Position numbers and translations under genes: made by a program. This document shows, one piece after another, positions 1 through 64,000 of a DNA stretch of 64,000 nucleotides. The stretch comes from Lawsonibacter asaccharolyticus (GTDB taxonomy: Bacteria > Bacillota > Clostridia > Oscillospirales > Oscillospiraceae), in NCBI GenBank assembly GCA_003112755.1, contig BFBT01000002.1:186001-250000 (forward strand), read 5' to 3'. Every line of letters begins with the position of its first letter. Positions within the stretch are counted from its first letter, which is position 1. Under the pieces are notes generated by a model, which did no database searches, was not told where the DNA came from, and saw only the letters and a list, made by a program, of their open reading frames with translations.

Positions 1-309
1 GAGGAAATTGAGGCGTTAGTAGCGGCAGGCGGGGCAGTTTGTGAACTATGCAAGGGCCAGATGCTGAAAGCTGATGGTTGCACCTGGCCAGGAATCTATT
101 GTAAAGGCAAGTATTATAAGCGTATCCGGTATGGTGACGAACGCCGACACTGGAGGGATGAACGCTGTCACGACTGTGGAGCAAAGCGGGGTCAGTATCA
201 TCATGCAAACTGCGATGTAGAGCAATGCCCGGTATGTGGCGGCCAACTGATTAGCTGTGGATGTGATGCTGAATATACTAACGATCCCGAACCGGCACAG
301 GATAAATGA
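1..309 (+). CDS. Zinc-ribbon protein, C-terminal part (cut by window edge)
   Basis: The frame is open from base 1, so the gene starts before the window; 102 residues are visible. It has several CxxC pairs (CELC, CHDC, CPVC and a final CGC), as in small zinc-ribbon proteins common on Firmicute mobile elements. An internal ATG at 61 lacks a convincing ribosome binding site, so the protein probably continues upstream. Role unknown. Confidence 0.6.
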   Translation, partial: EEIEALVAAGGAVCELCKGQMLKADGCTWPGIYCKGKYYKRIRYGDERRHWRDERCHDCGAKRGQYHHANCDVEQCPVCGGQLISCGCDAEYTNDPEPAQDK

Positions 310-443
310 GAACAGTGCTTCCGTTTTATCTTCTTCTTTGCTTATGTGACTCAATTCCGATGCAGAAAAATACTTACAACAAGCTCCCCAGGAGGTAATC
401 CTTCTGAGGAGTTTGATTATATGCCAAACTAGATGACTAAGAC

Positions 444-480
444 GCCCCTACTTTCATTCATTGAAGGCAGGGGTGTTTTG
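444..480 (+). terminator. Hairpin terminator after the zinc-ribbon gene
   Basis: CCCCT...AGGGG outer stem with an imperfect CTTTCA/TGAAGG inner stem, followed by TGTTTTG. The position fits the end of the preceding plus-strand gene. Confidence 0.45.
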
Positions 481-513
481 CTGAGACAAAGGCTCCTTGC
501 AATAGTTAGCCCT

Positions 514-547
514 AAAAAAGCCGGCGGGACATTATCCCGTCGGCTTC
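514..547 (-). terminator. Rho-independent terminator of the recJ operon
   Basis: AGCCGACGGGAT / GTCCCGCCGGCT hairpin followed by a T run when read on the minus strand, just after the recJ stop codon. Confidence 0.8.
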
Positions 548-553
548 TTATCG

Positions 554-2221
554 TTATTCTGCGATAAATTGCACAGTAGTATTTCCCCGGAAAACATTCA
601 GCCCCGGATACCCTACAAACTTCTTCGGGGGTGCCTTGCGGGCCTTGGCCTCGTCACCCTTATTCCATTGGATGACCTGCAGGCCCGACTCATCCTGGTA
701 GCGGACATGCTGTTCCTCAGTGCCCATGTACCGGACTCCGGTGATATTGTCGGCAATCAGCCCAAACAGAGGCTGACGGAACCCCTCACCAAACGGTTCA
801 AGGATACCCAAGTGCCGAACCATATCCTCTGTATAGTCCTGGGCGCCCAGTACGGCATCAATAGGAATTGCGACCTCAAAGCCTTTGTCTCCAGCGGCCT
901 CCAGGGCCAGCTTGGTGAGCTTCTCCTTGAACTTATCCAGGTCGGCCGCCCGCACTGTCAGGCCAGCTGCCTTCGCATGACCGCCATAGGAAATCAGGTA
1001 CTCAGCGCACTGATCCAGGGCCTCCTTCAGCATGAACCCCTCAGGGCTGCGTGCGGAGCCCTTCCAGTTGCCGTCCTTGTCCTTTGCGAGAACCACAGCC
1101 GGCAGGGAAAATTCCTCCTTCAGTTGCCCAGCCACGATGCCAACGATACCCTCCTGCAGGGACTCATGGTTGAACACGATAGCCCCTACAGGCGCTTTGC
1201 CGACCAGCTCCTTGGCCAGTTCAGTCTCCCTGCGCGTCTCTTCCTTTCTGGCTTCATTGATGTCGTCCAGAGCAATAATGCCGGCCCTCAAGTCATCGGC
1301 ATTGGTTTCCATAAACAGATCAATGAGCTTGGATGCGTCGCCGCCCATGCGGGACACGGCGTTGATCATAGGTGCGATCCGGAAGGCTACCGTCATGGCA
1401 TCAATGGACTCCTTTTCCAGGACCTCCAGGCACATCTGGAAGAAAGGCCGGGCACCCGAGTTGATGCGCTTCAGACCCTCCTGCACGATTGCCCGATTGT
1501 CCCCGATCAGGGGCACCACATCGGCAATCGTGCCCAGGGCAACGATGTCCAGCAGGTCCATGACCGGCTCTACATTGCGGCCAAGGCCAATATACAGCTC
1601 TAGCATCAGCTTCCACACAACGCCGGCGCCGCAGCAATTCTTATCCTGCCTAGCCGACTCATCCACCCGCTTGTGGTCGATGACAGCGTCCGCGTCAGGC
1701 AGCTTGGCGCCCGGCTCATGGTGGTCGGTAATGATGACCTTCAGTCCCAGCTCCTTGGCCCGGGACACGCCCTCAATGCCGGCAATACCATTGTCGACAG
1801 TGAGCAGTACCTTGGTGTCCGGGAACTTGGCCACGATTTCATCCACACCGGCCGCGTTGATGCCAAACCCGCCGGTGATGCGGTCGTTGCAGTAATGGTT
1901 GACTGGCACGCCCAGCTGGGACAGAGCCGACAGAGCAGTAACGCCCGCTGTAACGCCGTCCACATCGTAGTCGTGGTAGATGGTCACCATTTCCTTGTTG
2001 GCAACAACCGCTTTCAGGATAGACACTGCCTTATCCATGTCCAGCAGAGGCGGATGAGCCCGCAGCTGCTTGGTCAGGGAAGGGAAGAGGAACTCCTCCA
2101 TTTCAACAGGCGTCTTGATCCCACGGTTGTACAGGATATCCAGGCAGATCGGGTCGATCGCAGACAGCCGGATTGGAAGCGGGACTGCCGGCCGCTCGAT
2201 CTTATTATAGACATACTTCAT
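554..2221 (-). CDS. recJ: Single-stranded-DNA-specific exonuclease RecJ
   Basis: A 555-residue DHH-family 5'-3' single-strand exonuclease for recombination and repair. Visible motifs are HDYDVDG (about residues 83-89), TVDNG (about 141), the DHH motif TDHHEPG (about 166) and the DHHA1 signature YGGHAKAAG (about residue 400), so the metal-binding residues look intact. An in-frame stop lies 9 bases before this ATG; a good AAAGGAG lies about 30 bases upstream, further than usual. It is the last gene of the minus-strand operon that includes ung and begins near 5.84 kb. RecJ is normally chromosomal, so this is probably an element-owned second copy. Confidence 0.93.
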   Translation of the reverse strand: MKYVYNKIERPAVPLPIRLSAIDPICLDILYNRGIKTPVEMEEFLFPSLTKQLRAHPPLLDMDKAVSILKAVVANKEMVTIYHDYDVDGVTAGVTALSALSQLGVPVNHYCNDRITGGFGINAAGVDEIVAKFPDTKVLLTVDNGIAGIEGVSRAKELGLKVIITDHHEPGAKLPDADAVIDHKRVDESARQDKNCCGAGVVWKLMLELYIGLGRNVEPVMDLLDIVALGTIADVVPLIGDNRAIVQEGLKRINSGARPFFQMCLEVLEKESIDAMTVAFRIAPMINAVSRMGGDASKLIDLFMETNADDLRAGIIALDDINEARKEETRRETELAKELVGKAPVGAIVFNHESLQEGIVGIVAGQLKEEFSLPAVVLAKDKDGNWKGSARSPEGFMLKEALDQCAEYLISYGGHAKAAGLTVRAADLDKFKEKLTKLALEAAGDKGFEVAIPIDAVLGAQDYTEDMVRHLGILEPFGEGFRQPLFGLIADNITGVRYMGTEEQHVRYQDESGLQVIQWNKGDEAKARKAPPKKFVGYPGLNVFRGNTTVQFIAE

Positions 2222-2328
2222 CGATCTTCATGGGCTGCACCGATGCAACCCCACTCCTTTCTTAGATTTCTCCCACAGACTTTGAATTTCCAAATTGAGG
2301 TCTGCGGGAATAATATGCAAATTGCGTT

Positions 2329-2826
2329 TTAGCGATTTCGCCGGGGGATATCCGCAAATGACTCCTCGAACAAGGCACCCTCCAGAGCTGCCTCGCAGAA
2401 CTCTGCGTCCAGGCATCCGGCTGCCTGAGCGATGTTCAGTCCATCCGGGAGCCCGGGCCTGGGTTCATCGCGCCAGACCGTATCGCCAACCTGGAAGGTC
2501 CCATCTTTACTATCCCGGCAGCAGCGGAAGGGCTTGCCGCAGGGGAACTCATCCAAGGTTTTGAAGTTGAGCCCACCCTCGAAGGCGACCTCATCCCGCA
2601 GGTACTTGGGGACCTTCTTCTTGCGGCCTATCTGCTCCAGTTTGATACGAATATGCTCCTTCCAAAAGTACCCACTGTCCAAAAGGAAGTGCCGGTCGGC
2701 ATAGTCGTAGGCTCGCTTGCTGACAATACCATATTCAGACATCTGGCACCTGGACCCACACCGATAGCAGACGCCATCGATCCACTCAGATTCTGGGACG
2801 CCGCACACATTGACTCGTTCTTTCAT
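2329..2826 (-). CDS. Hypothetical protein with an N-terminal CxxC knuckle
   Basis: 165 residues. The chosen ATG follows AGAGGTGA at normal spacing; a GTG 12 bases upstream would sit inside that ribosome binding site. Cysteines near the N-terminus (CYRCGSRC) suggest a metal-binding knuckle, and further cysteines follow in the middle (CGKPFRCC). No family recognised. It lies between ung and recJ with short gaps. Confidence 0.65.
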   Translation of the reverse strand: MKERVNVCGVPESEWIDGVCYRCGSRCQMSEYGIVSKRAYDYADRHFLLDSGYFWKEHIRIKLEQIGRKKKVPKYLRDEVAFEGGLNFKTLDEFPCGKPFRCCRDSKDGTFQVGDTVWRDEPRPGLPDGLNIAQAAGCLDAEFCEAALEGALFEESFADIPRRNR

Positions 2827-2841
2827 CGAAAAAATCACCTC

Positions 2842-3537
2842 TCATGGTAATGCCCAGTTCACCGGGGCGGCGCCCATCGCTTTCAGAAACCGATTAGCCT
2901 GGGAAAATGGCCGGCTGCCCAGGAAAGCTGGAGCTCCGCCGCTGGCCTTGGCTGCTCCCAGAGGGCTTGGATGACTGCTACACAGGCTGCATTTATTCTC
3001 CGAGCGGGAATATATCTGCAGACCGGCGGTGAAGGATCGGGCGTGTCCACCCCACAGCAGGAAAACGATTGGCTGTGGCAGAGCCACACAGGCCCGGCAG
3101 ATATCTGAAACAAACAGCTGCCAGCCCCAGGCTGCATGGCTGGCCGGCTTGCCCTGCTCCACCGTGAGGGAAGTATTGAGCAGTAGCACGCCCCGCTCTG
3201 CCCAGGGAGTCAGATTTCCAGATTTGGGCGGAGGACATCCAAGGTCATCTTGGAGTTCCTTAAAGATATTACGCAGGGAAGGAGGGATGGCAACACCGGG
3301 AGATACCGAAAAGGCCAACCCATTGGCCTGCCCGGGCCCATGATAGGGGTCCTGTCCGATGATTACCACCTTGACCGCCTCGGGCTGTGTCAGCGTCAGG
3401 GCTCGAAAAATCTGATCCTGAGGAGGATAGATGATGTGCCCATTTGCCCCTTCTTTTTTCACCCTGGCTTGGAGCTGCTTTGCCTTCTCCAAGGCAGCGG
3501 GGGAGAGAATATCGCTCCATTTTACCACAAAACTCAC
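2842..3537 (-). CDS. ung: Uracil-DNA glycosylase, family 1
   Basis: 231 residues, full length for family 1. The water-activating motif GQDPYHGPGQANGLAFS starts at residue 61, and the DNA-intercalating motif HPSPL lies near residue 190. It removes uracil from DNA to start base-excision repair. The start overlaps the stop of the upstream gene by four bases (ATGA arrangement), implying translational coupling. With RecJ in the same operon this forms a small DNA-maintenance cassette. Confidence 0.95.
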   Translation of the reverse strand: MSFVVKWSDILSPAALEKAKQLQARVKKEGANGHIIYPPQDQIFRALTLTQPEAVKVVIIGQDPYHGPGQANGLAFSVSPGVAIPPSLRNIFKELQDDLGCPPPKSGNLTPWAERGVLLLNTSLTVEQGKPASHAAWGWQLFVSDICRACVALPQPIVFLLWGGHARSFTAGLQIYSRSENKCSLCSSHPSPLGAAKASGGAPAFLGSRPFSQANRFLKAMGAAPVNWALP

Positions 3538-3851
3538 TCCTTGCGCATGATCTTTCCAAATTCCTGTTCAGAGACCTCGAACATCAGGGATGTACCCGGG
3601 CAGGGGCTCCAGTCGATCATGAATACGCCAGCCCTGGCCTTGTAGATGTCGAGATCATTTGTCCCAAAAGCCAGGATAGCTCGCTCTCTGGACCCTTCCA
3701 TGACATGAGTCAGCTGTTCTTTGGTGTTGAAATTTTGCGCACAGATGAGGTAAGTCTCACCCTCCTCGTTTTTCACACTAAAAGAGAGCCGAGGCAAGGT
3801 GTTCTGCCATTTTACTTCAAAAATAACGCAGTTTTGGAAAATTTTATGCAT
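3534..3851 (-). CDS. Hypothetical protein, 105 aa
   Basis: A compact, probably cytosolic protein with no recognisable motif. It is overlapped by the ung start codon and follows the upstream gene by 2 bases, so it is clearly part of the operon. Function unknown. Confidence 0.6.
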   Translation of the reverse strand: MHKIFQNCVIFEVKWQNTLPRLSFSVKNEEGETYLICAQNFNTKEQLTHVMEGSRERAILAFGTNDLDIYKARAGVFMIDWSPCPGTSLMFEVSEQEFGKIMRKE

Positions 3852-3853
3852 GA

Positions 3854-4270
3854 TTACACATCCTCTTCAGGTTTTCCGCAGAGCCATTCCTGGACCAGCT
3901 CCACAGATGGGACACCTTCTTCGCACAGGCCCAAAATCATCGGCAACAGGTCATTGGCCATTTCTTCGAGTGTCATGTTTTTGATGACCTCAAACCGGTC
4001 CTGAGGCGCCGGCTGCAAGAGCAGCTCGTCGCTGTACCAGGTGTTACCACCCATTCGACCGGAAAGGATATACTGTGGTTCAGCCTTGCTGTCGTCGACT
4101 CCTTCGACCGTGTAGACTTCGTCCGGATGGGCGTTCATGTACCGCCAGTAGTTCTCACCAGACAGAGTAAATTCTACTCCATCCATATCCCCCTTGCCGA
4201 TTTTGGGGATATTCATTTTCACGCGGTCTCCAATCTCAAGGATGTGACCGCTTGTTTCTTTAATTGCCAT
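3854..4270 (-). CDS. Hypothetical protein, 138 aa
   Basis: The N-terminal half is predicted beta-rich (ILEIGDRVKM start, YTVEGV, YILSGR), resembling a small SH3-like fold. The C-terminal half is a helical MTLEEMANDLLPMIL... segment often seen in phage and plasmid proteins. A ribosome binding site is not obvious. It is 12 bases from the preceding gene and 2 from the next. Function unknown. Confidence 0.6.
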   Translation of the reverse strand: MAIKETSGHILEIGDRVKMNIPKIGKGDMDGVEFTLSGENYWRYMNAHPDEVYTVEGVDDSKAEPQYILSGRMGGNTWYSDELLLQPAPQDRFEVIKNMTLEEMANDLLPMILGLCEEGVPSVELVQEWLCGKPEEDV

Positions 4271-4282
4271 AAAAACCCATCC

Positions 4283-4534
4283 TTAATGGGGAAGAATGCC
4301 GTAGGTCGTAACCATGAAGATGAAGGTTAGAATCTCCGTGCAAATCCACAGGCCGGCGACACAGACGAAGCTCAGGTACAGCAGACTGCGGAAAAATTCC
4401 AGGGCAACAGCCCTCTTGGTAATCTCAGGGTGCATCATCAGGTAGCCAGGATTACCCCAGCGCTTGAGCAGACTTGCATTCTCAGTGGGGACCTCAATCG
4501 TATTGGTCTCCGCTTCTTTCTTTTTGAACAACAT
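4283..4534 (-). CDS. Small single-span membrane protein
   Basis: 83 residues: a charged N-terminal half, then one hydrophobic segment at about residues 50-75 (LLYLSFVCVAGLWICTEILT). The ATG at 4534 is preferred over a GTG nine bases upstream that overlaps the ribosome binding site GAAAGAGGTG. It lies directly after the transglutaminase-like lipoprotein, so an envelope role is plausible. Confidence 0.55.
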   Translation of the reverse strand: MLFKKKEAETNTIEVPTENASLLKRWGNPGYLMMHPEITKRAVALEFFRSLLYLSFVCVAGLWICTEILTFIFMVTTYGILPH

Positions 4535-4552
4535 AGTAAACACCTCTTTCGT

Positions 4553-5836
4553 TTAAGCTGATCTCTCGGCCAACATTTGAAGAATATTGACGCGGCTGTA
4601 GTCGCCGAAGTCCACAGTTGGGGGAGTCGGTTCCTCCCAGGTTCGGCCGGCATTCCGGAAGAACGAGTCGGATACACAGAAATAGTAGTTCATGGGCCCG
4701 GCGTCGATGGGGTCATCCCAGGTCACATCCACACAGTACCAGTTGTCATCGTCCAGCTTGACCTTGTTCCAGTTGTGGTATTTATTGTTGGCCTCGCCCT
4801 TGACTACTACGCAGTCGATACCCAGCAGTTTCATAAACAGATCATAGGTAGTGCTGTATCCCTCGCAGATGGCCTTGCCATTGACCAGAGAACCGTAGGG
4901 GATAGAGCTGTCCGGGTCAACTTTGGCGTTTGGATCATTGCTGAGGCCGTCTGGATCATACTCAAGGTTTTGGGTCATCCAATCGTGGATGGCCAGGGCC
5001 TTTTCCCACTTTGCCATATCCGGCTCGATCGTCTGTGAGATGACGGCTCTGGCCTTATCGAAGATTGCCAGGTCCTTCTCTGAAAGGCTGGATGTATCGC
5101 CGCTCTGATAGCTGGAAAGGATGGCGTCTATGCTGTACTGGCCGTCGCCGGGGACTGGGGCAGTTGGCTCAGACGGGATGACCGATTTCTCAGGTTCTGG
5201 TTGGACAGCCGGCTCCGGATTGCCACCGGGGACAGGCGTGGAAGTAAATGTTGGGTCGGCGGCATTGCTGTTATTTTGGGGGTTCTTCAAGGGCTTCGGA
5301 TGTTCGACGGATGCGAAGGTATAGTCAGTATTCTGCTGGGTCTCCGGGTCAAAACAATCCAGGAAGGCGTCGCGGGCTCCTGTAGGGTCCTCGCAGATGA
5401 GCATGACCGCATAGTTGCCGATCGACTCAACAACTCCGGCTTCGGCCATAGCTGCCTGCTTGGGAGCATAGCCGGTGAAGGAGGCTGCGCGGCCCAGGAG
5501 GTACTCAGACAGGCATGCCTGCACCTCGGCCATATGGTCCTCGTTGTCTACAGATAGAACAGCGATTTCGGAGGCCTCGACTCCATCCAGGTAACAGATG
5601 GCGCCGTCTGTGATGTAGCCGTCAGGGACGGCGTAGCTGGCACTGATGAGCAGCTCGTAAATATCCTGACCGGGCGTAGCGAAAATAAAGTCTTGCTCGT
5701 AGTCCTGGCTGTTGATGATGGCTGCGGCCATCTGGGCAGGGGAGAGGTCTGTCTCGATTGGCTCTGGGTCGCCACCGCAGGAGGTCAACAGGTATAGGCA
5801 GGCAGTGAGACAGACTAGGGGTTTGATATATCGCAT
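4553..5836 (-). CDS. Lipoprotein with transglutaminase-like domain
   Basis: 427 residues. It has a signal peptide with lipobox LLTSC and lipidated Cys20. Residues about 25-160 resemble the DUF4358 extracytoplasmic domain, followed by a Pro/Glu-rich linker (about 190-235) and a C-terminal transglutaminase-like cysteine peptidase fold. The likely triad is Cys in AICEGYS, His in KYHNWN and Asp in CVDVTWDDP. Such proteins cross-link or cleave cell-surface targets. It is the first gene of the seven-gene operon ending with recJ and has its own element-type promoter upstream. Confidence 0.82.
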   Translation of the reverse strand: MRYIKPLVCLTACLYLLTSCGGDPEPIETDLSPAQMAAAIINSQDYEQDFIFATPGQDIYELLISASYAVPDGYITDGAICYLDGVEASEIAVLSVDNEDHMAEVQACLSEYLLGRAASFTGYAPKQAAMAEAGVVESIGNYAVMLICEDPTGARDAFLDCFDPETQQNTDYTFASVEHPKPLKNPQNNSNAADPTFTSTPVPGGNPEPAVQPEPEKSVIPSEPTAPVPGDGQYSIDAILSSYQSGDTSSLSEKDLAIFDKARAVISQTIEPDMAKWEKALAIHDWMTQNLEYDPDGLSNDPNAKVDPDSSIPYGSLVNGKAICEGYSTTYDLFMKLLGIDCVVVKGEANNKYHNWNKVKLDDDNWYCVDVTWDDPIDAGPMNYYFCVSDSFFRNAGRTWEEPTPPTVDFGDYSRVNILQMLAERSA

Positions 5837-5888
5837 GGGAGCTGTGACTCCTTTCCTGGTAGTTGAGTTGATATCGGGTCTCTCACTT

Positions 5889-5920
5889 ATATTATATGCA
5901 CTTTGCTGTTTTTATATTTT
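5889..5920 (-). promoter_or_regulatory. Element-type promoter, minus-strand ung-recJ operon
   Basis: Read on the minus strand: AAAATATAAA, ten bases, TGCATATAAT. This is the cleanest example of the recurrent bipartite motif described in the findings. It lies 53 bases before the lipoprotein start. Confidence 0.75.
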
Positions 5921-5929
5921 CGGAAGAGT

Positions 5930-6040
5930 AGGGAAGTCTTTATTAACGAAGAAATGTGGAGGAGGTCTGTTTTGTTTGCCGGGAGCTGTAGTTCGGGCCG
6001 GTTCCCTCGCGGGAACCTATGTCGGGGCCATGATGGCTCC
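5930..6040. repeat. Dispersed intergenic repeat, copy 1
   Basis: One end reads TATTAACGAAGAAATG; the other holds the hairpin GGTTCCCTCGCGGGAACC followed by GGGGCCATGATGG. It fills the gap between two divergent element-type promoters. Confidence 0.7.
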
Positions 6041-6042
6041 GC

Positions 6043-6072
6043 AAAATAGTTTCAGCGCAATTAGCATACCAT
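6043..6072 (+). promoter_or_regulatory. Element-type promoter for the membrane-protein block
   Basis: AAAATAGTTT, ten bases, AGCATACCAT; 53 bases before the ATG at 6126. Same geometry as the divergent minus-strand promoter. Confidence 0.65.
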
Positions 6073-6125
6073 GAACCATTGGTGGTTAGCAACATGGCCA
6101 CCTGAGAAAGGAGAGTGTTTTTGTT

Positions 6126-6722
6126 ATGAAACCTAAATCCAATACCTTTTTGCTGTTGTCTGGGGTTTTCGGAAGCATCGTTTCTGTACTCGTCCTTCTG
6201 GGGCTGGTGCTTTCCATGATTGGACTCTCTGCCGTCCCATCCATCATCGATCAATTCCAGGAGTCGTTTATTAGCCCTGCGTACGGGGCTACTGCCGGTC
6301 ATGGAACAACTGTATTTGGAAGTGACTCTGGTTATATTATCGAGCTTGGCGGCGTCGACAATCTGTTCAGTGATGAGTCCATATCGTTCGAGGATGCCTT
6401 TGGCGTTCAGGATCCGTCTGTCACCACAGACGATATAAATGAATATGTAGATGAACATGCCGACGACCTCATCAACATCTCGCTTCGATTCACAATGGTG
6501 ATCGTTATCATCGGGCTCGTCGTCACGGTACTGCTCATTGTTGGCACGATCCTGATATTCGCTGCCTGGAGGACGAACAGCCGCAAGCAGGCCATTGCCG
6601 GCTCTGTGCTGATGACCATATACACGGTGCTCAGCTTCAATTTGCTCGCGCTGGTTGCGGTCATCTTTGCCTGGATTGGGACGGCCAAGGTACTGAAGGG
6701 AGAGGTGCCCGATGAAGTCTAA
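6126..6722 (+). CDS. Multi-span membrane protein
   Basis: 198 residues with hydrophobic segments at about 8-36, 118-148 and 158-185, and an acidic, predicted extracytoplasmic region (about 40-115). AAAGGAGAG precedes the ATG. No family recognised. It heads a cluster with two similar small membrane proteins and two pilin-like genes, which suggests an envelope or transfer-apparatus role. Confidence 0.7.
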   Translation: MKPKSNTFLLLSGVFGSIVSVLVLLGLVLSMIGLSAVPSIIDQFQESFISPAYGATAGHGTTVFGSDSGYIIELGGVDNLFSDESISFEDAFGVQDPSVTTDDINEYVDEHADDLINISLRFTMVIVIIGLVVTVLLIVGTILIFAAWRTNSRKQAIAGSVLMTIYTVLSFNLLALVAVIFAWIGTAKVLKGEVPDEV

Positions 6723-6825
6723 GCCGAACTGTTTTCTGCTCACTGGCGCTATTCTGAGCCTACTGTCCGTCATCGGCCTTGCCGCCATCATTGTGCTGGT
6801 CGCCGCCTTCTGCGGGCAGATGTAG
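6712..6825 (+). CDS. 37-aa membrane peptide, short paralogue of the preceding protein
   Basis: The ATG overlaps the end of the 198-aa gene (GATGAAGTCTAA), with GGGAGAGG as ribosome binding site. Its start MKSKPNCFLLTGAILSLLS mirrors the N-terminus of the upstream protein (MKPKSNTFLLLSGVFGS), so it looks like a one-span duplicate that lost the rest or a separate small subunit. Confidence 0.5.
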   Translation: MKSKPNCFLLTGAILSLLSVIGLAAIIVLVAAFCGQM

Positions 6826-6840
6826 GAGGATGTGGCTGTC

Positions 6841-7362
6841 ATGCGAAGGTTCCTTTCCGCCATTCTCCTCATCCTGGCCCTCTGTGCCGCCCTCACCACA
6901 ACCGCCTTAGCCATGGCCGTATATCCCAACTCGGAGTTCGGTGACCCCGGATTTCATCATGAAACTGATTTCAGCGGTGATGATGATTTTGTTGTGTATT
7001 TTGACCCGGAGCGGGACGAATTCCATGTTTATGAAAACAAGATAGCCGAGGGATTCACGGCGATTCCGCTGGATGAGGCGCTTCCCTTCATCGCCAGGCT
7101 TGTTGGACGGGCGGCATTAGGTGTCATGGTCGTGGTGCTACTGTTCCGCATCGCCGGCACAATCCTCCTGTTCGTTGCCTTTGCCCGCCGCTCCAAGGCC
7201 ATTGCATGGATCGGCGTCGGGTGCATCCTTGGGACGATGGCCCTCATGCCGAGTCTTCTTGCTCTGGCGGCTGGGATATTTGGGTTGGTGGGCGCGTCCA
7301 GAATGCCGGAGCTGCAGACCGGCCTGCCAGTTCCTGATGAGGCTGCCCAAAAAGGCGAATAG
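6841..7362 (+). CDS. Membrane protein with signal peptide
   Basis: 173 residues from the ATG spaced correctly after TAGGAGGA; a GTG nine bases earlier is too close. It has a signal peptide (about 1-25), an acidic exported segment (about 30-75) and hydrophobic segments at about 85-110 and 120-150. The arrangement resembles the 198-aa neighbour. Function unknown. Confidence 0.65.
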   Translation: MRRFLSAILLILALCAALTTTALAMAVYPNSEFGDPGFHHETDFSGDDDFVVYFDPERDEFHVYENKIAEGFTAIPLDEALPFIARLVGRAALGVMVVVLLFRIAGTILLFVAFARRSKAIAWIGVGCILGTMALMPSLLALAAGIFGLVGASRMPELQTGLPVPDEAAQKGE

Positions 7363-7445
7363 CTTTTGGAGAATGTGCATAGTATGAAAATGCCATGCAG
7401 AGCTAAGCAAAAACTAGAATAACTTTCGAAGATCTTGCATAGTAT
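7356..7445 (+). promoter_or_regulatory. Two tandem element-type promoters before the pilin-like genes
   Basis: Copy 1 is CGAATAGCTT, ten bases, TGCATAGTAT (7356-7385). Copy 2 is AGAATAACTT, ten bases, TGCATAGTAT (7416-7445). They are exactly 60 bp apart and both point at the pilin-like gene at 7522. Confidence 0.7.
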
Positions 7446-7521
7446 TACACAAATTCTCCAAGAAATGCTCTGTGAGGCAAATTCAAATCACTTTGCGTTA
7501 TCGCAGAAAGGAGTAAAAGCT

Positions 7522-7977
7522 ATGAAACTCGCAATCAACCTTCGTACCCGGGCTGCCGCTCTGTTTGCCATGCTCTTTCTGTGCTTTGGCATGATTGGCG
7601 GCTTCACCGGGATGGCGAACCAGGAGGGCGCATGGTCTGAGCCTTTCGTTGTGGCTGCCCATGCTAGTGTCAATGACCTGTTTGCTGATGACAAAGATGT
7701 TATCGATGACTTGAACAATGAGAAGAACACCAACTTGGACACTGTAGAGGACAAGGTTCGTGATGTAGCACAGACTGTCACCACGATTCTGACCATTATC
7801 TCATTTGCATGCCTGCTGTTCTGGATTGCTCGGCTGGCCATGTCTGCCGGAAACCCCATGACCCGCAAGACTGCTCTTACTGGAATCATGTTCTCCGGTG
7901 TTGCTCTGGCACTGTTCGGCGGCGCCTGGATTGTCGTATCCTTCTTCTGGAATTTCCTGTCCTCCGGTACTCCCTAA
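7522..7977 (+). CDS. Pilin-like (TrbC/VirB2-type) membrane protein 1
   Basis: 151 residues from the ATG placed 8 bases after AAAGGAG. It has an N-terminal signal-like helix (about 10-30), an exported acidic segment, then two hydrophobic helices (about 88-108 and 118-142) separated by a short basic loop. This matches the VirB2/TrbC pilin layout. It is paralogous to the next gene, sharing SAGNP, ALTGI and the end GGAW.VVSFFWNFL..GTP. Likely a conjugation pilus or channel subunit. Confidence 0.6.
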   Translation: MKLAINLRTRAAALFAMLFLCFGMIGGFTGMANQEGAWSEPFVVAAHASVNDLFADDKDVIDDLNNEKNTNLDTVEDKVRDVAQTVTTILTIISFACLLFWIARLAMSAGNPMTRKTALTGIMFSGVALALFGGAWIVVSFFWNFLSSGTP

Positions 7978-7998
7978 ACAAATCCATAACTCAAACCC

Positions 7999-8032
7999 AA
8001 CGGGGCGGCGGTTTTCCGCCGCCCCATTTCTA
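7999..8032 (+). terminator. Hairpin between the two pilin-like genes
   Basis: GGGGCGGCGG / CCGCCGCCCC hairpin followed by ATTTCT. It may be an attenuator that sets different levels of the two paralogues. Confidence 0.6.
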
Positions 8033-8058
8033 ATCCCTAACAAGGAGGAGGATTACCA

Positions 8059-8487
8059 ATGCGGAAACTCTGCACTAAATTCTATATTTGGCTTATGTCT
8101 CTGCCGGCACTGCTTGCTTCGGTCTTCGGCGCTGTAGTCCCTGCTTATGCAGCTATCGACATTCAGGTTGATGGCAGCGGAGTTAAGATCCAGCCTGGAG
8201 ATATGCCGGACATGACTCAAGTTACCGGGGTGAAGGACGCTGTCGACGATCTCGTGATGCCACAGGTACGAGCTGTCGCGCAGGTCATTACGACCATTTG
8301 CACCGTCATTTGCCTTGCCGCATTTTTGATCAGCGTCACTAAGCTGGCGACTTCGGCGGGCAATCCTCAGGCCCGGCAGCGGGCCCTCACCGGCATCCTA
8401 ATTTCCGGTATCGCGCTGGCGCTGTTCGGCGGTGCGTGGGTCGTCGTGTCGTTCTTCTGGAACTTCCTAAACCAAGGCACCCCCTAA
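8059..8487 (+). CDS. Pilin-like (TrbC/VirB2-type) membrane protein 2
   Basis: 142 residues with CAAGGAGGAG upstream. Cleavable signal peptide ending PAYA, then two hydrophobic helices (about 78-97 and 108-132) around a basic loop. Aligns with the upstream paralogue over the last 75 residues with the same WNFL..GTP ending. Tandem pilin duplicates suggest either a two-component pilus or antigenic/functional diversification. Confidence 0.6.
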   Translation: MRKLCTKFYIWLMSLPALLASVFGAVVPAYAAIDIQVDGSGVKIQPGDMPDMTQVTGVKDAVDDLVMPQVRAVAQVITTICTVICLAAFLISVTKLATSAGNPQARQRALTGILISGIALALFGGAWVVVSFFWNFLNQGTP

Positions 8488-8537
8488 TTGCACGCTCCAA
8501 AAGAGCGGCGAATATTCCGTCGTCTTTTCTCATGTCA

Positions 8538-8567
8538 AAAATATGATTGCCGCAATCTGCATATAAC
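8538..8567 (+). promoter_or_regulatory. Element-type promoter
   Basis: AAAATATGAT, ten bases, TGCATATAAC; 54 bases before the ATG at 8622. Confidence 0.65.
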
Positions 8568-8621
8568 TATATTTGAAAAACAATTCAGATTGTCTCATAC
8601 TCCAAGGAGGCGAAAACCATT

Positions 8622-9296
8622 ATGGGAGCCTATCAAAATGCATCGCAGCTATTGCCAAAGCCGGTGTTGGCCATGGCCCGGGAGGTTAATTACAGCAAGG
8701 AAAACTACCTGATCTTGGCCCGCCGGAATAAACAGCTTCAGAAGGAGTTTCCCCAGATTTGGGAGAATATCCAGGGCTGTGCCTACTGCGCCGATGGACG
8801 CGCGCCTATCGAGTATGCCCGAGACCTGGTGGCTTCCTGGCTGGTTGAGGACTACTTCCTTCATCTGCTCACGGAGGCTGGCTATGAGGCCGCGGCTGCC
8901 GGAGCCGATAAGAAACGGACGATCCTCCAGTACTGCCAGACGGGTGCCGAATGTGATTTTCAGATCCGGCTGGGCGGACAGGTATTTCATGTGGAATTCC
9001 TGTGTGACTATACCGGCTACTGGTGTCGCACTGGCCATGTAGACCTGCGAGACGGCAAGTATAAGAAATTGCGTACCCAGCAGTCGCTGGCACTGGGCGT
9101 GGACGCCCAGCAACGGAAGGCCATTCTGCTGGATTTCCGCCAGGAGGTTCCTGGCGTACGGCGGGTGGAGGCTCACAAACCATATGGCGGAAAGCCCGCC
9201 TATGTGGTGCCGTGTCAGGAGGATGATTTCTTCCCACTGTCGCCGGACGATCTGGCAAAACATCTCCAGGCCGCGCTGTTGGCAAAGACGGCATAG
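8622..9296 (+). CDS. Hypothetical protein, possible PD-(D/E)XK nuclease fold
   Basis: 224 residues with ribosome binding site AAGGAGG. The segment ECDFQIRLGGQVFHVEF (about 116-132) has the spacing of an acidic-x-acidic nuclease core, and a lysine-rich stretch follows (RDGKYKKL). The catalytic lysine is not placed canonically, so the nuclease idea is weak. It sits between pilin and replication-relaxation genes, in its own unit with a terminator. Confidence 0.45.
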   Translation: MGAYQNASQLLPKPVLAMAREVNYSKENYLILARRNKQLQKEFPQIWENIQGCAYCADGRAPIEYARDLVASWLVEDYFLHLLTEAGYEAAAAGADKKRTILQYCQTGAECDFQIRLGGQVFHVEFLCDYTGYWCRTGHVDLRDGKYKKLRTQQSLALGVDAQQRKAILLDFRQEVPGVRRVEAHKPYGGKPAYVVPCQEDDFFPLSPDDLAKHLQAALLAKTA

Positions 9297-9302
9297 CTGC
9301 CA

Positions 9303-9333
9303 AGAAAGGCTCCATTCGGGGCCTTTCTTCTTG
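9303..9333 (+). terminator. Rho-independent terminator
   Basis: AGAAAGGCTCC / GGGGCCTTTCT hairpin followed by TCTT, just after the gene ending at 9296. Confidence 0.65.
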
Positions 9334-9341
9334 CGAGCAGG

Positions 9342-9486
9342 CAGTCTCACGGACCCGGCATAGGTCCCTGAAAGGGACCGGCCCCGGCGGGAGACATCGG
9401 CAAAGGCAAAACAGCCCGCCAGATTTTCTTCGTTAGAAAAGACCCCACCTAGACCGTAGCCAGGAAGCTCCCGAACTTTAGTTCGG
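9342..9486. repeat. Dispersed intergenic repeat (copy 2) plus AAGTTCGG hairpin
   Basis: Reads CTCACGGACC, hairpin GGTCCCTGAAAGGGACC, then TTTTCTTCGTTAGAAAAGA (ending 9446). It is followed by CCGAACTTTAGTTCGG (9473-9488), a hairpin that recurs with the same flanking sequence near 44.0 kb and partly near 41.9 kb. With the promoter below, this accounts for the 380-base gap. Confidence 0.65.
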
Positions 9487-9619
9487 TGAGAGAATCAGAT
9501 AGGTTTCCTCTGGAAACCAACTAGCAACGCCCCCTGCGAAAGACTCCCCCCTGACAAACCATGTCCGGCCAAAGACAACCTAGCACCACAACCCCAACAA
9601 ACACCGGCCATTAGCTTCG

Positions 9620-9649
9620 CCAATAGAGTGGGGGAGATTTGCATAAAAT
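9620..9649 (+). promoter_or_regulatory. Element-type promoter (weaker box A)
   Basis: CCAATAGAGT, ten bases, TGCATAAAAT; 30 bases before the TTG start at 9680. Confidence 0.55.
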
Positions 9650-9679
9650 ATAAACTAGCAAGAAAGGAGGGCTCACACT

Positions 9680-10945
9680 TTGGCAACCAGAGTAGTCGAA
9701 AAAGCATTTTCCATCATCACCCCGGAAGACCACAATGCCCTCCATGGTATTTACCGCCACCGCTGCCTCAATGACCGGCAGCTGGCTGAATATTTCTACA
9801 AAGATCTGGACGACGGCAAAAACGACTACACGCTCATGCGTATCAATGAGTTGGTAGAGAATTGGCTTATTGACGCTCACGAGTACAAGCCAGGTATTTG
9901 GGTCTATTTCCTTACTAAGCGCGGCGTTCAATATGTCCGGGAGACATCGGGGCGCATCATGTACTCATTCAAGGAGCGGAGCGGAAAGAAACAATATGAG
10001 GCATCCGCCGGCTCTTTGTGGATGAAAGACCAAATCCTGGACCACCAGTGCCGGCTCAATGACCTGGCTCTTGAGATACTTCGCACCTGCAGCCTGGATT
10101 CAGCCTGCTATAAAGACAATCTCTTCGCCACCAACTTTTGCTATGCACAGCCGGATGGCGTCCTGGAATTGCCAGACTTCCACATCTTTTTAGAGATGGA
10201 TATGGGCAATGAGGAGTCCAAGATACTTCGGGAGAAATGGACTCACTACCGTAACTACTTTCTGTCTCGTGACTACCAACTCTACCGCAAGAAGCGAATC
10301 GTCGTCCTCTTTGCCACTGAAAATGTGAAGAAGCTGGCTGCCCGGCGGAAAATTGTCATCCGGTCTCTGGCCGAGACATCCATGGACCTGCTTGGGCCCA
10401 TGTTTGAGTGCTACATTGGCAACAACGAGGAGATGATCAAGGTAGCCAGAGAATTGATCAGTGGCCAGAGCTGGCATGAGGCCACCTTTCTGGCGCAACT
10501 CAGGCAGGCAGGCGTTGCCGTGGTCAATAGGCCTCCAGAGTTTGTGCAGGCAGGGGAGAGGCTGTGTCGGCTCCCGGATAAACAGTGTATCTTGGCCATT
10601 AACGGATATAAACGGCCAGTGGCCCTGCTCAAGCGGATCGCCTACTGGGAGCAGTACACGGCTCGGCTGGACAGGACACCATATGTAAACATGCGGATGC
10701 TGGTCTTGGCGCCAAGTGAGAACGAGATATGCCGGGACCTGTTCCATTCAGGGCTGGCAAGATGCTTGAACACGAACATCCTGTTCGTGACCCTGAACCG
10801 GCTCCAGGAAAAACCGCTGCATGAGGCAGTATTCGTATTTGACCAGCTTGGTAACCAATATCACTTTACGGATCCTAATATGCGGGACTTATTTTATGAA
10901 AAGCGGCAGTACCGACCGTATGAGAATAAAACAAGGAGGGGTTGA
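9680..10945 (+). CDS. Replication-relaxation family protein
   Basis: 421 residues starting at a TTG ten bases after AAAGGAGGG. The N-terminal 110 residues look like a winged-helix domain (ITPEDHNALHGIYRHRCLNDRQLAEYF, then YFLTKRGVQYV), typical of Firmicute replication-relaxation (PF13814-type) proteins carried by conjugative elements. The rest may be nuclease-like but no catalytic set is certain. It overlaps the ribosome binding region of the ATPase gene that follows, so the two are probably co-translated. Confidence 0.65.
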   Translation: MATRVVEKAFSIITPEDHNALHGIYRHRCLNDRQLAEYFYKDLDDGKNDYTLMRINELVENWLIDAHEYKPGIWVYFLTKRGVQYVRETSGRIMYSFKERSGKKQYEASAGSLWMKDQILDHQCRLNDLALEILRTCSLDSACYKDNLFATNFCYAQPDGVLELPDFHIFLEMDMGNEESKILREKWTHYRNYFLSRDYQLYRKKRIVVLFATENVKKLAARRKIVIRSLAETSMDLLGPMFECYIGNNEEMIKVARELISGQSWHEATFLAQLRQAGVAVVNRPPEFVQAGERLCRLPDKQCILAINGYKRPVALLKRIAYWEQYTARLDRTPYVNMRMLVLAPSENEICRDLFHSGLARCLNTNILFVTLNRLQEKPLHEAVFVFDQLGNQYHFTDPNMRDLFYEKRQYRPYENKTRRG

Positions 10946-10950
10946 GTCCA

Positions 10951-12999
10951 ATGACGCAGAAGATTCTATACGCGGTCCAGTCTAAACAAATTGAAGATGT
11001 GATCAGCCGCTCCCTGACTGCTCAGACGAATGGGGCCATTGTGAGTGTCGGCTCGGCCGGCTACCGGGAGCAGGTATTACCGTCCCTAAAGCAAACGGGC
11101 GCTGATATCCTTCTGTACCGCGAGGGGCTGAAGGGTGGCACTGACATTTTTGAATTGATGAAGTCAGTCCGGGAGAATTTTCCGGAGGTACGGATCATCT
11201 TTATGGCTAATAAGCAGCCCACCACCAGCAAGCTGCTTTGTTCGCTGGTCTTTCTGGGCATCTATGATATCCTCAATGGAGACGCCATCTCGCCCGCTGA
11301 AATTGTAGACCATGTGCTGCGGCCCCGCAACTTTGGTGATGTGGCCAAGTATTTCCATGTCGAGTATATGGAAGAATACCTGCCTAACGCCCCTGTCCAG
11401 TCGGCCGAGGCTGTTGAGTCGGGCGGCAGTAAAAAGGGCGGTCTGTTTGGAGGACTGCTGAAGGGCTTTAGGCCCCTGAATACCAAGTCCGCCGACCATG
11501 CTGGCCCCATTGATATAGCTCCTGAAGTGCCCGCAGTGCCCGCCATCAAGGTCGTAGAGACGCCCCAGGTGGACAATGAGGCTATGCGCAGCGCCATGCT
11601 GGAGGCCGCCAGGCGGGAAGCCCAGACGGAGATCCCCCAGATCGTGGAACAGCAGGTCATGCTCCAGACGCTAAGTATGAAGGAAGAGATGGAGGGCCTG
11701 CGCGAGTCAGTCTCCCGGATGACGGTTGACCTGCGTGAGAAGACGGCCTCGGAGGCGTCCCTCAAGACACAGTTGGCTGAAGCCATTAAGCTGCGCCAGA
11801 ATGCCGAGGAGCAGCTGCTCAAATTCAAGGATACTGCCGAGCTGACCCTCCAGCAGCAGCAGGCTCAGCTGATTCAGCTGCAGACCTCCAAGTCGGCCGA
11901 CTGGTATAAGGAACAAACGGACAAATGGCTGGCCGAACGGGCTCAGTATAAGAACACAATTAGCGAGATGAGACAGCAGATCAATGAGCTCACTGCTACT
12001 GTAGAATCGGTCCAGGCCGACCGGGCAAGACTGGGTAAGGAACTGGAGGAGCGGGAGCAGAAGATTGAGAATATGGCTCTGTCCGTGCCCCGCGATGTGA
12101 CCCATGCTATCGATACAGTTCTGGAGGACGACTATGTAATCGTCCCAGACGATGAGGGCGAGTGCCGGCAGTTGGCCATGGGCGATGGCCGGGTAATCGC
12201 CTTCATGGGTACCAAGCATGGTGTCGGTAACTCTACTGTTGCCCTCAACACGGCTATTTCGTTGGCGAATGCCGGGTTTAAGACTTGCTTCATTGAGATC
12301 AACCGTCAGTTCCCGATGGTGGCCGGGTTCTTTGAATTCAACAATATTGCCCTAGGTCTGGATACAGCCCTAGCAGCTCTACAGCAGAATAATACAAACA
12401 TGGCTGCACGGTGTATCATCAAGCCCCATGGCGTGAAGACGGCCAATAAGAATACGGCCAAGATCTACAAACGGCTGCCTGGTCCTCTACACTTCTTGCT
12501 CTACAGCAATAAGTTTGTCAATGATTGCCGCCGGGGGACTGCAGCCTATCTATCTGAGGACGACCTGAAGAATCTGACATACTGGCTTACCGTGAAGGAG
12601 CGGTATAGTTATGTAATCGTGGATATTCAGCCTGACGACCAGAATGCCCTGGACATGTTCCTTACCAGCCCCTACCGGGTCCATCAGCTGGTTATGACCA
12701 TGACCCAGGATACCCACGGCATCCGTACAGCCGGCATTATGATTACCTCCTTGGCTCGTAGCCGGGGCGCCAACCTGGTGCAAAATATGGAGTTTGTGGT
12801 CAACCAATTCTCGACTAAAAACCGGATGACCGAAAAGACGATCTGCGATATTCTGCACATTCCCTCTCGGCGAGTCAATAAGATCAGCCTTGATAATGAA
12901 GGATATATGAATGCCAACTTTGCCATGGTGCCCTATGTCCTGTCCAATGGCAAGAATAAGCAGGAGTATATGGACTTACGGATGCATCTGGGCAGATGA
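10951..12999 (+). CDS. CpaE/TadZ-like ATPase with receiver-like N-terminus and coiled coil
   Basis: 682 residues from the ATG after AAGGAGGGG. Residues 1-130 look like a receiver-type alpha/beta domain. Residues about 200-380 form a long Glu/Lys/Gln-rich coiled coil. Residues about 405-682 form a MinD/ParA-type P-loop domain. The Walker A reads GTKHGVGNST: the signature lysine is present but the usual GK[ST] lysine is asparagine, so ATP hydrolysis may be lost, as in atypical TadZ proteins. CpaE/TadZ proteins position pilus or secretion machinery at the cell pole, which suits the pilin-like neighbours. Confidence 0.7.
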   Translation: MTQKILYAVQSKQIEDVISRSLTAQTNGAIVSVGSAGYREQVLPSLKQTGADILLYREGLKGGTDIFELMKSVRENFPEVRIIFMANKQPTTSKLLCSLVFLGIYDILNGDAISPAEIVDHVLRPRNFGDVAKYFHVEYMEEYLPNAPVQSAEAVESGGSKKGGLFGGLLKGFRPLNTKSADHAGPIDIAPEVPAVPAIKVVETPQVDNEAMRSAMLEAARREAQTEIPQIVEQQVMLQTLSMKEEMEGLRESVSRMTVDLREKTASEASLKTQLAEAIKLRQNAEEQLLKFKDTAELTLQQQQAQLIQLQTSKSADWYKEQTDKWLAERAQYKNTISEMRQQINELTATVESVQADRARLGKELEEREQKIENMALSVPRDVTHAIDTVLEDDYVIVPDDEGECRQLAMGDGRVIAFMGTKHGVGNSTVALNTAISLANAGFKTCFIEINRQFPMVAGFFEFNNIALGLDTALAALQQNNTNMAARCIIKPHGVKTANKNTAKIYKRLPGPLHFLLYSNKFVNDCRRGTAAYLSEDDLKNLTYWLTVKERYSYVIVDIQPDDQNALDMFLTSPYRVHQLVMTMTQDTHGIRTAGIMITSLARSRGANLVQNMEFVVNQFSTKNRMTEKTICDILHIPSRRVNKISLDNEGYMNANFAMVPYVLSNGKNKQEYMDLRMHLGR

Positions 13000-13003
13000 T
13001 ACA

Positions 13004-13036
13004 GGAGCCGTCCTTAAAGGACGGCTCTTTTTTTCT
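13004..13036 (+). terminator. Rho-independent terminator
   Basis: AGCCGTCC TTAAA GGACGGCT hairpin with eight T residues, directly after the ATPase gene. Confidence 0.9.
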
Positions 13037-13064
13037 GCCGACAGGGGAGAGGTGGTTCAAGCCT

Positions 13065-13190
13065 TTTTTAACGAAGAAAGTGGCGGGGAGGTCCTTTCTT
13101 ACTGGAAGCTGTGACTTTCAAAGAAAGCCATGTGGTGGCCGCGGGCCGGCTCCCGTCGGGAGCCTATGCCGGGTCCGTGAGGCATACTGG
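13065..13190. repeat. Dispersed intergenic repeat, copy 3
   Basis: Begins TTTTTTAACGAAGAAAG, continues TGGCGGGGAGG, carries an inserted GACTTTC/GAAAGCC hairpin (see the second hairpin family), then GGCTCCCGTCGGGAGCC and GGGTCCGTGAGG. Most complete copy of the family. Confidence 0.75.
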
Positions 13191-13289
13191 CTGTACTTCC
13201 AGACTTGGATGGGTTGTTTTTTCTAGCGTTGGCAGCAACGATTTTCTGACCGGCCGTTTTGGAGAACAATTTACTGGGCCGACGCCGAT

Positions 13290-13319
13290 GGAATGGGTTG
13301 TAGCAGCTTTGCATAGTAT
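13290..13319 (+). promoter_or_regulatory. Element-type promoter
   Basis: GGAATGGGTT, ten bases, TGCATAGTAT. Leader then reads CACTTTTGGGGACATAAATACATATTTGGAGG to the ATG at 13374 in broken segments: conserved TTTTGGGG and AATACATATTT blocks. Confidence 0.65.
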
Positions 13320-13373
13320 TCCTAGCAGAACCACACTTTTGGGGACATAAATACATATTTGGAGGAAAATAAC

Positions 13374-13811
13374 ATGAAGGTTCGCAAGAAAATTTCTGAG
13401 GTTATGGTCATCAGCTGCGAAAAGATAATGCCTCTTCCTGCTATCCTGGATAAAGCATATCCCTGCTGCCCGCTGGACGAGCTGGAATTCCAGCTCTCCG
13501 ACAATGAGCTGTACGATGCGTATAGAGAGCAGCAGAAGATCTTCCTGCTTCAGGACGCGGATCGTCATCTGGAGCTTGTCGTGTTCGGGACTGAGCGCGA
13601 GGCTCTGGATGAGGAGGCCGAGGCTGCTGAGCTGTCCTCTTTCCAGGAGCAGTATGGGTTCTCCTATGAGGATGCTACCAATCCGGACAGCAACTTTTAC
13701 ATTCTGGAGGAGGCTGTGGACCGGTTCCAGGACGAACAGGATTGCAACCTGCCCGAGAACGAGGTTTGGGAGAATATCATCAGGAATATTCTCTCTGAAC
13801 TCGCGGCCTAA
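13374..13811 (+). CDS. Acidic hypothetical protein, 145 aa
   Basis: ATG placed after TTTGGAGGAAAATAAC. Strongly acidic (Glu/Asp-rich, LDEEAEAAELSS), predicted helical, no membrane segment or known motif. It is a stand-alone unit with promoter and terminator. The charge would suit a DNA-mimic or anti-defence protein, but nothing specific supports that. Confidence 0.6.
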   Translation: MKVRKKISEVMVISCEKIMPLPAILDKAYPCCPLDELEFQLSDNELYDAYREQQKIFLLQDADRHLELVVFGTEREALDEEAEAAELSSFQEQYGFSYEDATNPDSNFYILEEAVDRFQDEQDCNLPENEVWENIIRNILSELAA

Positions 13812-13821
13812 GCATGACCAC

Positions 13822-13865
13822 AAGACCCGGTGTTTCCCATTGGGGGGCGCCGGGTTGTTTTTTTG
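13822..13865 (+). terminator. Rho-independent terminator
   Basis: AAGACCCGG...CCGGGTT-type hairpin (ACCCGG/CCGGGT) followed by GTTTTTTT. Confidence 0.75.
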
Positions 13866-13879
13866 CTGTTAGGGTAGGG

Positions 13880-13975
13880 GAGGGGGTCTTATTGACAAAA
13901 AAAGTGGCGGGGATTTTGTTCTTTGCCGGATGGCATCGCGGCAGGCCGGGTCCGTGAGGTCTGTCTTTGCGTTAC
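13880..13975. repeat. Dispersed intergenic repeat, degenerate copy 4
   Basis: AAAAAAAGTGGCGGGGATTTTG, interrupted from family consensus by loss of AACGAAG, then GGCCGGGTCCGTGAGG. Confidence 0.55.
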
Positions 13976-14037
13976 TGCTGGCTGGTTGTTTTGCAAAACG
14001 AATAGCTGCACCGTTGTTGTTTTCAACAAGCAGAAAT

Positions 14038-14067
14038 AGAATTGTTTTCAGAAGATATGCATAGGAT
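14038..14067 (+). promoter_or_regulatory. Element-type promoter
   Basis: AGAATTGTTT, ten bases, TGCATAGGAT. The following 35 bases are almost identical to those after the promoter at 14464, so promoter and leader were duplicated together. Confidence 0.7.
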
Positions 14068-14159
14068 TAAATATTCCATTCCACTTTGGGATGTTTACAT
14101 ATTTTTGGCCGCTTTTGAAAGCGGCCAACAGGAGAATACATATTTTAGGAGGAATCGTT

Positions 14160-14288
14160 ATGAAGCTCGTCATCTCTCTGTTGTCGGTTATCCTGGTGCT
14201 GATCGTTCTCGGCACCCTGTTCGGAGCTCTCTCTGACATGTTCTCCGCCTACCTCAACGACCTGTTGACGGTGGGCTTGGGCGTCTGA
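14160..14288 (+). CDS. 42-aa single-span membrane peptide
   Basis: ATG follows TTAGGAGGAATCGTT. Nearly the whole N-terminal half is hydrophobic (LVISLLSVILVLIVLGTLF), then a short amphipathic tail. Its own promoter, ribosome binding site and terminator argue it is real. Small membrane peptides of this type can be toxins or pilus-assembly factors; no evidence decides. Confidence 0.6.
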   Translation: MKLVISLLSVILVLIVLGTLFGALSDMFSAYLNDLLTVGLGV

Positions 14289-14300
14289 CCTGGCAACCCA

Positions 14301-14336
14301 AAACCCCAGTGCTTCCCAACGGAGGTGCTGGGGTTT
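14301..14336 (+). terminator. Hairpin after the 42-aa peptide
   Basis: AAACCCCAG / CTGGGGTTT stem; only a short T tract follows. Confidence 0.5.
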
Positions 14337-14379
14337 CGCTATGCGCAGGAAGCATGCCTGCATGCCACACATCGGCTTC

Positions 14380-14455
14380 GGGAAAAAGCCGATGTGGCGA
14401 GGGTTATGGGCAAAGGAGAATTTCACCGCAGCTTTCTTCGTTAAAAAAGGCTTTT
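14380..14455. repeat. Dispersed intergenic repeat, partial copy 5
   Basis: CATCGGCTT...AAGCCGATG hairpin, then TTTCTTCGTTAAAAAAGG ending 10 bases before the next promoter. Confidence 0.6.
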
Positions 14456-14463
14456 TCCTCATT

Positions 14464-14493
14464 GGAATAGTTTTCAGGAAATATGCATAGGAT
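14464..14493 (+). promoter_or_regulatory. Element-type promoter
   Basis: GGAATAGTTT, ten bases, TGCATAGGAT. The leader to the ATG at 14646 is about 150 bases long and contains two inverted segments (GGCGCCTTCC; CTCCTGTAAGAGGAG), so translation control in the leader is possible. Confidence 0.7.
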
Positions 14494-14645
14494 TAAGTAT
14501 TCCATTCCACTTTGGGATGTTCAAATATAGGTTCGCGCCGCCGTAAAAAGGCGCCTTCCAGGTTTCTCTCCTGTAAGAGGAGATTTGAATATATAGGGGA
14601 AAAGCAAACAATACATAGGTGCCATGCACCGGAAGGAGAACAAAA

Positions 14646-15155
14646 ATGAAAAAGGTATTTTCTCTGTTTGTCGCTACTGCTATGAGTCTGACCATGATGG
14701 TCGCTACCGCCTCCGCTGCCGACATCGACGGCATCCACGATGCTTCCGCCGGGGAGTCACCTGTCACCTCCATCTCTACCCCTGTCGGCTACATTGAGAG
14801 CGTCGCCATTGACGCTCCTGCTGGCTACTATGAGAGCACTGATGCTCCCGAGGATTATGAGTCGATCGGCACCCCGCTTGTGGCGTGGGACTTCAGTTTC
14901 CTCGACTATATTGCCCTGGAGAAGGGCTATATGGTTGTGGAACCGAAGGAGCCGAAGGATATCCTTCGGACCTATACCACGACCGTAGACAACCTGCGGT
15001 ATACTGTCACGGTTTACCGTGATTTCGTGACTGCATGCGTTCACGACCGCACCAGCGATTTCCCTGGCGCCGTCATGGGCTACCCCTGCTATGTTGAGGA
15101 CGGAATCGTATACAGTGAGTACGATTTTGTCACCGACATTTTCGGCCGGCTCTGA
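14646..15155 (+). CDS. Secreted protein of unknown function
   Basis: 169 residues with a classic signal peptide ending TASAAD (about residue 25). The mature part has short repeats of Y-x-S/E-S-x-x-A-P (IESVAIDAPAGYYESTDAPEDYES) then a folded-looking C-terminal 90 residues. ATG follows GGAAGGAGAACAAAA. No family recognised. Likely exported and perhaps surface-exposed. Confidence 0.65.
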   Translation: MKKVFSLFVATAMSLTMMVATASAADIDGIHDASAGESPVTSISTPVGYIESVAIDAPAGYYESTDAPEDYESIGTPLVAWDFSFLDYIALEKGYMVVEPKEPKDILRTYTTTVDNLRYTVTVYRDFVTACVHDRTSDFPGAVMGYPCYVEDGIVYSEYDFVTDIFGRL

Positions 15156-15160
15156 GCACA

Positions 15161-15192
15161 AAATCCCCCGCTTCGGCGGGGGATTTCGTTTT
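15161..15192 (+). terminator. Rho-independent terminator
   Basis: AAATCCCCCG CTT CGGCGGGGGATTT-type hairpin followed by CGTTTTC. Confidence 0.85.
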
Positions 15193-15196
15193 CTCT

Positions 15197-15226
15197 GGAA
15201 TGGCTGCGGAGCCGCTTGCATAAAAC
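15197..15226 (+). promoter_or_regulatory. Element-type promoter
   Basis: GGAATGGCTG, ten bases, TGCATAAAAC, then the shared leader GTACCCAATTTGG; 48 bases before the ATG at 15275. Confidence 0.6.
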
Positions 15227-15274
15227 AATGCGGTACCCAATTTGGAAAATAGCAAATCGAAAGGAGATTCTAAC

Positions 15275-15673
15275 ATGAGTACAAAACGAGCAGTTCAGCT
15301 CGCCTCTAAGCTCCAGCACGAGGAGAATGCCCGGCTGCGGCTTCTGGTTTTCGCCTGGGCGGAGGAGTCCGAATCCTGGGCAAAGGACATGATGTCCAAA
15401 TACGGGCCCAACAACGCCCAAAAGGATGAGGCCGGATTCCGGCTGCTGTACATTCTGAACCACTATTGCCCGGCCCTGCATCATTTCCATCGGAAGCCGG
15501 ACCCGAAGCGGTTCGGTGGCGACATACCCGGCTGCAACCAGGCCATGCAGAAGTACTGGCTGGAAAACACCCAGGCCGGATTCCGTGACGAGTGGGGTAA
15601 CCTCATCCAGGAGGGTGTGAAGTACAGCGCCGAGAGCCTGTCCGCATTCCTGGAGGAAGCTGAAAAAATATAA
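15275..15673 (+). CDS. Hypothetical protein, 132 aa
   Basis: ATG follows GAAAGGAGATTCTAAC. Soluble and helix-rich with aromatic/His patches (NHYCPALHHFHRKP). No recognised domain. Single-gene unit between promoter and terminator. Confidence 0.6.
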   Translation: MSTKRAVQLASKLQHEENARLRLLVFAWAEESESWAKDMMSKYGPNNAQKDEAGFRLLYILNHYCPALHHFHRKPDPKRFGGDIPGCNQAMQKYWLENTQAGFRDEWGNLIQEGVKYSAESLSAFLEEAEKI

Positions 15674-15735
15674 AAATTAGCAAAAGGAGACTTAAAAACG
15701 AAGGTAAAAGTTATATTTTGAGAACGACTGACAAG

Positions 15736-15771
15736 GAAGACCCGAGGCTTTGGCTCCGGGTCTTTTGTTTT
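15736..15771 (+). terminator. Rho-independent terminator
   Basis: AAGACCCG...CGGGTCTT hairpin with TTTGTTTT tail. Confidence 0.8.
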
Positions 15772-15785
15772 ACAGACTTCCCGGC

Positions 15786-15831
15786 ATCCACCGAGGGCCG
15801 AAGTCCCGGCTTCAGCCGTGGGGTCCATGAC
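15786..15831. repeat. IS200/IS605-like end hairpin
   Basis: CCACCGAGGGCCGAAGTCCC followed by GGCTTCAGCCGTGGGG. The same CCGGCTTTAGCCGTGGGG-type hairpin lies near 29.72 kb and 63.59 kb, each time just after a gene end. It resembles right ends of IS200/IS605 elements, without a transposase here. Confidence 0.5.
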
Positions 15832-16158
15832 CTAACTGATCAGTAACCCACACCTTGCGCACCGTCCCAGTTTTATGGCGCATGGTTCACACAGTCGGTC
15901 ACAGGGAGTATTGCTGCTGACAATGTGTGTCCCGCAGTGGGAACAAGTCCCTTCCGAAAAGGCTGGCATCACGATACGGTGCTCACAGCGTTTGCAGGTG
16001 GTCCGCTGCCGGCGCACCAACGGGCATCCGTTGTCCTTGGTCCTGCGGGAGTACCAATTCTCGAAGCCACGCTTGCAAGTTCCATACCCTGAGCAGTTCT
16101 CTTTGCAAGCCTTGCAAGCCTCATACATTTTGCGGATGGGCATTCTGGTTGTTCCCAT
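15832..16158 (-). CDS. Multi-zinc-ribbon protein
   Basis: 108 residues from the ATG after GAGAGGAGGCG. Five or more CxxC pairs (CKAC, CKRC, CSHC, CEPC, CARC) spread over the length, suggesting three or four zinc sites. It is the last gene of the operon with radical SAM and RecD2-like genes. DNA, RNA or protein binding cannot be told apart. Confidence 0.65.
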   Translation of the reverse strand: MGTTRMPIRKMYEACKACKENCSGYGTCKRGFENWYSRRTKDNGCPLVRRQRTTCKRCEHRIVMPAFSEGTCSHCGTHIVSSNTPCDRLCEPCAIKLGRCARCGLLIS

Positions 16159-16172
16159 ATTGGCGCCTCCTC

Positions 16173-17063
16173 TCAGAAAATCAGGCTGGCCGGGTCGTCC
16201 CATTGGGAGTACAGCTTGCAATCCGGCTGCAAAATCAGGTACTTGTAGGCATCCTTCTCCGCATCCGGTAACTTGCCCTTGGCCATGCAGTCATCATCCA
16301 CAACGACTGACATGCCATCCAAGGCGTACTTGGAAGCCCCGTAGGGAAGGATGCCCAGCGGTTTACCAAAGAACCTCACATGATTGGAGATGTTCTGTAC
16401 AGTCGCCTTGGAGGCCGCGTTCTCCTTTATCCACTTGGCCTGAGGCGTGTCGCCACCGTCCGAATACAGCACTCGGCAGGTCACTTGGTTTGCGCCCAGC
16501 TGCTTGGCCCAACCGAAGAAGTCGGCCTCCCGCCTTTGGAACTGGTCAAAGGACTTGGTGAGGTTCACGCTAAGCCGCAGGGAGAAATCATATTTTTTGA
16601 TTTCCTGGCAGAGCTCAGGCAGTTTCAGGGGCACCCAGCCAGGGACGCCAATGATCTCCCGGTTGTTCTCTTCTTCCACAGCCGACACCGACAGACTGAT
16701 AAGATTTACTCCCACATGGTTGCGCAAGAACCTCAGATAGTTGTCGTCCAGCAGCACACCGGTGGTCTGCATCTCGATCCACTGGAACGGATCCCGCATC
16801 ATCTGCATAAACAACCCAAAATAGGTGAGGAACTTCCGGTTCTGCTGCGGCTCCGAATTGCCAGTGAGCATGACTGTATTGCAGCCATTATGCCGGGCAA
16901 ATTCCAGGCGCTTGAGATAGTCCTTCAGGTAAAGATCAAAAAAGGGGAGGTTGTCATCCATCTGGTTCTTGTAGCTATCACAGTGCATCTTGGACACACA
17001 GAACGCGCAGTTGTTAATGCAGCTCTTGTTGGGCACAACGACACTGAGAGACTGAATATTCAT
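16173..17063 (-). CDS. Radical SAM protein
   Basis: 296 residues. The CX3CX2C cluster motif (Cys15, Cys19, Cys22 in SCINNCAFC) binds a 4Fe-4S cluster for S-adenosylmethionine cleavage. A glycine-rich segment (VMLTGNSEP, about 64-72) matches the SAM-binding GGE-like position. No second auxiliary cluster is obvious. The substrate is unknown; placement after a helicase gene hints at nucleic-acid modification, but this is inference. Confidence 0.8.
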   Translation of the reverse strand: MNIQSLSVVVPNKSCINNCAFCVSKMHCDSYKNQMDDNLPFFDLYLKDYLKRLEFARHNGCNTVMLTGNSEPQQNRKFLTYFGLFMQMMRDPFQWIEMQTTGVLLDDNYLRFLRNHVGVNLISLSVSAVEEENNREIIGVPGWVPLKLPELCQEIKKYDFSLRLSVNLTKSFDQFQRREADFFGWAKQLGANQVTCRVLYSDGGDTPQAKWIKENAASKATVQNISNHVRFFGKPLGILPYGASKYALDGMSVVVDDDCMAKGKLPDAEKDAYKYLILQPDCKLYSQWDDPASLIF

Positions 17064-17067
17064 AGCC

Positions 17068-17460
17068 TTACCCCCGTCCCAGGTCTTTCACGGATTTCTT
17101 GAAGTCGGCAAAGCTAAGGTCATCCCCATACTCGTTCTCGATGACGCACTCAGGGTGCTCCTTTTGGAACTGCTCCACATCGTCCAAGCTGCTGAACCCA
17201 TTGTTGGCGCCCCAGTAGAACTTGGTGCTGGTGGCGATTCCAATCTCCATATCGTCGTCCCAGCTCTGCACATTGGAACTGGTCATAGCCGGGCGAAGAG
17301 CAAAGACGATGTCTTCAATGTTGCCCATGGCCAGCGGGTTCTCCTCGCCGAACTTCCCAAGGCGTTGGAACAGCCCCTCGCGCTCTGTCTCAAGCAGCTT
17401 CTTCAGCTGTTCCACCTGGGCCTTTTTCTCACGGTTGACAAAATGATAGTTCATACTCAT
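17068..17460 (-). CDS. Hypothetical protein, 130 aa
   Basis: Start chosen at the ATG after AAAGGAGAAAGAACT. The N-terminal 35 residues are coiled-coil-like (REKKAQVEQLKKLLETEREG). The central part has FYWGANNGFSSLDDVEQF, then an acidic end. Four bases separate it from the radical SAM gene. Function unknown. Confidence 0.6.
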   Translation of the reverse strand: MSMNYHFVNREKKAQVEQLKKLLETEREGLFQRLGKFGEENPLAMGNIEDIVFALRPAMTSSNVQSWDDDMEIGIATSTKFYWGANNGFSSLDDVEQFQKEHPECVIENEYGDDLSFADFKKSVKDLGRG

Positions 17461-17482
17461 AGTTCTTTCTCCTTTCCCATCT

Positions 17483-19732
17483 TCAGGTTGCCAAAAATTC
17501 TTCCTGGATCCGGAGTGCCAGATGCGAATTCCGGTCCATGGATCCTGCTTGAGCCAGGCTGACATCCAGGGCCTCCCTGTCGCCCACAAGGACTACCCGT
17601 TTCTTGGCTCTGGTGATGGCAGTATACATGACATTTTTATCCACATTATACAACAGGGTCCTGCAAATTGGAATAACAACAGCATCAAATTCGCTGCCCT
17701 GGGAGCGATGAGCGGTGATTGAGTAGGCCAGATCCAGTTCCTCAACCTGCTGGGCCGAATACCAGACCTCCCGGGGGCCAGGGAACTCGACCAATACGGC
17801 CTTAACGGGGGAGTAGTCAACCTTCTTTACGACCCCTGTCTCCCCATTGAAAACCTCCAGATCATAATCATTGCGCATCTGGATGACCTTATCGCGGGGC
17901 CTCAGCTCCCCGCATCGGTCCGATTGATAGGCTATGCAGCCGATGCCGAGCACCCGCGGGTTCAGTTCTTCCTGGAGGATGGCATTCATAGCGTCAGTTC
18001 CTACCGGCGAACCATGGATAGGGGAGATAACGGTGATCTGGTCCAGGGAGAAGCCCTCGTCCAGCATCCGCTTCACGGCCTTGACCATCATCCGCTGAAT
18101 CTTGTAATGGTCGTTCGCCTGGATGAAATAGAAGGACCCGCCTTTGCCAGCCGACCAGTTCAGTTCCCTCGGAGCCGCCCCTGGCCTGCTTTTGATAATA
18201 GCATGAGCATTGTGGACAATCAGGCTACCGCCGCCCTGCCTGAACACCTGAGTCAGCCGGTTGACGGGCACCATCTCCGACTGGATCATGTCTCGGAGCA
18301 CCAGCCCCGGCCCCACGCTTGGCAGCTGCTCGTGATCTCCAACAATGAGCAGCCGGGCGCTGGAGTTGAGGGCCCTGAGCAGCCAGGAGCAGAGGTCTGC
18401 GTCACACATCGAATACTCATCGGCAATCAGGAAGTCGCAGACCAGCTCATCCTGCCGGAGATTATTGTGCGGATAGCCAAGGGCCCGGTGGATGGTCGAA
18501 GCCTTGGCCCCGGTTAGCTCCTGCGCCCGCATAGCTGCTTTGCCGGTGGGGGCGCAGATTCGGATATCTACGCCTGGCCATAGTTTCTTAGCTGCCTGCA
18601 CCAGCACCTGCAGCGTCTGGGTCTTGCCGGTGCCCGGGCCGCCCGTTAGGATCGACACAGGGGAGACGAACGCCGAGTGTATGGCCCCTTTCTGCTCTGC
18701 TGTCAGCCGAAGCGAACCCTGCGCCCATGTTATGGCCGACAGGATATCGGACTTGGGTGCCCAGAGTTTCTTGGGGCTGTCCATCAGCTCAAAAAGCCGC
18801 TCGCCAATGGCCCGCTCGGACTGGAAGTTTCGGTATAGGTAAACAGGCTGACCCTCGCCCAATATATGGTCTGTGATGACAGCCCCTCCGGACGCCAGCT
18901 CACGGAGTGCATCCTCCAGTGTGCTTGTAGTCGGTGCCGGAAAACTGGTACCAAACAGTTTGCGTCTGATATAATCCTCAGCCATCCCCAGCAGGGCGTC
19001 CTCCTCAGCATACAGGTTGCCGTTGCCTTCCGAGTCCTCGCGGAGAATCGCCAGCAGCAATGCCTGGTTGCGGTACGACTCTGGGGAAGAGTAGCTGAGA
19101 CTGTCGTCCAGCCGGGCTGCCGCTGGGAAGTCGATGACCTTATCCAGATAGAGGGCGTAGGGGTTATCCTTGATCTTCTCTACGGCGTGGGACTCGTACA
19201 TCCGGTAGATTTGGGTGGCGTATTTAGGAGCCAGGCCATGGCCTTGCAGGAAGATAAGCAGTTTCTCAAAGGATTTGTTCTCCACAATGGCCCGATACAG
19301 GGCGTCCTTTGCTGGCTGCGGCAGGCCAAGCGTATTTAGACAGGTGGCATCTGTCAGAATGGTGGAAATTACATCTAGTCCAAAGGCGTCGATCAGCCGG
19401 CGGCCGATGACTTGTCCGATCCCCTTGATGGATGTCAGGAATTTGAGCATTTCAGCCTCGGTGCCCGGCGTCACCCGCTCAGACAGATAAACCTGCCACT
19501 GTGGCCCATAGAGCTCGTGTTCAACCTCCTCAGCTTTTACATGGATGTGATCGTTCTCGATCAGATTGAAAAAATAGCCGGAGCAGGTAACTACCTGGCG
19601 GGTCGGCGTCCATTCCTTCTTCCGGGGTCGCCACTCCAGAACCTCGCCATCAAAAACAGTCTGGAGGGTATCGTCCCTGTGGAACTTCACCCGTTTGACC
19701 CGTATATCGAAAGTCTGCACATTCGGCAGCAT
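17483..19732 (-). CDS. RecD2-like DNA helicase
   Basis: 749 residues from the ATG after GGGGGAGTGATACAT; a longer frame to 19804 would start upstream of the promoter box and is rejected. The N-terminal third has helix-hairpin-helix-like repeats (IKGIGQVIGRRLIDAFG). Superfamily 1 motifs follow: Walker A GGPGTGKTQ (about 357), motif II IADEYSM, GDHEQLPSVGPG, and C-terminal YSITAHRSQGSEF and YTAITRAKK. This is a 5'-3' helicase of the RecD2/TraI-like type for replication, repair or transfer. It is the first gene of a four-gene operon. Confidence 0.88.
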   Translation of the reverse strand: MLPNVQTFDIRVKRVKFHRDDTLQTVFDGEVLEWRPRKKEWTPTRQVVTCSGYFFNLIENDHIHVKAEEVEHELYGPQWQVYLSERVTPGTEAEMLKFLTSIKGIGQVIGRRLIDAFGLDVISTILTDATCLNTLGLPQPAKDALYRAIVENKSFEKLLIFLQGHGLAPKYATQIYRMYESHAVEKIKDNPYALYLDKVIDFPAAARLDDSLSYSSPESYRNQALLLAILREDSEGNGNLYAEEDALLGMAEDYIRRKLFGTSFPAPTTSTLEDALRELASGGAVITDHILGEGQPVYLYRNFQSERAIGERLFELMDSPKKLWAPKSDILSAITWAQGSLRLTAEQKGAIHSAFVSPVSILTGGPGTGKTQTLQVLVQAAKKLWPGVDIRICAPTGKAAMRAQELTGAKASTIHRALGYPHNNLRQDELVCDFLIADEYSMCDADLCSWLLRALNSSARLLIVGDHEQLPSVGPGLVLRDMIQSEMVPVNRLTQVFRQGGGSLIVHNAHAIIKSRPGAAPRELNWSAGKGGSFYFIQANDHYKIQRMMVKAVKRMLDEGFSLDQITVISPIHGSPVGTDAMNAILQEELNPRVLGIGCIAYQSDRCGELRPRDKVIQMRNDYDLEVFNGETGVVKKVDYSPVKAVLVEFPGPREVWYSAQQVEELDLAYSITAHRSQGSEFDAVVIPICRTLLYNVDKNVMYTAITRAKKRVVLVGDREALDVSLAQAGSMDRNSHLALRIQEEFLAT

Positions 19733-19769
19733 ATGTATCACTCCCCCGCCCATTAAAAAATATGTCCTG

Positions 19770-19779
19770 ATGATATGCA
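19770..19779 (-). promoter_or_regulatory. Second possible -10-like box for the helicase operon
   Basis: TGCATATCAT on the minus strand, 38 bases before the helicase ATG. The upstream box (GCGTGTAGTT) is poor, so it may not act alone. Confidence 0.4.
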
Positions 19780-19811
19780 CGGGCGGTAAAACTACACGCC
19801 CCACTCTAATA

Positions 19812-19843
19812 CTATTATATGCACTTCTAATTTTTAATATTTT
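19812..19843 (-). promoter_or_regulatory. Element-type promoter of the helicase operon
   Basis: AAAATATTAA, ten bases, TGCATATAAT on the minus strand, 80 bases before the helicase start. Confidence 0.75.
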
Positions 19844-19926
19844 GCGGCGGCCCGGACTATCTGCTCATACGCTCCGAATTTCCGCCAGAGCAATCCAGGC
19901 TATCCTGTGCGTATTCCTTTCGGCTG

Positions 19927-19956
19927 GGAATTGCCCTTCGGCGATTTGCATAGTAT
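19927..19956 (+). promoter_or_regulatory. Element-type promoter of topB
   Basis: GGAATTGCCC, ten bases, TGCATAGTAT, then leader TCCCAATTTTGG; 55 bases before the ATG at 20011. Divergent from the helicase promoter. Confidence 0.65.
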
Positions 19957-20010
19957 AAAATCAGCTCCCAATTTTGGTTGCAGACGAAAACAAAAAGGGG
20001 ATGATAAAAT

Positions 20011-22413
20011 ATGCGCGGATTAGTGTTGGCTGAAAAGCCGTCACTGATGAGAGCAATCGAGTCCGCCTACAAGAGTGGCGGTACTTTCCCATTTACGCTG
20101 GATTTTGCAGCGTTTCATGGCCATCTGATGAGGCTGGCCATGCCGGGAGATTACTGCAACGAATGGGGTGGTCCATGGGACGAAAAATACCTGCCGATGG
20201 TGCCGGACCAATTCCGGTATTTGCCGGATGACGCGGTGTCGGTGGCCAAGATCATGTCAAAGATCAAGGTCGGGAAGTATGATTTCCTCGTGAATGCGTG
20301 TGATGCGGAGCGGGAGGGAGAACATATTTTCTGGTCCTTTTATGAGGCCAATGGTCTGAAGCTGCCGGTAAAGCGCCTCTGGTGCTCTACAACTCTGGAG
20401 ACTGACCTTCAGAAGGCGCTGCATGACCTGAAGGACGCCTCTGTTTTTCAGCATCTGCGGGAAGCGGCTGCGTTCCGAGCCCAGTTTGACTGGCTGACTG
20501 GAATGAATTTTAGCCGTGCCGTGTCGCTGAAGGTCCGGGCAAAGTCGAACATTGGGCGCGTGGTCACTCCTACGCTGAAGATGGTGGTCGACCGTGAACT
20601 GGAGATTCGAAATTTCGTTCCGCAGAACTTCTATGAGGTTGGCGTGACGATGCAGAAGAGGGAAAAGTTCCCCGGAATTGTACTGGTCCCCCCGGAACTG
20701 AAGCAGACCCGGTTTCCAAATGAAAAGGCGGCAAATGACGCAAAGGCTGGGCTGGGCAAAACTGGCACAGTGGAGAGTGTTGTGGCTAAGAGAACTGCCA
20801 CCAAGGCGCCGACCCTGTACTCTACCACTGAGCTGCAGAAGGATGCGAACAAATACTTCAAGTTCCGCGCCAGTAAGACAGACTCGATCGCCCAGGACCT
20901 GTATGAGGCTGGGTACATCTCGTACCCTCGCACCAGCTGCCGGTTCCTGCCGACATCCATGGTGCCAGAGATCCCGAATCTGCTCAAGCCTATGGAGGTT
21001 TTTCCTGAGCTGGCTGCGGCGCTGAAACTGGTAACGCCTGCGGCGATTACGGCCGCTACCTCCGGAAAGGACTACATCGATGACGCCAAACTGACGGACC
21101 ACCATGCTCTGATTCCTACGGTGAAGAAGGTGGACCCGTCCAAGCTGACTGAGGACCAGAAGAAGATCTATCTGTTGGTGGCCAAGCGGCTGCTATCCAT
21201 TTTTCTGCCGGCCTACACGGTAGATTCAACGACTGTTATGGTCGACAGCAATGGCTGGAAGATTAAGGCATCCGGAAAGGCTGTGGTGGACCCTGGCTTC
21301 TCCATCCTGTACACCAGTGAGAAGAAGGATGTAATCCTGCCGCCACTGAACAAGGGAGACCAGGTGGATATTACTGGGTCATCTATCCGGAAAGGCCAAA
21401 CAACGCCGCCCGATCGGTATACGGATAAGTCTCTCCTGGACGCCATGGCAAACGCAGGCAAGTTTGTCTCCTCCGCTGAGCAGCGGGCTATCCTGCGTGA
21501 GGCTGAGGGTATCGGCACTCCTGCCACCCGGTCTGATATCCTGGAGAAGCTGGCGTCCGACAAGACGAATCTCTGCCGGATTGAGAAAGGTCACTATTAC
21601 CCCACCGACTTTGGCATGGCACTTATAGACACTATCAAAGACCGTGAGATCACCTCTCCTGCCATCACGGCAAAATGGGAGAAGAAACTGCGGGACCTGC
21701 AGGACAACGGCCACCCTGAGAAGTTCAAAGCAGACATGCTGGAGTTCATAGAAGCTGAGACAGCCGATATCCTGGCGAAGGTCAGCGCTGACCTTCACGC
21801 ATATCAGTTTGAGCGGCTCGGCGTCTGTCCGATCTGCGGTCACGATGTAGTCTGCGGCAAAGAGTACTACCGGTGTGTGAACTACAAAGCTGACAAGGAC
21901 CCCTGCACCTTCATCGTCAAGCGTGCGGAGGTCATGGGTACCAAAATCAGCGTGCCAGAGATGAAGCTGATGCTTAGTGGCCAAAAGACCAAGGAGAAAA
22001 AACTGAAGCGGAAGGATGGCAGCGAATATGTTGCCGCTCTGGTCATTGCGGACGGCAAGATCGTTCCGGCGTTTGCTATGGAGAACAAGAAACCGAAACC
22101 TATCAATGAGGAGAACATCGACATCAAAGATGGGTTATGCACCTGCCCCTGCTGTGGAAAGGGTCAAGTGTTCCTCCAGCGGGACTACTACACCTGTACC
22201 GGCAGGAACAGCGGGTGCCGCTTCCTGATTCCTAAGGAGTTTTGCAAGGCCCCTATCTCCTCTGAGGATGTAAAGGGTCTTGTGGCTGGCAAAACGGTTG
22301 GCCCATTCAACTTCACCTGGAAAAATGGAGGCAAAGGAACCCGGAAACTGAAGGGTACTCCCGGGATGCGGGATGGCGTGAAAACCTTCAAACTGGAGTT
22401 CGTTGACCCTTGA
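20011..22413 (+). CDS. topB: DNA topoisomerase III (type IA)
   Basis: 800 residues. Toprim domain at the N-terminus (LVLAEKPSLMRAIE; acidic motif NACDAEREGE at about 94-103), and active-site tyrosine in GYISYPRTSCRFLP (about 300-313). The C-terminal 200 residues carry two zinc-ribbon units (CPICGHDVVCG and CPCCGKGQVF) for single-strand binding. It decatenates and relaxes negatively supercoiled DNA. TopB-like enzymes are common on Firmicute conjugative elements, where they assist replication or transfer. Confidence 0.93.
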   Translation: MRGLVLAEKPSLMRAIESAYKSGGTFPFTLDFAAFHGHLMRLAMPGDYCNEWGGPWDEKYLPMVPDQFRYLPDDAVSVAKIMSKIKVGKYDFLVNACDAEREGEHIFWSFYEANGLKLPVKRLWCSTTLETDLQKALHDLKDASVFQHLREAAAFRAQFDWLTGMNFSRAVSLKVRAKSNIGRVVTPTLKMVVDRELEIRNFVPQNFYEVGVTMQKREKFPGIVLVPPELKQTRFPNEKAANDAKAGLGKTGTVESVVAKRTATKAPTLYSTTELQKDANKYFKFRASKTDSIAQDLYEAGYISYPRTSCRFLPTSMVPEIPNLLKPMEVFPELAAALKLVTPAAITAATSGKDYIDDAKLTDHHALIPTVKKVDPSKLTEDQKKIYLLVAKRLLSIFLPAYTVDSTTVMVDSNGWKIKASGKAVVDPGFSILYTSEKKDVILPPLNKGDQVDITGSSIRKGQTTPPDRYTDKSLLDAMANAGKFVSSAEQRAILREAEGIGTPATRSDILEKLASDKTNLCRIEKGHYYPTDFGMALIDTIKDREITSPAITAKWEKKLRDLQDNGHPEKFKADMLEFIEAETADILAKVSADLHAYQFERLGVCPICGHDVVCGKEYYRCVNYKADKDPCTFIVKRAEVMGTKISVPEMKLMLSGQKTKEKKLKRKDGSEYVAALVIADGKIVPAFAMENKKPKPINEENIDIKDGLCTCPCCGKGQVFLQRDYYTCTGRNSGCRFLIPKEFCKAPISSEDVKGLVAGKTVGPFNFTWKNGGKGTRKLKGTPGMRDGVKTFKLEFVDP

Positions 22414-22420
22414 TTGCTCA

Positions 22421-22463
22421 AACGCTGCCCTGCACCAATTGGGTGTGGGGCAGCGTTTTTGTT
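22421..22463 (+). terminator. Rho-independent terminator of topB
   Basis: AACGCTGCCC...GGGGCAGCGTT hairpin with TTTTG tail. Confidence 0.85.
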
Positions 22464-22609
22464 TGTAGGGGACAGTTTGTGTGAACCTCACCCTCTAAAC
22501 AGCCTTGCGGCTGCTAGAAGGAGCTTCTGCCAATCCCCCAGTGATGAGGTATTTTTACTCTGCCTAAGCCTGATGGCTTCGATAAAGGTTGTAAAAACGA
22601 GTCTAAACT

Positions 22610-22700
22610 CAATCTTTTCTAACGAAGAAATGCGGCAGAACATTTTGATTTTGCCAAGTCACACGCTGCATTAGCTTCCTCCGGAAGCCCCGTGTGGCAT
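22610..22700. repeat. Dispersed intergenic repeat, diverged copy 6
   Basis: CTTTTCTAACGAAGAAATGCGGC, broken from consensus afterwards; ends in GCTTCCTCCGGAAGC hairpin. With the next copy it fills most of the 650-base gap between topB and the DUF3150-like gene, in which I see no gene. Confidence 0.55.
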
Positions 22701-22816
22701 GCAGGCCAGCAACTTTAGTGGGGCAACCCCAGCCAGGACCTAAGTTGCAAGTCCACCGTTTTGCGCAACGACGGATATATCTCCCCAGTTGTATACAACA
22801 GCAAAAGCCGCAGAGT

Positions 22817-22914
22817 TCTCACGGACCCCAAATAGGCTCCGGAAGGAGCCGGCTTCGGCAAGGGTCTCTGGAAAGAAAGAAGTCCATGTGCCACATTTTT
22901 CGTTAAAAAAGATT
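22817..22914. repeat. Dispersed intergenic repeat, copy 7
   Basis: CTCACGGACCCCAAATAGG, hairpin GGCTCCGGAAGGAGCC, GCCACATTTTTCGTTAAAAAAGA; opposite orientation to copy 6 and 50 bases upstream of the next promoter. Confidence 0.7.
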
Positions 22915-22963
22915 ACTCCTTCCAGCTTTTGACGCAGGAATGCGCATGAAACGCCACCCTCAC

Positions 22964-22993
22964 AGAATTGTTTTGGCTCTGTTTGCATACGAT
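22964..22993 (+). promoter_or_regulatory. Element-type promoter of the DUF3150-like/AAA genes
   Basis: AGAATTGTTT, ten bases, TGCATACGAT. The leader includes CCAATTCGGAGG and a second AATACATACTTAGGAGG before the ATG at 23066. The spacing suggests one transcript for two genes. Confidence 0.7.
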
Positions 22994-23065
22994 TAAGACA
23001 GCCATCCAATTCGGAGGTTGACTAACCGTACGGGGATAACAAATACATACTTAGGAGGAAAACAT

Positions 23066-24118
23066 ATGTCGACAAATGTAAAAATGAGAACCCTCCTTGA
23101 GGGCCTCAGCGGGAAGGGGATCGAAATCCGAGTCGGTTCTTTAGCCCGCTATACCGCCGAGAACGGCGTTCTCGTCGGGATCAGCTGCGGTCGGACCCGT
23201 GGCCGTTTCACTCTCCCCCCCAAGCTGTTGGGTATTCGTCCCGAGAAGTGGGACAAGGGCGCTCAGACTTTCTTTGGGGATCATGTCTCCATGGGCCGTC
23301 TGAACATGGTGCCCAAAGAGCTAGAGGACCGGTTGAATCAGTTGGATACCAGGGCTCGCCGTGTTCTATACTCCCACACGCTCAATGGCAGCTACATGCC
23401 GCTGACTGAGTTCGAGGAATTCAAGGGCGAGTTCGAGGAGGTTCGAGAGGAGTACTTCCGCACCATCGACCTCGTGGTCGCACAATGGGATACTATCCGC
23501 GCCAACTTCCTTGCTGGCGTGGAGAAGATCATTGAGACCAAGGGAAAACGGGCCATGCTGAAGCGTGACCGGGAAAAGCTGCTCCGCGAGCTCACGGCCA
23601 GAATCCCTACGGCCCAGGAGTATCGGGCTCGCGCCAAGATGGAGGTCACTGTTCGGGCGTTCCCCTCTACCGGGGGCACCGCTACCGGCCTGGCTCCTGA
23701 CCTTCAGGATTTGGTTGACCAGACCTGGAAGGACGATGTGACGGCCAATATCGTCCGATCCATCGAGAGTAATCTCGGTGAGATCTTTGCCAAGGCCTGC
23801 ACCATTGCCACCGACTACGGCAAAACCGGCAAGGTCAATACCCGTAGCCTCAACACGCTGGTGCGTTCGGCCTCCCGGGTGAAGAAGATGAATGTCTTCG
23901 CCAACCCGATGCTGGAGAAACTGGCCGGTTCCCTGTCCGCCATCACCAACGATGACATGGACAGGGCCGAGTGGCAGGTCGAGGAGGCTATTGTGGACGC
24001 CTGGAACTATGCCAGATCCACCGGTATCACCCTGGACATGGCTCTCTGCCCCTTCGATGAGAAGGCCTTAGAGAGTATGCTGGCAGCCCGCAGCGTGGCA
24101 CCTGCCATTGGAGCTTGA
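23066..24118 (+). CDS. DUF3150-like protein
   Basis: 350 residues from the ATG after TTAGGAGGAAAACAT. Helix-rich, with a long central coiled coil (EFEEFKGEFEEVREEYF through LTARIPTAQEYRARAK). It resembles DUF3150-type proteins that accompany CobS-like AAA+ and CobT-like von Willebrand proteins in phages and plasmids. It is followed by the AAA+ gene (24-base gap). Likely an accessory of that ATPase machine; molecular role unknown. Confidence 0.6.
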   Translation: MSTNVKMRTLLEGLSGKGIEIRVGSLARYTAENGVLVGISCGRTRGRFTLPPKLLGIRPEKWDKGAQTFFGDHVSMGRLNMVPKELEDRLNQLDTRARRVLYSHTLNGSYMPLTEFEEFKGEFEEVREEYFRTIDLVVAQWDTIRANFLAGVEKIIETKGKRAMLKRDREKLLRELTARIPTAQEYRARAKMEVTVRAFPSTGGTATGLAPDLQDLVDQTWKDDVTANIVRSIESNLGEIFAKACTIATDYGKTGKVNTRSLNTLVRSASRVKKMNVFANPMLEKLAGSLSAITNDDMDRAEWQVEEAIVDAWNYARSTGITLDMALCPFDEKALESMLAARSVAPAIGA

Positions 24119-24141
24119 ATTTGGAAAGGGGATAAATAAAG

Positions 24142-25767
24142 ATGAAGAAGATTACGATTTTGGTTGGTTTCGAGGCCACTGAAGAGACTATTAACTCTAT
24201 GTCCGCCGGCGCTATGGTGGAGCTCAAGCGTGAGCCTACCAACACTGCCGATCCCAATGCCATCCAGGTTTTCCTGGATGGCGCTCTGGTGGGCTATGTA
24301 GCTGCCGACCCCAAGAAGACGGTTCTCAAGGGGACCTCTTCCAACGCGGTCGTGGCCAAAAACATGGATAAGCCTTCCGTCGCCGGCTGTTTTGCGAAAC
24401 TGCTCAACGCCCAGCCTTACGGGGATGACAATAAGCGTATGCGTTGGGAGGCTGAGCTCTACTGGGTTCCTGTCTGGGAGGATAAGCCCAAAGAGAGCGA
24501 GGACGGTCCGCTCGTCCTGAAGGTTGGAGGATCCCGCGTCCGTTACGGGAAGATCCGCTCCGTCCTGGAGGATATCAATTCCTACAAGGGCGGCAAGCTG
24601 GTCGCCCGGATGTTCGAGACGGGGGAGAAGGGCGTCTACGAGCCCCAGGTTTGGGTTGCCGGCGAGATGTCTGCCCGTGATGCCAGCCCTGCTGGCAAGA
24701 TTGAAGATGCTCCGTCCGAGTTGATCGCGGCCCTGAATGCCAAGGGGACCATCCCCGTGGAGCCAACTAATGTTTTAGGTGGCGGCGCCTACGAGATCGC
24801 CGTTACTCTGGAGTCCAGCTCCATGGATGAATTTTTCTCTGACATGGAGGAGGTTATCAAGAAGGGGATCATGCAGGCGCGTGACATCAAGGCTCGTGTC
24901 GTCTACCTGATGGAGCAGGGAGTGCCCAGCACACTCATTCACGGGGTGCTTCAGTCCATGAAGTGCAACGACACTGGAGCCGTTGTCATCAAACCCAAGC
25001 AGCTATTCCTGCAGGGCGCGGAGGATAACTATCTGACGCGCTGCCTGGGCTACCACCTGGCTGGCAAGAACATCCGTCTGGTGGGCGAGAAGGGTGCCGG
25101 CAAGAATACTCTTGTCTATACGGTCTGCTGGGTCCTTAATAAGGCCCTCACCCGTATCCAGGGCAACAGTGACATGGACAAGATTGATCTGCTGGGCGGC
25201 CAGGCCCTGGACGACCACGGCACCCACTTTGAGCTGAGCTCCTTCATCGAGATGCTGATGAAGGGCGGCGATGTGGTTCTGGATGAGATTAACAGCGTAA
25301 AACCTGAGATCGCCATCATCCTCCACTCGCTGGCTGACGACGCCCGCTCTATCGAGGTGCCTGGTTACGGGTTCGTGACTGTCCACCCTGACTCCCGCAT
25401 CTGGGCAACCATGAACGAGGAGTATGTGGGCACCGGCATGCTGAACAGCGCAACCGCCGACCGTTTTGTCCCCATCTACCTGGAGGATCAGATGGACCTG
25501 GTGAAGCTGCTCACCAGCATGGTTCCTGGTGCCGACAAGATTGCCATCAAGACTTGTGCGACCATCTATGAGAAGATTCGCAAGGCGATCAAGGATGGTA
25601 AGCTGAGCAATGATGCCCTCACCACCCGCGGGTTCATTGACGCGTTGGAGGCGGCCAAGTGGCTGCCTATGCGCGCCGCCCTGCTGGACAATGTGGGCTG
25701 CCGGCCTCAGGATCCCGATGAGCGCCGCACTGTGTGCGATTTCATCCGGGCCGTCTATCCGGCCTAA
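24142..25767 (+). CDS. HIRAN-like domain fused to MoxR/CobS-type AAA+ ATPase
   Basis: 541 residues. Residues about 3-55 match a HIRAN-like beta fold (KREPTNTADPNAIQVFLDG then VGYV), a module that in other proteins binds DNA 3' ends or damaged DNA. The C-terminal half is a AAA+ module: Walker A GEKGAGKNT (about 315), Walker B DVVLDEIN (about 375), sensor 1 WATMNEEY, arginine-containing SATADRF. MoxR/CobS ATPases remodel targets together with a vWA partner, encoded just downstream. The N-terminal fusion is unusual. Confidence 0.8.
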   Translation: MKKITILVGFEATEETINSMSAGAMVELKREPTNTADPNAIQVFLDGALVGYVAADPKKTVLKGTSSNAVVAKNMDKPSVAGCFAKLLNAQPYGDDNKRMRWEAELYWVPVWEDKPKESEDGPLVLKVGGSRVRYGKIRSVLEDINSYKGGKLVARMFETGEKGVYEPQVWVAGEMSARDASPAGKIEDAPSELIAALNAKGTIPVEPTNVLGGGAYEIAVTLESSSMDEFFSDMEEVIKKGIMQARDIKARVVYLMEQGVPSTLIHGVLQSMKCNDTGAVVIKPKQLFLQGAEDNYLTRCLGYHLAGKNIRLVGEKGAGKNTLVYTVCWVLNKALTRIQGNSDMDKIDLLGGQALDDHGTHFELSSFIEMLMKGGDVVLDEINSVKPEIAIILHSLADDARSIEVPGYGFVTVHPDSRIWATMNEEYVGTGMLNSATADRFVPIYLEDQMDLVKLLTSMVPGADKIAIKTCATIYEKIRKAIKDGKLSNDALTTRGFIDALEAAKWLPMRAALLDNVGCRPQDPDERRTVCDFIRAVYPA

Positions 25768-25771
25768 CCAC

Positions 25772-25806
25772 TAAAGAAGCCCCTTTGGGGGCTTCTTTCT
25801 TTTTAC
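25772..25806 (+). terminator. Rho-independent terminator
   Basis: AAGAAGCCCC TTT GGGGGCTTCTT hairpin followed by TCTTTTT. It separates the AAA+ gene from the vWA gene, which has its own promoter, so partner levels may differ. Confidence 0.85.
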
Positions 25807-25809
25807 CTT

Positions 25810-25839
25810 TGAATGAGAATTTGCCCATTTGCATATGAT
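25810..25839 (+). promoter_or_regulatory. Element-type promoter of the vWA gene
   Basis: TGAATGAGAA, ten bases, TGCATATGAT, then ACAGTACCTCAATCTTAGG and AATACATATTTCATAGGAGG in the leader: a model example of the shared 5' leader. Confidence 0.7.
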
Positions 25840-25892
25840 TGAACAGTACCTCAATCTTAGGAGAAATACATATTTCATAGGAGGAAACGAGT

Positions 25893-28085
25893 ATGAGTAA
25901 AAAGGAAATCCGGGTCTTGGAACTGGCTATGGCCCGCAAGGCCCGCCAGTCTGAGCTGCAGGACTTCATCAACAACAGCAGTTTTCAAGCTGTCATGCGG
26001 AAGACGGTTGCTTTCCTCACAGATGACCGGAGCGACCGCATCCAGCTGAAGATTTCGACTGGCGACGCGTCGTTTACGGATGGCCGGGCTATCACGGTCG
26101 GCATGGAGGACTACTTCTTCAGTCCTGAGTTCAGTCGCTATGAGTGGGTGAGCATCTTTAAGGCCCTTCTGGCCCACGAGGTGCAGCACATCAACTCCAG
26201 TAATTTTAAGGATATCAAGGACATTATGAAGAAGTACACTGCCATGATGACCGGGAAGGGTATCCCTGACCAGTTGCTGGGCAAGATTGCCAAGGACATG
26301 CTTAACATCATGGAAGATGGGCGCATTGAGAACATCATCGTTCACAAGCTGCCCGGCTACAAGATGCCCCTGATCCTGATGAACCAGGGCACCGCCGACC
26401 TGTCTACTCTGGAGGAGAAGGCCGACACCCCTGGCGAGGAGTTCCTGGACTTCGTCAACTCCAGTCTCTGCTATGTCAAGACTGGACGGCGGCCCTATGG
26501 CATCTCCGTCTATGCTGGTACCCGGTTTGAAAAGGAGTATGAAGCTGTGCTGCCTTACTTTGACCTGGCCGTGGATGCCCGCAGCTCCAAGGACTGCAAG
26601 GATCTCTGTCTCAAGGTTCTGAAGAGTACTGCCGACTACTTTGCCGAACTTCTCAAGGCTGAAATCGACCAGCAGAAGGCAGCCGGCAACAGCGGCGGTA
26701 AGGGTGATCCTGGCGAGGGCGACGGATCTGGCGACTACGAATACACCTCCAACGGTGAGTGCGAGTACAATGACTCGCCCAATGGCTCTGTTTCTGAGCG
26801 AGCAGCCAAGGAAGCCGAAGGTGGAAAGCCCGGCAAGAAGTCCGACAAAAAAGCCGGCAAGAAGGATGAGGACAAAGACGACAAGGGGAAGAAACGAGGT
26901 AAAGGTGACAAAGAAGGCAAGGATGGCAATGGCGGCAAGGACGGCAAAGAGGATGGCGATGCCGATGGTAAGGATGGCGAGAATGGAGATTCAGCCAACA
27001 AGACTGGCCGCAACGCCTTGCGTATGCCACGCGATCCCAGCAGCCGTTCCAACACCGAGAACTGGACGGACGATTTCTCTGGCGACGGCGCCGAGGACTA
27101 TGATGTCCGGGAGCTGACTGCAGATGAGCTCCAGGCACTGCGTCAGGGCGTCATGGACGAACTGGATGCCGTTGAGAAGGAGAATAAGGTCGAGAAGAGC
27201 AAGGAGGAGGTCACCCGGGAGAAGATCGCTGAGCGTTACTCTGGTGAGTACACCCGCTCCTTCCTTGAGCTTTTCCCAGTCATTCCCAACACGGCGCTGC
27301 CCAGCGAGGTGGAACGCGCCGGCCGCAAGCTGGAGAATGATGTAGAGCGCGTGCTCCGAGTCAAGCGAACCGAGAAGCGCAATATGCGCGTTGGGCAGGT
27401 GTGCGCCCGCGACCTCTACAGAGTCGGGATGCGCGATCCGCATGTGTTCATGCGCAAGGGTCAGCCCATGAAGGCCGACCTGGCTACCTTCCTGCTGCTG
27501 GACAACTCCGGCTCCATGGGAAGCCAAGGTGCCCGGACCAAGGTCAATGGGCGGGATGTCTACCTGGACAAGTCAACCCTCAGCCGCACCGCGGCCGGCA
27601 TCATCGAGCGTGGCCTTTCCAAGTTTACGGCCATGAAGATCTCGCTGTTCGATGTCTCCGGCAGCCAGATCCGCCATGCAACTCTCAAGAAGTTCGACGA
27701 GCGGAGTACTGGCAGCAAGTGCTACAATTCCCGGACGGGAGTTGGCATCGGCGGCGGCAACAAGGACGGCTACTCGATCCGAGTGGCTACTGCCGACCTG
27801 TTGGCCCGCCGCGAAGCCAAGAAGGTCCTGGTTGTTCTCTCTGACGGCCTGCCCTCTGATTACAATGGTGGCACCCGGGCCGGTCTGAACGATGTCCGCG
27901 AAGCGGTCCGCGAGGCCCGCCGCAAGGGCGTCATCGTCATCCCGATTATGTTCGGTCGGGCCAGCGACCGGGAGCAGATGAAGGATAATTTCTCATACAT
28001 GTACGGACAGTTTATCTCCTGCGACCCGATTGACATCACAGATGAGTTTACAAAACTTTTTACGAAACTCATCCAGACCGCCTGA
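25893..28085 (+). CDS. CobT-like protein with HExxH motif and C-terminal vWA domain
   Basis: 730 residues. HEVQH (95-99) is a zincin-like motif in a predicted helix; MEDGRIEN (about 145-152) could give a third ligand or catalytic acid. Residues about 260-400 are a Lys/Gly/Asp-rich low-complexity linker. A von Willebrand A domain follows, with an intact MIDAS start DNSGSMGS (about 537-544) and later LSDGLPSD. CobT/vWA partners bind MoxR/CobS ATPases and substrates. The metallopeptidase-like motif suggests a protease or a structural relic. Confidence 0.78.
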   Translation: MSKKEIRVLELAMARKARQSELQDFINNSSFQAVMRKTVAFLTDDRSDRIQLKISTGDASFTDGRAITVGMEDYFFSPEFSRYEWVSIFKALLAHEVQHINSSNFKDIKDIMKKYTAMMTGKGIPDQLLGKIAKDMLNIMEDGRIENIIVHKLPGYKMPLILMNQGTADLSTLEEKADTPGEEFLDFVNSSLCYVKTGRRPYGISVYAGTRFEKEYEAVLPYFDLAVDARSSKDCKDLCLKVLKSTADYFAELLKAEIDQQKAAGNSGGKGDPGEGDGSGDYEYTSNGECEYNDSPNGSVSERAAKEAEGGKPGKKSDKKAGKKDEDKDDKGKKRGKGDKEGKDGNGGKDGKEDGDADGKDGENGDSANKTGRNALRMPRDPSSRSNTENWTDDFSGDGAEDYDVRELTADELQALRQGVMDELDAVEKENKVEKSKEEVTREKIAERYSGEYTRSFLELFPVIPNTALPSEVERAGRKLENDVERVLRVKRTEKRNMRVGQVCARDLYRVGMRDPHVFMRKGQPMKADLATFLLLDNSGSMGSQGARTKVNGRDVYLDKSTLSRTAAGIIERGLSKFTAMKISLFDVSGSQIRHATLKKFDERSTGSKCYNSRTGVGIGGGNKDGYSIRVATADLLARREAKKVLVVLSDGLPSDYNGGTRAGLNDVREAVREARRKGVIVIPIMFGRASDREQMKDNFSYMYGQFISCDPIDITDEFTKLFTKLIQTA

Positions 28086-28102
28086 TTGGGCAACTTACAC
28101 AA

Positions 28103-28138
28103 AAATCCCGCCTTCTTTTTGGAGGTGGGATTTCTATT
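28103..28138 (+). terminator. Rho-independent terminator
   Basis: AAATCCCGCC...GGTGGGATTT hairpin with CTATTTT tail. Confidence 0.8.
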
Positions 28139-28159
28139 TTATGCAACATAATCGAACGG

Positions 28160-28180
28160 ATGTACGATAGTTGTACGAAA
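28160..28180. promoter_or_regulatory. Direct repeat TGTACGA, possible operator
   Basis: Two TGTACGA copies, 11 bases start to start, 20-40 bases upstream of the sigma gene's promoter. Position suits a regulator binding site; no protein assigned. Confidence 0.35.
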
Positions 28181-28197
28181 ATTCGGGGTTTTGCGAG

Positions 28198-28227
28198 TAG
28201 ACAACCGGACTTAGAGTTATATATAAT
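28198..28227 (+). promoter_or_regulatory. Housekeeping-type promoter of the sigma gene
   Basis: TAGACA, 18 bases, TATAAT. No GCATANNAT element is found in the 317-base intergenic region, in contrast with almost every other unit here. The leader to the ATG is about 170 bases with room for further control. Confidence 0.65.
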
Positions 28228-28402
28228 TAGTATGGAATAATTCTCCGCCTAACAAACATAATAAGGGGAATTTTCGCCTTTTCATCTTCCGGGCGCATTT
28301 TCGCAGCAAGTGCCTGAACCCGGAAGTCAACTCTACACAACAACTCAGGCATTCCCTAAGCGGGCAGTGGAAAGGCTGCACCTTATGAAGGAGGGCTCTG
28401 TT

Positions 28403-29152
28403 ATGGCCAAGGCGAGATTTATGGACAAGGAAGACCCCCTACTGGGGCGAGGAGAAGACATGCTGGATATGCTGGAAGAAGACATGGATCCGGAGGAGAT
28501 CCAGATGTTGATGCAGGCAGACGAGTACGGCAATTCGCACATTCCGCAGACGGACGAGGAAGTTGCGGAATTCATTGAGCGCAACAGCCGGCTCATCCAC
28601 GCTATCCTGCGACCCTACCGTGGGTTGGATGACTATGACGACCTGTTCCAGGAGGCAGCCATTGGATTCCTAAAGGGGATCCGTACCTACAATCCGAAGA
28701 CGCAGAATAAGATCACTACCTACGCTTTCGCATGTGGCCGAAATGAGGTCAAGATGTACCTGCGCAAGGGCCGTGCAAAAAGCCGGAGCGGCGGGGTCAC
28801 TGTTTCAATCGAGGCTAGTATCAACCCCGAGGACGAGCGGGACAATCTGCTCAACAAAGATCTACAAAGCTATGACCCGCTGTATGAGCCGGAGGACCTG
28901 GACGAGAGTATCCACCGCAACATCCTGTACGAGCGGGCCGAACGGATCATGAAGAGGCATCTCAACAACACACAGCAGTTTGTGGTGCGGCAGATGATGA
29001 ATAAGGTGCCGCAATCCAAGACGGCCAAGGTGCTCAAGACCTCCCAATCGGAGGTATCCAAAATTCTGAAGACCAGCATCTGTATCATCCGTCTCAAAAT
29101 GCAGGAAGAAGAGGAATCGGGATGGCTTTCTGACGATGAGGTCTGCGTCTGA
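28403..29152 (+). CDS. Sigma-70 family factor, SigE/SigK-like
   Basis: 249 residues from the ATG after GAAGGAGGGCTCTGTT. Residues about 20-50 are acidic. Region 2 is clear: RGLDDYDDLFQEAAIGFLKG (core RNA polymerase binding), then ITTYAFACGRNEVKMYLRK, close to the TYA.RC.ENEILM.LR segment of sporulation SigE/SigK. Region 4 ends with a helix-turn-helix (SKTAKVLKTSQSEVSKILK). Region 3 is short. It probably directs RNA polymerase to the GCATANNAT promoters of this element; this is an inference from region 2 similarity and promoter type. Confidence 0.8.
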   Translation: MAKARFMDKEDPLLGRGEDMLDMLEEDMDPEEIQMLMQADEYGNSHIPQTDEEVAEFIERNSRLIHAILRPYRGLDDYDDLFQEAAIGFLKGIRTYNPKTQNKITTYAFACGRNEVKMYLRKGRAKSRSGGVTVSIEASINPEDERDNLLNKDLQSYDPLYEPEDLDESIHRNILYERAERIMKRHLNNTQQFVVRQMMNKVPQSKTAKVLKTSQSEVSKILKTSICIIRLKMQEEEESGWLSDDEVCV

Positions 29153-29282
29153 CATCAATACACCACCGCCTATAGAGGTGGGAGAGGAATTGCCCCGCTA
29201 TGATGAAGGGCCTGGGCGTTTTTGAACTGCCCCATCTTGTGCAGGCAGTACAAAAAGGGGCCCTGGTAGGAAATATTGAGTT

Positions 29283-29432
29283 TTAGGTGGAGAGGCGCCG
29301 CGCCAGCGGTGCCTCTCCAGTCTTTAGCTGGATGCGCTCGTGGTTGCAGAAGTAGATGTATCGGTCAATCATCTCATCGGCCTGGCAGAATGAGGCCGGT
29401 TTGTGTCGGTAGATACACTCCGTTTTGAGATA
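29283..29432 (-). pseudogene. IS3-family transposase, C-terminal remnant
   Basis: 48 codons ending at 29283 encode LKTECIYRHKP...DRYIYFCNHERIQLKTGEAPL, the typical C-terminal end of IS3-group OrfB integrases. The open frame continues upstream but no longer resembles a transposase, so only the 3' end of the gene remains. Confidence 0.7.
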
Positions 29433-29754
29433 ACCCCCACCAAGAGTTGCACCGGAACCCAGCGCGGTCACCAGTGGGCTTGTCCTGAGGCATCGGCCGC
29501 AAGGCAGTTGCCGGAGGCTGGCGGCCTTGGGGACGGATGAAAGCAACACCCCAGCGTTTCCTGCCACGGCTTCCCTAAAAAGGACGCGGACCCGTCCCAG
29601 GGCCCGCGCAAACCGTTGTGGTAGGATCAATCGGAAACAGGTGAATCCTCCTCTGAACCTTCTGTACTGGCTATATGCCCCTCCGCAAGGGGAGGCATAT
29701 AGTATTCCAGAAGTCCCCGGCTTTAGCCGTGGGGAGATTGACTGATGTACCGCG
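29433..29754. mobile_element. Non-coding mobile-element debris with IS200/IS605-like end
   Basis: GC-rich with several hairpins (GCCTCCCC...GGGGAGGC-type at about 29675-29700) and a final CCGGCTTTAGCCGTGGGGAG at 29719-29739, directly before the stop of the 606-aa gene. No credible protein. It may be a non-autonomous IS200/IS605 relative or its guide-RNA region. Confidence 0.45.
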
Positions 29755-31575
29755 TCAGGATACCTCGATGTTGGCCCTGATGCCATTCCCAGAGAGAGAC
29801 ACCTTTGCCTTAAAGGGGTTCTTCAAAATCCATGACATCCGATCCTTGAGGGACGGCAGATTGAACCTCCCATCAGTGAGCATTTCATCTACACAATGCT
29901 GTGCAGCCTTCAGCTCTTCCTCGGTGGCATTATCCCAGAAGAAACCAGGCTTGGTCTTATCGGGGTTATCATTTTCCCACGCATCGACGGCGCAGGGACG
30001 ACAGATACGAACAACTACATTGACAGTCATAGTAATCTCCTTTTCGGCAGGCTTGTCGGAGTTCTCTGTGATAGGCATGGTCTGCTCAGTGACAACAGGG
30101 TCGACTTTGGACTCCTCAACCAGTGCAGGCTCCTTGACTACCGGCTTTTGCTTGCCAGACTTCAGAAGCGGCTGCGTCTGAGGTGAATGGGTCTTCCTCT
30201 TTACAAGTGCAATCAGCGCCGGGTTGCTGTCGCTCCAGGGCTCTCCGAACCGGTTGCTATTGAAAAAAGCCGGTGAGCGGGCGGCGATACTCTCAAAAAG
30301 GTTGAGGTCAGTGATAGGCTGTGGGTTATCCAAACTCCGGTTCACAACCTTTTCAATTTCACTCAGTTTGTGCTCAACAGCAGTGAATTCCTTCCGGGGT
30401 GGGAACCAGCCGGGGGCGATTTGATAATAGAACAGCGCATAGAGGGGAACCCTGTAGGATACGCTGATCCGGGCCAGGTAGTTGAACACATCCAGGTTGG
30501 AGCAGCCAGAGGAAAGGAAGAGGGCGTCGAACATCTCGGCGTTCTCAGCACCAGGCGTCCCCTCCCGCAGGGCCCTGATATTCTCTACCAGGTAGCAGGG
30601 AGCCTTCTTGGTCATCGGCAGGATGGCCTTATTTAGCAGCTCCGCAAAGGCGCTCTCAACATTCTCAGCCGCCAGCGGAAGTTCGGCAGCGACCGGCTCT
30701 TTGGGTGTTTTGACTTCTGCAGACTTGTCCTTTCCCTTAGCGACCGGCTTGCCCTCGGGCTTCGGTTCATTGTCCGGTTCATCTGGGATGTTCTGCTCGG
30801 CCTGAACCGGGTGCCTCATATTGGGTGTCTCCACAACCGGCTGGGAAACAGGGGAGGGGGCCGAATCATCCAGGTATTCCAGTTCAAAGGAATTGAGCAT
30901 AGGCCCGGAGGCGCCCAGCTTCTCCAGTCCGTTTACCTTCCGGTGGGCGAAAATACAGAGGGCCTCATAGGGGTCGTAGCCAGCTGACCGGAATACATGG
31001 AGGAAATCAGCGTAGGTAGGATATTCCATGCCTTTCAGGATGCGGGGAGGGAAGATGCTGGAAGTTGCCGGGTCAATATGCTCCCTGATCAGCCGGCTCA
31101 AGGCTTTTTTATTGTAGAAGCTGGTCAAATCGCCAAAGTCCAGCGGCCGGGAGTTTTTCTCTTCCATGGAGAAGGTACAGCACCAGCGAGAGATGGTTCT
31201 CAACTCCTCTGCAGTCAGCCCGTAGAGGATAACGGTCTCAGCCACCGTCCGGTAGGTGACCATCTTCACGGCTCCGCCCTTAAAGAAATTTCGCATGACA
31301 CCGGGAGAATTATAGATGGAACAGTATTTTTGCTTCTGGTCGATGATGCCCAATGTAGGCAGTTTGAGGAGCTGGCGCATATTGTAGTAGATGATGTGGT
31401 TGCATAGCTCAGAACTTTGGACAGCCATCCGCTCAGGATCTGTATCTGGCAGGAACGATAGGATCTCTGGGTTGCCCCTTTCGGTCACCTCGGCCAGTAG
31501 TATGTCTTTATCGCAGCCTGGCAGGTCTTTTGTCCGGTGAAATTCTTTATAGTCAGTAATAGGTGTGATTTTCAT
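29755..31575 (-). CDS. Large hypothetical protein, 606 aa
   Basis: Start chosen at the ATG nine bases after AAGGAGG; an ATG closer to the site is 0 bases away. Two helical, globular parts (about 1-240 and 300-440) are split by a Pro/Lys/Glu-rich linker (about 245-300). A second charged linker (about 455-520) precedes a C-terminal domain. No catalytic motif recognised. Its start overlaps the gene upstream, so they form an operon. Confidence 0.6.
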   Translation of the reverse strand: MKITPITDYKEFHRTKDLPGCDKDILLAEVTERGNPEILSFLPDTDPERMAVQSSELCNHIIYYNMRQLLKLPTLGIIDQKQKYCSIYNSPGVMRNFFKGGAVKMVTYRTVAETVILYGLTAEELRTISRWCCTFSMEEKNSRPLDFGDLTSFYNKKALSRLIREHIDPATSSIFPPRILKGMEYPTYADFLHVFRSAGYDPYEALCIFAHRKVNGLEKLGASGPMLNSFELEYLDDSAPSPVSQPVVETPNMRHPVQAEQNIPDEPDNEPKPEGKPVAKGKDKSAEVKTPKEPVAAELPLAAENVESAFAELLNKAILPMTKKAPCYLVENIRALREGTPGAENAEMFDALFLSSGCSNLDVFNYLARISVSYRVPLYALFYYQIAPGWFPPRKEFTAVEHKLSEIEKVVNRSLDNPQPITDLNLFESIAARSPAFFNSNRFGEPWSDSNPALIALVKRKTHSPQTQPLLKSGKQKPVVKEPALVEESKVDPVVTEQTMPITENSDKPAEKEITMTVNVVVRICRPCAVDAWENDNPDKTKPGFFWDNATEEELKAAQHCVDEMLTDGRFNLPSLKDRMSWILKNPFKAKVSLSGNGIRANIEVS

Positions 31576-31576
31576 G

Positions 31577-32260
31577 TCAGGCATCCTCCTTCAAAGTGTA
31601 GGTTCTCGATCTCTCCGGGAATTTGATATTCCGCATATGCGGTTCAATCCAGCGCTGGAGGCCGCTACGGTAGATGCGATTGTGGCCGCGAACCCAATAG
31701 GCGTAGTCGCAGGGGTGCTCCTGTTTTTTGTGTTCCCGGCTCCCCTCTTCCGGAGCATATTGCCTGAGTTCGAGCTCCGAGAGAGGCGCAAGGCTGATGA
31801 TACGGTCTTTTTGCGGTTTCTTTTCTTTCTTCTCTTCATCCTTTCTTTCGATGGCCATGCCCAGATCCTTTGCTTTTACTTCTTTTTCAGAGACCTGCCG
31901 CTTAGGCTTCGGCTGAGCCAGATAGATGCTCAATCGCTGATAGAAACGGATGAACTCGTAGATACTCTCGGGCGGCGCTCCGCGACCGGATACAAAACTC
32001 AGGTCTATCTGCCTTGGCCATCTGCCGTTGTTTAATGCTGCGTTTACCGAAGCGAACACAACCGGTTTGCCGTCGGATATCATGGCAAAACACATCGACA
32101 AACAGGTGCGACTTTTGCACACGGCAGTGCTGACCTGCAGGCCCATGTCGGCAAAGTAGAAGATACACTCCGCAAAGGGGAGAGGGACGCCCACCCAGGG
32201 CATATCCCGGACTGTATCCAAAATCTTATACTGGGAATTGTGGAAAATAAAGCGGTCCAT
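31577..32260 (-). CDS. Hypothetical protein with RGHNRIYRSG / WIEPHMR tail
   Basis: 227 residues. The C-terminal pattern VRGHNRIYRSGLQRWIEPHMRN resembles the end of many phage and plasmid proteins (RGHxR...WI.PH.RG). The middle is Lys/Glu-rich. It ends 2 bases from the chosen start of the 606-aa gene. No element-type promoter is apparent upstream on this strand. Function unknown. Confidence 0.6.
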   Translation of the reverse strand: MDRFIFHNSQYKILDTVRDMPWVGVPLPFAECIFYFADMGLQVSTAVCKSRTCLSMCFAMISDGKPVVFASVNAALNNGRWPRQIDLSFVSGRGAPPESIYEFIRFYQRLSIYLAQPKPKRQVSEKEVKAKDLGMAIERKDEEKKEKKPQKDRIISLAPLSELELRQYAPEEGSREHKKQEHPCDYAYWVRGHNRIYRSGLQRWIEPHMRNIKFPERSRTYTLKEDA

Positions 32261-32332
32261 GTGGCCCTCCCTTCTGGCACAGATAGGCCGGTTTTGTGCG
32301 GATTTGTGCTGACAAGACCCTGATTTTCATTT

Positions 32333-32343
32333 TGCATATAATA
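32333..32343 (+). promoter_or_regulatory. TGCATATAATA box with weak upstream box
   Basis: A full TGCATATAATA 35 bases before the ATG at 32378; the upstream box CAAGACCCTG is a poor match. Confidence 0.5.
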
Positions 32344-32377
32344 GAAATAGAAATTCAAACGAAAGGGGCGTTTTGTG

Positions 32378-32617
32378 ATGGGTCGCAATGTCATTCCTTT
32401 TCACGAAGCCCAGGCGTCTTCCAGATGCCGGCATCAATATGTGGACGAGCAGGCTCTTTCAGATCAGTACTATGAATCACTGGTACAGCTCAGGGACTCC
32501 TTGAAGTTACTGGCGCAGGAATGCGGCATTTCTCTCAAGGAGGCCATGATCGACCTTACCTATATCGCAGTGGGCGATGAAATCGTAAGCCAGTTGACGG
32601 ACGCCAGCGAGGAATGA
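32378..32617 (+). CDS. Small hypothetical protein, 79 aa
   Basis: ATG after GAAAGGGGCGTTTTGTG. Predicted mainly helical, mildly acidic, with regular hydrophobic spacing (LRDSLKLLAQECGISLKEAMIDL). No known motif. Single-gene unit. Confidence 0.55.
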   Translation: MGRNVIPFHEAQASSRCRHQYVDEQALSDQYYESLVQLRDSLKLLAQECGISLKEAMIDLTYIAVGDEIVSQLTDASEE

Positions 32618-32743
32618 ATTACCCCACGGCTAAGGGCGTGGGCTTCAGGCTCATCCTGGCATAGGCCATAGTACGCCTTCTCTTTCCCCGTTCGACGGTC
32701 ATGTTAGGCACGGTTCTCGTCCGTGCAGCCTAGAATGGCAAAC
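32618..32743. repeat. IS200/IS605-like left-end sequence
   Basis: CCCCACGGCTAAGGGCGTGGG hairpin start, a TCAGGCTCATCCTGGCATAGG block and GGCACGGTT...CCGTGC hairpin ending in AATGGCAAACTTAAA. No transposase adjoins it. Resembles end regions of IS605-type elements. Confidence 0.4.
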
Positions 32744-33208
32744 TTAAATACCCTCGTCCAGGACTGGGACAAATCCCAAATTCTCCCGCCGTGCTGCCGG
32801 ATGTGCGCTGTCCCAGCTGTTGGCATTGATCCCGGCGATAGGGGAGCGCTGTTCCGGTTTCTTTCCCTCAAAACAGATGAAGGTCTCCTCCCCCCAGAAG
32901 GAGATGCCCTCCGGTACAGACCGGTTGATGGGTGGCTTGACGCCGAGGCGGGGGAGGTGGACCATGAACATCCGTCCGTCCATCTGGAATGGCTTGCCAC
33001 TCACAAAACCAAGGTCACGCAGCTGTCTCCAGCTGATACAGAGCAGGGCAGGGGCTGCAAGGATATAGCTGTGCTTATCGATGGGCTTCCAATATAGCTC
33101 CAGTCCGGGGGCTGTGTCCCCAAGGCCGATGATGTCCCCGGGCTGATACATGGCACCAGTCTTCGCTGGTGCCCCATTTATGTATAGGCTGCCAATTTTC
33201 TCAAACAT
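32744..33208 (-). CDS. Hypothetical phage/plasmid-type protein, 154 aa
   Basis: AAGGGGGGAAGA precedes the ATG. Ends with WDSAHPAARRENLGFVPVLDEG, a pattern (HP.ARR.NLGFRPVL) frequent in small phage and plasmid proteins. No catalytic site seen. Single gene with its own promoter. Confidence 0.6.
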   Translation of the reverse strand: MFEKIGSLYINGAPAKTGAMYQPGDIIGLGDTAPGLELYWKPIDKHSYILAAPALLCISWRQLRDLGFVSGKPFQMDGRMFMVHLPRLGVKPPINRSVPEGISFWGEETFICFEGKKPEQRSPIAGINANSWDSAHPAARRENLGFVPVLDEGI

Positions 33209-33235
33209 ATAAATTCTTCCCCCCTTCTTTTATAG

Positions 33236-33267
33236 TTATTATATGCAGTTCTCCTTTTTTATATTTT
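33236..33267 (-). promoter_or_regulatory. Element-type promoter
   Basis: AAAATATAAA, ten bases, TGCATATAAT on the minus strand, 28 bases before the ATG at 33208. Confidence 0.75.
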
Positions 33268-33287
33268 GAGCAGGGGGGGAGGCAGTC

Positions 33288-33395
33288 TCACGGACCATAG
33301 ATAGGCTCCGCGAGAAGCCGGCCTGCGGCAAAAATACCGGCAGAAGAAGAAAACCTCTGCCACTTTTCTTGGCTAAAAAAAGACGCCAACCTCTG
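33288..33395. repeat. Dispersed intergenic repeat, copy 8
   Basis: CTCACGGACC, AGGCTCCGCGAGAAGCC hairpin, GCCACTTTTCTTGGCTAAAAAAAG. Oriented with its AAAAAAAG end away from the nearby minus-strand promoter. Confidence 0.65.
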
Positions 33396-33401
33396 GGAGC
33401 C

Positions 33402-33444
33402 GACAAAAAAGAAGTCCCGCCCAGATTTCTCTGAGCGGGGACTT
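33402..33444 (-). terminator. Rho-independent terminator
   Basis: AAGTCCCCGC...GCGGGACTT hairpin with CTTTTTTG on the minus strand, after the 134-aa gene. Confidence 0.85.
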
Positions 33445-33453
33445 GTGCTGGCA

Positions 33454-33858
33454 TCAATCCCAGGTGGTATTGATGGTGAGAACATCACCATCAGGCCCAG
33501 TGATCTCAAACACGCCCTTCTCGGCGACAAACTTGGCCGTACCAGGCATCCTGATGTACTTGCCGTAGCCTTTGCCGGGCTCCCGGTCAGCCAGCTCCAG
33601 GGGGATGATGCCGATGGTGCCGGAATCCACAGGGAAGTTGGAGTCGTCGCTGCCGCGATAGCAACCGTCGCCCTCGGCAGTGCCAGCCACAGCAAAGGTC
33701 AGTCTGGACACAGGATCTATAAAGACTCCATCTTTGTAGCCATGCTGCTTTCCCCACAGGTTCTCATACATAGAGCGAGTGAGGGCGTAGCAGGGGTCTC
33801 CCACGAAGAAACCCTTCTGGGACTTGATTTCAGCAGTAATGATAGGCGATTCGTACAT
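33454..33858 (-). CDS. Hypothetical protein, 134 aa
   Basis: Beta-rich; FFVGDPCYAL near residue 17 and VDSGTIGIIPLEL (about 77-89) match a common small mobile-element family related to DUF4241-type sequences. Ribosome binding site AAAAGGAG upstream. Follows the DUF1848-like gene by 25 bases in one operon. Function unknown. Confidence 0.6.
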   Translation of the reverse strand: MYESPIITAEIKSQKGFFVGDPCYALTRSMYENLWGKQHGYKDGVFIDPVSRLTFAVAGTAEGDGCYRGSDDSNFPVDSGTIGIIPLELADREPGKGYGKYIRMPGTAKFVAEKGVFEITGPDGDVLTINTTWD

Positions 33859-33883
33859 ATTCTGTTTTCTCCTTTTATTTTTT

Positions 33884-34630
33884 TTAGTGCCAATAGCAGT
33901 ACAAGCATCTATGCTCGCACTGGGCTTTGTGTTTTAACAGCTCAGTCTTGCCAGAATAACACATACAGTTCTTCCGTTGTGGTCCAGCCGCGTCCGCATC
34001 CGGTTCGTCCAGGCCCAGCAGTTCCAGGTCATAACTGGAAATGCAGCCGCACTTGATGGGGACCTGCAACCCAGGCTCAGCACAGCTTTCGATTTGGGCC
34101 TGCGGAGCCCGGTACCAGATCTCCTCCAGCATCTTGTCCACGGCCCTCAGCTGTTCCACACTGGGCGAGAAGCCATTAGGGCCGTATGGGAGGGGCAGCC
34201 CAGCCTTTAGGAACCGCTCCCGGACATGTGGGTACATATCGATGACGCTCACCCGGAACCGGCGGAACCCTGCCTTTAGGGCCTTGTCGAAGATCTTTTT
34301 GGCTTGGGCCAGGCCACGGTCAGAGGGGATGATCGGGTCGATGCGAACGACCACCCGCCCCTTAGGAAATCCATCGTCCACCAGCTTCACCAGAGCAGCC
34401 ATCTCCTTGCTGGGATCCGGCACCTGCGGCTCCATCTGCGTATTGCCGTAGCCGGTAATGGTAGCGTGCAGAATTGCTTTTTCCTTGTTGCGTAGAGCCG
34501 CATCATGGAAGCTGGGCGTGATGTTCTTTGTCACCAGGACCACACCATCCAGGTTGTCCACATACGGCTCCCAGGATAGGTCCAGCCCAGCATCGCCAGC
34601 CTCCGTGATACCGATTTTATATTTAGCCAT
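33884..34630 (-). CDS. DUF1848-like, radical-SAM-related protein
   Basis: 248 residues from the ATG after GGAGGTAATACCGTT. TIM-barrel-like N-terminal part with KNITPSFHD, LHATITGYG and VVVRIDPIIPSD segments typical of DUF1848. The C-terminus has a cysteine cluster (CGC near 200, then CMC and CEHRCLYCYWH at the end), suggesting an iron-sulfur cluster. DUF1848 proteins are distant relatives of spore photoproduct lyase-type enzymes; substrate unknown. Confidence 0.7.
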   Translation of the reverse strand: MAKYKIGITEAGDAGLDLSWEPYVDNLDGVVLVTKNITPSFHDAALRNKEKAILHATITGYGNTQMEPQVPDPSKEMAALVKLVDDGFPKGRVVVRIDPIIPSDRGLAQAKKIFDKALKAGFRRFRVSVIDMYPHVRERFLKAGLPLPYGPNGFSPSVEQLRAVDKMLEEIWYRAPQAQIESCAEPGLQVPIKCGCISSYDLELLGLDEPDADAAGPQRKNCMCYSGKTELLKHKAQCEHRCLYCYWH

Positions 34631-34682
34631 AACGGTATTACCTCCTTGAGATTTTCTGTTCCCCACATTGAAGCCTGTCTTA

Positions 34683-34712
34683 ATGATATGCAGACAGCCT
34701 GAGTATCATTCT
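34683..34712 (-). promoter_or_regulatory. Element-type promoter of the DUF1848 operon
   Basis: AGAATGATAC, ten bases, TGCATATCAT on the minus strand, 52 bases before the start. Confidence 0.65.
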
Positions 34713-34750
34713 GCACCAATTGAATGAGTCTCTGACCAAGGTTGCCGCGC

Positions 34751-34899
34751 CACATGACTTTCTCCGAAAGTCACAAGCCCCTTGCTTTAGTCTGTTTCTG
34801 CTGCACCGGCCGCGAACAGCCCAGGTGAAGCAAAACCGGCCTAGCCAAATGGCTAAGCCGGATCAAAAAAACCACATGACTTTCTTTCAGAAAGCCACA
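34751..34899. repeat. Two GACTTTC/GAAAGTC hairpins around a terminator
   Basis: Hairpins CACATGACTTTCTCCGAAAG + TCACA (34751-34775) and CACATGACTTTCTTTCAGAAAG + CCACA (34873-34898, shown in parts) flank CCGGCTTAGCC/GGCTAGGCCGG (34828-34857). The latter has a TTTTG tail on the minus strand and may end transcription of the 239-aa gene. Confidence 0.6.
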
Positions 34900-34998
34900 A
34901 ATATTCCTGCCAGGGCAAAAAAACGGGTGTTGTCAACCACCCAGCCTTGCTGTACCGCAGGTGCCGCGTGCAAGGGCCCTTATCAAGTCTCGTGCCCT

Positions 34999-35718
34999 TT
35001 ATGGGTCGGGACAGTTGATTCGCCGCAGCTCAGCCTGGCGCACCTTTGTCCAATATGGAGAAAAGAACTCAGCCGAGCAAAATGCCGAAGGCGGCGCAAA
35101 CAGCGCCTGCTGGTTGCCACAGAAAATCGGTCCGTCCGGTGAGGCGTAGCAGGGCATTCCCATGATGGCCAGCTGGATGAATGGCGCCAGATAGCTGTAT
35201 TCATTGCTATCGCCGCCGCTGACAAAAATTGCCTTTTCCTGGTAGTTGCCCCGGAACCGGTTCCGGACGACATTTGCCATGGCGATCATGGAGGAGCCAT
35301 ATTCCTTGTTGCAGTTAGCCAGATGGATGGTGATGCCGTCGGCAGCGGCAAGGGCTGCATCCGGGTCAGTTTTGCCGGTGAGATCCATGATGCGCTGTAC
35401 AAATATCTGATTGATCGTCTCGCCGGCATATTGGGCTGGAGACGGGCTGGCGACGCCAAACTCCACGGCTAGGTGCAATAGGACATTTTGGGTTGAGTCT
35501 TCGGCCACGCCAGCTATGATGGCCCGGTGGGCGCCCATAAACAAGGTTCGGATATCGCCGCCGTAGCGGGCAATGATCTGATCCTGCAGGTCGCGGTTCA
35601 TCGGCTCACTGAGCTGGCTGGCCGACCACAGCAGAAAATCACGCCATAACTGCAGTTTTGGTTCAGTTCGCGGCAAATGCGAAAAATATTCCAATGCACG
35701 ATCCAGCCAGATATACAT
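34999..35718 (-). CDS. Hypothetical protein, 239 aa
   Basis: GATTTTGGAGGAATC precedes the ATG. Predicted soluble alpha/beta; segments EKAIFVSGGDSNEYSYLAPF and FCGNQQALFAPP are the most structured-looking. No family recognised. It is divergent from the primase gene and the three palindromes between them could control it. Confidence 0.6.
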   Translation of the reverse strand: MYIWLDRALEYFSHLPRTEPKLQLWRDFLLWSASQLSEPMNRDLQDQIIARYGGDIRTLFMGAHRAIIAGVAEDSTQNVLLHLAVEFGVASPSPAQYAGETINQIFVQRIMDLTGKTDPDAALAAADGITIHLANCNKEYGSSMIAMANVVRNRFRGNYQEKAIFVSGGDSNEYSYLAPFIQLAIMGMPCYASPDGPIFCGNQQALFAPPSAFCSAEFFSPYWTKVRQAELRRINCPDP

Positions 35719-35764
35719 GATGATTCCTCCAAAATCCCTAATATCTCCAGTTTAGCGTCCTCTC

Positions 35765-35882
35765 AGGTAAACAAAAACTTTATTTTGTTTACCTAAAAAT
35801 CCAGATTGAACAAAAATATCATTTTGTTTAGTTTTGCCTTTCCCCTTCCTTCGAACTCAACAAAACTTTTATTTTGTTGAGT
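35765..35882. promoter_or_regulatory. Three AACAAAA-N6-TTTTGTT palindromes
   Basis: Palindrome 1 at 35765-35794 (12-base arms, AGGTAAACAAAA), 2 at 35809-35828 (7-base arms), 3 at 35855-35882 (11-base arms, ACTCAACAAAA). All have a 6-base centre; centres lie 39 and 50 bases apart. They sit between a divergent gene pair, one of which is DNA primase. Candidate operator set or replication-origin sites. Confidence 0.7.
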
Positions 35883-35945
35883 CAAAAAGGGTCTTCCCTG
35901 TGATTTTTGTTTGTCCATTATACACCTGCCAATCGTCCTGCCGCA

Positions 35946-35975
35946 ATAATGGATTTTGGCGTTCGTGCATAGAAT
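35946..35975 (+). promoter_or_regulatory. Element-type promoter of the primase gene
   Basis: ATAATGGATT, ten bases, TGCATAGAAT, then CTCAGTAGCCAATTTTGGAG in the leader; 50 bases before the ATG. Confidence 0.65.
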
Positions 35976-36024
35976 TGCTCAGTAGCCAATTTTGGAGATT
36001 ACATATCAAGGAGGTATCGAAAAT

Positions 36025-37374
36025 ATGGGTTACACATCAACGCCAAACTCCTACCAGAAAATGCAAGAGTTGAGCATGATCCCGTATCCGCAGCAGCTGG
36101 CCATCGCAGTCCCAGAGATCCGCTTCTACAAAGATGTCCATGGGCTGTTGGCCCTGTGTCCTTTCCACAACGACAAGTCAGTTGGCAGCTTTGTCTTCAA
36201 CCCCAAGACTGGCGTATGGAAGTGCTTTGCCTGTGGAGTAAGCGGCCAGGGCGTCATCAGCCTGCTGATGAAATCCCATGACTGGAACTTTCTGGAGGCT
36301 GTTGACTACATGTATGACCACCGCAACGATGTGGTGGTGGAACCCTCTTCCCCGGTGCCAGGATCCCTGCGAACCCGGCGAAAAGTCAAAGTTTCTAAGC
36401 AGTCGTCAATCAAAGAAAAAGAGACATCTGACAAGGTTCTATTTACCTATTATGGGACCGTTACGCCTGAGGAACAGCACCTGATCTACAAGGCATTTGC
36501 CGAGACCTGTCCGCTCAAGACGGAGGAACGGCGGCAGCTGATGAAGAAACGGGGTCTGTCCTATGGGGACACGGCCCACTTCTTCCGAATGCCGGCGGCC
36601 GGTGATGAGCTGTTTTGGGTCGAGTTTGTCGAACACCTCAGGGCCTATGACACCTACAAGGGTGAAAACCGGCTCTACTACCGGCTGCTGGGCACGCCTG
36701 GTTTCTACTGGGATGAGGAGGAAAATGCTGTGAGCTTCATCACTCGGCAGAATGCCCTTGGCATCCTGCTCCATTCCCCTGATGGCCTCATCAACGGAAT
36801 CGAGATGCGGGTGAAGGATGAGTTTGTGGAGCAAGATCAAAATGTGAAGAAAGTTGCCCGGTATATTGGGTTTTCTTCCGGCTCCATCTGTGATCGGGAG
36901 CCTGAGCGATGCTCCATGGGCACCAAGTTGAGCGTACTCGTAGATGTCGTTCAGTGCTTCTACTCGAAGAGATCTAAGAAATTCAAGGGGTATGCCGTGA
37001 CCGAAGGTAAATTCAAGGCTCTTCATCTAGCCCGGCGCGGCTATACGGTGCTGAGCGTTCGTGGTGTGGGTAACTGGAAAGATGTTCTGCCTACGCTGGA
37101 AAGCATGAGGGCGAAGGGACCGGTGACAATCGTCTTTGATGCGGATGCGGCTGTCAATTCGGCTGTAGCCAGAGCTTCGGCTTCTTTGGGCAAGGCCCTG
37201 ATGAACTACGGCTACGAAGTCCTGTATATGACCTGGGACATCAATGATGGTAAGGGCATCGACGACTTGTGCAATGCAGGGTTATATGGGAAAGCGAAAG
37301 TTCTCCCGGCTGTCCAATACATGGACGAAGTCCTGGGGCTGCCGCCTGTCATTCCTACAGCTCTGTGCGTATGA
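36025..37374 (+). CDS. DNA primase, DnaG-type
   Basis: 449 residues from the ATG after CAAGGAGGTATCGAAAAT. CHC2-type zinc finger at 45-70 (CPFH ... CFAC) for template recognition. After a basic linker and middle domain comes a Toprim-like domain: VTEGKFKAL (about 327), VFDADAAVN (about 370), and DGKGIDDL near 408. It lacks the C-terminal helicase-binding domain of chromosomal DnaG, so it probably works with element-encoded replication proteins. Confidence 0.85.
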   Translation: MGYTSTPNSYQKMQELSMIPYPQQLAIAVPEIRFYKDVHGLLALCPFHNDKSVGSFVFNPKTGVWKCFACGVSGQGVISLLMKSHDWNFLEAVDYMYDHRNDVVVEPSSPVPGSLRTRRKVKVSKQSSIKEKETSDKVLFTYYGTVTPEEQHLIYKAFAETCPLKTEERRQLMKKRGLSYGDTAHFFRMPAAGDELFWVEFVEHLRAYDTYKGENRLYYRLLGTPGFYWDEEENAVSFITRQNALGILLHSPDGLINGIEMRVKDEFVEQDQNVKKVARYIGFSSGSICDREPERCSMGTKLSVLVDVVQCFYSKRSKKFKGYAVTEGKFKALHLARRGYTVLSVRGVGNWKDVLPTLESMRAKGPVTIVFDADAAVNSAVARASASLGKALMNYGYEVLYMTWDINDGKGIDDLCNAGLYGKAKVLPAVQYMDEVLGLPPVIPTALCV

Positions 37375-37378
37375 AGGA

Positions 37379-37416
37379 ACGAGGGTTCCCTATATGGGAA
37401 CCCTCGCATTTTTTCT
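37379..37416 (+). terminator. Rho-independent terminator of primase
   Basis: CGAGGGTTCCC...GGGAACCCTCG hairpin followed by CATTTTTT. Confidence 0.9.
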
Positions 37417-37424
37417 ACGCGCAG

Positions 37425-37580
37425 GTCTTTCTTAACGAAGAAAACTTGCAAGGACTTTTGTTTCGCTCTTCTTGCCGTGGTTCTTCGCACATAGTCCGTG
37501 GGACCTGCTTGTTTGCTACAACAAAGAACCCTCACGGCCCATGCATAGGTTCCTGGAGGGGAGCGGATAGAAAAGACTCT
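37425..37580. repeat. Two half-copies of the dispersed repeat, copies 9 and 10
   Basis: CTTTCTTAACGAAGAAAAC at 37429-37447 begins one copy; CCTCACGGCCCATGCATAGG and an AAAAGACTCTCC end belong to a second in inverted orientation. They lie between convergent genes. Confidence 0.55.
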
Positions 37581-37602
37581 CCTCCCCCTCCCCTATCCAG
37601 CG

Positions 37603-37640
37603 CAAAAACTCCCCCGTCTGACGGACGGGGGAGTTTTTTG
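37603..37640 (-). terminator. Terminator of the nrdD-nrdG operon
   Basis: AACTCCCCCGTC/GACGGGGGAGTT hairpin with T runs on both sides, so it can work in both directions. Confidence 0.9.
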
Positions 37641-37643
37641 TGG

Positions 37644-38159
37644 TTAGTACCCAAGCATGAGTACAGGCTCGCCAGATGAGATGGATGACTGAACATTCAG
37701 CACCCGCTGGTTAGTGGAGCCGCGGAATCGAAGGGTGATATCCTTCTGCTCCATGATGAAGGGCCCATCCACCAGGACATCCAGCTGAGTCAACAGCTCT
37801 CGACTGTGCTCGCCGATCTTGCCGGCGGCCAGTTCCTCATAGAGGTACCCGGTCCAGCACCAGATGTCCTTCAGGGGGAACTTCTCCCGCACCTGACGGA
37901 CAAAGGCCAGGACAGCCGCCTGGTTCTCCGGGGCAAAGGGCTCGCCGCCCAGCAGGGACAGGCCGCGCACATGGCTGGGCTCCAGGAGAGCCATCATCTT
38001 GCCGGCTGCCTCCTCATCGAAGGGCTTTCCGTAGTTGAAATCCCAGGATTCAGGATTGAAGCAATCCTTGCAGTGATGGGTGCAGCCGGAGACGAACAGA
38101 GATACACGGATCCCAGGGCCGTTGGCCACATCCACATTCTTGATATCAGCATAATACAT
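37644..38159 (-). CDS. nrdG: Anaerobic ribonucleotide reductase activase
   Basis: 171 residues from the ATG after AAGGAGGAAGTTATAC. CX3CX2C radical SAM motif at Cys26, Cys30, Cys33 (CTHHCKDC); SLLGGEPF (about 78-85) is the SAM-binding GGE motif. It forms the glycyl radical on NrdD under anaerobic conditions. It lies downstream of nrdD exon 2 in one operon, 65 bases away. Confidence 0.95.
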   Translation of the reverse strand: MYYADIKNVDVANGPGIRVSLFVSGCTHHCKDCFNPESWDFNYGKPFDEEAAGKMMALLEPSHVRGLSLLGGEPFAPENQAAVLAFVRQVREKFPLKDIWCWTGYLYEELAAGKIGEHSRELLTQLDVLVDGPFIMEQKDITLRFRGSTNQRVLNVQSSISSGEPVLMLGY

Positions 38160-38224
38160 GTATAACTTCCTCCTTATAGAAGGGGCCCCCTCACGGGGCC
38201 CCATTGTTCGGTTTGTTGATCTCC

Positions 38225-41200
38225 TTACAGGTGGGTGACGCGGGCCTTGATCTCCTTGGTCTTGCCCACATTCCAGAACTTCTCGCCCAGGTAGCCGCAG
38301 GTCCGGCGGACGACATTCATCTTCCGCTGGTCCTTATTGTGGCAAACCGGGCATTCCCACTCTCCGTCATCATTGATGATGATCTCGCCATCGAAGCCGC
38401 AGATGTGGCAGTAGTCGCTCTTGGTGTTGAACTCGGCGTACTGGATGTTGTCGTAAATGAACTTCACGACCTCCTCCAGGGCCTCCAGGTTCTTACCCAT
38501 ATTGGGGATCTCCGCATAGGAGATGCAGCCGCCGCTGGAGATGGGCTGAAACTGGTTTTCGAAGGTCAGCTTGGAGAACGCATCGATGTGCTCCCGAACA
38601 TCCACATGGTAGCTGTTCGTGTAGTATCCCTTATCGGTAACATCAGGGATGTCGCCGAACCGCTCGCGGTCGATGCGGGCGAACCGGTAGCAGAGAGACT
38701 CGGCCGGGGTGCCGTAGAGGGCAAACCCGATGTTGGTCTCGGCCTTCCAGTTGTCGCAGGCCTTCCGCAGCCGTTTCATCACCCGCATGGCAAACTCTGT
38801 GCCCACAGGATCTGTGTGGCTGACGCCCTTCATGAGCTTGGTGGTCTCATAGAGGCCAATGTAGCCCAGAGAGATGGAGGAATAACCGCCATAGAGTAGT
38901 GGCTCAATGGACTCCCCTTTGCCCAACCGGGCGATGGCGCCGTACTGCCAGTGCAGCGGACTGCAGTCGGAAGTTACCTTCTTCAGAGCGTTGTGCCGGC
39001 ACATCAAAGCCTCGAAGCAAAGCTCCAGGCGCTCGTCCAGCAGAGACCAGAACTTCTCCTCATCGCCCGCGGCAAGAATGCCAATCTGGGGCAGATTGAG
39101 GGAAACAACACCCTGGTTGAACCGTCCTTCAAATTTGTAGTTGCCATTCTCATCCTTCCATGGAGCCAGGAAGGACCTACAGCCCATAGGGCTGAAGACA
39201 TTGCCTTGGTAGTTCTCCCGCATCTTCTTGGCGGAAATATAGTCCGGATACATCCGCTTGGCAGAGCACTTGACAGCCAGCTTGGTCAGGTAGTCGTACT
39301 TCCCGCCCTTCAGGCAGTTATGCTCATCCAGGACATAGACCAGCTTGGGGAAGGCGGGGGTGATATACACACCAGCCTCATTCTTGATGCCCTCCAGCCG
39401 CTGCCGGAGAACCTCTTCGATGATCATCGCATTTTCCTCGATGTAAGGGTCATCGGCCCTCAGATAGAGGAGCAGAGTCACGAAAGGCGATTGCACTTTG
39501 GCGCATATGTTTCCATACGCAGGGGACCATCTCTTCTATTTCAGTTGCGCGCTTGGGCACGGCATCCATCTCCGCACCTACGGGGCTACACTCATCACCC
39601 CTGGCCTCTACACTTTCTATCTGCTTTTAATTGAAGCCATAACAAATCCGCATGCCGGCAAGCTGCGCGAATTTGTTTTTGTGGAATGGCTTATATGGGA
39701 TGCCCATAGCTCCATCCTCCATGAGCTTATGGAAGGTTCTGCGATCAGGCGTATAACCATACTCGCTGGTCAAAAACTCCCGAAGCTCCTTCACTGAATC
39801 AAAATGCTTCACCATCCCGTTAAGCGAAAAGGAGCAAGGTTTATGGAGGTAGGACTGATCTTTCTTGTGCGATGAATAATAGGTCTTCAGTCGCTCACTC
39901 TGCTGCTCCCTAAGTTCGGCATCTGACCATGCCTCCTGAACTACTTTAGATTGAAGCTCCCGAGCCGCAGCATCCTGATAACGAATCTGCATATTCTTGG
40001 CCTGATTAGCCTTGAACGCAGGAGAGGAGCAACGCTGACGGTTAATTTCAGTCATCGTCTTGATGAACCTTTCCATCATTTCGGGTGGAGCATATGCATA
40101 GACATTTCCGCCATCACCGCCCACCGCGAAATTGACGCATTTGTCAGGGAAGGCACTGTGGATTTTTGCAATCCATTCCTTCTCTAATTCATTTAACTCA
40201 TCTTTGGAGTTTGCGATAGCAAGCATCTCGTTGCAAAAAGCTGATGGACCATATTGTTCCAGCTCCTTACAAATACAGGCTCCGCTCCCCAAATAACGAG
40301 GATCGTATTTTGGCGCCTTATGTTTGCCGACATAAAGCGAACCTGTGATCTTGTTTGTGGTCATGTAAATGTACCCGTACATTCCGCGATCTCCTTTGCT
40401 GATGAAATATGTTTATTGATATGCAAAAGGAGATAAATGTATTGGCTTTCATAACTTGCATGTCCACATATAGCAGATAGCTCAGCACGGTATCTTGCAG
40501 CTATCCAGGGAATTCCCTGGACCTTAGCGTCTCTTACGAAGCGTATTCGCGCCGTTTGGAGTAGTGCGCTGACTGGACGCACCCGGCCTTATTTAACTTC
40601 TACCGTTAGCCCCGGCGGTGGATTACACCAGGACACCCCTCGGAATCAAGGGTTCACGCAATTTTACAACGGCCAATTTGTTTTCAAAAACCGTTAGTCG
40701 TCATCAGAGTGTTGATCTGATATTGGACAGTCTGAATACCGGCCTTCAGCTCCTCACGAAGCTGCATTTTGACAATCTTCTCCTGCTCTTCGGCACTCAG
40801 CTCCGGGCACTCGCTCGCAATCCGGCGGGCAAACTTGTCCCGACTCTTGCGTAGGTACTTGCCCAAATGAACCAGGTCAACGCTTTGCCCACCATACTGG
40901 TTGGAAGCGATACAGGCAATGATCTGGGTCGTAACCGTGCAGGCTACCTGGAAGCTCTTGGGGCTCTCGATGAGCTTGTCATTCATCACAGTGCCATTGT
41001 CCAGCATGTCACCAATATTGATGAGACAGCAGTTGAATATGGGCTGGATAAAATAGTCGGCATCATGGAAGTGCAGGATGCCTTCATCATGGGCCTTGGA
41101 GATCTTCTCGGGCAGCAGAATACGCCGGGTCAGGTCCCGGCTTACCTCGCCGGCGATGTAGTCACGCTGAGTAGAGGCGATACGGGTGCTCTTATTGGAA

Positions 41201-41541
41201 TTCTCCTCTGCCAGTTCCTTGTTCTCATTCCGGAGCAGGGACAGGATGGACTCATCGGTGGTGTTGGACTTCCGGGCCAGTTCTCGCTTGTAGCGGTACA
41301 CCGTGTAGGCGGTTGCCACATCGTAGTAGCCAGCCTCCTGGATGGTCCGGACCACCAGATCCTGCACACCCTCCACCGTCGCACCGCGGGACGGGACCTT
41401 CTTCACCACCTGCTCAGTCAGGTAATTCACCGTGATCGGGTCGGCGGCGCCAACCTCAGCCTTAAATGCCTTGGCAATGGCGGATGCAATCTTGTCCTTG
41501 TTGAACTCCACAACAGAACCGTTTCTCTTCTTGATTTTCAT
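38225..41541 (-). CDS. nrdD: Anaerobic ribonucleoside-triphosphate reductase, split by a group I intron
   Basis: Exon 1 is 40690-41541 (284 codons, MKIKKRNG start after GAGGAGGTAAATCC) and exon 2 is 38225-39493 (422 codons plus stop), giving 706 residues after splicing. Exon 1 has an ATP cone (about 1-90) and ends LMTTNG; exon 2 begins QSPFVTL, rebuilding the conserved TTNGQ.PFVTL. Exon 2 ends with zinc cysteines (CHICG, CPVC) and the glycyl-radical motif RRTCGYLG. Unspliced, exon 1 would stop two codons into the intron. The product makes dNTPs without oxygen. Confidence 0.92.
39627..40382 (-). CDS. GIY-YIG homing endonuclease in the nrdD intron
   Basis: 251 residues after AAAGGAGATCGCGGA. 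GYIYMTTNKITGSLYVGKH (residues 3-21) carries the GIY and YIG elements, followed by DPRYLGSG and a conserved Glu (ELEKEW). The rest contains basic DNA-binding modules of the NUMOD type (QANQ...IRYQDAAARELQSK; DSVKELREF). It cuts intronless nrdD alleles so that the intron is copied in. A TGCATA box (40416-40445) could transcribe it from within the intron. Confidence 0.88.
   Translation of the reverse strand: MYGYIYMTTNKITGSLYVGKHKAPKYDPRYLGSGACICKELEQYGPSAFCNEMLAIANSKDELNELEKEWIAKIHSAFPDKCVNFAVGGDGGNVYAYAPPEMMERFIKTMTEINRQRCSSPAFKANQAKNMQIRYQDAAARELQSKVVQEAWSDAELREQQSERLKTYYSSHKKDQSYLHKPCSFSLNGMVKHFDSVKELREFLTSEYGYTPDRRTFHKLMEDGAMGIPYKPFHKNKFAQLAGMRICYGFN
40416..40445 (-). promoter_or_regulatory. 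Possible element-type promoter inside the intron
   Basis: CCAATACATT, ten bases, TGCATATCAA on the minus strand, 34 bases before the endonuclease start. Last positions of box B are imperfect. Confidence 0.4.
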
Positions 41542-41641
41542 GGATTTACCTCCTCGTAATTTAATGCAGCCAGCCGTGTGCATGGCCGTCTGCCCTATAT
41601 CTTGTATTTCATAATTTTTATCATACAAGATATATAACTTG

Positions 41642-41722
41642 ATAGTATGCACACAGCAAAATTTTAATTCCTCCAAATTGAAGGTCTGTGTTATCCTATG
41701 CAGAACCAGAGAGAACCATTCC
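41642..41722 (-). promoter_or_regulatory. Two tandem element-type promoters of nrdD
   Basis: Upstream: GGAATGGTTC, ten bases, TGCATAGGAT (41693-41722). Downstream: GGAATTAAAA, ten bases, TGCATACTAT (41642-41671). The upstream transcript carries CTTCAATTTGGAGG, the shared leader, which overlaps box A of the downstream promoter. Confidence 0.65.
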
Positions 41723-41759
41723 TCACAGCTGGCAACCATTGCGGCCCACAGAATTGTCG

Positions 41760-42290
41760 CTATTTTGCCGAAAAAGTCGCCGGGAAAGTCTGCTCAGAGA
41801 CCTGGATTCCTCCGTAAAATTTACCGCCAATTCTCCGTTTTGCACAACTGGATATCCACCATATGTAGGAAGAAACAGCTGATTCTCTCGCCGAACTAAA
41901 GTTCGGGAGGTTCTATGTCCGGCGAAGTGCCGAACTTAGCCCCATCCCTAATTCAGCTGCGGCAAGGGTCCAACACTGTTTTTGCGCTGTCCAATGCCAG
42001 ATTACCTCACCCGGCTTCCCCGAAGAGGAGCCGGGTAAACTATTCGGGACCTCAGACAGTACACGGGCGCTTCAAATGTTGCATATGCCTGAGGAGGGGG
42101 AACCCTCCAGAGGTTTGACCTTGCGGCAGTGGGACAGAGGCAACAGACTATAGCGCAAGTACCGTTGGACTTTTGAGCCCCGGGGCGAACCCCACGCCCC
42201 TCCCGAAGGAGGGCGGATCCCCGAAGGGAGACCTTGCTCTAAGAGCTCTCGGGCGGGAATCTACCACCCTCTATAAGGTACTTCGAAAGA
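41760..42290. other. Non-coding stretch before the TnpB element
   Basis: No credible gene. Holds the CCGAACTAAAGTTCGG hairpin (41891-41906) and several GC-rich hairpins (GGCTCC-type at about 42020, CTCCCGAAGGAGGGC at about 42200). Probably debris at the insertion border. Confidence 0.5.
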
Positions 42291-42293
42291 TTT

Positions 42294-42446
42294 TTGACAC
42301 TTCCCATGCCTAAAGGCAGGGGATTCTGGGTTCATCGAGGACTGCCATGGCATCCCACAGACTTCTGTGAGATACCAGGGTCTTACACCCTCTCCCCGAG
42401 CGTATGGGTTCCGGTGTGCCCCACCGTACCATGATGTTTTTATTCT
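42294..42446 (-). ncRNA. Probable omega RNA / right end of the TnpB element
   Basis: Downstream of tnpB on the same strand, ending with GAATCCCCTGCC TTTA GGCATGGGAAGTGTCAA (in parts), the typical right-end hairpin of IS200/IS605 TnpB elements that forms the scaffold of the guide RNA. The bases after TGTCAA (toward 42280) would be the guide. Confidence 0.65.
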
Positions 42447-43565
42447 TTAGGTACTGGCCTTCAGCAGGCGTAGCCCCTCCATCAGCAGATTTTGGGCCGC
42501 GTTTTGATCCCGGTCGTGGTGAGCCCTGCACTGCGGGCAAGTCCACTCCCGAACCGAGAGGTCTTTGACCTCCTTGTTTTGGTACCCGCAACAGCTGCAC
42601 AGCTGGCTGCTGGGGAAGAAAGTCCCAACCTCTACCAGCATTTTGTGCTGCCAGGCAGCCTTGTATTTGAGCTGGCGGGCTAGCTCACCCCACGATGCGT
42701 CAGTAATGGCCTTGGCCAACTTGTGGTTTTTGAGCATGCCCCCTACATTGAGACTCTCCACGCAGATGATGTCGTAGTCTCTGACCAGCTGTGTGGTGAG
42801 CTTATGCAGGTAGTCCTGCCGGCAGTTGGCGATGTACTCATGCTGCCTGGCCAGACGGAGGCGGGCCTTCTCCCGGTTACGGCTGCCCTTTGGCTTTCGG
42901 GACAGCCGCCGCTGGAGAGCGGCGAGCTTCTTCTCTGCTTTCTGCAGGTACTTGGGGTTATCATACCTTTGGCCATCCGAGGTGATGACCAGATCCTTGA
43001 TGCCCACATCAAGGCCGACAGCGGCGCCAGTGCTGAGCAGCTGTGGGATGTCTACATCTGTGCAGCAGAGGCTCACGAAAAACTTACCGCTGCGGCTCAT
43101 GCTGACGGTGGCATTGAGGATCCGTCCCTGCACCGTGGTGGAGACCTTAGCCTTTACCCACCCCAGTTTAGGCAGCTTAACAGCCTTGTCGGTTGCCTGA
43201 ATGTTTTTCCCCACGACCTTGCTGGTGTAGCTGGCCCGGCTGTGATGCTTGGCCTTGAACTTCGGGAACCCGACCTTCCTTCGGCCCTTGCAGCCAGCAA
43301 AGAAGTTCTTGTAGGCCTGGTCCATGTGAAGGACAGATGCCTGGAGGGCTGTGGAATCTACTTCCCGCAGCCAAGGATATGTGTCCTTCAGCCCGGGCAG
43401 CAGTTTGACGCAGTCGTAGCCGCTGATCGGGTTGCCGTCATCGTAGGCGCCCTTTCGAGCAGCCAAAGTCTGGTTGTAGACGAACCGGCTGCAGCCGATG
43501 GTCTTGCGAATGAGTTCTTCCTGTTTTGCTGTGGGGTACAGTCGGAACTTGTAGGCTTTTTCCAT
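42447..43565 (-). CDS. tnpB: RNA-guided nuclease TnpB
   Basis: 372 residues from the ATG after GGAGGTGTCCACC. N-terminal YKFRLYPT typical of OrfB. RuvC residues intact: Asp in VGLDVGIKD, Glu in CVESLN, Asp in [11 protein letters not shown]; zinc ribbon CSCCG...CPQC between the last two. It probably cuts DNA guided by the adjacent RNA to keep the element at its site. A full element-type promoter lies 72 bases upstream. Confidence 0.93.
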
Positions 43566-43637
43566 GGTGGACACCTCCTTCCCTGCGCGGATAGGTGGAT
43601 ATTTGGATAGGACACTTCCCTTGCTGAACTTCTACTC

Positions 43638-43669
43638 ATATTATATGCAGTTGCGTAGAAAATATTTTC
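43638..43669 (-). promoter_or_regulatory. Element-type promoter reading into tnpB
   Basis: GAAAATATTT, ten bases, TGCATATAAT on the minus strand. It probably predates the insertion and now drives tnpB. Confidence 0.7.
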
Positions 43670-43679
43670 ATTCTCCCCG

Positions 43680-43906
43680 CAGGGGGTAGGCCAATGTTTG
43701 CTCGGGTATTCGCACACAGGCACGGATGCCGCCCTATATCCCTACAACTAAAGCAGAGGGTTTTACGGCGGCATAGATAACTGCCTGCGGGACCGGCGTC
43801 CGGCTTGCCGCAGGGAGCTGACTGAATATCAGATGCCCATGCATTTGTGGAACTTCTTGCCGCCTGCTTTCTGCAGGCACAGTTTTGCAATGATATCGTC
43901 GTGCAT
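43680..43906 (-). ncRNA. Promoter-driven region without a normal gene
   Basis: Downstream of a good promoter, this stretch encodes only a 25-codon frame (43831-43906) ending GGKKFHKCMGI, which looks like the end of a SEC-C zinc motif. Then hairpins such as CTGCGGCAAGCC...GGCAG follow. It is either a small RNA or the relic of a SEC-C protein. Confidence 0.35.
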
Positions 43907-43908
43907 AT

Positions 43909-43938
43909 ATTATTTGCACATTGGCGTTTTAATATTTT
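43909..43938 (-). promoter_or_regulatory. Element-type promoter
   Basis: AAAATATTAA, ten bases, TGCAAATAAT on the minus strand; spacing exact, one mismatch in box B. Confidence 0.6.
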
Positions 43939-44011
43939 AGAGCCCCCCCCCGTAGCGGGGGGAGGCTATCGTTTTCTTTGGTTAGCCTAAAGAACCGAGA
44001 CGCCATTCCTC

Positions 44012-44172
44012 TCACCGAACTAAAGTTCGGGAGCTCCCTGGCGACGGTCTAGGTGGAACAAAACAGCAGCCCTCATGGACCCTACATAGGCTCCGTTAGG
44101 AGCCAGCTCCGGCAAAAGGCCCGGCAGCCAAAACAAATCCGGGATGATTTTCTTCGTTAAAAAAGACTCTCC
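44012..44172. repeat. AAGTTCGG hairpin and dispersed repeat copy 11
   Basis: CCGAACTAAAGTTCGG with CTCCCTGGCGACGGTCTAGG, matching inverted sequence at 9.44-9.49 kb; then CATGGACCCTACATAGG, GGCTCCGTTAGGAGCC hairpin, and TTTTCTTCGTTAAAAAAGA ending 14 bases before the next promoter. Confidence 0.65.
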
Positions 44173-44185
44173 CCTATTCCTCTCC

Positions 44186-44215
44186 AGAATTGTTTGAGCA
44201 CTGTCCGCATACTAT
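44186..44215 (+). promoter_or_regulatory. Element-type promoter
   Basis: AGAATTGTTT, ten bases, CGCATACTAT; leader CAGTACCCAATCTTTGGAG, then CAAGGAGG before the ATG at 44270. Confidence 0.7.
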
Positions 44216-44269
44216 TCAGCAGTACCCAATCTTTGGAGAAATACAAGAAATACAAGGAGGCAAAACAAA

Positions 44270-44863
44270 ATGCTGATAATCACGAATTGGAAGGCCCTCA
44301 ACATCAACATTGACAACGATTTGACGCATGAGGTCAAGAATGGGCGGTTGGAGGATCTGTTCAATGTGGAGGATCTTGGACTCGACAAGGAGGACCTGAA
44401 GCAGCTGAAGGACGGCATCGTTCCACAGTCTGTGTACCGCCAGATCCTGGACGCGCTCAGTTCTGGGTTTAACGACTGCGCCTCTGATCCGGAAAGCTAT
44501 CTCTACACCAGCGACTTCGATGTCGATCAGTTCACCCTTGGCTTCAAAGACTCGGACAAGCTGATCGCCGAGGTAGACCGGATTCTGCCGGGCATCAAGC
44601 GCGGACTTGTGAACAGCCTGTCCAAGGTCTATATCCCTGGCATGGATCCCGCCGGGATCAAGGAAGACACACCGGACACCTACGACCTGCAGAAGGCTGC
44701 CCGCGCCCTGGACAATAGCTGGCATAGCTATTCCGAGTGGGGTACCTATCTGGAGAATGGCTGCGGGTATGCCTACTTCTCTGTATTCCCGGATCCCGGC
44801 CAGATGCGGGATATCCATGAGCACCCGGAGGATTACATCCTCGTGGAAGTTTATGTGAAGTGA
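44270..44863 (+). CDS. Hypothetical protein, 197 aa
   Basis: First gene of a three-gene unit. The N-terminal third is acidic and helical (LEDLFNVEDLGLDKEDLKQLKDG). C-terminal part contains YLENGCGYAYFSVFP. No known domain, no membrane segment. Confidence 0.6.
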   Translation: MLIITNWKALNINIDNDLTHEVKNGRLEDLFNVEDLGLDKEDLKQLKDGIVPQSVYRQILDALSSGFNDCASDPESYLYTSDFDVDQFTLGFKDSDKLIAEVDRILPGIKRGLVNSLSKVYIPGMDPAGIKEDTPDTYDLQKAARALDNSWHSYSEWGTYLENGCGYAYFSVFPDPGQMRDIHEHPEDYILVEVYVK

Positions 44864-44879
44864 GAAAGGAGAAGTCAAC

Positions 44880-45269
44880 ATGAAGGCTACCAATATCATT
44901 TGGGATGCGGACGATCCTGAAGACCTGGAGGGTCTGCCTACCGAAATCGACATCCCGGAAGGGATGACCGATGAGGACACCATTTCCGACTATCTGTCGG
45001 ATCTGACCGGTTTCTGCCACAAGGGCTTCGCCCTGGACCCTGAGCTTGGCGAGCGAACCTACATCGTTACTGAGCTCTGCCCTCACTGCGAAGCCGAGGT
45101 TGAGATCCACGGCTGGGATACGGACTGCAATGGATTCAAGGCTTTCTGCCCATACTGCGGGAAACGGCTGATGCTCTGCGACGAGTGCCGGCATAGCGGC
45201 TGCGGCCCCTGCGACTATGACAGTGAGGCCGACACCTGCCGCCATAACCCTGGGACCAAGAAGAACTAA
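44880..45269 (+). CDS. C-terminal zinc-ribbon protein, 129 aa
   Basis: ATG after GAAAGGAGAAGTCAAC. Residues 1-60 acidic (DADDPEDLEGLPTEIDIP). Then three zinc knuckles: CPHC...CPYCGKRL, CDEC...CGPCD and a final CRH. A type common on Clostridia mobile elements. Role unknown. Confidence 0.65.
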   Translation: MKATNIIWDADDPEDLEGLPTEIDIPEGMTDEDTISDYLSDLTGFCHKGFALDPELGERTYIVTELCPHCEAEVEIHGWDTDCNGFKAFCPYCGKRLMLCDECRHSGCGPCDYDSEADTCRHNPGTKKN

Positions 45270-45272
45270 GCC

Positions 45273-45449
45273 ATGAAGAAGGATATTCTTGAATTGGCTC
45301 GGGATGAGCTGCTGAAGCTGGATCAGACAGTTCGAGATTGCAGCGACCGTCTTATGGAGCTGACGCCGCTTGACCTGGAGACTGCCCGTCTGCGGGCGGC
45401 CATTATGGAGGCCACCGCCAAGATTCGGGCAGTGCTCGACGCCAAGTAA
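45273..45449 (+). CDS. 58-aa coiled-coil protein
   Basis: Starts three bases after the upstream stop (GAAGAACTAAGCCATG) with AAGAAG as weak ribosome binding site. Strong heptads (LELARDELLKLDQTVRD; LRAAIMEATAKIRAVL). Ends before a terminator. Confidence 0.5.
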   Translation: MKKDILELARDELLKLDQTVRDCSDRLMELTPLDLETARLRAAIMEATAKIRAVLDAK

Positions 45450-45456
45450 CACATCA

Positions 45457-45497
45457 AAAGAAGGAGCTCGGGAAAATCCCCGTGCTCCTTCTCTGTT
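45457..45497 (+). terminator. Rho-independent terminator
   Basis: AGAAGGAGC...GCTCCTTCT hairpin with CTGTTTG tail. Confidence 0.8.
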
Positions 45498-45515
45498 TGT
45501 AAAAACTACTTGAAT

Positions 45516-45550
45516 GATAAAGGACCAGCACAAGGCCGGTCCTTTTTGTG
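45516..45550. terminator. Second hairpin between convergent genes
   Basis: AAAGGACC...GGTCCTTTTTG; ends the 127-aa minus-strand gene's transcript region or backs up the upstream terminator. Confidence 0.6.
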
Positions 45551-45934
45551 TCAGGAGATAAACTCCTGGATCACCGCAAGTGTGTGCGGGTTCAGTGCCG
45601 TCCCAGCGTCCTCGCCATGGGAGACCTTCTGCGCAACCACCATACCACGCAGCCGCTCCATCAGCTCTGTCACCGTTTTGCAGGAAGCCACAGCTGAGGC
45701 CACGGCATCAGCCTGGGCGCCCTGCAGATAGTAGCGAGGCGACATGTTGAAACGCAGTGACTCCATGATAGACCTGGAACTCACCACTGCACAACACGGG
45801 CTGCCGTTGAGCGGCGTCACCCCGTCCAGCGGAGGTGTCTCATTGATTCCCCCGGAAATGAGGGCCTTCAGGTCAGACAGCAGATTGGCAAGCGCCTGCT
45901 CCGTTTCCATGGCAGTTAATAATCTGGCATTCAT
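45551..45934 (-). CDS. Hypothetical protein, 127 aa
   Basis: AAAAAGGAGAGATAAGAC precedes the ATG. Helical ends around a middle with SPRYYLQGAQADAVASAVASC. No recognised domain. No element-type promoter seen upstream; it borders the CRISPR array trailer. Confidence 0.5.
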   Translation of the reverse strand: MNARLLTAMETEQALANLLSDLKALISGGINETPPLDGVTPLNGSPCCAVVSSRSIMESLRFNMSPRYYLQGAQADAVASAVASCKTVTELMERLRGMVVAQKVSHGEDAGTALNPHTLAVIQEFIS

Positions 45935-46007
45935 GTCTTATCTCTCCTTTTTATCTGTGCCGCTGTAAGACCCTCTGCTTTAGCTGCATGGATATAAAGC
46001 GGCATCT

Positions 46008-46062
46008 GTGACTTTCTGAAAAGAAAGTCATGTGGTGACCTTCTCCGAAGGTCATGTGGTGC
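46008..46062. repeat. Two GAAAGTC/GAAGGTC hairpins
   Basis: GTGACTTTCTGAAAAGAAAG + TCATGTGGTG, then ACCTTCTCCGAAGGT + CATGTGGTG. Member of the second dispersed hairpin family. Confidence 0.6.
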
Positions 46063-46208
46063 CTGTGTGCAAATGCCTAGACAAATATTGGACTATCCAA
46101 CGATGTTAATTCCCCTAATCGTTGTCTAAAACTATTAAATTAAAAGTAATGAGAGCCATTTTGGACAGTGCCCTGATGCCAACTACCAGAACATGCTGAG
46201 CCCCTCCT

Positions 46209-46512
46209 CTAGGATATCACGCTCCCCTCACGGGGAGCGATGCCTCTGGTGCGTCTTTTGAGGTGCTCCTGAGACGCATTTCAATCCACGCTCTCCTCGC
46301 GGGGAGCGATGTCACCAGAAACTCAGAGCCCAGGTCGTCCGGCAATTTCAATCCGCGCTCCCCTCACGAGGAGCGATGCCTGGCGTGCATATCACGAAGT
46401 GTACCCCGTATATTTCAATCCGCGCTCCCCTCACGAGGAGCGATTGTACCAAATGCGATAACCAGACCTTATGGAAGTTATTTCAATCCGCGCTCCCCTC
46501 ACGGGGAGCGAT
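46209..46512 (-). CRISPR. Type I-C CRISPR array, 5 repeats, 4 spacers
   Basis: 33-base repeats with core CGCTCCCCTCACGGGGAGCG (plus-strand sense), at 46209, 46278, 46345, 46412 and 46480; spacers 36, 34, 34 and 35 bases. The repeat at 46209 is degenerate in its first 12 bases, marking the trailer end, and the one at 46278 has several changes. Read on the minus strand, downstream of cas7, the newest spacer would be at 46445-46479. Confidence 0.95.
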
Positions 46513-46708
46513 AGCAAACTAAAACAAAATTTGCAATATTTTCGGCAAAAGAATGTAGTAAAATGCCAAACCCTGCTGTGTATATCCAGCCAAAATACTA
46601 GGAGTAGAACAAAATGTATGGGATTGGTCCGGGAAATTATTAGATGCAAGGTGCGAACTAAGCAGCATGTCTTTGTGCATGTTCGCACCTCATAAGGCCT
46701 GCTATATC
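46513..46708 (-). promoter_or_regulatory. CRISPR leader with a 10-base inverted repeat
   Basis: AT-rich 196 bases between cas7 and the array. AGGTGCGAAC (46649) and GTTCGCACCT (46681) are perfect inverted arms, 22 bases apart, right after the cas7 stop. No T run follows, so a protein site or RNA structure is likelier than a terminator. Confidence 0.55.
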
Positions 46709-47554
46709 TTACATCCCCTCCAGTTCCTCCAGGGCCAGCCCAACAAGCGGTTCCACAGAGATCTCATAATCCTCAACCTTCGTGGGGACCTCGACACTGG
46801 GCCGCAGAGTAGCCGTCACAGACCGGTGGACCTTGGCGGAAGAATACTGCCCATTCTTGCAATCATGCTCGAACCAGAACAGCTTGATAACTTCCATGGA
46901 GCCTTCCGGTCGGGAGGAAGATGCGTCGTTGACAAAGAGCGTGCGCAGGCACTCCTTGATCACCTGGGCATCCTCCTCGGAGAAGCCGGTCTTCTCCGCC
47001 AGCTGGACATTGATGGATCCCATGACCTTATACAGGCCGAACCGGACAAGGTGTTTCATTCCCATGCGATCCGATGCAATAGCCTCATCCTTGCCCTTGT
47101 CCTCAGCATTGACACTCTTAGTGATCTGCACGGAGTTGATATCTACAGGGGAAAGGCTGACTGCCTGATGGATAGATACTGGGCCTCGAACCCCAATCGA
47201 CGCACTCTCCCCCTTGAAGGCAAAAACCTGTCCGAAAGCACGCACATCCATCCATTTTTCACTGGCAATTCTGGCGTACTCATCGCGGTCTTTGATCCCG
47301 CTCATCACAGCGGCCGCCCGTTTGCTCAAGCTGTCAAAGCCGTCGTCGCTGCGGTCTTCAGACTGAACAAAAATCGGGAATCCCTGATCCTGCATCCGGT
47401 TGCGGATCTTTCGCTTGATACACACATCCGAAATCTCACCATGTCCGTTGTAATCGGTGCGGGGCCGGTTCCCGTTGAGAGGGTCGCCGTTGGGGTTTGC
47501 GTTGGTCACGCTGATCAGGGCCACAAAGTCGATCTTATGCTGCAGAATGCTCAT
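46709..47554 (-). CDS. cas7: Type I-C Cascade backbone protein Cas7 (Csd2)
   Basis: 281 residues. N-terminal VALISVTNANPNGDPLNGNRPRTD is the Csd2 signature. This subunit coats the crRNA along the spacer. It overlaps the end of cas8c by 20 bases, with the ribosome binding site GAGGAAATG inside cas8c. Final effector gene before the array. Confidence 0.95.
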   Translation of the reverse strand: MSILQHKIDFVALISVTNANPNGDPLNGNRPRTDYNGHGEISDVCIKRKIRNRMQDQGFPIFVQSEDRSDDGFDSLSKRAAAVMSGIKDRDEYARIASEKWMDVRAFGQVFAFKGESASIGVRGPVSIHQAVSLSPVDINSVQITKSVNAEDKGKDEAIASDRMGMKHLVRFGLYKVMGSINVQLAEKTGFSEEDAQVIKECLRTLFVNDASSSRPEGSMEVIKLFWFEHDCKNGQYSSAKVHRSVTATLRPSVEVPTKVEDYEISVEPLVGLALEELEGM

Positions 47555-47963
47555 TTTTCATTTCCTCCTCATTTTTATTGGCCTTTTCCTTTTTGGTATA
47601 TAGATCCTTGCGCTGAAGGCTGTATCCAACCAGATACATCCCACCAAGCTGGGCGTTCCACTGACTTTCCGGAACACCATTCTCCTCATTCCACTGCTGA
47701 ATCTTGGACATGACATCCTCAATCTTACGGCGATAAAACTGACGCAGGCCGGGGGTCAGTTTGGGAAGATAAGCCACATTCAACTTCTCAAAAATCTGAG
47801 CGGAAACTGTCAGCGGCCGGCGGCAGAATGCGGACATATACCGGATTGCATTGGGTTCACGAGTTTCCTTTTCCTTGTATGTATCTCGCTCTGCCTTTTC
47901 CAGAAGAGCCAGAAGGCAGCCATACAAGGCGTCTCGATCCATTTTCTCATAGTTCAAATCCAT
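47535..47963 (-). CDS. cas11c: Internal Cas11c (small subunit) within cas8c
   Basis: An in-frame ATG at 47963 follows a strong internal ribosome binding site (ACAAGGAGAAGTGCCTG). It yields 142 residues, helical, equal to the cas8c C-terminus. Type I-C systems are known to make the small subunit by such internal translation. Confidence 0.65.
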   Translation of the reverse strand: MDLNYEKMDRDALYGCLLALLEKAERDTYKEKETREPNAIRYMSAFCRRPLTVSAQIFEKLNVAYLPKLTPGLRQFYRRKIEDVMSKIQQWNEENGVPESQWNAQLGGMYLVGYSLQRKDLYTKKEKANKNEEEMKNEHSAA

Positions 47964-49421
47964 CAGGCACTTCTCCTTGTAAATATCATGGCGGTACTTT
48001 TGAATAACAGCACATGCTGTTGCGAGAATATCTTCCCACAACCGATTCTGGGTTTTAGGATCGCTGAAACACTGGGGCGAAGATGCCTTCTGAACCAGCG
48101 CCCGGACAATATCCAAAGGCATATGTCCCTGATCAACCCTGCAAGCCACAAGGCGCTGCATTTGCTGCCCCAGCACTCTGTCTTCCACATCCATCCGAAT
48201 GGTACCTTTCTCACGCCGCGGATTCCCATATGCATAGGTCACGATTTGCTCCAGCTTGGGAGAGCGGATGCCAGCGTTGGAAAGGTATTTGTCCCAGCCA
48301 AAGTACCAGCAGCAGTATTGATCCCAATCGTGAAGCCGCTGAAGGAAGTCGCTCCCCATCAGCTCATTGTAGTAAGTAACAGACAGTCTCCCTGTGTTGG
48401 CAGAAGTGAGATCAAGAGCCGCAACAACGACCTGCCCGTCCCGCTCCGGGAGGAGGCTGCGCCAACCTTCCAGAGTGCGCTGCAGCTCCCATCGATAATC
48501 ACTTGGTCGGAGAACAACCTCTCCATAAATACCAGTAAGCGGATCTGTTACTCGCAGGACTCCAATTCCACCAGGGTTCCAGCAGAGAAAGATTCGGGTA
48601 CCATAGGCGGCCCGAACGCCCTGCTCAGCAATCAACCAACGCAGTGCATTGTGGGCTTTTTGAGAAGCCACATAACTGACCGTAACAGCCTGGTCGGGTT
48701 CAGTAAACCGGCCTCGATAGGTAAATCCAGCATCATCGTTGGACGAGATCAGCTTGGCATTTCCGTTTCCAGGATGAAGGGATTTGGGCTGCTGGCCTGG
48801 AGGAACTGGGATGTCATAGGCACCGGTAATCATACACAGCGCAGGAAGGCGACCAGATTGTTTTTCTGCATACCACTCCTGGAAGGCTTGAACCAAAGAG
48901 GATTGCTGCCAACATCCATCATCAGGCGTTCCAAATCCTTTCACCCTCCAGCAAACCATCAACTTCTCGTTTTTTGGAATGCCGCTCCCATCCAATTCAA
49001 TGAGCCCACTGTCCAATAGATCAGCGAGGATCGTTTCGCTCCTTACATATGTCAAAATTGGTTGCAACATCGGATGACTGTGGGCAGAGGCAGTCCACTC
49101 TGCGAGCTGTGTGACATAGTTCTCATGTCGGGCTTTATCGTAAGCAGCAAGGTAACTAAGCTGATCGCACAGCGGATGTGCTGGCGGGTGTTTCCCAGAT
49201 CGAGCCGTCGATTGCTCTGTAACTGGGATGGGAATTTTAGATTCGTTCTTACCCACCTTTCTGGCAGAAATAAACTTTCCTGCAGCATCCAGGGTGACCT
49301 CTAAATCAGCTCGTGCCACGATATGAGAAATCGGCGCCAACATCAAATGGCCTTCAACAACTTTGCCAACCAGTGACGCATGAGCGTCATAGGTTTCAAT
49401 CGCCTTTTCAAACAACCCCAC
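47535..49421 (-). CDS. cas8c: Type I-C large subunit Cas8c (Csd1)
   Basis: 628 residues, normal length. Csd1 features: N-terminal PISHIVARADLEVTLDAAGKF, HPLCDQLSYLAAYD, and later ALRWLIAEQGVRAAYGTRIFLCW. Recognises the PAM and anchors the complex. Starts one base after the cas5 stop. No cas3 follows or precedes it in the window. Confidence 0.95.
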   Translation of the reverse strand: MGLFEKAIETYDAHASLVGKVVEGHLMLAPISHIVARADLEVTLDAAGKFISARKVGKNESKIPIPVTEQSTARSGKHPPAHPLCDQLSYLAAYDKARHENYVTQLAEWTASAHSHPMLQPILTYVRSETILADLLDSGLIELDGSGIPKNEKLMVCWRVKGFGTPDDGCWQQSSLVQAFQEWYAEKQSGRLPALCMITGAYDIPVPPGQQPKSLHPGNGNAKLISSNDDAGFTYRGRFTEPDQAVTVSYVASQKAHNALRWLIAEQGVRAAYGTRIFLCWNPGGIGVLRVTDPLTGIYGEVVLRPSDYRWELQRTLEGWRSLLPERDGQVVVAALDLTSANTGRLSVTYYNELMGSDFLQRLHDWDQYCCWYFGWDKYLSNAGIRSPKLEQIVTYAYGNPRREKGTIRMDVEDRVLGQQMQRLVACRVDQGHMPLDIVRALVQKASSPQCFSDPKTQNRLWEDILATACAVIQKYRHDIYKEKCLMDLNYEKMDRDALYGCLLALLEKAERDTYKEKETREPNAIRYMSAFCRRPLTVSAQIFEKLNVAYLPKLTPGLRQFYRRKIEDVMSKIQQWNEENGVPESQWNAQLGGMYLVGYSLQRKDLYTKKEKANKNEEEMKNEHSAA

Positions 49422-50150
49422 CTAAATCACCTCCTGGTGTTTCTCCGGCACACTGAAGGTTTTCATTGTCATTTTGCGCACCGGTTTATGGAACGGGCAA
49501 TCTTCCGGGCGCGGGAAAGTGATAATACCGTTCCGCATGACTGGGTACCAAAAATTTGAGGTCAGCATACCTTGGCTTCCCTTAGAGTAGGCCTCATCTG
49601 GGTATGTCATACCATGAAGCATCAGCCCAAAGCTCAACTCCGGGATGTTGTCATACGCACCGACCCCATCCCCGAAAACACAGGGCTCCACATATCCCTG
49701 GCACTCACGGGTTCCCAGAAAAATATCCCGCCGGCCGCCTTTTTCGATCATGCGCTGGAAAAACTCTCTATATTTCCTTGCATTTCGATCGTTGGCCATC
49801 TCAGGACGGTTATAATTCCACTCAAAATGGCCTCGCACCTGGTAGCGGACGCGTTTAAGGTAGGTGTAGTAGGAAAGATCACTGATTACACCTTTCTTTT
49901 TGGGCTGATAGACCAACGGCCGCATACCCTTAGCTTCTGTCTGGATCGGTTCCATAATGCGAACGGCATCCGGATATAGGATCAGTGTTGGCTTCCATAG
50001 AATAGATGCCATAATACCTTTGATAGCCTCATATGTAGGCACCTGATAAGAGCATTTTTCTCCACCCATTCGGGTAACGGGGTCGCTGAACATCGCGTAA
50101 TCGCCAGTCACCTGAAATTCTATCTGATTAGGATGTTTTAATTCCTGCAT
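49422..50150 (-). CDS. cas5c: Type I-C Cas5 (Cas5d), crRNA-processing subunit
   Basis: 242 residues. IEFQVTGDYAMFSDPVTRMGGEKCSYQVPTYEA (residues about 10-42, quoted in part: GDYAMFSDP, YQVPTYEA) is the Cas5d start, and FLGTRECQGYVEP is the conserved middle. In type I-C, Cas5d replaces Cas6 as pre-crRNA nuclease. First gene of the operon; AAGGAGGG precedes the ATG. Confidence 0.93.
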   Translation of the reverse strand: MQELKHPNQIEFQVTGDYAMFSDPVTRMGGEKCSYQVPTYEAIKGIMASILWKPTLILYPDAVRIMEPIQTEAKGMRPLVYQPKKKGVISDLSYYTYLKRVRYQVRGHFEWNYNRPEMANDRNARKYREFFQRMIEKGGRRDIFLGTRECQGYVEPCVFGDGVGAYDNIPELSFGLMLHGMTYPDEAYSKGSQGMLTSNFWYPVMRNGIITFPRPEDCPFHKPVRKMTMKTFSVPEKHQEVI

Positions 50151-50204
50151 TTTTAATCCCTCCTTGGCCTTCTAAAAACAAGGAGGCCATCTTTTGTCGT
50201 TGTA

Positions 50205-50335
50205 TAGGTGAGCTACCCCACGGCTAAAGCCGGTATGGTCGGGTATGACCTCCATTGTAAAAGCCAAGTAGGAGTGCGCCTAACTCACGACTGAAGTCAC
50301 GAGAATGCGGCGCGCTCAGCTTTCAAATACCCTGT
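50205..50335. repeat. IS200/IS605-like end in the CRISPR operon leader
   Basis: GAGCTACCCCACGGCTAAAG + CCGG, then GACTGAAGTCACGAG and GCGCGCTCAGC. Lies between the CRISPR promoter and cas5, so the cas transcript has an inserted mobile-element end in its leader. Confidence 0.45.
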
Positions 50336-50345
50336 TGTTGTATTG

Positions 50346-50377
50346 TTATTATATGCAATTTCTCAGATTTATATTTT
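50346..50377 (-). promoter_or_regulatory. Element-type promoter of the CRISPR-Cas operon
   Basis: AAAATATAAA, ten bases, TGCATATAAT on the minus strand, 196 bases before cas5. Confidence 0.75.
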
Positions 50378-50459
50378 GCCACATCATTTTGTGTGTGAAG
50401 TCCTGCGCCTTATATCCCTCACGGATAAATCCGGGGGATTTGCGGCACAATTGTTAACA

Positions 50460-50918
50460 TCAGAAGATGCGGAATGATTTATTTGGATACCTGGCCCGCA
50501 GCAACTTCCATTTGAGCTGGAACGCTTCAGTCGTCCGGATTTTGCCCGTGTACCGGTCGATCCCCTTCACATCCTCCACCACTTCTCTGTCATCCTGGAT
50601 GTAGGTAAAGTCGGCATTGTAGTAGATAGGCCTGACCTTTTTGCCGTCCCCATCCGTAAACCCTTCCTGGAGCAGCAGCCGCACCTGCCACTTTAGATCA
50701 GAAATAGCGCCGCCCCGCTCCAACAGCTCAAGCTCCTTGTGCCGGGCATATTCCTTCTTGCTGTCGTATTTGCGTACGATGGCGCCGTGGCCGGTCAGGT
50801 CCTTCTGTTCGGACGCCAGCCCATCCTCATAGACATAGATATACCGACTGCGGTACTTGGAGATTTTTTTCTTCTTTGAATTCATGTTTCTATATTCTTC
50901 AGCAGACATGTGAGTCAT
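50460..50918 (-). CDS. DUF1064-type putative phage endonuclease
   Basis: 152 residues after GAGGAGGGATGTTTT. Core pattern FDSKKEYARHKELELLERGGAISDLKWQ (in parts: SKKEYARHKELELL, ISDLKWQVRLLL) then YNADFTYI and VVEDVKG, matching DUF1064, a PD-(D/E)XK family (YxADFxY, VxVxDVKG). Phages use these possibly as Holliday-junction or restriction-type nucleases. Single gene upstream of the CRISPR promoter. Confidence 0.8.
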   Translation of the reverse strand: MTHMSAEEYRNMNSKKKKISKYRSRYIYVYEDGLASEQKDLTGHGAIVRKYDSKKEYARHKELELLERGGAISDLKWQVRLLLQEGFTDGDGKKVRPIYYNADFTYIQDDREVVEDVKGIDRYTGKIRTTEAFQLKWKLLRARYPNKSFRIF

Positions 50919-50936
50919 AAAACATCCCTCCTCGCA

Positions 50937-50968
50937 TATATTATATGCAGGTTGGATGGATCATATTT
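50937..50968 (-). promoter_or_regulatory. Element-type promoter of the DUF1064 gene
   Basis: AAAATATGAT, ten bases, TGCATATAAT on the minus strand. Confidence 0.75.
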
Positions 50969-50983
50969 TCTTGGTAGCATGAG

Positions 50984-51022
50984 AAAAGAGCCCGCGCTTT
51001 CGCACGAGCTCTTTTCTTTTCT
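50984..51022 (-). terminator. Rho-independent terminator
   Basis: AAAGAGCTCGTGCGAAAGCGCGGGCTCTTTTC: GAGCTCGTGC/GCGCGGGCTC-type hairpin (AAAAGAGC...GCTCTTTT arms) with T run on both strands. Confidence 0.75.
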
Positions 51023-51230
51023 CCATATATCCCCAACAGCGTTTACGCCTGCTGCATTGTATGGCGGCGCGGTGAGCTTCCGCGACTTTTCTTCATAATG
51101 TATCTCACAGCTCTGCCAGGGAAGCAGAAAAACTGGAGTCGCATTGTCGATAAAAGATATCCCCTTCGCCAGGTTCGTAGCCTGACTTATATTTTAACCT
51201 ATCGATTCAGTGCCCTCCCAAATCGGTGGA
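50984..51230 (-). ncRNA. Candidate small RNA of about 240 nt
   Basis: Bounded by a full element-type promoter (51237-51266) and the terminator at 50984. On the minus strand it holds no frame above 21 codons. The start carries the shared leader feel (CCGATTTGGGAGGG). Alternative: a very small peptide gene (MEKRKELVRK..., 21 codons, no good ribosome binding site). Confidence 0.5.
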
Positions 51231-51236
51231 TGTCCT

Positions 51237-51266
51237 ATCCTATGCAAACCCTCTGAAAACTATTCC
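51237..51266 (-). promoter_or_regulatory. Element-type promoter of the small RNA
   Basis: GGAATAGTTT, ten bases, TGCATAGGAT on the minus strand, same boxes as the promoter at 14464. Confidence 0.7.
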
Positions 51267-51272
51267 AAAGAA

Positions 51273-51312
51273 AAAAGAACTTCCGCCCCAAACGGAGCGG
51301 AAGTTTTTGGCG
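51273..51312 (-). terminator. Terminator of the ATPase operon
   Basis: AAAACTTCCGCTCC...GGGGCGGAAGTT hairpin followed by CTTTTTTC on the minus strand. Confidence 0.85.
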
Positions 51313-51316
51313 CCGG

Positions 51317-51526
51317 TCAATCCTCCGTTTGCCAGAGGTCGGCGAACTGCTGGTCAACGGTGATCTTTCCGACCTCGCCCATTTCATCCTCCAGCATTGC
51401 CTTAATGGCATCGGTAGTCTGGTTCTGGACGACATCCTTCAGCTTTTCAAACGGCAGCAGGCCGGGCATATCTTCCTTGACCTCATAATCGATAGTGACT
51501 TGCGCGACATAGCGACCTTTGATCAT
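51317..51526 (-). CDS. Hypothetical protein, 69 aa
   Basis: Protein-like composition (YVAQVTIDYEVKEDMPGLLPF) but no clear ribosome binding site before the ATG; it may be coupled to the gene 22 bases upstream. No family recognised. Confidence 0.45.
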   Translation of the reverse strand: MIKGRYVAQVTIDYEVKEDMPGLLPFEKLKDVVQNQTTDAIKAMLEDEMGEVGKITVDQQFADLWQTED

Positions 51527-51547
51527 CTTGGGTTTGGATTGGAGGTG

Positions 51548-52189
51548 TCAGCCACGCCTCCGCATCCGTCCTCCTTCCCTGGTTTCTTCCTCCCGCTTGG
51601 GCGGGGCGAACTTTTCCATGAACGAGCAGACAAAATCGGAATAGTCCTCATAGTCCTTGAACCTGACCGTTTTGCCGGTCCGCACATTCACAGCCTCGGC
51701 GTCCTTCACCAGCTCGTAGGAGTTGCAGGCACAGATGATGTAGGCGGTGTCTCCTGCATCCTTGGCCACCAAGTCGAAGAGGCTACGAATCTCCCTCATC
51801 CGGTCGATGGACGAGCCAGAGTCCAGGGCATCCAGCAGGATGAAGAGTTCCTTCCCCTGTTGCTTGGCCTCCCTCACGGCGGCGCCCAGGCGGGATACAG
51901 CTTGGCCAAAGTTCATGGCGATCCGCTCGCCTTCAGAGCTAGTGGTCGAGATGGCCAGCAGCTCCATATTGCCGCTCCACAGATACTTGTCCATGGCATT
52001 GCCGCCGCCGTGTACAAGGTTCGAGTAGTCGAACACCATGATATCATGGCCATTGGCGTACTCGCGCAGCTGCCGAAGCAGCGTCGTCTTGCCGGCGCCA
52101 TTGGGACCAACCAGAGGTGTGTAGCCGGGCTTGAGGTTCAGGAAAAAGCCGGAGTGGATGCCAAAATCGTCATTGATCTTAATCCGCAT
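51548..52189 (-). CDS. Stand-alone ABC/SMC-type ATPase
   Basis: 213 residues. Walker A GPNGAGKTT (about 28-36), a signature-like SSEGERIAMNFGQ (about 83-95), Walker B ELFILLDALDSG (about 113-124). No membrane segment or partner domain, so it is closer to RecF/SMC-like or AAA_15-type ATPases than to a transporter. C-terminus Arg-rich (GGRMRRRG). Overlaps the upstream gene by 11 bases. Confidence 0.8.
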   Translation of the reverse strand: MRIKINDDFGIHSGFFLNLKPGYTPLVGPNGAGKTTLLRQLREYANGHDIMVFDYSNLVHGGGNAMDKYLWSGNMELLAISTTSSEGERIAMNFGQAVSRLGAAVREAKQQGKELFILLDALDSGSSIDRMREIRSLFDLVAKDAGDTAYIICACNSYELVKDAEAVNVRTGKTVRFKDYEDYSDFVCSFMEKFAPPKREEETREGGRMRRRG

Positions 52190-52556
52190 CCATCTCCACC
52201 TCCGCCCTGATCAGCTCGTACACGCCGTTGACGATCTCGCTGGGGACCTCCCGGGCCCAGTTCCGGAAATATTCCCGGATGGCCTGGAGTTTCTCCTGAC
52301 GGCGCTTCTCCTCCAGGTAGGACTCCTCGTTGGGATAGAGTACCCAAGAGGAGTTGCAGTCGTCATTGACATTCTGGAAGGTCTCAATCTCGAATTTCGC
52401 CTCTCCCCAGGCCGACTGAATGTCCACATAAAAGTACTTGCGGGCAATCTTGGTGATTACACCCAGCCTTGGCTTCATGCCCATGCGGGTGTAGTTTCCG
52501 GTGGGGCACAGGAATACCTCCTGCCCAACCTCAATGGGAAATTTCTTCGTATCCAT
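52179..52556 (-). CDS. Hypothetical protein, 125 aa
   Basis: Start at the ATG ten bases after AAAAGGAG. N-terminal beta-rich part (IEVGQEVFLCPTG...LGVITKIARKYFYV) looks like a small KOW/SH3-type fold; C-terminal half helical and charged (EEKRRQEKLQAIREYF). Translationally coupled to the ATPase. Confidence 0.6.
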   Translation of the reverse strand: MDTKKFPIEVGQEVFLCPTGNYTRMGMKPRLGVITKIARKYFYVDIQSAWGEAKFEIETFQNVNDDCNSSWVLYPNEESYLEEKRRQEKLQAIREYFRNWAREVPSEIVNGVYELIRAEVEMDAD

Positions 52557-52575
52557 CTTTTCATGTCTCCTTTTG

Positions 52576-52734
52576 TTAATGGTTCTTATACCGGCGGCTG
52601 TAGCCGCACTTCCGGCACCGGTAGACCTTGCAGCTGTAAGAGCTGCCGTCATCAACCGAGACTTGGGTGTTGAAGATCAGCTCCCAGTCGTGCCGGCAGA
52701 AACAGGAGCGGATGTATTGGATCAACCAGCGCAT
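52576..52734 (-). CDS. 52-aa zinc-binding protein
   Basis: ATG after GGGGAGGCGGTGCTG, overlapping the upstream stop by one base (TGATG). CFCRH near residue 12 and CRKCGY near residue 43 make a possible zinc site. Typical small phage-type protein. Confidence 0.55.
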   Translation of the reverse strand: MRWLIQYIRSCFCRHDWELIFNTQVSVDDGSSYSCKVYRCRKCGYSRRYKNH

Positions 52735-52985
52735 CAGCACCGCCTCCCCTTCCGGTTGTTATGGGTGACCATGACTGGCCGTTTTGCATCCAGGGAGGAC
52801 TTGCAGCCACAGCGGTCCTTGGGCTTGCCACAGGCCGGGCACAGGCCGGCACGGAGCCGGCGGTCAACATTGGGCGGGCGAAGGAATGGGTCGCAGAAGG
52901 GCGAATAGCAGCCGGTGCAGAAGTTAAAGGACTTCTCCCCGTTGAGCTTCGTTCCCCGCGGTTTCCTGGGTTTCACGAATCTCAT
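52734..52985 (-). CDS. 83-aa zinc-ribbon protein
   Basis: Start MRFVKPRKPRG after GGTGAGAGAT. CTGC...CDP, then CPACGKPKDRCGC; basic N- and C-termini suggest nucleic-acid binding. Overlaps next gene. Confidence 0.55.
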   Translation of the reverse strand: MRFVKPRKPRGTKLNGEKSFNFCTGCYSPFCDPFLRPPNVDRRLRAGLCPACGKPKDRCGCKSSLDAKRPVMVTHNNRKGRRC

Positions 52986-52990
52986 ATCTC

Positions 52991-53227
52991 TCACCCGATC
53001 CTTTCCAGCTGCAGCCGTTTGGCCATTTCCAGACCAACCTTGGACCACTTGCCGTCCGATTCACAGACAAAGACGACACTGTCGCTTTTCTCGAACCAGC
53101 GCCCGCCACTCGGAGTACGGACTTCATCGCCCTTCTTGGGCAGAGCTTCCACAACGAAGATGTCGCCGTTTACCAGACCTCGGAACCGGTCGCCGATGTT
53201 GAAGGTTTCGTTTTTGATCTCACTCAT
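52991..53227 (-). CDS. Hypothetical protein, 78 aa
   Basis: First gene of the operon, after CAGGAGGTAACAAAAGG. Single compact beta domain (FNIGDRFRGLVNGDIFVVE ... GRWFEKSDSVVFV) like small DNA/RNA-associated folds. No family assigned. Confidence 0.6.
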   Translation of the reverse strand: MSEIKNETFNIGDRFRGLVNGDIFVVEALPKKGDEVRTPSGGRWFEKSDSVVFVCESDGKWSKVGLEMAKRLQLERIG

Positions 53228-53281
53228 CCTTTTGTTACCTCCTGTATGTATTTTCTGTTCCAGAATTGGGGTACTGTATGG

Positions 53282-53311
53282 ATATTATGCAGGACAGCGA
53301 GTTCTCATTCT
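53282..53311 (-). promoter_or_regulatory. Element-type promoter of the ATPase operon
   Basis: AGAATGAGAA, ten bases, TGCATAATAT; leader ACAGTACCCCAATTCTGG then AATACATACAGGAGG. Confidence 0.7.
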
Positions 53312-53327
53312 GGAGACTGTGATTTGG

Positions 53328-53428
53328 GGATCTTTTTTAACGAAGAAAACTGGCGGGTGAGTTCTTTTTGCTGGGAGCCGTGGCCGAGGGCCGGCTCCGC
53401 TCCGGAGCCTATGTTGGGTCCGTGAGAG
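53328..53428. repeat. Dispersed intergenic repeat, copy 12
   Basis: CTTTTTTTAACGAAGAAAAC, TGGCGGGTGAG, GGCTCCGCTCCGGAGCC hairpin, GGGTCCGTGAGAG; its AACGAAG end is 17 bases from the adjacent promoter. Confidence 0.75.
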
Positions 53429-53574
53429 TTCCGCTGGGCATGAACGGCAGAGCAAATCGTTGTGGACAACGAGGGAGGTCCTTGCAGGACAAGCCCAAGA
53501 CGGCAAAGGCCAGAATCCTCTGTTTAGGACAAAAAAACCGCCACCCATATATTATGAGCGGCGGGTATGGCGCA

Positions 53575-53979
53575 TTAGGACTTGGTCTTGGGAGATTTCT
53601 CCTTGGGGGCATCGCCCCTCTCCCCGTCCCCGGTGGGTGCGCCCTCACCCTCAGACTCGGGGCCAGCGGCAGGTGCAGGCTCGGGAGCAGGAGTCTCCTG
53701 AGCATCGGCCGCAGGCCTCTCCTTCAGGTTTTCGCCGTCGGCAGCAGAGGGCTCAGCGCCCTCTTCCTCTGCGACAGGCTCAGCGGCCGGCGCATCAGGA
53801 GTGGGTTTTTTCTCAGCGGTTGCCGCAGGCCGCTTCGCAGGGCCAGCCGGACTGGGCACATATGGAGGGGCCGCGCACATGTCGTAGTACATCTCGTCCA
53901 GCTTTTTCTTGGCGAAATAGCAGGCAGCGCCTACACCAGCGCCAATACCCAGCGCCAACAGAATCTTCTTCATGTTCAT
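53575..53979 (-). CDS. Membrane-anchored Ala/Pro/Glu-rich protein
   Basis: 134 residues. Short N-terminal hydrophobic segment (LLALGIGAGVGAACYF) then low-complexity Ala/Pro/Glu repeats to the end, like YtxH-type or surface spacer proteins. AAAGGATTG upstream is a modest ribosome binding site. Function unknown. Confidence 0.55.
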   Translation of the reverse strand: MNMKKILLALGIGAGVGAACYFAKKKLDEMYYDMCAAPPYVPSPAGPAKRPAATAEKKPTPDAPAAEPVAEEEGAEPSAADGENLKERPAADAQETPAPEPAPAAGPESEGEGAPTGDGERGDAPKEKSPKTKS

Positions 53980-54042
53980 GGGAAAAACAATCCTTTCTGA
54001 TTTGGAATGTATTGCAAGCAGCCATCATAGCCAGTCGCTTCG

Positions 54043-54411
54043 TTAAAGATGATAGCCCATGCGGCCCAGCGCAAACATGAGTAGGAGGCCAACGGCTTCC
54101 TGAGATGATACCTTTTCGATGCATTCAGCAAGATTAAGGCAAGCCTGCTGATATTCGTCTATCTCGACGATGAACTTAGGCTCGGCGAGAGGGATCCAGT
54201 GCAGCTCCCTCTCCGGATCAGCATGCCGCCATCGAATGTAGGCATCCTGTGCCCACCTGTTTTCGATGATGTCTGTGGCAGTATCAGAATTAACGCCATA
54301 TTGGACGGCTTCTTGGGGTGTCTGGAATCCTTTGTCGCGCATAATGCGGCAAATCATATCCTGGGCAATGGGGTCTTTGCTGAAATCGAGGTCTAACCGT
54401 AGTTTGTCCAT
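54043..54411 (-). CDS. Hypothetical protein, 122 aa
   Basis: Start MDKLRLDLDFSKD after GAAAGGAAAGAGTGGAC. Helical, acidic; YQQACLNLAECIEKVSSQEAVGLL near the C-terminus. No known domain. Confidence 0.55.
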   Translation of the reverse strand: MDKLRLDLDFSKDPIAQDMICRIMRDKGFQTPQEAVQYGVNSDTATDIIENRWAQDAYIRWRHADPERELHWIPLAEPKFIVEIDEYQQACLNLAECIEKVSSQEAVGLLLMFALGRMGYHL

Positions 54412-54440
54412 GTCCACTCTTTCCTTTCTGGCCCACACGC

Positions 54441-54960
54441 TTAGCCTACCAAGGAGATTTTGGCGCCGGCCTCATCTGTCCCGGTTCCGGTGATCCAGTC
54501 CACGGTGTACCAGGCCGCGGTGCTGTTGTGGTCGCCCAAATTCTCATATATCTGGATGAGAGTACTCCAGAGCCATAACAGTCAGCTCTCCGTTGCTGAA
54601 GAACTGGAAGCTGTCAGAACCTTGCTCAGAAACATAGGAAAGGTGCTCCACCCTCCCAGACTCCCACTCCAGTACAATGGCGTCGCCATCGGCGCTCACG
54701 GAGCAACGGAAGGAATTGTCCGCACTGCCCATGGAAAAATCCGCCTGGCCACCGTCCATTGTATAGAAGAACCCAACGCCGGTACCGTCGCCGAGTTTAG
54801 CCGTGCGTCCGGAAGCTCCATCCTCATCGAAGAAATAGTACTGACCTCTGCCGGACAGCCAGGTGCCCGGCGTAAAGACAACCGGAGTTTCGGAGACGCT
54901 GCCGGAGGGAGGCGGTGTAGCCTCCACAGGCGCGGCCGGGCTGCAGCCGGCAGCCATCAT
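54441..54960 (-). pseudogene. Broken lipoprotein gene at the tRNA-Thr 3' end
   Basis: Begins three bases after the tRNA CCA end with MMAAGCSPAAP: the lipobox AAGC is there but the signal-peptide helix and ribosome binding site are missing. After SHPDI a TGA ends the frame, but shifting by two bases at a TATATA tract continues YENLGDHNSTAAWYTVDWIT to a TAA at 54441. So the gene is cut at its 5' end and frameshifted near its 3' end. Confidence 0.65.
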
Positions 54961-54963
54961 GTT

Positions 54964-55039
54964 TGGAGCTGGTGACAGGGATCGAACCTGCGACCCTCGG
55001 AGTACAAAACCGATGCTCTACCAACTGAGCTACACCAGC
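54964..55039 (-). tRNA. tRNA-Thr (anticodon UGU)
   Basis: Full cloverleaf: acceptor GCTGGTG/CACCAGC, D arm GCTC..GAGC, anticodon loop TTTGTAC (U33, UGU), T arm GCAGG TTCGATC CCTGT, encoded CCA. Base pair 31-39 is a U-U mismatch. Reads ACA codons. Confidence 0.92.
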
Positions 55040-55043
55040 ACGA

Positions 55044-55523
55044 TTAGATTCTCCGCAGCTTCACCCGCGCCGGCCGCTTCACCCGCCGCACTTGACAGAC
55101 AACTGCCGGCTGGACCGGCTGCCGCACAGGGCTGTACTTTTGCAGCCCCGCCAAAAACTCGTCCACGAACAATATCTCGTCCGAAACGCCGGCCATCGTC
55201 GCCTGCAGCATGCATCCATCGATCAGGAGTACATGATTGGAGTGAGCCAGGGCGACCGCCTGGCGGGTGAACGGCTGATTGCTGATAACAATACCGGCAT
55301 CAGCCCCGTAGTGCTTAATTGCCCCGGTCACCTCCTGCACAGCATGGATACCAACCGGAGACGAATGGCATTTGCATTGGATCACGGCGATCTTGCCGTT
55401 GCGGTACAGTACCAGATCGGCACCGTAGTCGTTGGATCCAGGCGTCTCGAATACCGAAACGCCTCGTTCTTCGAAAAAAGCCTGGACGAGATACTCGAAT
55501 TCCAGGCCGTTGTTTTGAACCAT
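55044..55523 (-). CDS. Mrr-type restriction endonuclease-like protein
   Basis: 159 residues from the ATG after GAAGGAGGGGCTTCTC. Mrr catalytic pattern: GLEFEYLVQAFFEERG (N-terminal helix), then NDYGADLVLY and IAVIQCKC (D...QxK of the PD-(D/E)XK core), then HAVQEVTGAIKHYGAD and IVISNQPFT. Lacks a second DNA-binding domain but has a basic C-terminus (VRRVKRPARVKLRR). Possible Mrr-like or type IV restriction nuclease. It lies between two tRNA-Thr genes. Confidence 0.82.
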   Translation of the reverse strand: MVQNNGLEFEYLVQAFFEERGVSVFETPGSNDYGADLVLYRNGKIAVIQCKCHSSPVGIHAVQEVTGAIKHYGADAGIVISNQPFTRQAVALAHSNHVLLIDGCMLQATMAGVSDEILFVDEFLAGLQKYSPVRQPVQPAVVCQVRRVKRPARVKLRRI

Positions 55524-55563
55524 GAGAAGCCCCTCCTTCACATGGGAATGGAAATTGAAAAGA

Positions 55564-55639
55564 TGGAGCTGGCGGCCGGGATCGAACCGACGACAACGGC
55601 GTTACGAATGCCGGGCTCTGCCAACTGAGCTACGCCAGC
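55564..55639 (-). tRNA. tRNA-Thr (anticodon CGU)
   Basis: Cloverleaf with acceptor GCTGGCG/CGCCAGC, D arm GCTC..GAGC, anticodon loop TTCGTAA (CGU), T arm with TTCGATC, encoded CCA. Pair 31-39 is A-C. Acceptor and D arm nearly equal the other tRNA-Thr, so the two are duplicates with different anticodons. Reads ACG codons. Confidence 0.92.
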
Positions 55640-55702
55640 ATGGAGACGGGAGCTGGGTGGAGAGCCCAGCCCCCTGATTAAATATGTTTTGAAGAAACAG
55701 GC

Positions 55703-56045
55703 CCCTCCTCTGCCTGTCTGCACCCGCTGCTGTCTTCCAGCATTCCTTGCCGGACCCGGGCTCCAAACTTTGTTTTTCCAGATGCCGATGGGTGAAAGGC
55801 CCGCCCCGAGGGCGGAGGCAAACCGGCAAGCTCAGCATCGGCTCATCGGCCACCACATTACAAACGACACTCATCGTGGAATGCTAATTAGTGTGAGCCG
55901 CCCCTCCTCTGCGGCCCGGTCCTCGCTGCTGTCTTCCGGCGTTTCCGCCAGACCCGAGGTCCAGAAGTTGGTCTACCAGATGCCGATGTTTACGGAGATC
56001 CCCGGCGACCGGGGCCCCAGAGAACAGACTCAGCATCGATCCATA
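55703..56045 (-). repeat. Pair of structured imperfect repeats ahead of the tRNA genes
   Basis: Two units (about 55703-55845 and 55901-56045) share CCCCTCCTCTGC, GCTGCTGTCTTCC, CCAGATGCCGATG and TCAGCATCG. On the minus strand GATGCTGA pairs with TCGGCATC around a strong GC hairpin. Both lie between promoter 56126 and tRNA-Thr(CGU), so they are in the tRNA precursor. Not recognisable as tRNA. Confidence 0.5.
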
Positions 56046-56125
56046 ATCCGGGGATACATAAATGCACAAACGGAAGTGTTGAAATCAAGTTTGATGGAAA
56101 GGGCCTCTAGCTATCCCTTTCACTA

Positions 56126-56157
56126 TTATTATATGCACTAGCCCAATTTTTTATTTT
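56126..56157 (-). promoter_or_regulatory. Element-type promoter of the tRNA operon
   Basis: AAAATAAAAA, ten bases, TGCATATAAT on the minus strand. Confidence 0.75.
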
Positions 56158-56649
56158 GGACTTTCCGGCCTTCCGGGCTGGGTGGGAAATCTGCGTTGAA
56201 CAGAGTGATGTTGCAAAAGTACAGCCTAATCCGTTTTTCAATGGATCTTAACAATCCTAGAAATATCTTTCAAAGATATTGAACGGACTTGCGGTCCTTA
56301 GGGCACATAGTTCGCATTGCGTGGCGAAACGAATGTCGTAAACCTGTGCAACATATCGAGATGACTCGCGGACTAACACATTTGTGCTATCGCGCACTGG
56401 CGGCTGATGTTTGTCACAACGGCTGGTGATTGGTGACCTTCATCTTTTTTGCTTTTAGAAGCAAAAACTCAAGTATTTGATTATATAGTCATCGCATTCC
56501 CGTGCAGGCCGGACAATTGCCGGTCTTGCCGGGGCTGCGTACACCACATAAGACAAAGATTGGCCAACTCAGCTACATTCACTTGTTCTCGGCTTATTCC
56601 CGCCCAGCCCGGGAGGCCGGAGCCTCCCAGTAATGCTGGACGCTGTGCT
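56158..56649. other. Non-coding region with a 9-base palindrome
   Basis: No gene seen. AATATCTTTCAAAGATATT (56260-56278) is a near-perfect palindrome. A segment at about 56515-56580, read on the minus strand, resembles a degenerate tRNA 5' half (GTAGCTGAGTTGG), with a poor anticodon stem and no standard T loop. Confidence 0.4.
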
Positions 56650-57282
56650 TTAGCCTTCCTTCACCTGGAGGGCGGAAAGGATATCCTCGAAGGATGCGTT
56701 CACATCCCAGGGAGCCTTGTAGTCGACCTTGGTGTTGACTACGGCCTCGTCGATCTGGGCGGAGACTTTATCGGCCTCAGACAGCAGATCCTGCATGGTG
56801 GCTTTCAGCTTGGCGCGGTCAAACCGCTCGGTTGTGGTGACCTCCACATCATAGATGTAGGGGACCTGGTTACCCTCGCCGTTGAAGGTATAACCGGTGC
56901 CCCGCTCCACCTTCTTGCCGCTCTTAATGCGGAGCATGCTGCGGATCTTCTCGGCCACCGACTGGCGGCACTTATTAGCCTCGATGGCCGCGTCCATGTC
57001 ACCGATGCCGCCGGCCAGGTTGCCCTTGGCCACGCCGATGGCCTTGGTCAGGGCGTCCTTCTCCTTCACAATGGAAAGGGCCAGGGAGATGGCGGTGTCA
57101 GGAACGACCAACTCGGTGACCTCAGCCACCTCAGTCTCGTCCTCAGCGCTGGAAATAGCCTTGCTCCGGCGGTGGACCTTGCTGACCTCCAGCAGGTTGT
57201 CTTGAATGGACATGGTTGCCATAGTCTGGTTCAGCAGCCGGTCCAGGAAATTCTGATAACGGAAAGCCTCTTTGAGATTCAT
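56650..57282 (-). CDS. Hypothetical protein, 210 aa
   Basis: Start MNLKEAFRYQNFLD after CGAAGGAGGATTGTTTC. Long helical N-terminal half, then NGEGNQVPYIYDVEVTTTERFDRAK and a helical end. Similar proteins are frequent in Clostridia mobile elements without known role. Preceded by four tandem promoters, implying strong or layered expression. Confidence 0.65.
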   Translation of the reverse strand: MNLKEAFRYQNFLDRLLNQTMATMSIQDNLLEVSKVHRRSKAISSAEDETEVAEVTELVVPDTAISLALSIVKEKDALTKAIGVAKGNLAGGIGDMDAAIEANKCRQSVAEKIRSMLRIKSGKKVERGTGYTFNGEGNQVPYIYDVEVTTTERFDRAKLKATMQDLLSEADKVSAQIDEAVVNTKVDYKAPWDVNASFEDILSALQVKEG

Positions 57283-57323
57283 GAAACAATCCTCCTTCGA
57301 AATTCTTTGATGGCATTCTGATA

Positions 57324-57562
57324 CTATTATATGCACTTCTTCCGAAATTTATTCCCGCTGTATTTGGCAGCCAGGATCCCGGAGAAAAGCCGTTCACATA
57401 TATTATATGCACTTCCCAAAAATTTTATATTAGGGACCGTGGCGGGAAGGGCTGTCTTTCTGATTGTATTATATGCACTAGCTCGTTTTTGTATTTCGGC
57501 CAGACCGCCGGCTTTAGAAATCGTTTTGTTTTATTATATGCTATACGCCAAATTTATATTTT
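57324..57562 (-). promoter_or_regulatory. Four tandem element-type promoters
   Basis: Box B copies at 57324 (TGCATATAATAG), 57400 (TGCATATAATAT), 57466 (TGCATATAAT) and 57531 (AGCATATAAT), spaced 76, 66 and 65 bases. Box A copies are GGAATAAATT, AATATAAAAT, GAAATACAAA and AAAATATAAA, each exactly ten bases before box B. Confidence 0.75.
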
Positions 57563-57587
57563 GAAATTAGAGATTGGAAGTACAAAT

Positions 57588-57685
57588 CTTTTTTAACGAA
57601 GGAATGTGGCGGAGACTGTCCTGCTCTCCGGAAACTATGGCTGCGGGCCGGTTCCCTCACGGGAACCTATGAGGGGTCCGTGAGG
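57588..57685. repeat. Dispersed intergenic repeat, copy 13
   Basis: CTTTTTTAACGAAGGAATG, TGGCGGAGAC, GGTTCCCTCACGGGAACC hairpin, GGGTCCGTGAGG; its AACGAAG end faces the minus-strand promoter 26 bases away. Confidence 0.75.
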
Positions 57686-57739
57686 TTCCGTTGTTTTGTA
57701 CTACAACCAACCATCTCTGCCGTAGCGAAAAACAAGCAG

Positions 57740-57842
57740 GCCCCACGGACCTCACATAGGCTCCGGAACGGAGGCGGCCCGCGGCCACAGCCTCCGGCAA
57801 ACAAAACAAACCCTGGCAGCTTTTCTTCGTTAAGAAAGACTC
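57740..57842. repeat. Dispersed intergenic repeat, copy 14 (inverted)
   Basis: ACGGACCTCACATAGGCTCC, GGAGGCGGCC, TTTTCTTCGTTAAGAAAGA. With copy 13 it makes a large inverted pair between divergent promoters. Confidence 0.75.
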
Positions 57843-57924
57843 GCCACACGACCCGTTTCGCTAGGGCCGTATCCCCAAACAAACCTTCCAATGTCCAGCC
57901 AACCACCTCCTCCCTGCCGCTTCC

Positions 57925-57954
57925 AAAATAAAAAATGGTGCAACCGCATAAAAT
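57925..57954 (+). promoter_or_regulatory. Element-type promoter of the exonuclease gene
   Basis: AAAATAAAAA, ten bases, CGCATAAAAT; leader AACAGTACCCCAATACAGG. This one joins the A-rich box of one subclass with the leader of the other. Confidence 0.7.
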
Positions 57955-58016
57955 ATAACAGTACCCCAATACAGGCGAAAACGAAAATCCCAAAGGGAGG
58001 AGGCAAGAACAAATTT

Positions 58017-58919
58017 ATGGCGACAAAAATTGGAGCGCCCAAGAATGAGTTCCCCATCAAATCGGCCGAGAGCATGCTGCCGGTCATTGCCGGCAACACA
58101 GTCTTCGTTGTAGCAGATACTGAGACAACTGGCTTTGGCGCCTATGACGACATCCTGGAGATTGGTGCAGTCAAAATAGATGTGGAGACACACAAGGTCA
58201 TCCAGTCCTTCAGTACTTACTGCCGTATGAAAAACCATCAGAAGGTTCCACAGAAGATTGTTGACCTCACAGGCATCCATACCGAGGATGTGGCTGAGGC
58301 CCCCAAGATCGAGACGGTCCTACCGGCATTCCGCCAATTTGTAGATGGCTGCCCAATCGTCTTTCATAATGCGGCCTTCGACTGGCGCATGCTGGGCAAC
58401 AAGTACAAGCTGCTGGGTACCAGGCTGAACAACGATGTCATCTGCACGATGAAGCTGTTCAAGTACCTGCATCCGGAGGCTGAAGCCAGTAACCTGGACT
58501 TTATCACCAAGTTCTACGGAACTCCCATCGTCGGCCACCACCGGGCCGTTGTCGACTGCAAGTGGACGGCCGCGGCCTTCTGCAAGATGCGGGATGAAGT
58601 CCTGGCGACCGGTGTCATGCCGGTCATGAACCTGGACATGCTGGCTGGCCAGCAGTCTATGCCGGCAATGACCATGGCAGAACTGAATGCCCAGTGCCGA
58701 ATCCTGCGGGTCAACAGCTGGAAGAAAGGCAAGGTCCAGCGTATTTATTGCACGACCAACCTGGCCGATGTCTGTTATGACCTGGGCGAACATGTCTGGA
58801 ATGTAGTCCGCAAGCGGACAGACCGGGATCTGGATATCAATGTTGTATCAAAATTCATCCTGGGCTATCTGGGCTGCAGTCTAATCGAATTCCAGGAGAA
58901 ATACGCACCGTCCGCCTGA
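58017..58919 (+). CDS. DnaQ-like 3'-5' exonuclease
   Basis: 300 residues from the ATG after AGGGAGGAGGCAAGAAC. DEDDh exonuclease motifs: VADTETTGFG (Exo I), VFHNAAFDWRML (Exo II), HHRAVVDCKWTA (Exo III with His and Asp). The C-terminal 110 residues have no assigned domain. It could proofread or trim DNA during element replication; no polymerase gene is in the window. Confidence 0.85.
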   Translation: MATKIGAPKNEFPIKSAESMLPVIAGNTVFVVADTETTGFGAYDDILEIGAVKIDVETHKVIQSFSTYCRMKNHQKVPQKIVDLTGIHTEDVAEAPKIETVLPAFRQFVDGCPIVFHNAAFDWRMLGNKYKLLGTRLNNDVICTMKLFKYLHPEAEASNLDFITKFYGTPIVGHHRAVVDCKWTAAAFCKMRDEVLATGVMPVMNLDMLAGQQSMPAMTMAELNAQCRILRVNSWKKGKVQRIYCTTNLADVCYDLGEHVWNVVRKRTDRDLDINVVSKFILGYLGCSLIEFQEKYAPSA

Positions 58920-58923
58920 CACA

Positions 58924-58966
58924 AAAAACAGCTTCCCAAGATTTGTTTCTTGGAAAGCTGTTTTTC
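58924..58966. terminator. Bidirectional terminator between convergent genes
   Basis: AAAAAACAGCTTCC...GGAAAGCTGTTTTT hairpin with A and T runs on the two sides. Confidence 0.85.
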
Positions 58967-58971
58967 TATGT

Positions 58972-59616
58972 TCAATTAGTATTTTTCAACACAAACTGCC
59001 ATCCATCGGCGTCCACATCGCCTTCCAGGGTATAGCCAATTTTCTGCTCATCCAACAATGACAGGAATTTCTGTGCTGTCTCCTGTGACACTACAATGCC
59101 GTCAGCGGCATCTTCCTCGAATGGGACTTCATCCCATCCCTCCGGCATCTGCTCAAACCGGACTACTGTCACGGAAGCAGAGTCCATGGCCATCTTCGGG
59201 ATTATCCGCTTGGCATCTTCCATGCCGTCACTGTACATGACAGCCTGTGGCGACGCGTCGCTGCCGGCCGGACCATTCATGTTGACCTGTGTGGCTGCTC
59301 CATACAGGCAGATGCAGAAAGCGGCACAGGCGGCCATGCCAGCTGCCGCCCTTGTCCATGGCTTCTGGAATAGATGGGTGACCTTGGATTTATGTGCTGC
59401 CCGCACCTGGACCATCGTCTTCTTAGCCAGATCCTTCGGCGCCGGGATCGTATCCATTACCCGAATCGAAGCACACATGCGCTCCAGCTCGACCTTCAGG
59501 GTTCGGCACCGGCGACAGGAATTCAGATGGAGCTGCATCTCCCTCTCTTCTTCCGGAGACAATTCTCCGTCTATATCTGCGGAGATCATTCGTTCATACT
59601 TTCGACAGAAAGACAT
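58972..59616 (-). CDS. Membrane anti-sigma factor with zinc-finger domain
   Basis: 214 residues. N-terminal zf-HC2 motif (MISADIDGELSPEEE, then HLNSCRRC) binds the ECF sigma; one membrane helix at about 88-106 (AAAGMAACAAFCICLYG); the rest is extracytoplasmic. It follows the sigma gene by six bases. It would release the sigma in response to an envelope signal. Confidence 0.85.
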   Translation of the reverse strand: MSFCRKYERMISADIDGELSPEEEREMQLHLNSCRRCRTLKVELERMCASIRVMDTIPAPKDLAKKTMVQVRAAHKSKVTHLFQKPWTRAAAGMAACAAFCICLYGAATQVNMNGPAGSDASPQAVMYSDGMEDAKRIIPKMAMDSASVTVVRFEQMPEGWDEVPFEEDAADGIVVSQETAQKFLSLLDEQKIGYTLEGDVDADGWQFVLKNTN

Positions 59617-59622
59617 TCCAGA

Positions 59623-60255
59623 TCACTCCTTTCCTTTCCCATAATTGGACAGAATTTGGTCCGAAAAGTTGCTGTCCGCCAGCAATATCTTCCGGAGCGC
59701 CAGCCGGGCTCGGGACAGGCGCGACTTCACAGTGCCCAGATCAATGTCCAAGGCTGCCGCCAATTCTTGATAGTCCAGTCCGGCAATTTCCCGCAGCGTG
59801 ATAATCTGCCGGTAGTGCTCCGGCAGAGCAGATAAGCCCCGCTCGATGGCTCGGCTGATCTCTGTTTTCTCCAGCTTATGGTGTGGATCCAGGCTCCAGT
59901 CGCCCGGTTCTGGGATGGTCGACTCCTCATCATCCAGGGACGGCCCTCTCAGCCCCTGCCGGGTGCGGCAGTAGCGAAGATGGTCGATGCACAGGTTTGT
60001 AGCCATTCGGTACAGCCAAGTGGACAGGCTGCTGTTACCCCGAAAATTGGGCAACGACCGCCATGCCTTCAGGAATACCTCCTGAGCCAGATCGGCTGCG
60101 TCATCCCGATTGTTTACTAGCCGAAGGCAGAGCGAATATACTTTATTTTGGTTTGCTAAAACGATCTGTTCAAAAGCATCCTGGTCTCCCTGAGCGGCCT
60201 TTACCGCTAGGTTGCGGTCTGATGTTGATGTGTAGGTCGATACAAGAACAGCCAT
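59623..60255 (-). CDS. ECF sigma factor, SigW-like
   Basis: 210 residues. Region 2 NRDDAADLAQEVFLKAWRSLPNFRGNSSLSTWLYRMATNLCIDHLR and region 4 LPEHYRQIITLREIAGLDYQELAAAL with helix-turn-helix ending TVKSRLSRARLALRK (given in parts; all typical of ECF sigmas). Paired with its anti-sigma. It is transcribed from an element-type promoter, not an obvious ECF promoter, so it may sit below the other sigma. Confidence 0.9.
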   Translation of the reverse strand: MAVLVSTYTSTSDRNLAVKAAQGDQDAFEQIVLANQNKVYSLCLRLVNNRDDAADLAQEVFLKAWRSLPNFRGNSSLSTWLYRMATNLCIDHLRYCRTRQGLRGPSLDDEESTIPEPGDWSLDPHHKLEKTEISRAIERGLSALPEHYRQIITLREIAGLDYQELAAALDIDLGTVKSRLSRARLALRKILLADSNFSDQILSNYGKGKE

Positions 60256-60290
60256 CTTGATATATCACCCCTGATTTTTTGTTTGTTTTA

Positions 60291-60322
60291 ATATTATATG
60301 CAGTTTTAACGGAACATATTTT
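60291..60322 (-). promoter_or_regulatory. Element-type promoter of the ECF sigma operon
   Basis: AAAATATGTT, ten bases, TGCATATAAT on the minus strand. Confidence 0.75.
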
Positions 60323-60358
60323 GTGGCTAATATTCTCCACAATCCAGCCACATCCCAA

Positions 60359-60397
60359 AGAAGAACCGGACAGCATTGCTGCTGCCCGGTCTTTGGT
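60359..60397 (-). terminator. Rho-independent terminator
   Basis: AAGACCGGGCAGC...GCTGTCCGGTTCTT hairpin followed by CTTTGGG on the minus strand, after the 205-aa gene. Confidence 0.7.
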
Positions 60398-60403
60398 TTG
60401 AGC

Positions 60404-61021
60404 TCATACCTCAACCACAGTAATAGGCACCCTATTCATGCGCTCGGCAGCTCGCAGGAAAGCCTCCCGCTTGTCGGCGTTGGTACTCATGGCCTGATCC
60501 AGCTCCATGATAGTCATAATGCTGTAGTTAGCCAAGTCGATAAGCGTGTCCCGGATCGATTCATCCGAAACCCGCTGCTTCTCGCCGCTAGTGAGAGTTT
60601 TGAAACGCAGATACTTGTCGCCAAGCCGGATGCGGGGCATTGCCAGCCCTTCCTCAAGAAAGGACAGATGGAAGCTGTCCCCATAATCCAGATTCTTTCG
60701 ATGATACAGCTCCTGCAACTCCCTGCAGAGTTCCCAATGATTATCCTCTTCGGTGGGCTTGCCATCCAACTCAATGATGACCATCATCGCCTGGTTGGCC
60801 AATGCGACCAACGCACTGCGGGCCGCTTCGAAGTCCCGAATTCTGCTCATCTTCTTGAACATATCCAGATTCAGGCCCAGCAGGCTCCTGGACATCTTTA
60901 TGGCGTCATTCCTATCCCGGAAGCCGTGGAAAGTCTCATGAAACTCCTTCCCAGCCCCCTGTTTGTAGGCACGGTTGATCTCTTCGCATATCGCCGCATG
61001 GCGGATTTCATTTTCCAGCAT
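60404..61021 (-). CDS. Nucleotide-modification-associated domain 1 (DUF1599-like) protein
   Basis: 205 residues. C-terminal half carries LYHRKNLDYGDSFH, RLGDKYLRFKTL and SIRDTLIDLANYSIMTIMELD, the Nmad1/DUF1599 pattern. The N-terminal half has a faded copy (NLDMFKKMSRIRDFEAARSALVALANQAMMVIIELD, in parts), so it may be a degenerate internal duplication. Such proteins accompany phage nucleotide metabolism. Third gene of the macro-RNase H operon. Confidence 0.7.
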   Translation of the reverse strand: MLENEIRHAAICEEINRAYKQGAGKEFHETFHGFRDRNDAIKMSRSLLGLNLDMFKKMSRIRDFEAARSALVALANQAMMVIIELDGKPTEEDNHWELCRELQELYHRKNLDYGDSFHLSFLEEGLAMPRIRLGDKYLRFKTLTSGEKQRVSDESIRDTLIDLANYSIMTIMELDQAMSTNADKREAFLRAAERMNRVPITVVEV

Positions 61022-61265
61022 GTTGCATCTCCCCCATCTTTAATTCTGTCAGAATCTCATCTATCAGTTCCGCAGCCTCCTGGCGTTCCGCCTCGGTAAA
61101 CTCAGGTTCCTGATGTCGCGGCATCCAGATTTTCTGGATATACCAGCTATGGATGCGGGCTTTGAGGCCCCTCCCCCGCCAGTAAAGGCGGGAGAGGAGC
61201 GTTTGAAAGCCCTCTCGCCACATGGCTTTCGAGGAAAGCCACAGGTATGCAGACAGCTTCTTCAT
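61008..61265 (-). CDS. Hypothetical protein with hairpin repeats inside
   Basis: About 85 residues if started at MKKLSAYLW; only GGGGTGG precedes. Its 5' half is built by hairpin sequences (CATGGCTTTCGAGGAAAGCC at about 61220, and CTCCCCCGCC/GGCGGGAGAG at about 61172). The C-terminal 38 residues (MPRHQEPEFTEAERQEAAEL...) look like normal protein. The true start is uncertain. Overlaps the next gene by 14 bases. Confidence 0.4.
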   Translation of the reverse strand: MKKLSAYLWLSSKAMWREGFQTLLSRLYWRGRGLKARIHSWYIQKIWMPRHQEPEFTEAERQEAAELIDEILTELKMGEMQHAGK

Positions 61266-61279
61266 GGCAGCCACCCCGA

Positions 61280-62389
61280 TTAGATGAACTTCGCGGACTC
61301 AGCCCGGGCCATCTCATCACAGATGTTGTTGTAGGCAGTGTCCGCATGGCCCTTGACCCAGATACAGTTGATCTTGTGCTGCTGAAGCAGCTGGTCGACC
61401 TCCTGCCACAGCTCCAGGTTGGCGATGCCGCCTCTCTTCTTCCAGTTCTTCTGCTTCCAGCCTTCCAGCCATCCTTTCGCAATCGTGTTGATGACATAGC
61501 TGGAGTCAGAGTACAAGGTGATCCGGCAGGGCGTCTTCAGCAAAGACAGGGCCTCCTTTACAGCCGTCAGCTCCATCTCCTGGTTGGTGGATTCCTCCTT
61601 ACCGCCAGAGACGCGCTTCTCGGCCGGACCTTTCTTGGTCTGAGCAAGCAGGACCGCAGCCCAGCCCCCCGGGCCTGGGTTGAACCGGCAGGAACCATCC
61701 GTGTAGATGGTGACTTCAGACAGCTTGGCCTCCAAGTCGTCCACTAAGTAATCAGGCGCGAATTCCTCCTTGTGTTTCCGCGGCGCCCGGGGCTTCTTTG
61801 CCGGTTTCGGCTCAACTGCAGGGACCGGTTCGCCAGTCTCGGTACCCGGCTCATCAGCCTTTGGCTCAGGCTCAGCAGCCGGCACATCCACCTTCGGCTT
61901 CTCAGCCGGAGCGGGAATGGTCTCATTTGGTGTATATTCTACGATGGTACAGCCAGCCGACTTGAAGTCGAAGTACTGGGCGATCAGTTTGCTGACATCA
62001 TCCCAGTTGCCACCAGCCAGACCACAGCCCATCAGCTTCGGGAAGGCCGGCTTGGCATCAATCCGAAAGCAGAAATTGGCTACCTGGGACAGGCAATCGT
62101 CCAAGGCCCCCATGACCGTTTGCACAGCATCAGTGCCATATCCATCCTGCGCAAACAGGTTGGCAATGACGGTCCCATCATGGCAAATCACAAACTGGGT
62201 ATGGCCCAACAGAGAACTGCCAAACTGATCACACAGGGCCTTGTATTGCTCATAGGCCTCCGGGTACTTCTCCTTCACCTGTTTGGCCAGACCTGCGCCC
62301 ATCACGCCTCTGCAGTTGACCTGATGACAGCGGACCTTGGCGTCGTAGGCTAACAAATCGCCTCTTACTTCCTTAATAAATTCCGACAT
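61280..62389 (-). CDS. Macro domain fused to ribonuclease HI
   Basis: 369 residues. Residues about 1-150 are a macro domain (CHQVNCRGVMGAGLAKQVKEKYP in parts; GCGLAGGNWDD), which binds ADP-ribose or related nucleotides. A Pro/Glu/Lys-rich linker (about 150-205) leads to RNase HI (about 225-369) with all four acidic residues: YTDGSC, EMELTAV, YSDSSYV and CDEMARA. It cuts RNA in RNA-DNA hybrids; the fusion suggests coupling with ADP-ribose or nucleotide metabolites. First gene of a three-gene operon. Confidence 0.9.
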   Translation of the reverse strand: MSEFIKEVRGDLLAYDAKVRCHQVNCRGVMGAGLAKQVKEKYPEAYEQYKALCDQFGSSLLGHTQFVICHDGTVIANLFAQDGYGTDAVQTVMGALDDCLSQVANFCFRIDAKPAFPKLMGCGLAGGNWDDVSKLIAQYFDFKSAGCTIVEYTPNETIPAPAEKPKVDVPAAEPEPKADEPGTETGEPVPAVEPKPAKKPRAPRKHKEEFAPDYLVDDLEAKLSEVTIYTDGSCRFNPGPGGWAAVLLAQTKKGPAEKRVSGGKEESTNQEMELTAVKEALSLLKTPCRITLYSDSSYVINTIAKGWLEGWKQKNWKKRGGIANLELWQEVDQLLQQHKINCIWVKGHADTAYNNICDEMARAESAKFI

Positions 62390-62442
62390 GTGTCGTTTTC
62401 CTCCTTTTAGTTAATTTCCACCTTAAATTGGGTACTAATTCA

Positions 62443-62472
62443 ATGATATGCAAATATCGGCAATCCCATTTC
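62443..62472 (-). promoter_or_regulatory. Element-type promoter of the macro-RNase H operon
   Basis: GAAATGGGAT, ten bases, TGCATATCAT; leader TTAGTACCCAATTTAAGG. Confidence 0.65.
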
Positions 62473-62601
62473 GCACATTTTCCAGCTACTTTTGTGGCAA
62501 ACTATCACATTCCCCTTTAGGAGTTTTTGCAGCGAAGTGATATATTTTCCTTTCCTGGCGCCTTTTGCAGAACATTTTGACAATTTTCGCTGTTTCGCAT
62601 A

Positions 62602-62631
62602 TTGCGGAAACGCACGGCTCCGTGTTATAAT
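62602..62631 (+). promoter_or_regulatory. Housekeeping-type promoter with palindrome
   Basis: TTGCGG, 18 bases, TATAAT. CACGGCTCCGTG lies in the spacer and could be an operator. The only other sigma-70-type promoter here is that of the sigma gene at 28.4 kb. Confidence 0.5.
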
Positions 62632-62690
62632 CGGGTATAAGAACATATGTACTTCCCACAAACATGATGGGTTAATAAGGGGGCAACAAT

Positions 62691-63398
62691 ATGCTGAACT
62701 TGGAATCTATTGCGAGTGCCGTTGCGCTGGCCCGTGAATATCTGGAGGATATGGCCCGGAACGACAAGGGACCAATTCGATTCCATGTGCGCGGATGTCA
62801 GGAAGGAGGCGAATTGTTCGACCGGCAGCTCTCAACCGACTGCCTTTATACGCCGCCCTGGGGCTGGCCGGTATTGGACTCGCATGCCAGCACCGCTGCA
62901 CTCTCTGAGGTGCTGGAGTCTTTCTACAGTCCAGGCATGAAGACAGCGATCCTGACAGCGGAGAGCCCGAGGCGCCAGATGGATGTTGTCTGTGATTTCA
63001 TGGATCCGCATCTGGAGGCGCCCAGCCGGTCGGTAGACGATGTGGATGTCCAGGTGCAGGGCCTGACTGAAGCAGTTGCCGAGATTTGCGCCGAAGAACT
63101 GGCTCCCGGCGAGTGTGTCGCAGTTGTCTGCCCTGATATGGCTGCTTTCTCAAAGAAGTACGATCTGAGCGGGCACATGATGTTTGCCCAGGATGGCAGT
63201 GAGACTATCCTCTGGACTGGCTCCTGCGCCAGGAACGGGCGGGACCCACAAGATGTACTGGCGGCAGCCCAGAGAGAATATGCCTATACGCACCGCCGGG
63301 GCATGGCGCTGGTTGTCTCCGGAAAAATCGTTGACTTCGGCGATGGACGGGTCCGTCTCCGGAACCCGCACCGGCTTGCCGTCCTTGATATTGGTTGA
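62691..63398 (+). CDS. Hypothetical protein, 235 aa
   Basis: ATG after AAGGGGGCAACAAT. Alternating alpha/beta prediction; no recognised motif. Segments LAPGECVAVVCPDMAAF and YAYTHRRGMALVVSGKIVDFGDG suggest a compact enzyme or regulator. It uses a different promoter type from its neighbours, as the sigma gene does. Function unknown. Confidence 0.6.
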   Translation: MLNLESIASAVALAREYLEDMARNDKGPIRFHVRGCQEGGELFDRQLSTDCLYTPPWGWPVLDSHASTAALSEVLESFYSPGMKTAILTAESPRRQMDVVCDFMDPHLEAPSRSVDDVDVQVQGLTEAVAEICAEELAPGECVAVVCPDMAAFSKKYDLSGHMMFAQDGSETILWTGSCARNGRDPQDVLAAAQREYAYTHRRGMALVVSGKIVDFGDGRVRLRNPHRLAVLDIG

Positions 63399-63406
63399 GA
63401 AATGGT

Positions 63407-63437
63407 ATCAGCCTCCCCATTTGAGGAGGCTGATTTT
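63407..63437 (+). terminator. Rho-independent terminator
   Basis: ATCAGCCTCC...GGAGGCTGAT hairpin followed by TTTG. Confidence 0.75.
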
Positions 63438-63465
63438 GCATTGCGGCAGATTTGTTTCCATAGAC

Positions 63466-63617
63466 TAGGCACCACACGACTTTTCCTCGAAAAGTCGCAG
63501 CCATGCATGGTCCGTAGCTAAGAATGTACCACGGAGTGCGGCCTGTGTCGCACCTCTGCTCATAGATTTTGAGTGTCCACCGAGGGCCGAAACCCCAGGC
63601 TTTAGCCGTTGGGAGAT
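63466..63617. repeat. GACTTTTC hairpin and IS200/IS605-like end
   Basis: CACACGACTTTTCCTCGAAA + AGTCGCA, then CCACCGAGGGCCGAAACCCC and AGGCTTTAGCCGTTGGGAG, ending exactly at the ftsH stop codon. Same order as at 15786. Confidence 0.5.
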
Positions 63618-64000
63618 TCACTCGAACAGAGCCTCGAAGTCATCTTCCATGAGCGTCTCCTTCTCCAGAAGCGCCTTAGCGATCCGGTCCAGGAGGTGCC
63701 GGTTCTCGGTCAGGACCTTTACGGCCTCATCGTAGAACTGGACAGAAAGCTCCTTGGCTTCCTTGGTGTCAGGGATCATGTTCTGTCCGGCAAAGGAACT
63801 CTCATTGAGTAGGGACTTGCCCGCGCCGCACTCAATGTAAGCACGAATATAGCGGGATGCATCCTTCAGATCTTGGCTTGCACCAGTGCTGATATTCTCC
63901 TTGCCGAAGATAATCTCCTCAGCAGCCCGTCCCCCATAGCACATGATGGCCCGGCCACGCAGCGTCTCAAGGGGCAGCAGATTCTGCTCGTTGCCACCGT
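63618..64000 (-). CDS. ftsH: ATP-dependent zinc metalloprotease FtsH, C-terminal part
   Basis: About 127 residues are visible; the gene continues past the window. LRGRAIMCYGGRAAEEIIFGKENISTGASQDL (in parts) is the FtsH peptidase domain after the zinc site, and the last 90 residues are the FtsH C-terminal helical region ending DDFEALFE. The AAA+ module and HEXXH are outside the window. An FtsH on an accessory element is unusual; it may be a chromosomal border instead. Confidence 0.85.
   Translation of the reverse strand, partial: GGNEQNLLPLETLRGRAIMCYGGRAAEEIIFGKENISTGASQDLKDASRYIRAYIECGAGKSLLNESSFAGQNMIPDTKEAKELSVQFYDEAVKVLTENRHLLDRIAKALLEKETLMEDDFEALFE

Follow-up and report, generated by a model that had tools for sequence, protein, structure and literature searches.

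The window analysed here (the whole stretch of 64,000 nucleotides, 64 kb) sits within a circular element of 402,310 bp, contig C2, in the genome of a relative of spore-forming bacteria that also contains the 3.5-Mb host chromosome, C1, and a third contig of 58 kb, C3. C2 has the make-up of a putative conjugative megaplasmid, being circular, longer than 100 kb and equipped with a VirB4/TraG-type ATPase gene. The ATPase points to a conjugative plasmid rather than a phage, and no phage structural family was found among the 35 of about 400 C2 proteins scanned against Pfam. Genes were called with our own simple caller, no annotation being used, and 78% of C2 is coding. The window contains a sigma-70-family gene, sig255, an extracytoplasmic function (ECF) sigma factor gene and the motif sites listed below, with their matrix scores in bits.

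2310..2339, minus strand, motif site, 24.2 bits
5891..5920, minus strand, motif site, class 1, 37.4 bits
6043..6072, plus strand, motif site, 23.9 bits
7356..7385, plus strand, motif site, 27.0 bits
7416..7445, plus strand, motif site, 27.3 bits
8538..8567, plus strand, motif site, class 1, 32.2 bits
9620..9649, plus strand, motif site before Replic_Relax protein, 28.1 bits
13290..13319, plus strand, motif site, 16.3 bits
14038..14067, plus strand, motif site, 28.0 bits
14464..14493, plus strand, motif site, 30.8 bits
15197..15226, plus strand, motif site, 19.8 bits
19814..19843, minus strand, motif site, class 1, before RecD2-like helicase, 33.1 bits
19927..19956, plus strand, motif site before topB, 28.4 bits
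22964..22993, plus strand, motif site, class 2, 28.4 bits
25810..25839, plus strand, motif site before VWA protein, 29.8 bits
28198..28227, plus strand, sigma-A-like box TAGACA-N18-TATAAT before sig255, 11/12 matches
28385..29152, plus strand, sig255, element-encoded sigma-70-family factor, SigE/SigK-related, proposed motif reader
33238..33267, minus strand, motif site, class 1, 36.9 bits
34683..34712, minus strand, motif site, 30.7 bits
35946..35975, plus strand, motif site before DnaG-type primase, 24.4 bits
40416..40445, minus strand, weak motif site, 15.6 bits
41642..41671, minus strand, motif site inside called gene, 24.5 bits
41693..41722, minus strand, motif site inside called gene, near gene start, 23.6 bits
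43640..43669, minus strand, motif site before tnpB, 25.1 bits
43909..43938, minus strand, motif site, 26.4 bits
44186..44215, plus strand, motif site, 23.5 bits
50348..50377, minus strand, motif site, class 1, before cas5 / csd1, 37.3 bits
50940..50969, minus strand, motif site, class 1, 35.1 bits
51237..51266, minus strand, motif site, 32.1 bits
53282..53311, minus strand, motif site, 23.7 bits
56128..56157, minus strand, motif site, class 1 sequence, half within short called gene, 31.2 bits
57326..57355, minus strand, motif site, one of four in tandem, 36.4 bits
57402..57431, minus strand, motif site, tandem, 32.4 bits
57468..57497, minus strand, motif site, tandem, 29.5 bits
57533..57562, minus strand, motif site, tandem, 31.5 bits
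57925..57954, plus strand, motif site before exonuclease gene, 31.4 bits
59623..60255, minus strand, ECF sigma factor, 210 aa, strong motif site ahead, no orthologue on related element
60293..60322, minus strand, motif site, class 1, before ECF sigma gene, 37.1 bits
62443..62472, minus strand, motif site before RNase H protein, 33.2 bits

The preliminary description of the window had reported about 37 sites on both strands, each a box A and a box B exactly ten bases apart, in front of unrelated genes. The matrix finds 36 sites at 12 bits or more, again on both strands, and the downstream genes are indeed diverse (topB, Cas5, tnpB, DnaG-type primase, Replic_Relax, RNase H, exonuclease); at the tRNA-Thr genes the nearest upstream site lies ~490 bp off. 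The spacing holds as well, since a gap of ten gives 33 window sites with at least 14/16 matches, each of the remaining gaps between 4 and 17 yields 1 to 10, and 100 dinucleotide shuffles of the window searched with the same boxes average 0.31 matches, with a maximum of 2.

The motif extends beyond the window to the whole 402-kb replicon. An assumption-free scan for gapped word pairs upstream of C2 genes ranks GAAT-N16-GCAT highest (58 observed versus 1.54 expected in 271 regions), and the same pair is the strongest on a diverged 387-kb relative (55 versus 2.14 expected in 317 regions), which is contig C2 of G099, another genome labelled Oscillospiraceae; these two were the only elements of this kind readable nearly in full. 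In the same scan it is not the top pair of the chromosome upstream regions, which show TTGA-N19-TATA instead. The strict core is AAT-N17-CATANNA, with a G, mostly T-G, preceding CATA, and the remainder of box A varies between two subclasses. Class 1 makes up 38 of the 190 non-coding sites on C2 and 5 of 177 in G099, with TATAAT or TATAAC in box B; among 128 class 2 leaders examined on C2, 71 have a positioned downstream box in common.

The motif is largely restricted to the replicon. The exact pattern RAATA-N15-GCATANNAT has 67 matches in the genome, 65 of them on C2 and 2 on C1, which bears out near absence from the host chromosome, absence there having been proposed as a check, and 25 of 26 exact matches in the relative's genome lie on the related contig. 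The matrix trained on C2 finds 205 sites on C2 and 7 in 700 kb of host chromosome, and that trained on the relative finds 181 and 2; C3 yields 2 matches with the C2 matrix and 0 with the other. When the matrices are exchanged between the elements, 130 of 264 upstream regions on C2 and 128 of 307 on the relative are matched, as compared with averages of 0.1 and 0.2 in 20 shuffles of those regions, and the C2 matrix matches 0 of 195 chromosome upstream regions. Reverse strands of the upstream regions were also matched (21 on C2, 43 on the relative), which may reflect divergent neighbours. Among 112 orthologous gene pairs, a site is present in both members of 35, on C2 only in 17, in G099 only in 18 and in neither in 42.

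The placement of the sites relative to genes is asymmetric. On C2 a non-coding site lies upstream of 151 of the 256 leading genes and of 1 of the 143 internal ones, a contrast that is partly built in because a gap under 60 bp was the criterion for calling a gene internal; when sites within genes are counted too, the values are 156/256 and 3/143 on C2 and 147/298 and 4/143 on the relative. Since 105 of these leading genes lack a non-coding site, the earlier wording that the motif precedes almost every transcription unit is too strong, and "most" is appropriate. The reported distance of 25-200 bases requires a similar adjustment: 174 of 205 C2 sites are followed by a start on the same strand 0-300 bp beyond the end of box B, most commonly at 40-60 bp. 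Only 15 of the 205 sites lie mostly within genes, although most of C2 is coding.

Which factor would read these sites? The start codon of sig255 at 28385 comes from our caller, and 249-aa database relatives begin at a later ATG, 28403. The protein matches Sigma70_r2 (E 6.2e-13, 48.8 bits, cut-off 24), and among NCBIfam models it matches the broad sigma70-ECF model TIGR02937 best (71.3 bits, cut-off 42.9). It also matches the SigE model (E 8e-18), far below the cut-off, scoring 64.7 and 64.0 bits where SigE orthologues require 339 and 348.6, and 63.9 and 55.0 bits where SigK orthologues require 252 and 298.65. Region 2.4 has TYA..C..NE..M.LR in common with host SigE, and region 4.2 aligns with SigE SQSYIS and has SQS in common with the host protein; a Pfam search for region 4 at E ≤ 0.1 left sig255 unmatched and gave B276, its orthologue on the relative (syntenic A202/B276 pair, 42%), 23.2 bits against a cut-off of 24.1. 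In a structure model of low overall confidence (pLDDT 69, pTM 0.39), region 2 aligns with the N-terminal domain of SigE, 8b3z (TM by target 0.80-0.83, at ranks 29, 40 and 47). Both sig255 and B276 fall in a clade related to SigE/SigK.

Upstream of both genes stands TAGACA, followed after 17-18 bases by TATAAT or TAAAAT, resembling a sigma-A promoter in sequence at 11/12 positions for sig255 and 10/12 for B276; these boxes could partly be chance, because 24 of the 144 motif-free C2 regions also contain boxes of at least 9/12. No motif site of at least 12 bits lies within 2.5 kb of sig255, and the one at B276 is weak, at 14.5 bits. C2 encodes further sigma factors: A329, kept on both elements as the pair A329/B234 (28.7%, same clade as sig255), sig203, an RpoD-like 392-aa protein and the ECF factor.

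The resemblance to sporulation promoters raises the possibility that host SigE or SigK reads the sites, in which case plasmid expression would fall mainly in the mother cell. The SigE/SigK consensus fits the motif, and the chromosome encodes both factors above curated cut-offs (SigE 371.1 bits, cut-off 348.6; SigK 255.4, cut-off 252). However, the chromosome, where sporulation regulons would lie, holds only the two exact matches, replication, transfer and CRISPR functions would be odd for mother-cell genes, and a factor related to this lineage is encoded on the element itself, which leaves the host factors quite unlikely readers. The preliminary description had suggested the element's own or a sporulation-linked programme; the former agrees with the sigma gene on the element, whereas the data give no support for a sporulation-linked programme, given a chromosome with SigE and SigK that is almost devoid of sites and plasmid genes that, where identified, serve replication, transfer and defence. 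It is also unlikely that another element factor (A329/B234, sig203, the RpoD-like or the ECF protein) reads the sites, alone or one for each class. The A329/B234 pair is conserved within the sig255 clade and class 1 tracks the C2-only RpoD-like and ECF genes, but neither of these has an orthologue on the motif-bearing relative, both classes have AAT and GCATA in common and swap between orthologous genes, and class shows no relation to gene conservation (10/35 versus 47/132, p 0.55).

Two readings dispense with a special sigma factor. Ordinary sigma-A promoters in AT-rich gaps would account for the TATAAT in 59 of 205 C2 sites, yet TTGACA is absent from the motif, the near-invariant GCA before TANNAT is no sigma-A feature, the chromosome's own upstream pair is a different one and shuffles of the same gaps yield 0-2 matches, so that this explanation is hardly credible. 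A non-promoter DNA mark (a segregation, packaging, nucleoid or transposition motif) might likewise be replicon-wide and replicon-specific; strand-specific placement, mostly 20-80 bp ahead of leading genes with almost none at internal ones, the sigma-like geometry and spacers of little common sequence make it a very remote prospect.

We consider instead, with a probability of about 0.75, that the sites are promoters read by a SigE/SigK-lineage sigma factor encoded on the plasmid, sig255 being the likeliest, in a system started by host sigma-A. The promoter would consist of a -35-like [AG]AAT, 17 bases and a -10-like (TG)CATANNAT, with transcription predicted to start ~7 bases beyond. Host sigma-A would transcribe sig255 from TAGACA-N18-TATAAT; host core RNA polymerase carrying the plasmid sigma (sig255 or B276) would then read the sites, perhaps assisted by the paralogues A329/B234 and sig203, and activate most of the plasmid, including replication, transfer, defence and further sigma genes. 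The host chromosome, almost without sites, would be unaffected by sig255. The role of sig255 as reader, the starts and this order of events are what we infer from sequence. The plasmid probably runs its own transcription programme, because the motif precedes most gene groups and is scarce on the chromosome and the element has its own related sigma gene.

How does this arrangement compare with known systems? Phage middle and late promoters are read by phage sigma factors such as T4 gp55 and SPO1 gp28, and C2 would be similar in that an element-specific sigma would switch the polymerase to element promoters. SigE/SigK-type promoters follow a sigma spacing rule, to which the C2 boxes conform. The predicted likeness to sigma-E and sigma-K rather than sigma-A is upheld by the fit of the matrix to the consensus in PMC3416734, with a MAT-type -35 and a CATANNNT -10. 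The sigma-E promoters given there include spoIIID (TAATATAT / GCATATTATT) and yqfCD (GAATACTT / GCATAATATG); the C2 -35 resembles TAATATAT or GAATACTT and the -10 is GCATANNNT(A), a comparison of boxes, the table being without spacers. Unlike sporulation promoters, the C2 sites occupy one replicon, serve many functional classes and are scarce on the chromosome.

The closest precedent found is SigN (ZpdN) of Bacillus subtilis pBS32, as described in PMC6751061. SigN is plasmid-encoded and first expressed from SigA-dependent promoters; its consensus (TTTACGTTT..AGATATAA, Table 2) is predominantly plasmid-restricted, and its regulon, for which 17 promoters have been mapped and 2 more predicted, extends to genes for gyrase and DNA polymerase III (PMC6751061). 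C2 resembles pBS32 in having a sigma gene on the plasmid, the putative reader being sig255, and a plasmid-restricted motif, and differs in its ~200 sites on 402 kb versus 19 promoters and in its consensus. According to the same paper, SigN is weakly ECF-like, LexA-repressed and autoregulated (PMC6751061); sig255, by contrast, is related to SigE/SigK, and no site of at least 12 bits lies near it.

Bacilli megaplasmids (pSC2 and others, L132-L136) resemble C2 in carrying a related topB and sigma-70 gene, the latter adjoining DUF87/PrgI genes in 4 of 5. A loose motif pattern gives 0, 3, 2, 3 and 9 matches on the five, versus 2, 7, 1, 3 and 2 for the reversed pattern, and only the Jeotgalibacillus plasmid (9 versus 2) is clearly above control. 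The stretches of four plasmids that were read lack a pair of the C2 type, and by sequence these plasmids have a related sigma gene without the C2 motif. The strongest pair of two Paenibacillus plasmids, GACT-N5-CAAT, is not promoter-like. The Brevibacillus plasmid has a weak pair, TTAT-N17-CATA (11 versus 2.53).

The pattern AAATA-N15-GCATATAAT has 41 matches in the genome that carries C2; of 98 further genomes, 60 from the same genus and 38 from the order, 91 have no match and 7 have 1-2. Among 394 genomes of the order, only the C2 genome yields a VirB4/TraG-like protein at E ≤ 1e-100 or a sig255 profile match at E ≤ 1e-30. In the family (400 genomes, E ≤ 1e-25), 11 genomes match the sig255 profile, the C2 genome included; 9 of the 10 others (L177-L185) were examined and all align with host SigK, and L179, L184 and host SigK pass the SigK subfamily cut-off. 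In viral contigs neither the RpoD-like factor nor topB has a relative and sig255 has only seven weak sigma-like stretches, and phage and plasmid records hold only relatives below 60% identity.

Large plasmids are usually held to use the host's housekeeping sigma, with few specialised regulons. The ~200 promoter-like sites of non-host type on one replicon, kept on its relative, would make this plasmid a transcriptionally separate unit; SigN, the plasmid precedent in the literature searched, has about a tenth as many promoters. A separate programme would explain block-wise silence or expression of plasmid genes in new hosts, and the motif set would give orthogonal promoters for bacteria of this group. 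On balance we favour the view that a ~400-kb Bacillota plasmid family (one relative labelled Oscillospiraceae) relies for the greater part of its transcription on a SigE-derived sigma family of its own, sig255 and paralogues, apart from the chromosome, with one start by host sigma-A and a positioned leader box after many promoters. This would be a second programme within a single cell, with its evolutionary roots in the sporulation sigma lineage, and, if true, a SigE/SigK-related lineage serves plasmid life, not spores.

The bipartite motif proposed for the window, a GAAT-type box A and a GCATA-type box B at a fixed spacing, is borne out by counting and extends over the whole replicon. When the boxes are scored as first written, a gap of exactly ten bases gives 33 window sites at 14/16 or above; with gaps of 4-9 or 11-17 bases the same scoring finds 1-10 sites, and dinucleotide shuffles of the window (n=100) give a mean of 0.31 sites and a maximum of 2. 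The preliminary description had suggested searching the complete replicon and its relatives with the host chromosome as a control, and the motif proves to be nearly confined to the element. The source genome comprises 4.28 Mb in 7 contigs, and the exact pattern RAATA-N15-GCATANNAT matches it 67 times, with 65 matches on contig C2 (BFBT01000002.1), from which the window is taken (bases 186001-250000), and 2 on the 3.5-Mb chromosome; the C2 unit without its repeated end retains 61. The looser RAAT-N16-GCATANNAT has 140 matches, with 3 chromosomal ones among the 100 matches listed. The nearest relative found for C2 is a 387-kb contig in an assembly labelled Oscillospiraceae bacterium (G099 contig C2), with 112 reciprocal best protein pairs, and 25 of the 26 exact matches in that genome fall on this contig.

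When all gapped 4-mer pairs before genes are ranked, GAAT-N16-GCAT comes first on both elements (58 of 271 regions against 1.54 expected on C2; 55 of 317 against 2.14 on the relative), whereas chromosome regions yield weak pairs instead, such as TTGA-N19-TATA, the sigma-A form. A further word set, CCGATACTG / CAGTATCGG, also recurs in the relative's upstream regions. Expectation maximisation seeded with GAAT-N16-GCAT finds the motif in 143/271 C2 and 138/317 relative regions. Cross-testing with the other element's matrix gives a 12-bit match in 130/264 and 128/307 upstream regions, and 20 shuffles of these regions average 0.1 and 0.2 matches. On C2 there are 205 matches to its own matrix and 181 to that of the relative; 700 kb of chromosome give 7 and 2. 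Three of those seven weak chromosome matches lie in one 20-kb stretch (C1:2400001-2420000).

The C2 contig is 431,489 bp long, and since its final 27.7 kb repeat its own start (99.8% identical), we interpret the molecule as a circle whose unit measures 402,310 bp. The two copies of the terminal repeat differ by 46 gaps and 0 mismatches, which suggests indel errors in the assembly, and some C2 genes may therefore be frameshifted. A Pfam scan of 35 proteins from ~400 called genes revealed gyrase A and gyrase B, a DNA polymerase III alpha subunit, RecD2-like and RecG-like helicases, an FtsH-like protease, a VirB4/TraG-type ATPase, SpaA-domain surface proteins, topB, a DnaG-type primase, a Replic_Relax protein and Cas5/Csd1. 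We take C2 for a putative conjugative megaplasmid. Its type I-C-like cas genes (Csd1, Cas5; window 47535-50150) have a motif site upstream. An inverted repeat of 7.6 kb (C2:135500-143080 and C2:260443-268007, 96% identical) overlaps two large surface-protein genes, with SpaA domains in the one that was scanned.

From its placement, the motif appears to behave as a promoter. Only 15 of the 205 C2 sites lie mostly within called genes, compared with a coding fraction of 78%, and 174 are followed within 0-300 bp by the start of a gene on the same strand, compared with 40 when the sites are turned round; for the relative the values are 163/193 and 58. Genes were called leading when the neighbour is on the opposite strand or the gap is at least 60 bp, and internal otherwise. 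A non-coding site precedes 151 of 256 leading genes on C2 and 1 of 143 internal ones, so the earlier claim of a motif before almost every transcription unit holds for most leading genes but not for nearly all. Because internal genes have scant non-coding room, the count was repeated with sites inside genes admitted, giving 156/256 leading and 3/143 internal genes on C2 and 147/298 and 4/143 on the relative. Across the 112 orthologous pairs, a site is present in both elements for 35, in one only for 17 and 18, and in neither for 42 (odds ratio 4.8, p 1.3e-4). Sigma-A-like boxes (at least 9/12) are fewer where the motif is present (11/127 motif genes against 24/144 others on C2; 11/115 against 49/202 on the relative), and occur in 60/194 chromosomal regions without the motif. 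Bases 6-7 downstream of box B are weakly biased towards A, which would fit a transcription start at that position. Four tandem sites occupy 240 bp (window 57326-57562) upstream of a single gene (56650-57282), whose product had no match in the Pfam scan.

The sites divide into class 1, AAAATATAAA..TGCATATAAT, with 38 of 190 non-coding sites on C2 and 5 of 177 on the relative, and class 2, comprising all remaining non-coding sites. In the window, the site at 50348 is of class 1, and those at 19927 (topB) and 22964 are of class 2. The class 1 pattern has 1-2 matches in 7 of 98 other genomes searched and zero in the other 91. The orthologue of a C2 gene with a class 1 site can carry a class 2 site on the relative, so class 1 appears to be a variant of the C2 lineage. 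Of the 128 class 2 leaders of C2, 71 share a leader box ACCCCAATTTNGGAAA (strong part CAATTTNGG; for example, window 44216-44240) that begins 8-11 bases downstream of box B (log-likelihood 393 versus 56 for shuffled sequence); the relative has a weaker form that ends in GGAA (165.7 versus 56.3). Many C2 leaders carry this box and then a second Shine-Dalgarno sequence close to the start codon. A 5'-proximal Shine-Dalgarno sequence can stabilise mRNA, and the leader box may be a stabiliser of this kind near the 5' end, or an operator.

Proteins with sigma-70 region 2 number 39 in the genome, four of them on C2, and A329 is a fifth C2 sigma-like protein with a weaker region 2 match.

Sigma-like genes of C2
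Window 28385-29152: sig255, SigE/SigK-related sigma factor; sigma-70 region 2 match
Window 59623-60255: ECF factor; sigma-70 region 2 match
C2:331405-332583: RpoD-like sigma factor, 392 aa; sigma-70 region 2 match
C2:345076-346508: sig203 (sigma-70 region 2 match) and A329 (weaker match), adjoining small sigma-like genes; a motif site before each

Only for sig255 does the relative encode a clear orthologue, namely B276 (42% over 174 residues), whose gene lies within the topB/AAA/VWA block; the counterpart of A329 is B234 (28.7%). The RpoD-like factor is 38.5% identical to host SigA and has no orthologue on the related element. In the tree, it groups with host SigA and the ECF factor with a host ECF (99/98 and 100/100), while a single clade (96/99) unites sig255 and its family with B276, A329/B234 and sig203, and the place of this clade beside SigE, SigK and Bacilli plasmid sigmas is supported at 88/74 only, with several long branches. 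A protein database search with sig255 (E ≤ 0.001) returned 23 proteins; some are almost identical copies or fragments, and the most divergent share 43% identity. TAGACA-N18-TATAAT lies upstream of sig255 and TAGACA-N17-TAAAAT upstream of B276.

The likeness of the motif to sigma-E promoters noted earlier is supported (SigE and SigK consensus sequences as excerpted from PMC3416734), and SigE/SigK residues are kept in regions 2.4 and 4.2 of sig255. Among NCBIfam models, the broad sigma70-ECF model fits sig255 best (71.3 bits, above cut-off). The SigE and SigK models score ~64 bits, far under their cut-offs, and sig255 is therefore classed by sequence as a SigE relative and not SigE itself. The predicted structure, of low overall confidence, has mixed sigma chains as its top structural matches; the SigE N-terminal domain 8b3z appears at ranks 29, 40 and 47, and modelled region 2 aligns with it at 38-41% identity and TM 0.80-0.83 by target. 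A sporulation-linked expression programme, the other part of the original suggestion, is not supported.

Five Bacilli megaplasmids (127-603 kb) resemble C2 in carrying a related topB and a sigma-70 gene, which in four adjoins PrgI/DUF87 genes, but they do not share its motif. Two Paenibacillus plasmids (W02, W04) have a recurrent upstream GACT-N5-CAAT (15 versus 0.91 and 12 versus 0.51 expected), which resembles an inverted repeat and not a promoter. Gut isolates with megaplasmids of 103 and 126 kb appear in a strain-collection paper (PMC12056005, in part), and a term search of a megaplasmid review (PMC8628078) gives no occurrence of 'sigma factor'. Among the titles and abstracts listed on plasmid-encoded sigmas and giant elements with their own sigma, few of them from subscription papers or preprints, none describes a comparably large replicon-wide system. 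The known case of a plasmid-encoded sigma whose regulon is restricted to the plasmid is SigN of B. subtilis pBS32, with 17 mapped and 2 predicted promoters in its table (PMC6751061, in part). C2 would resemble it in both respects, its sigma-motif link being putative, and the best explanation is a replicon-wide programme run by the element's own sigma factor.
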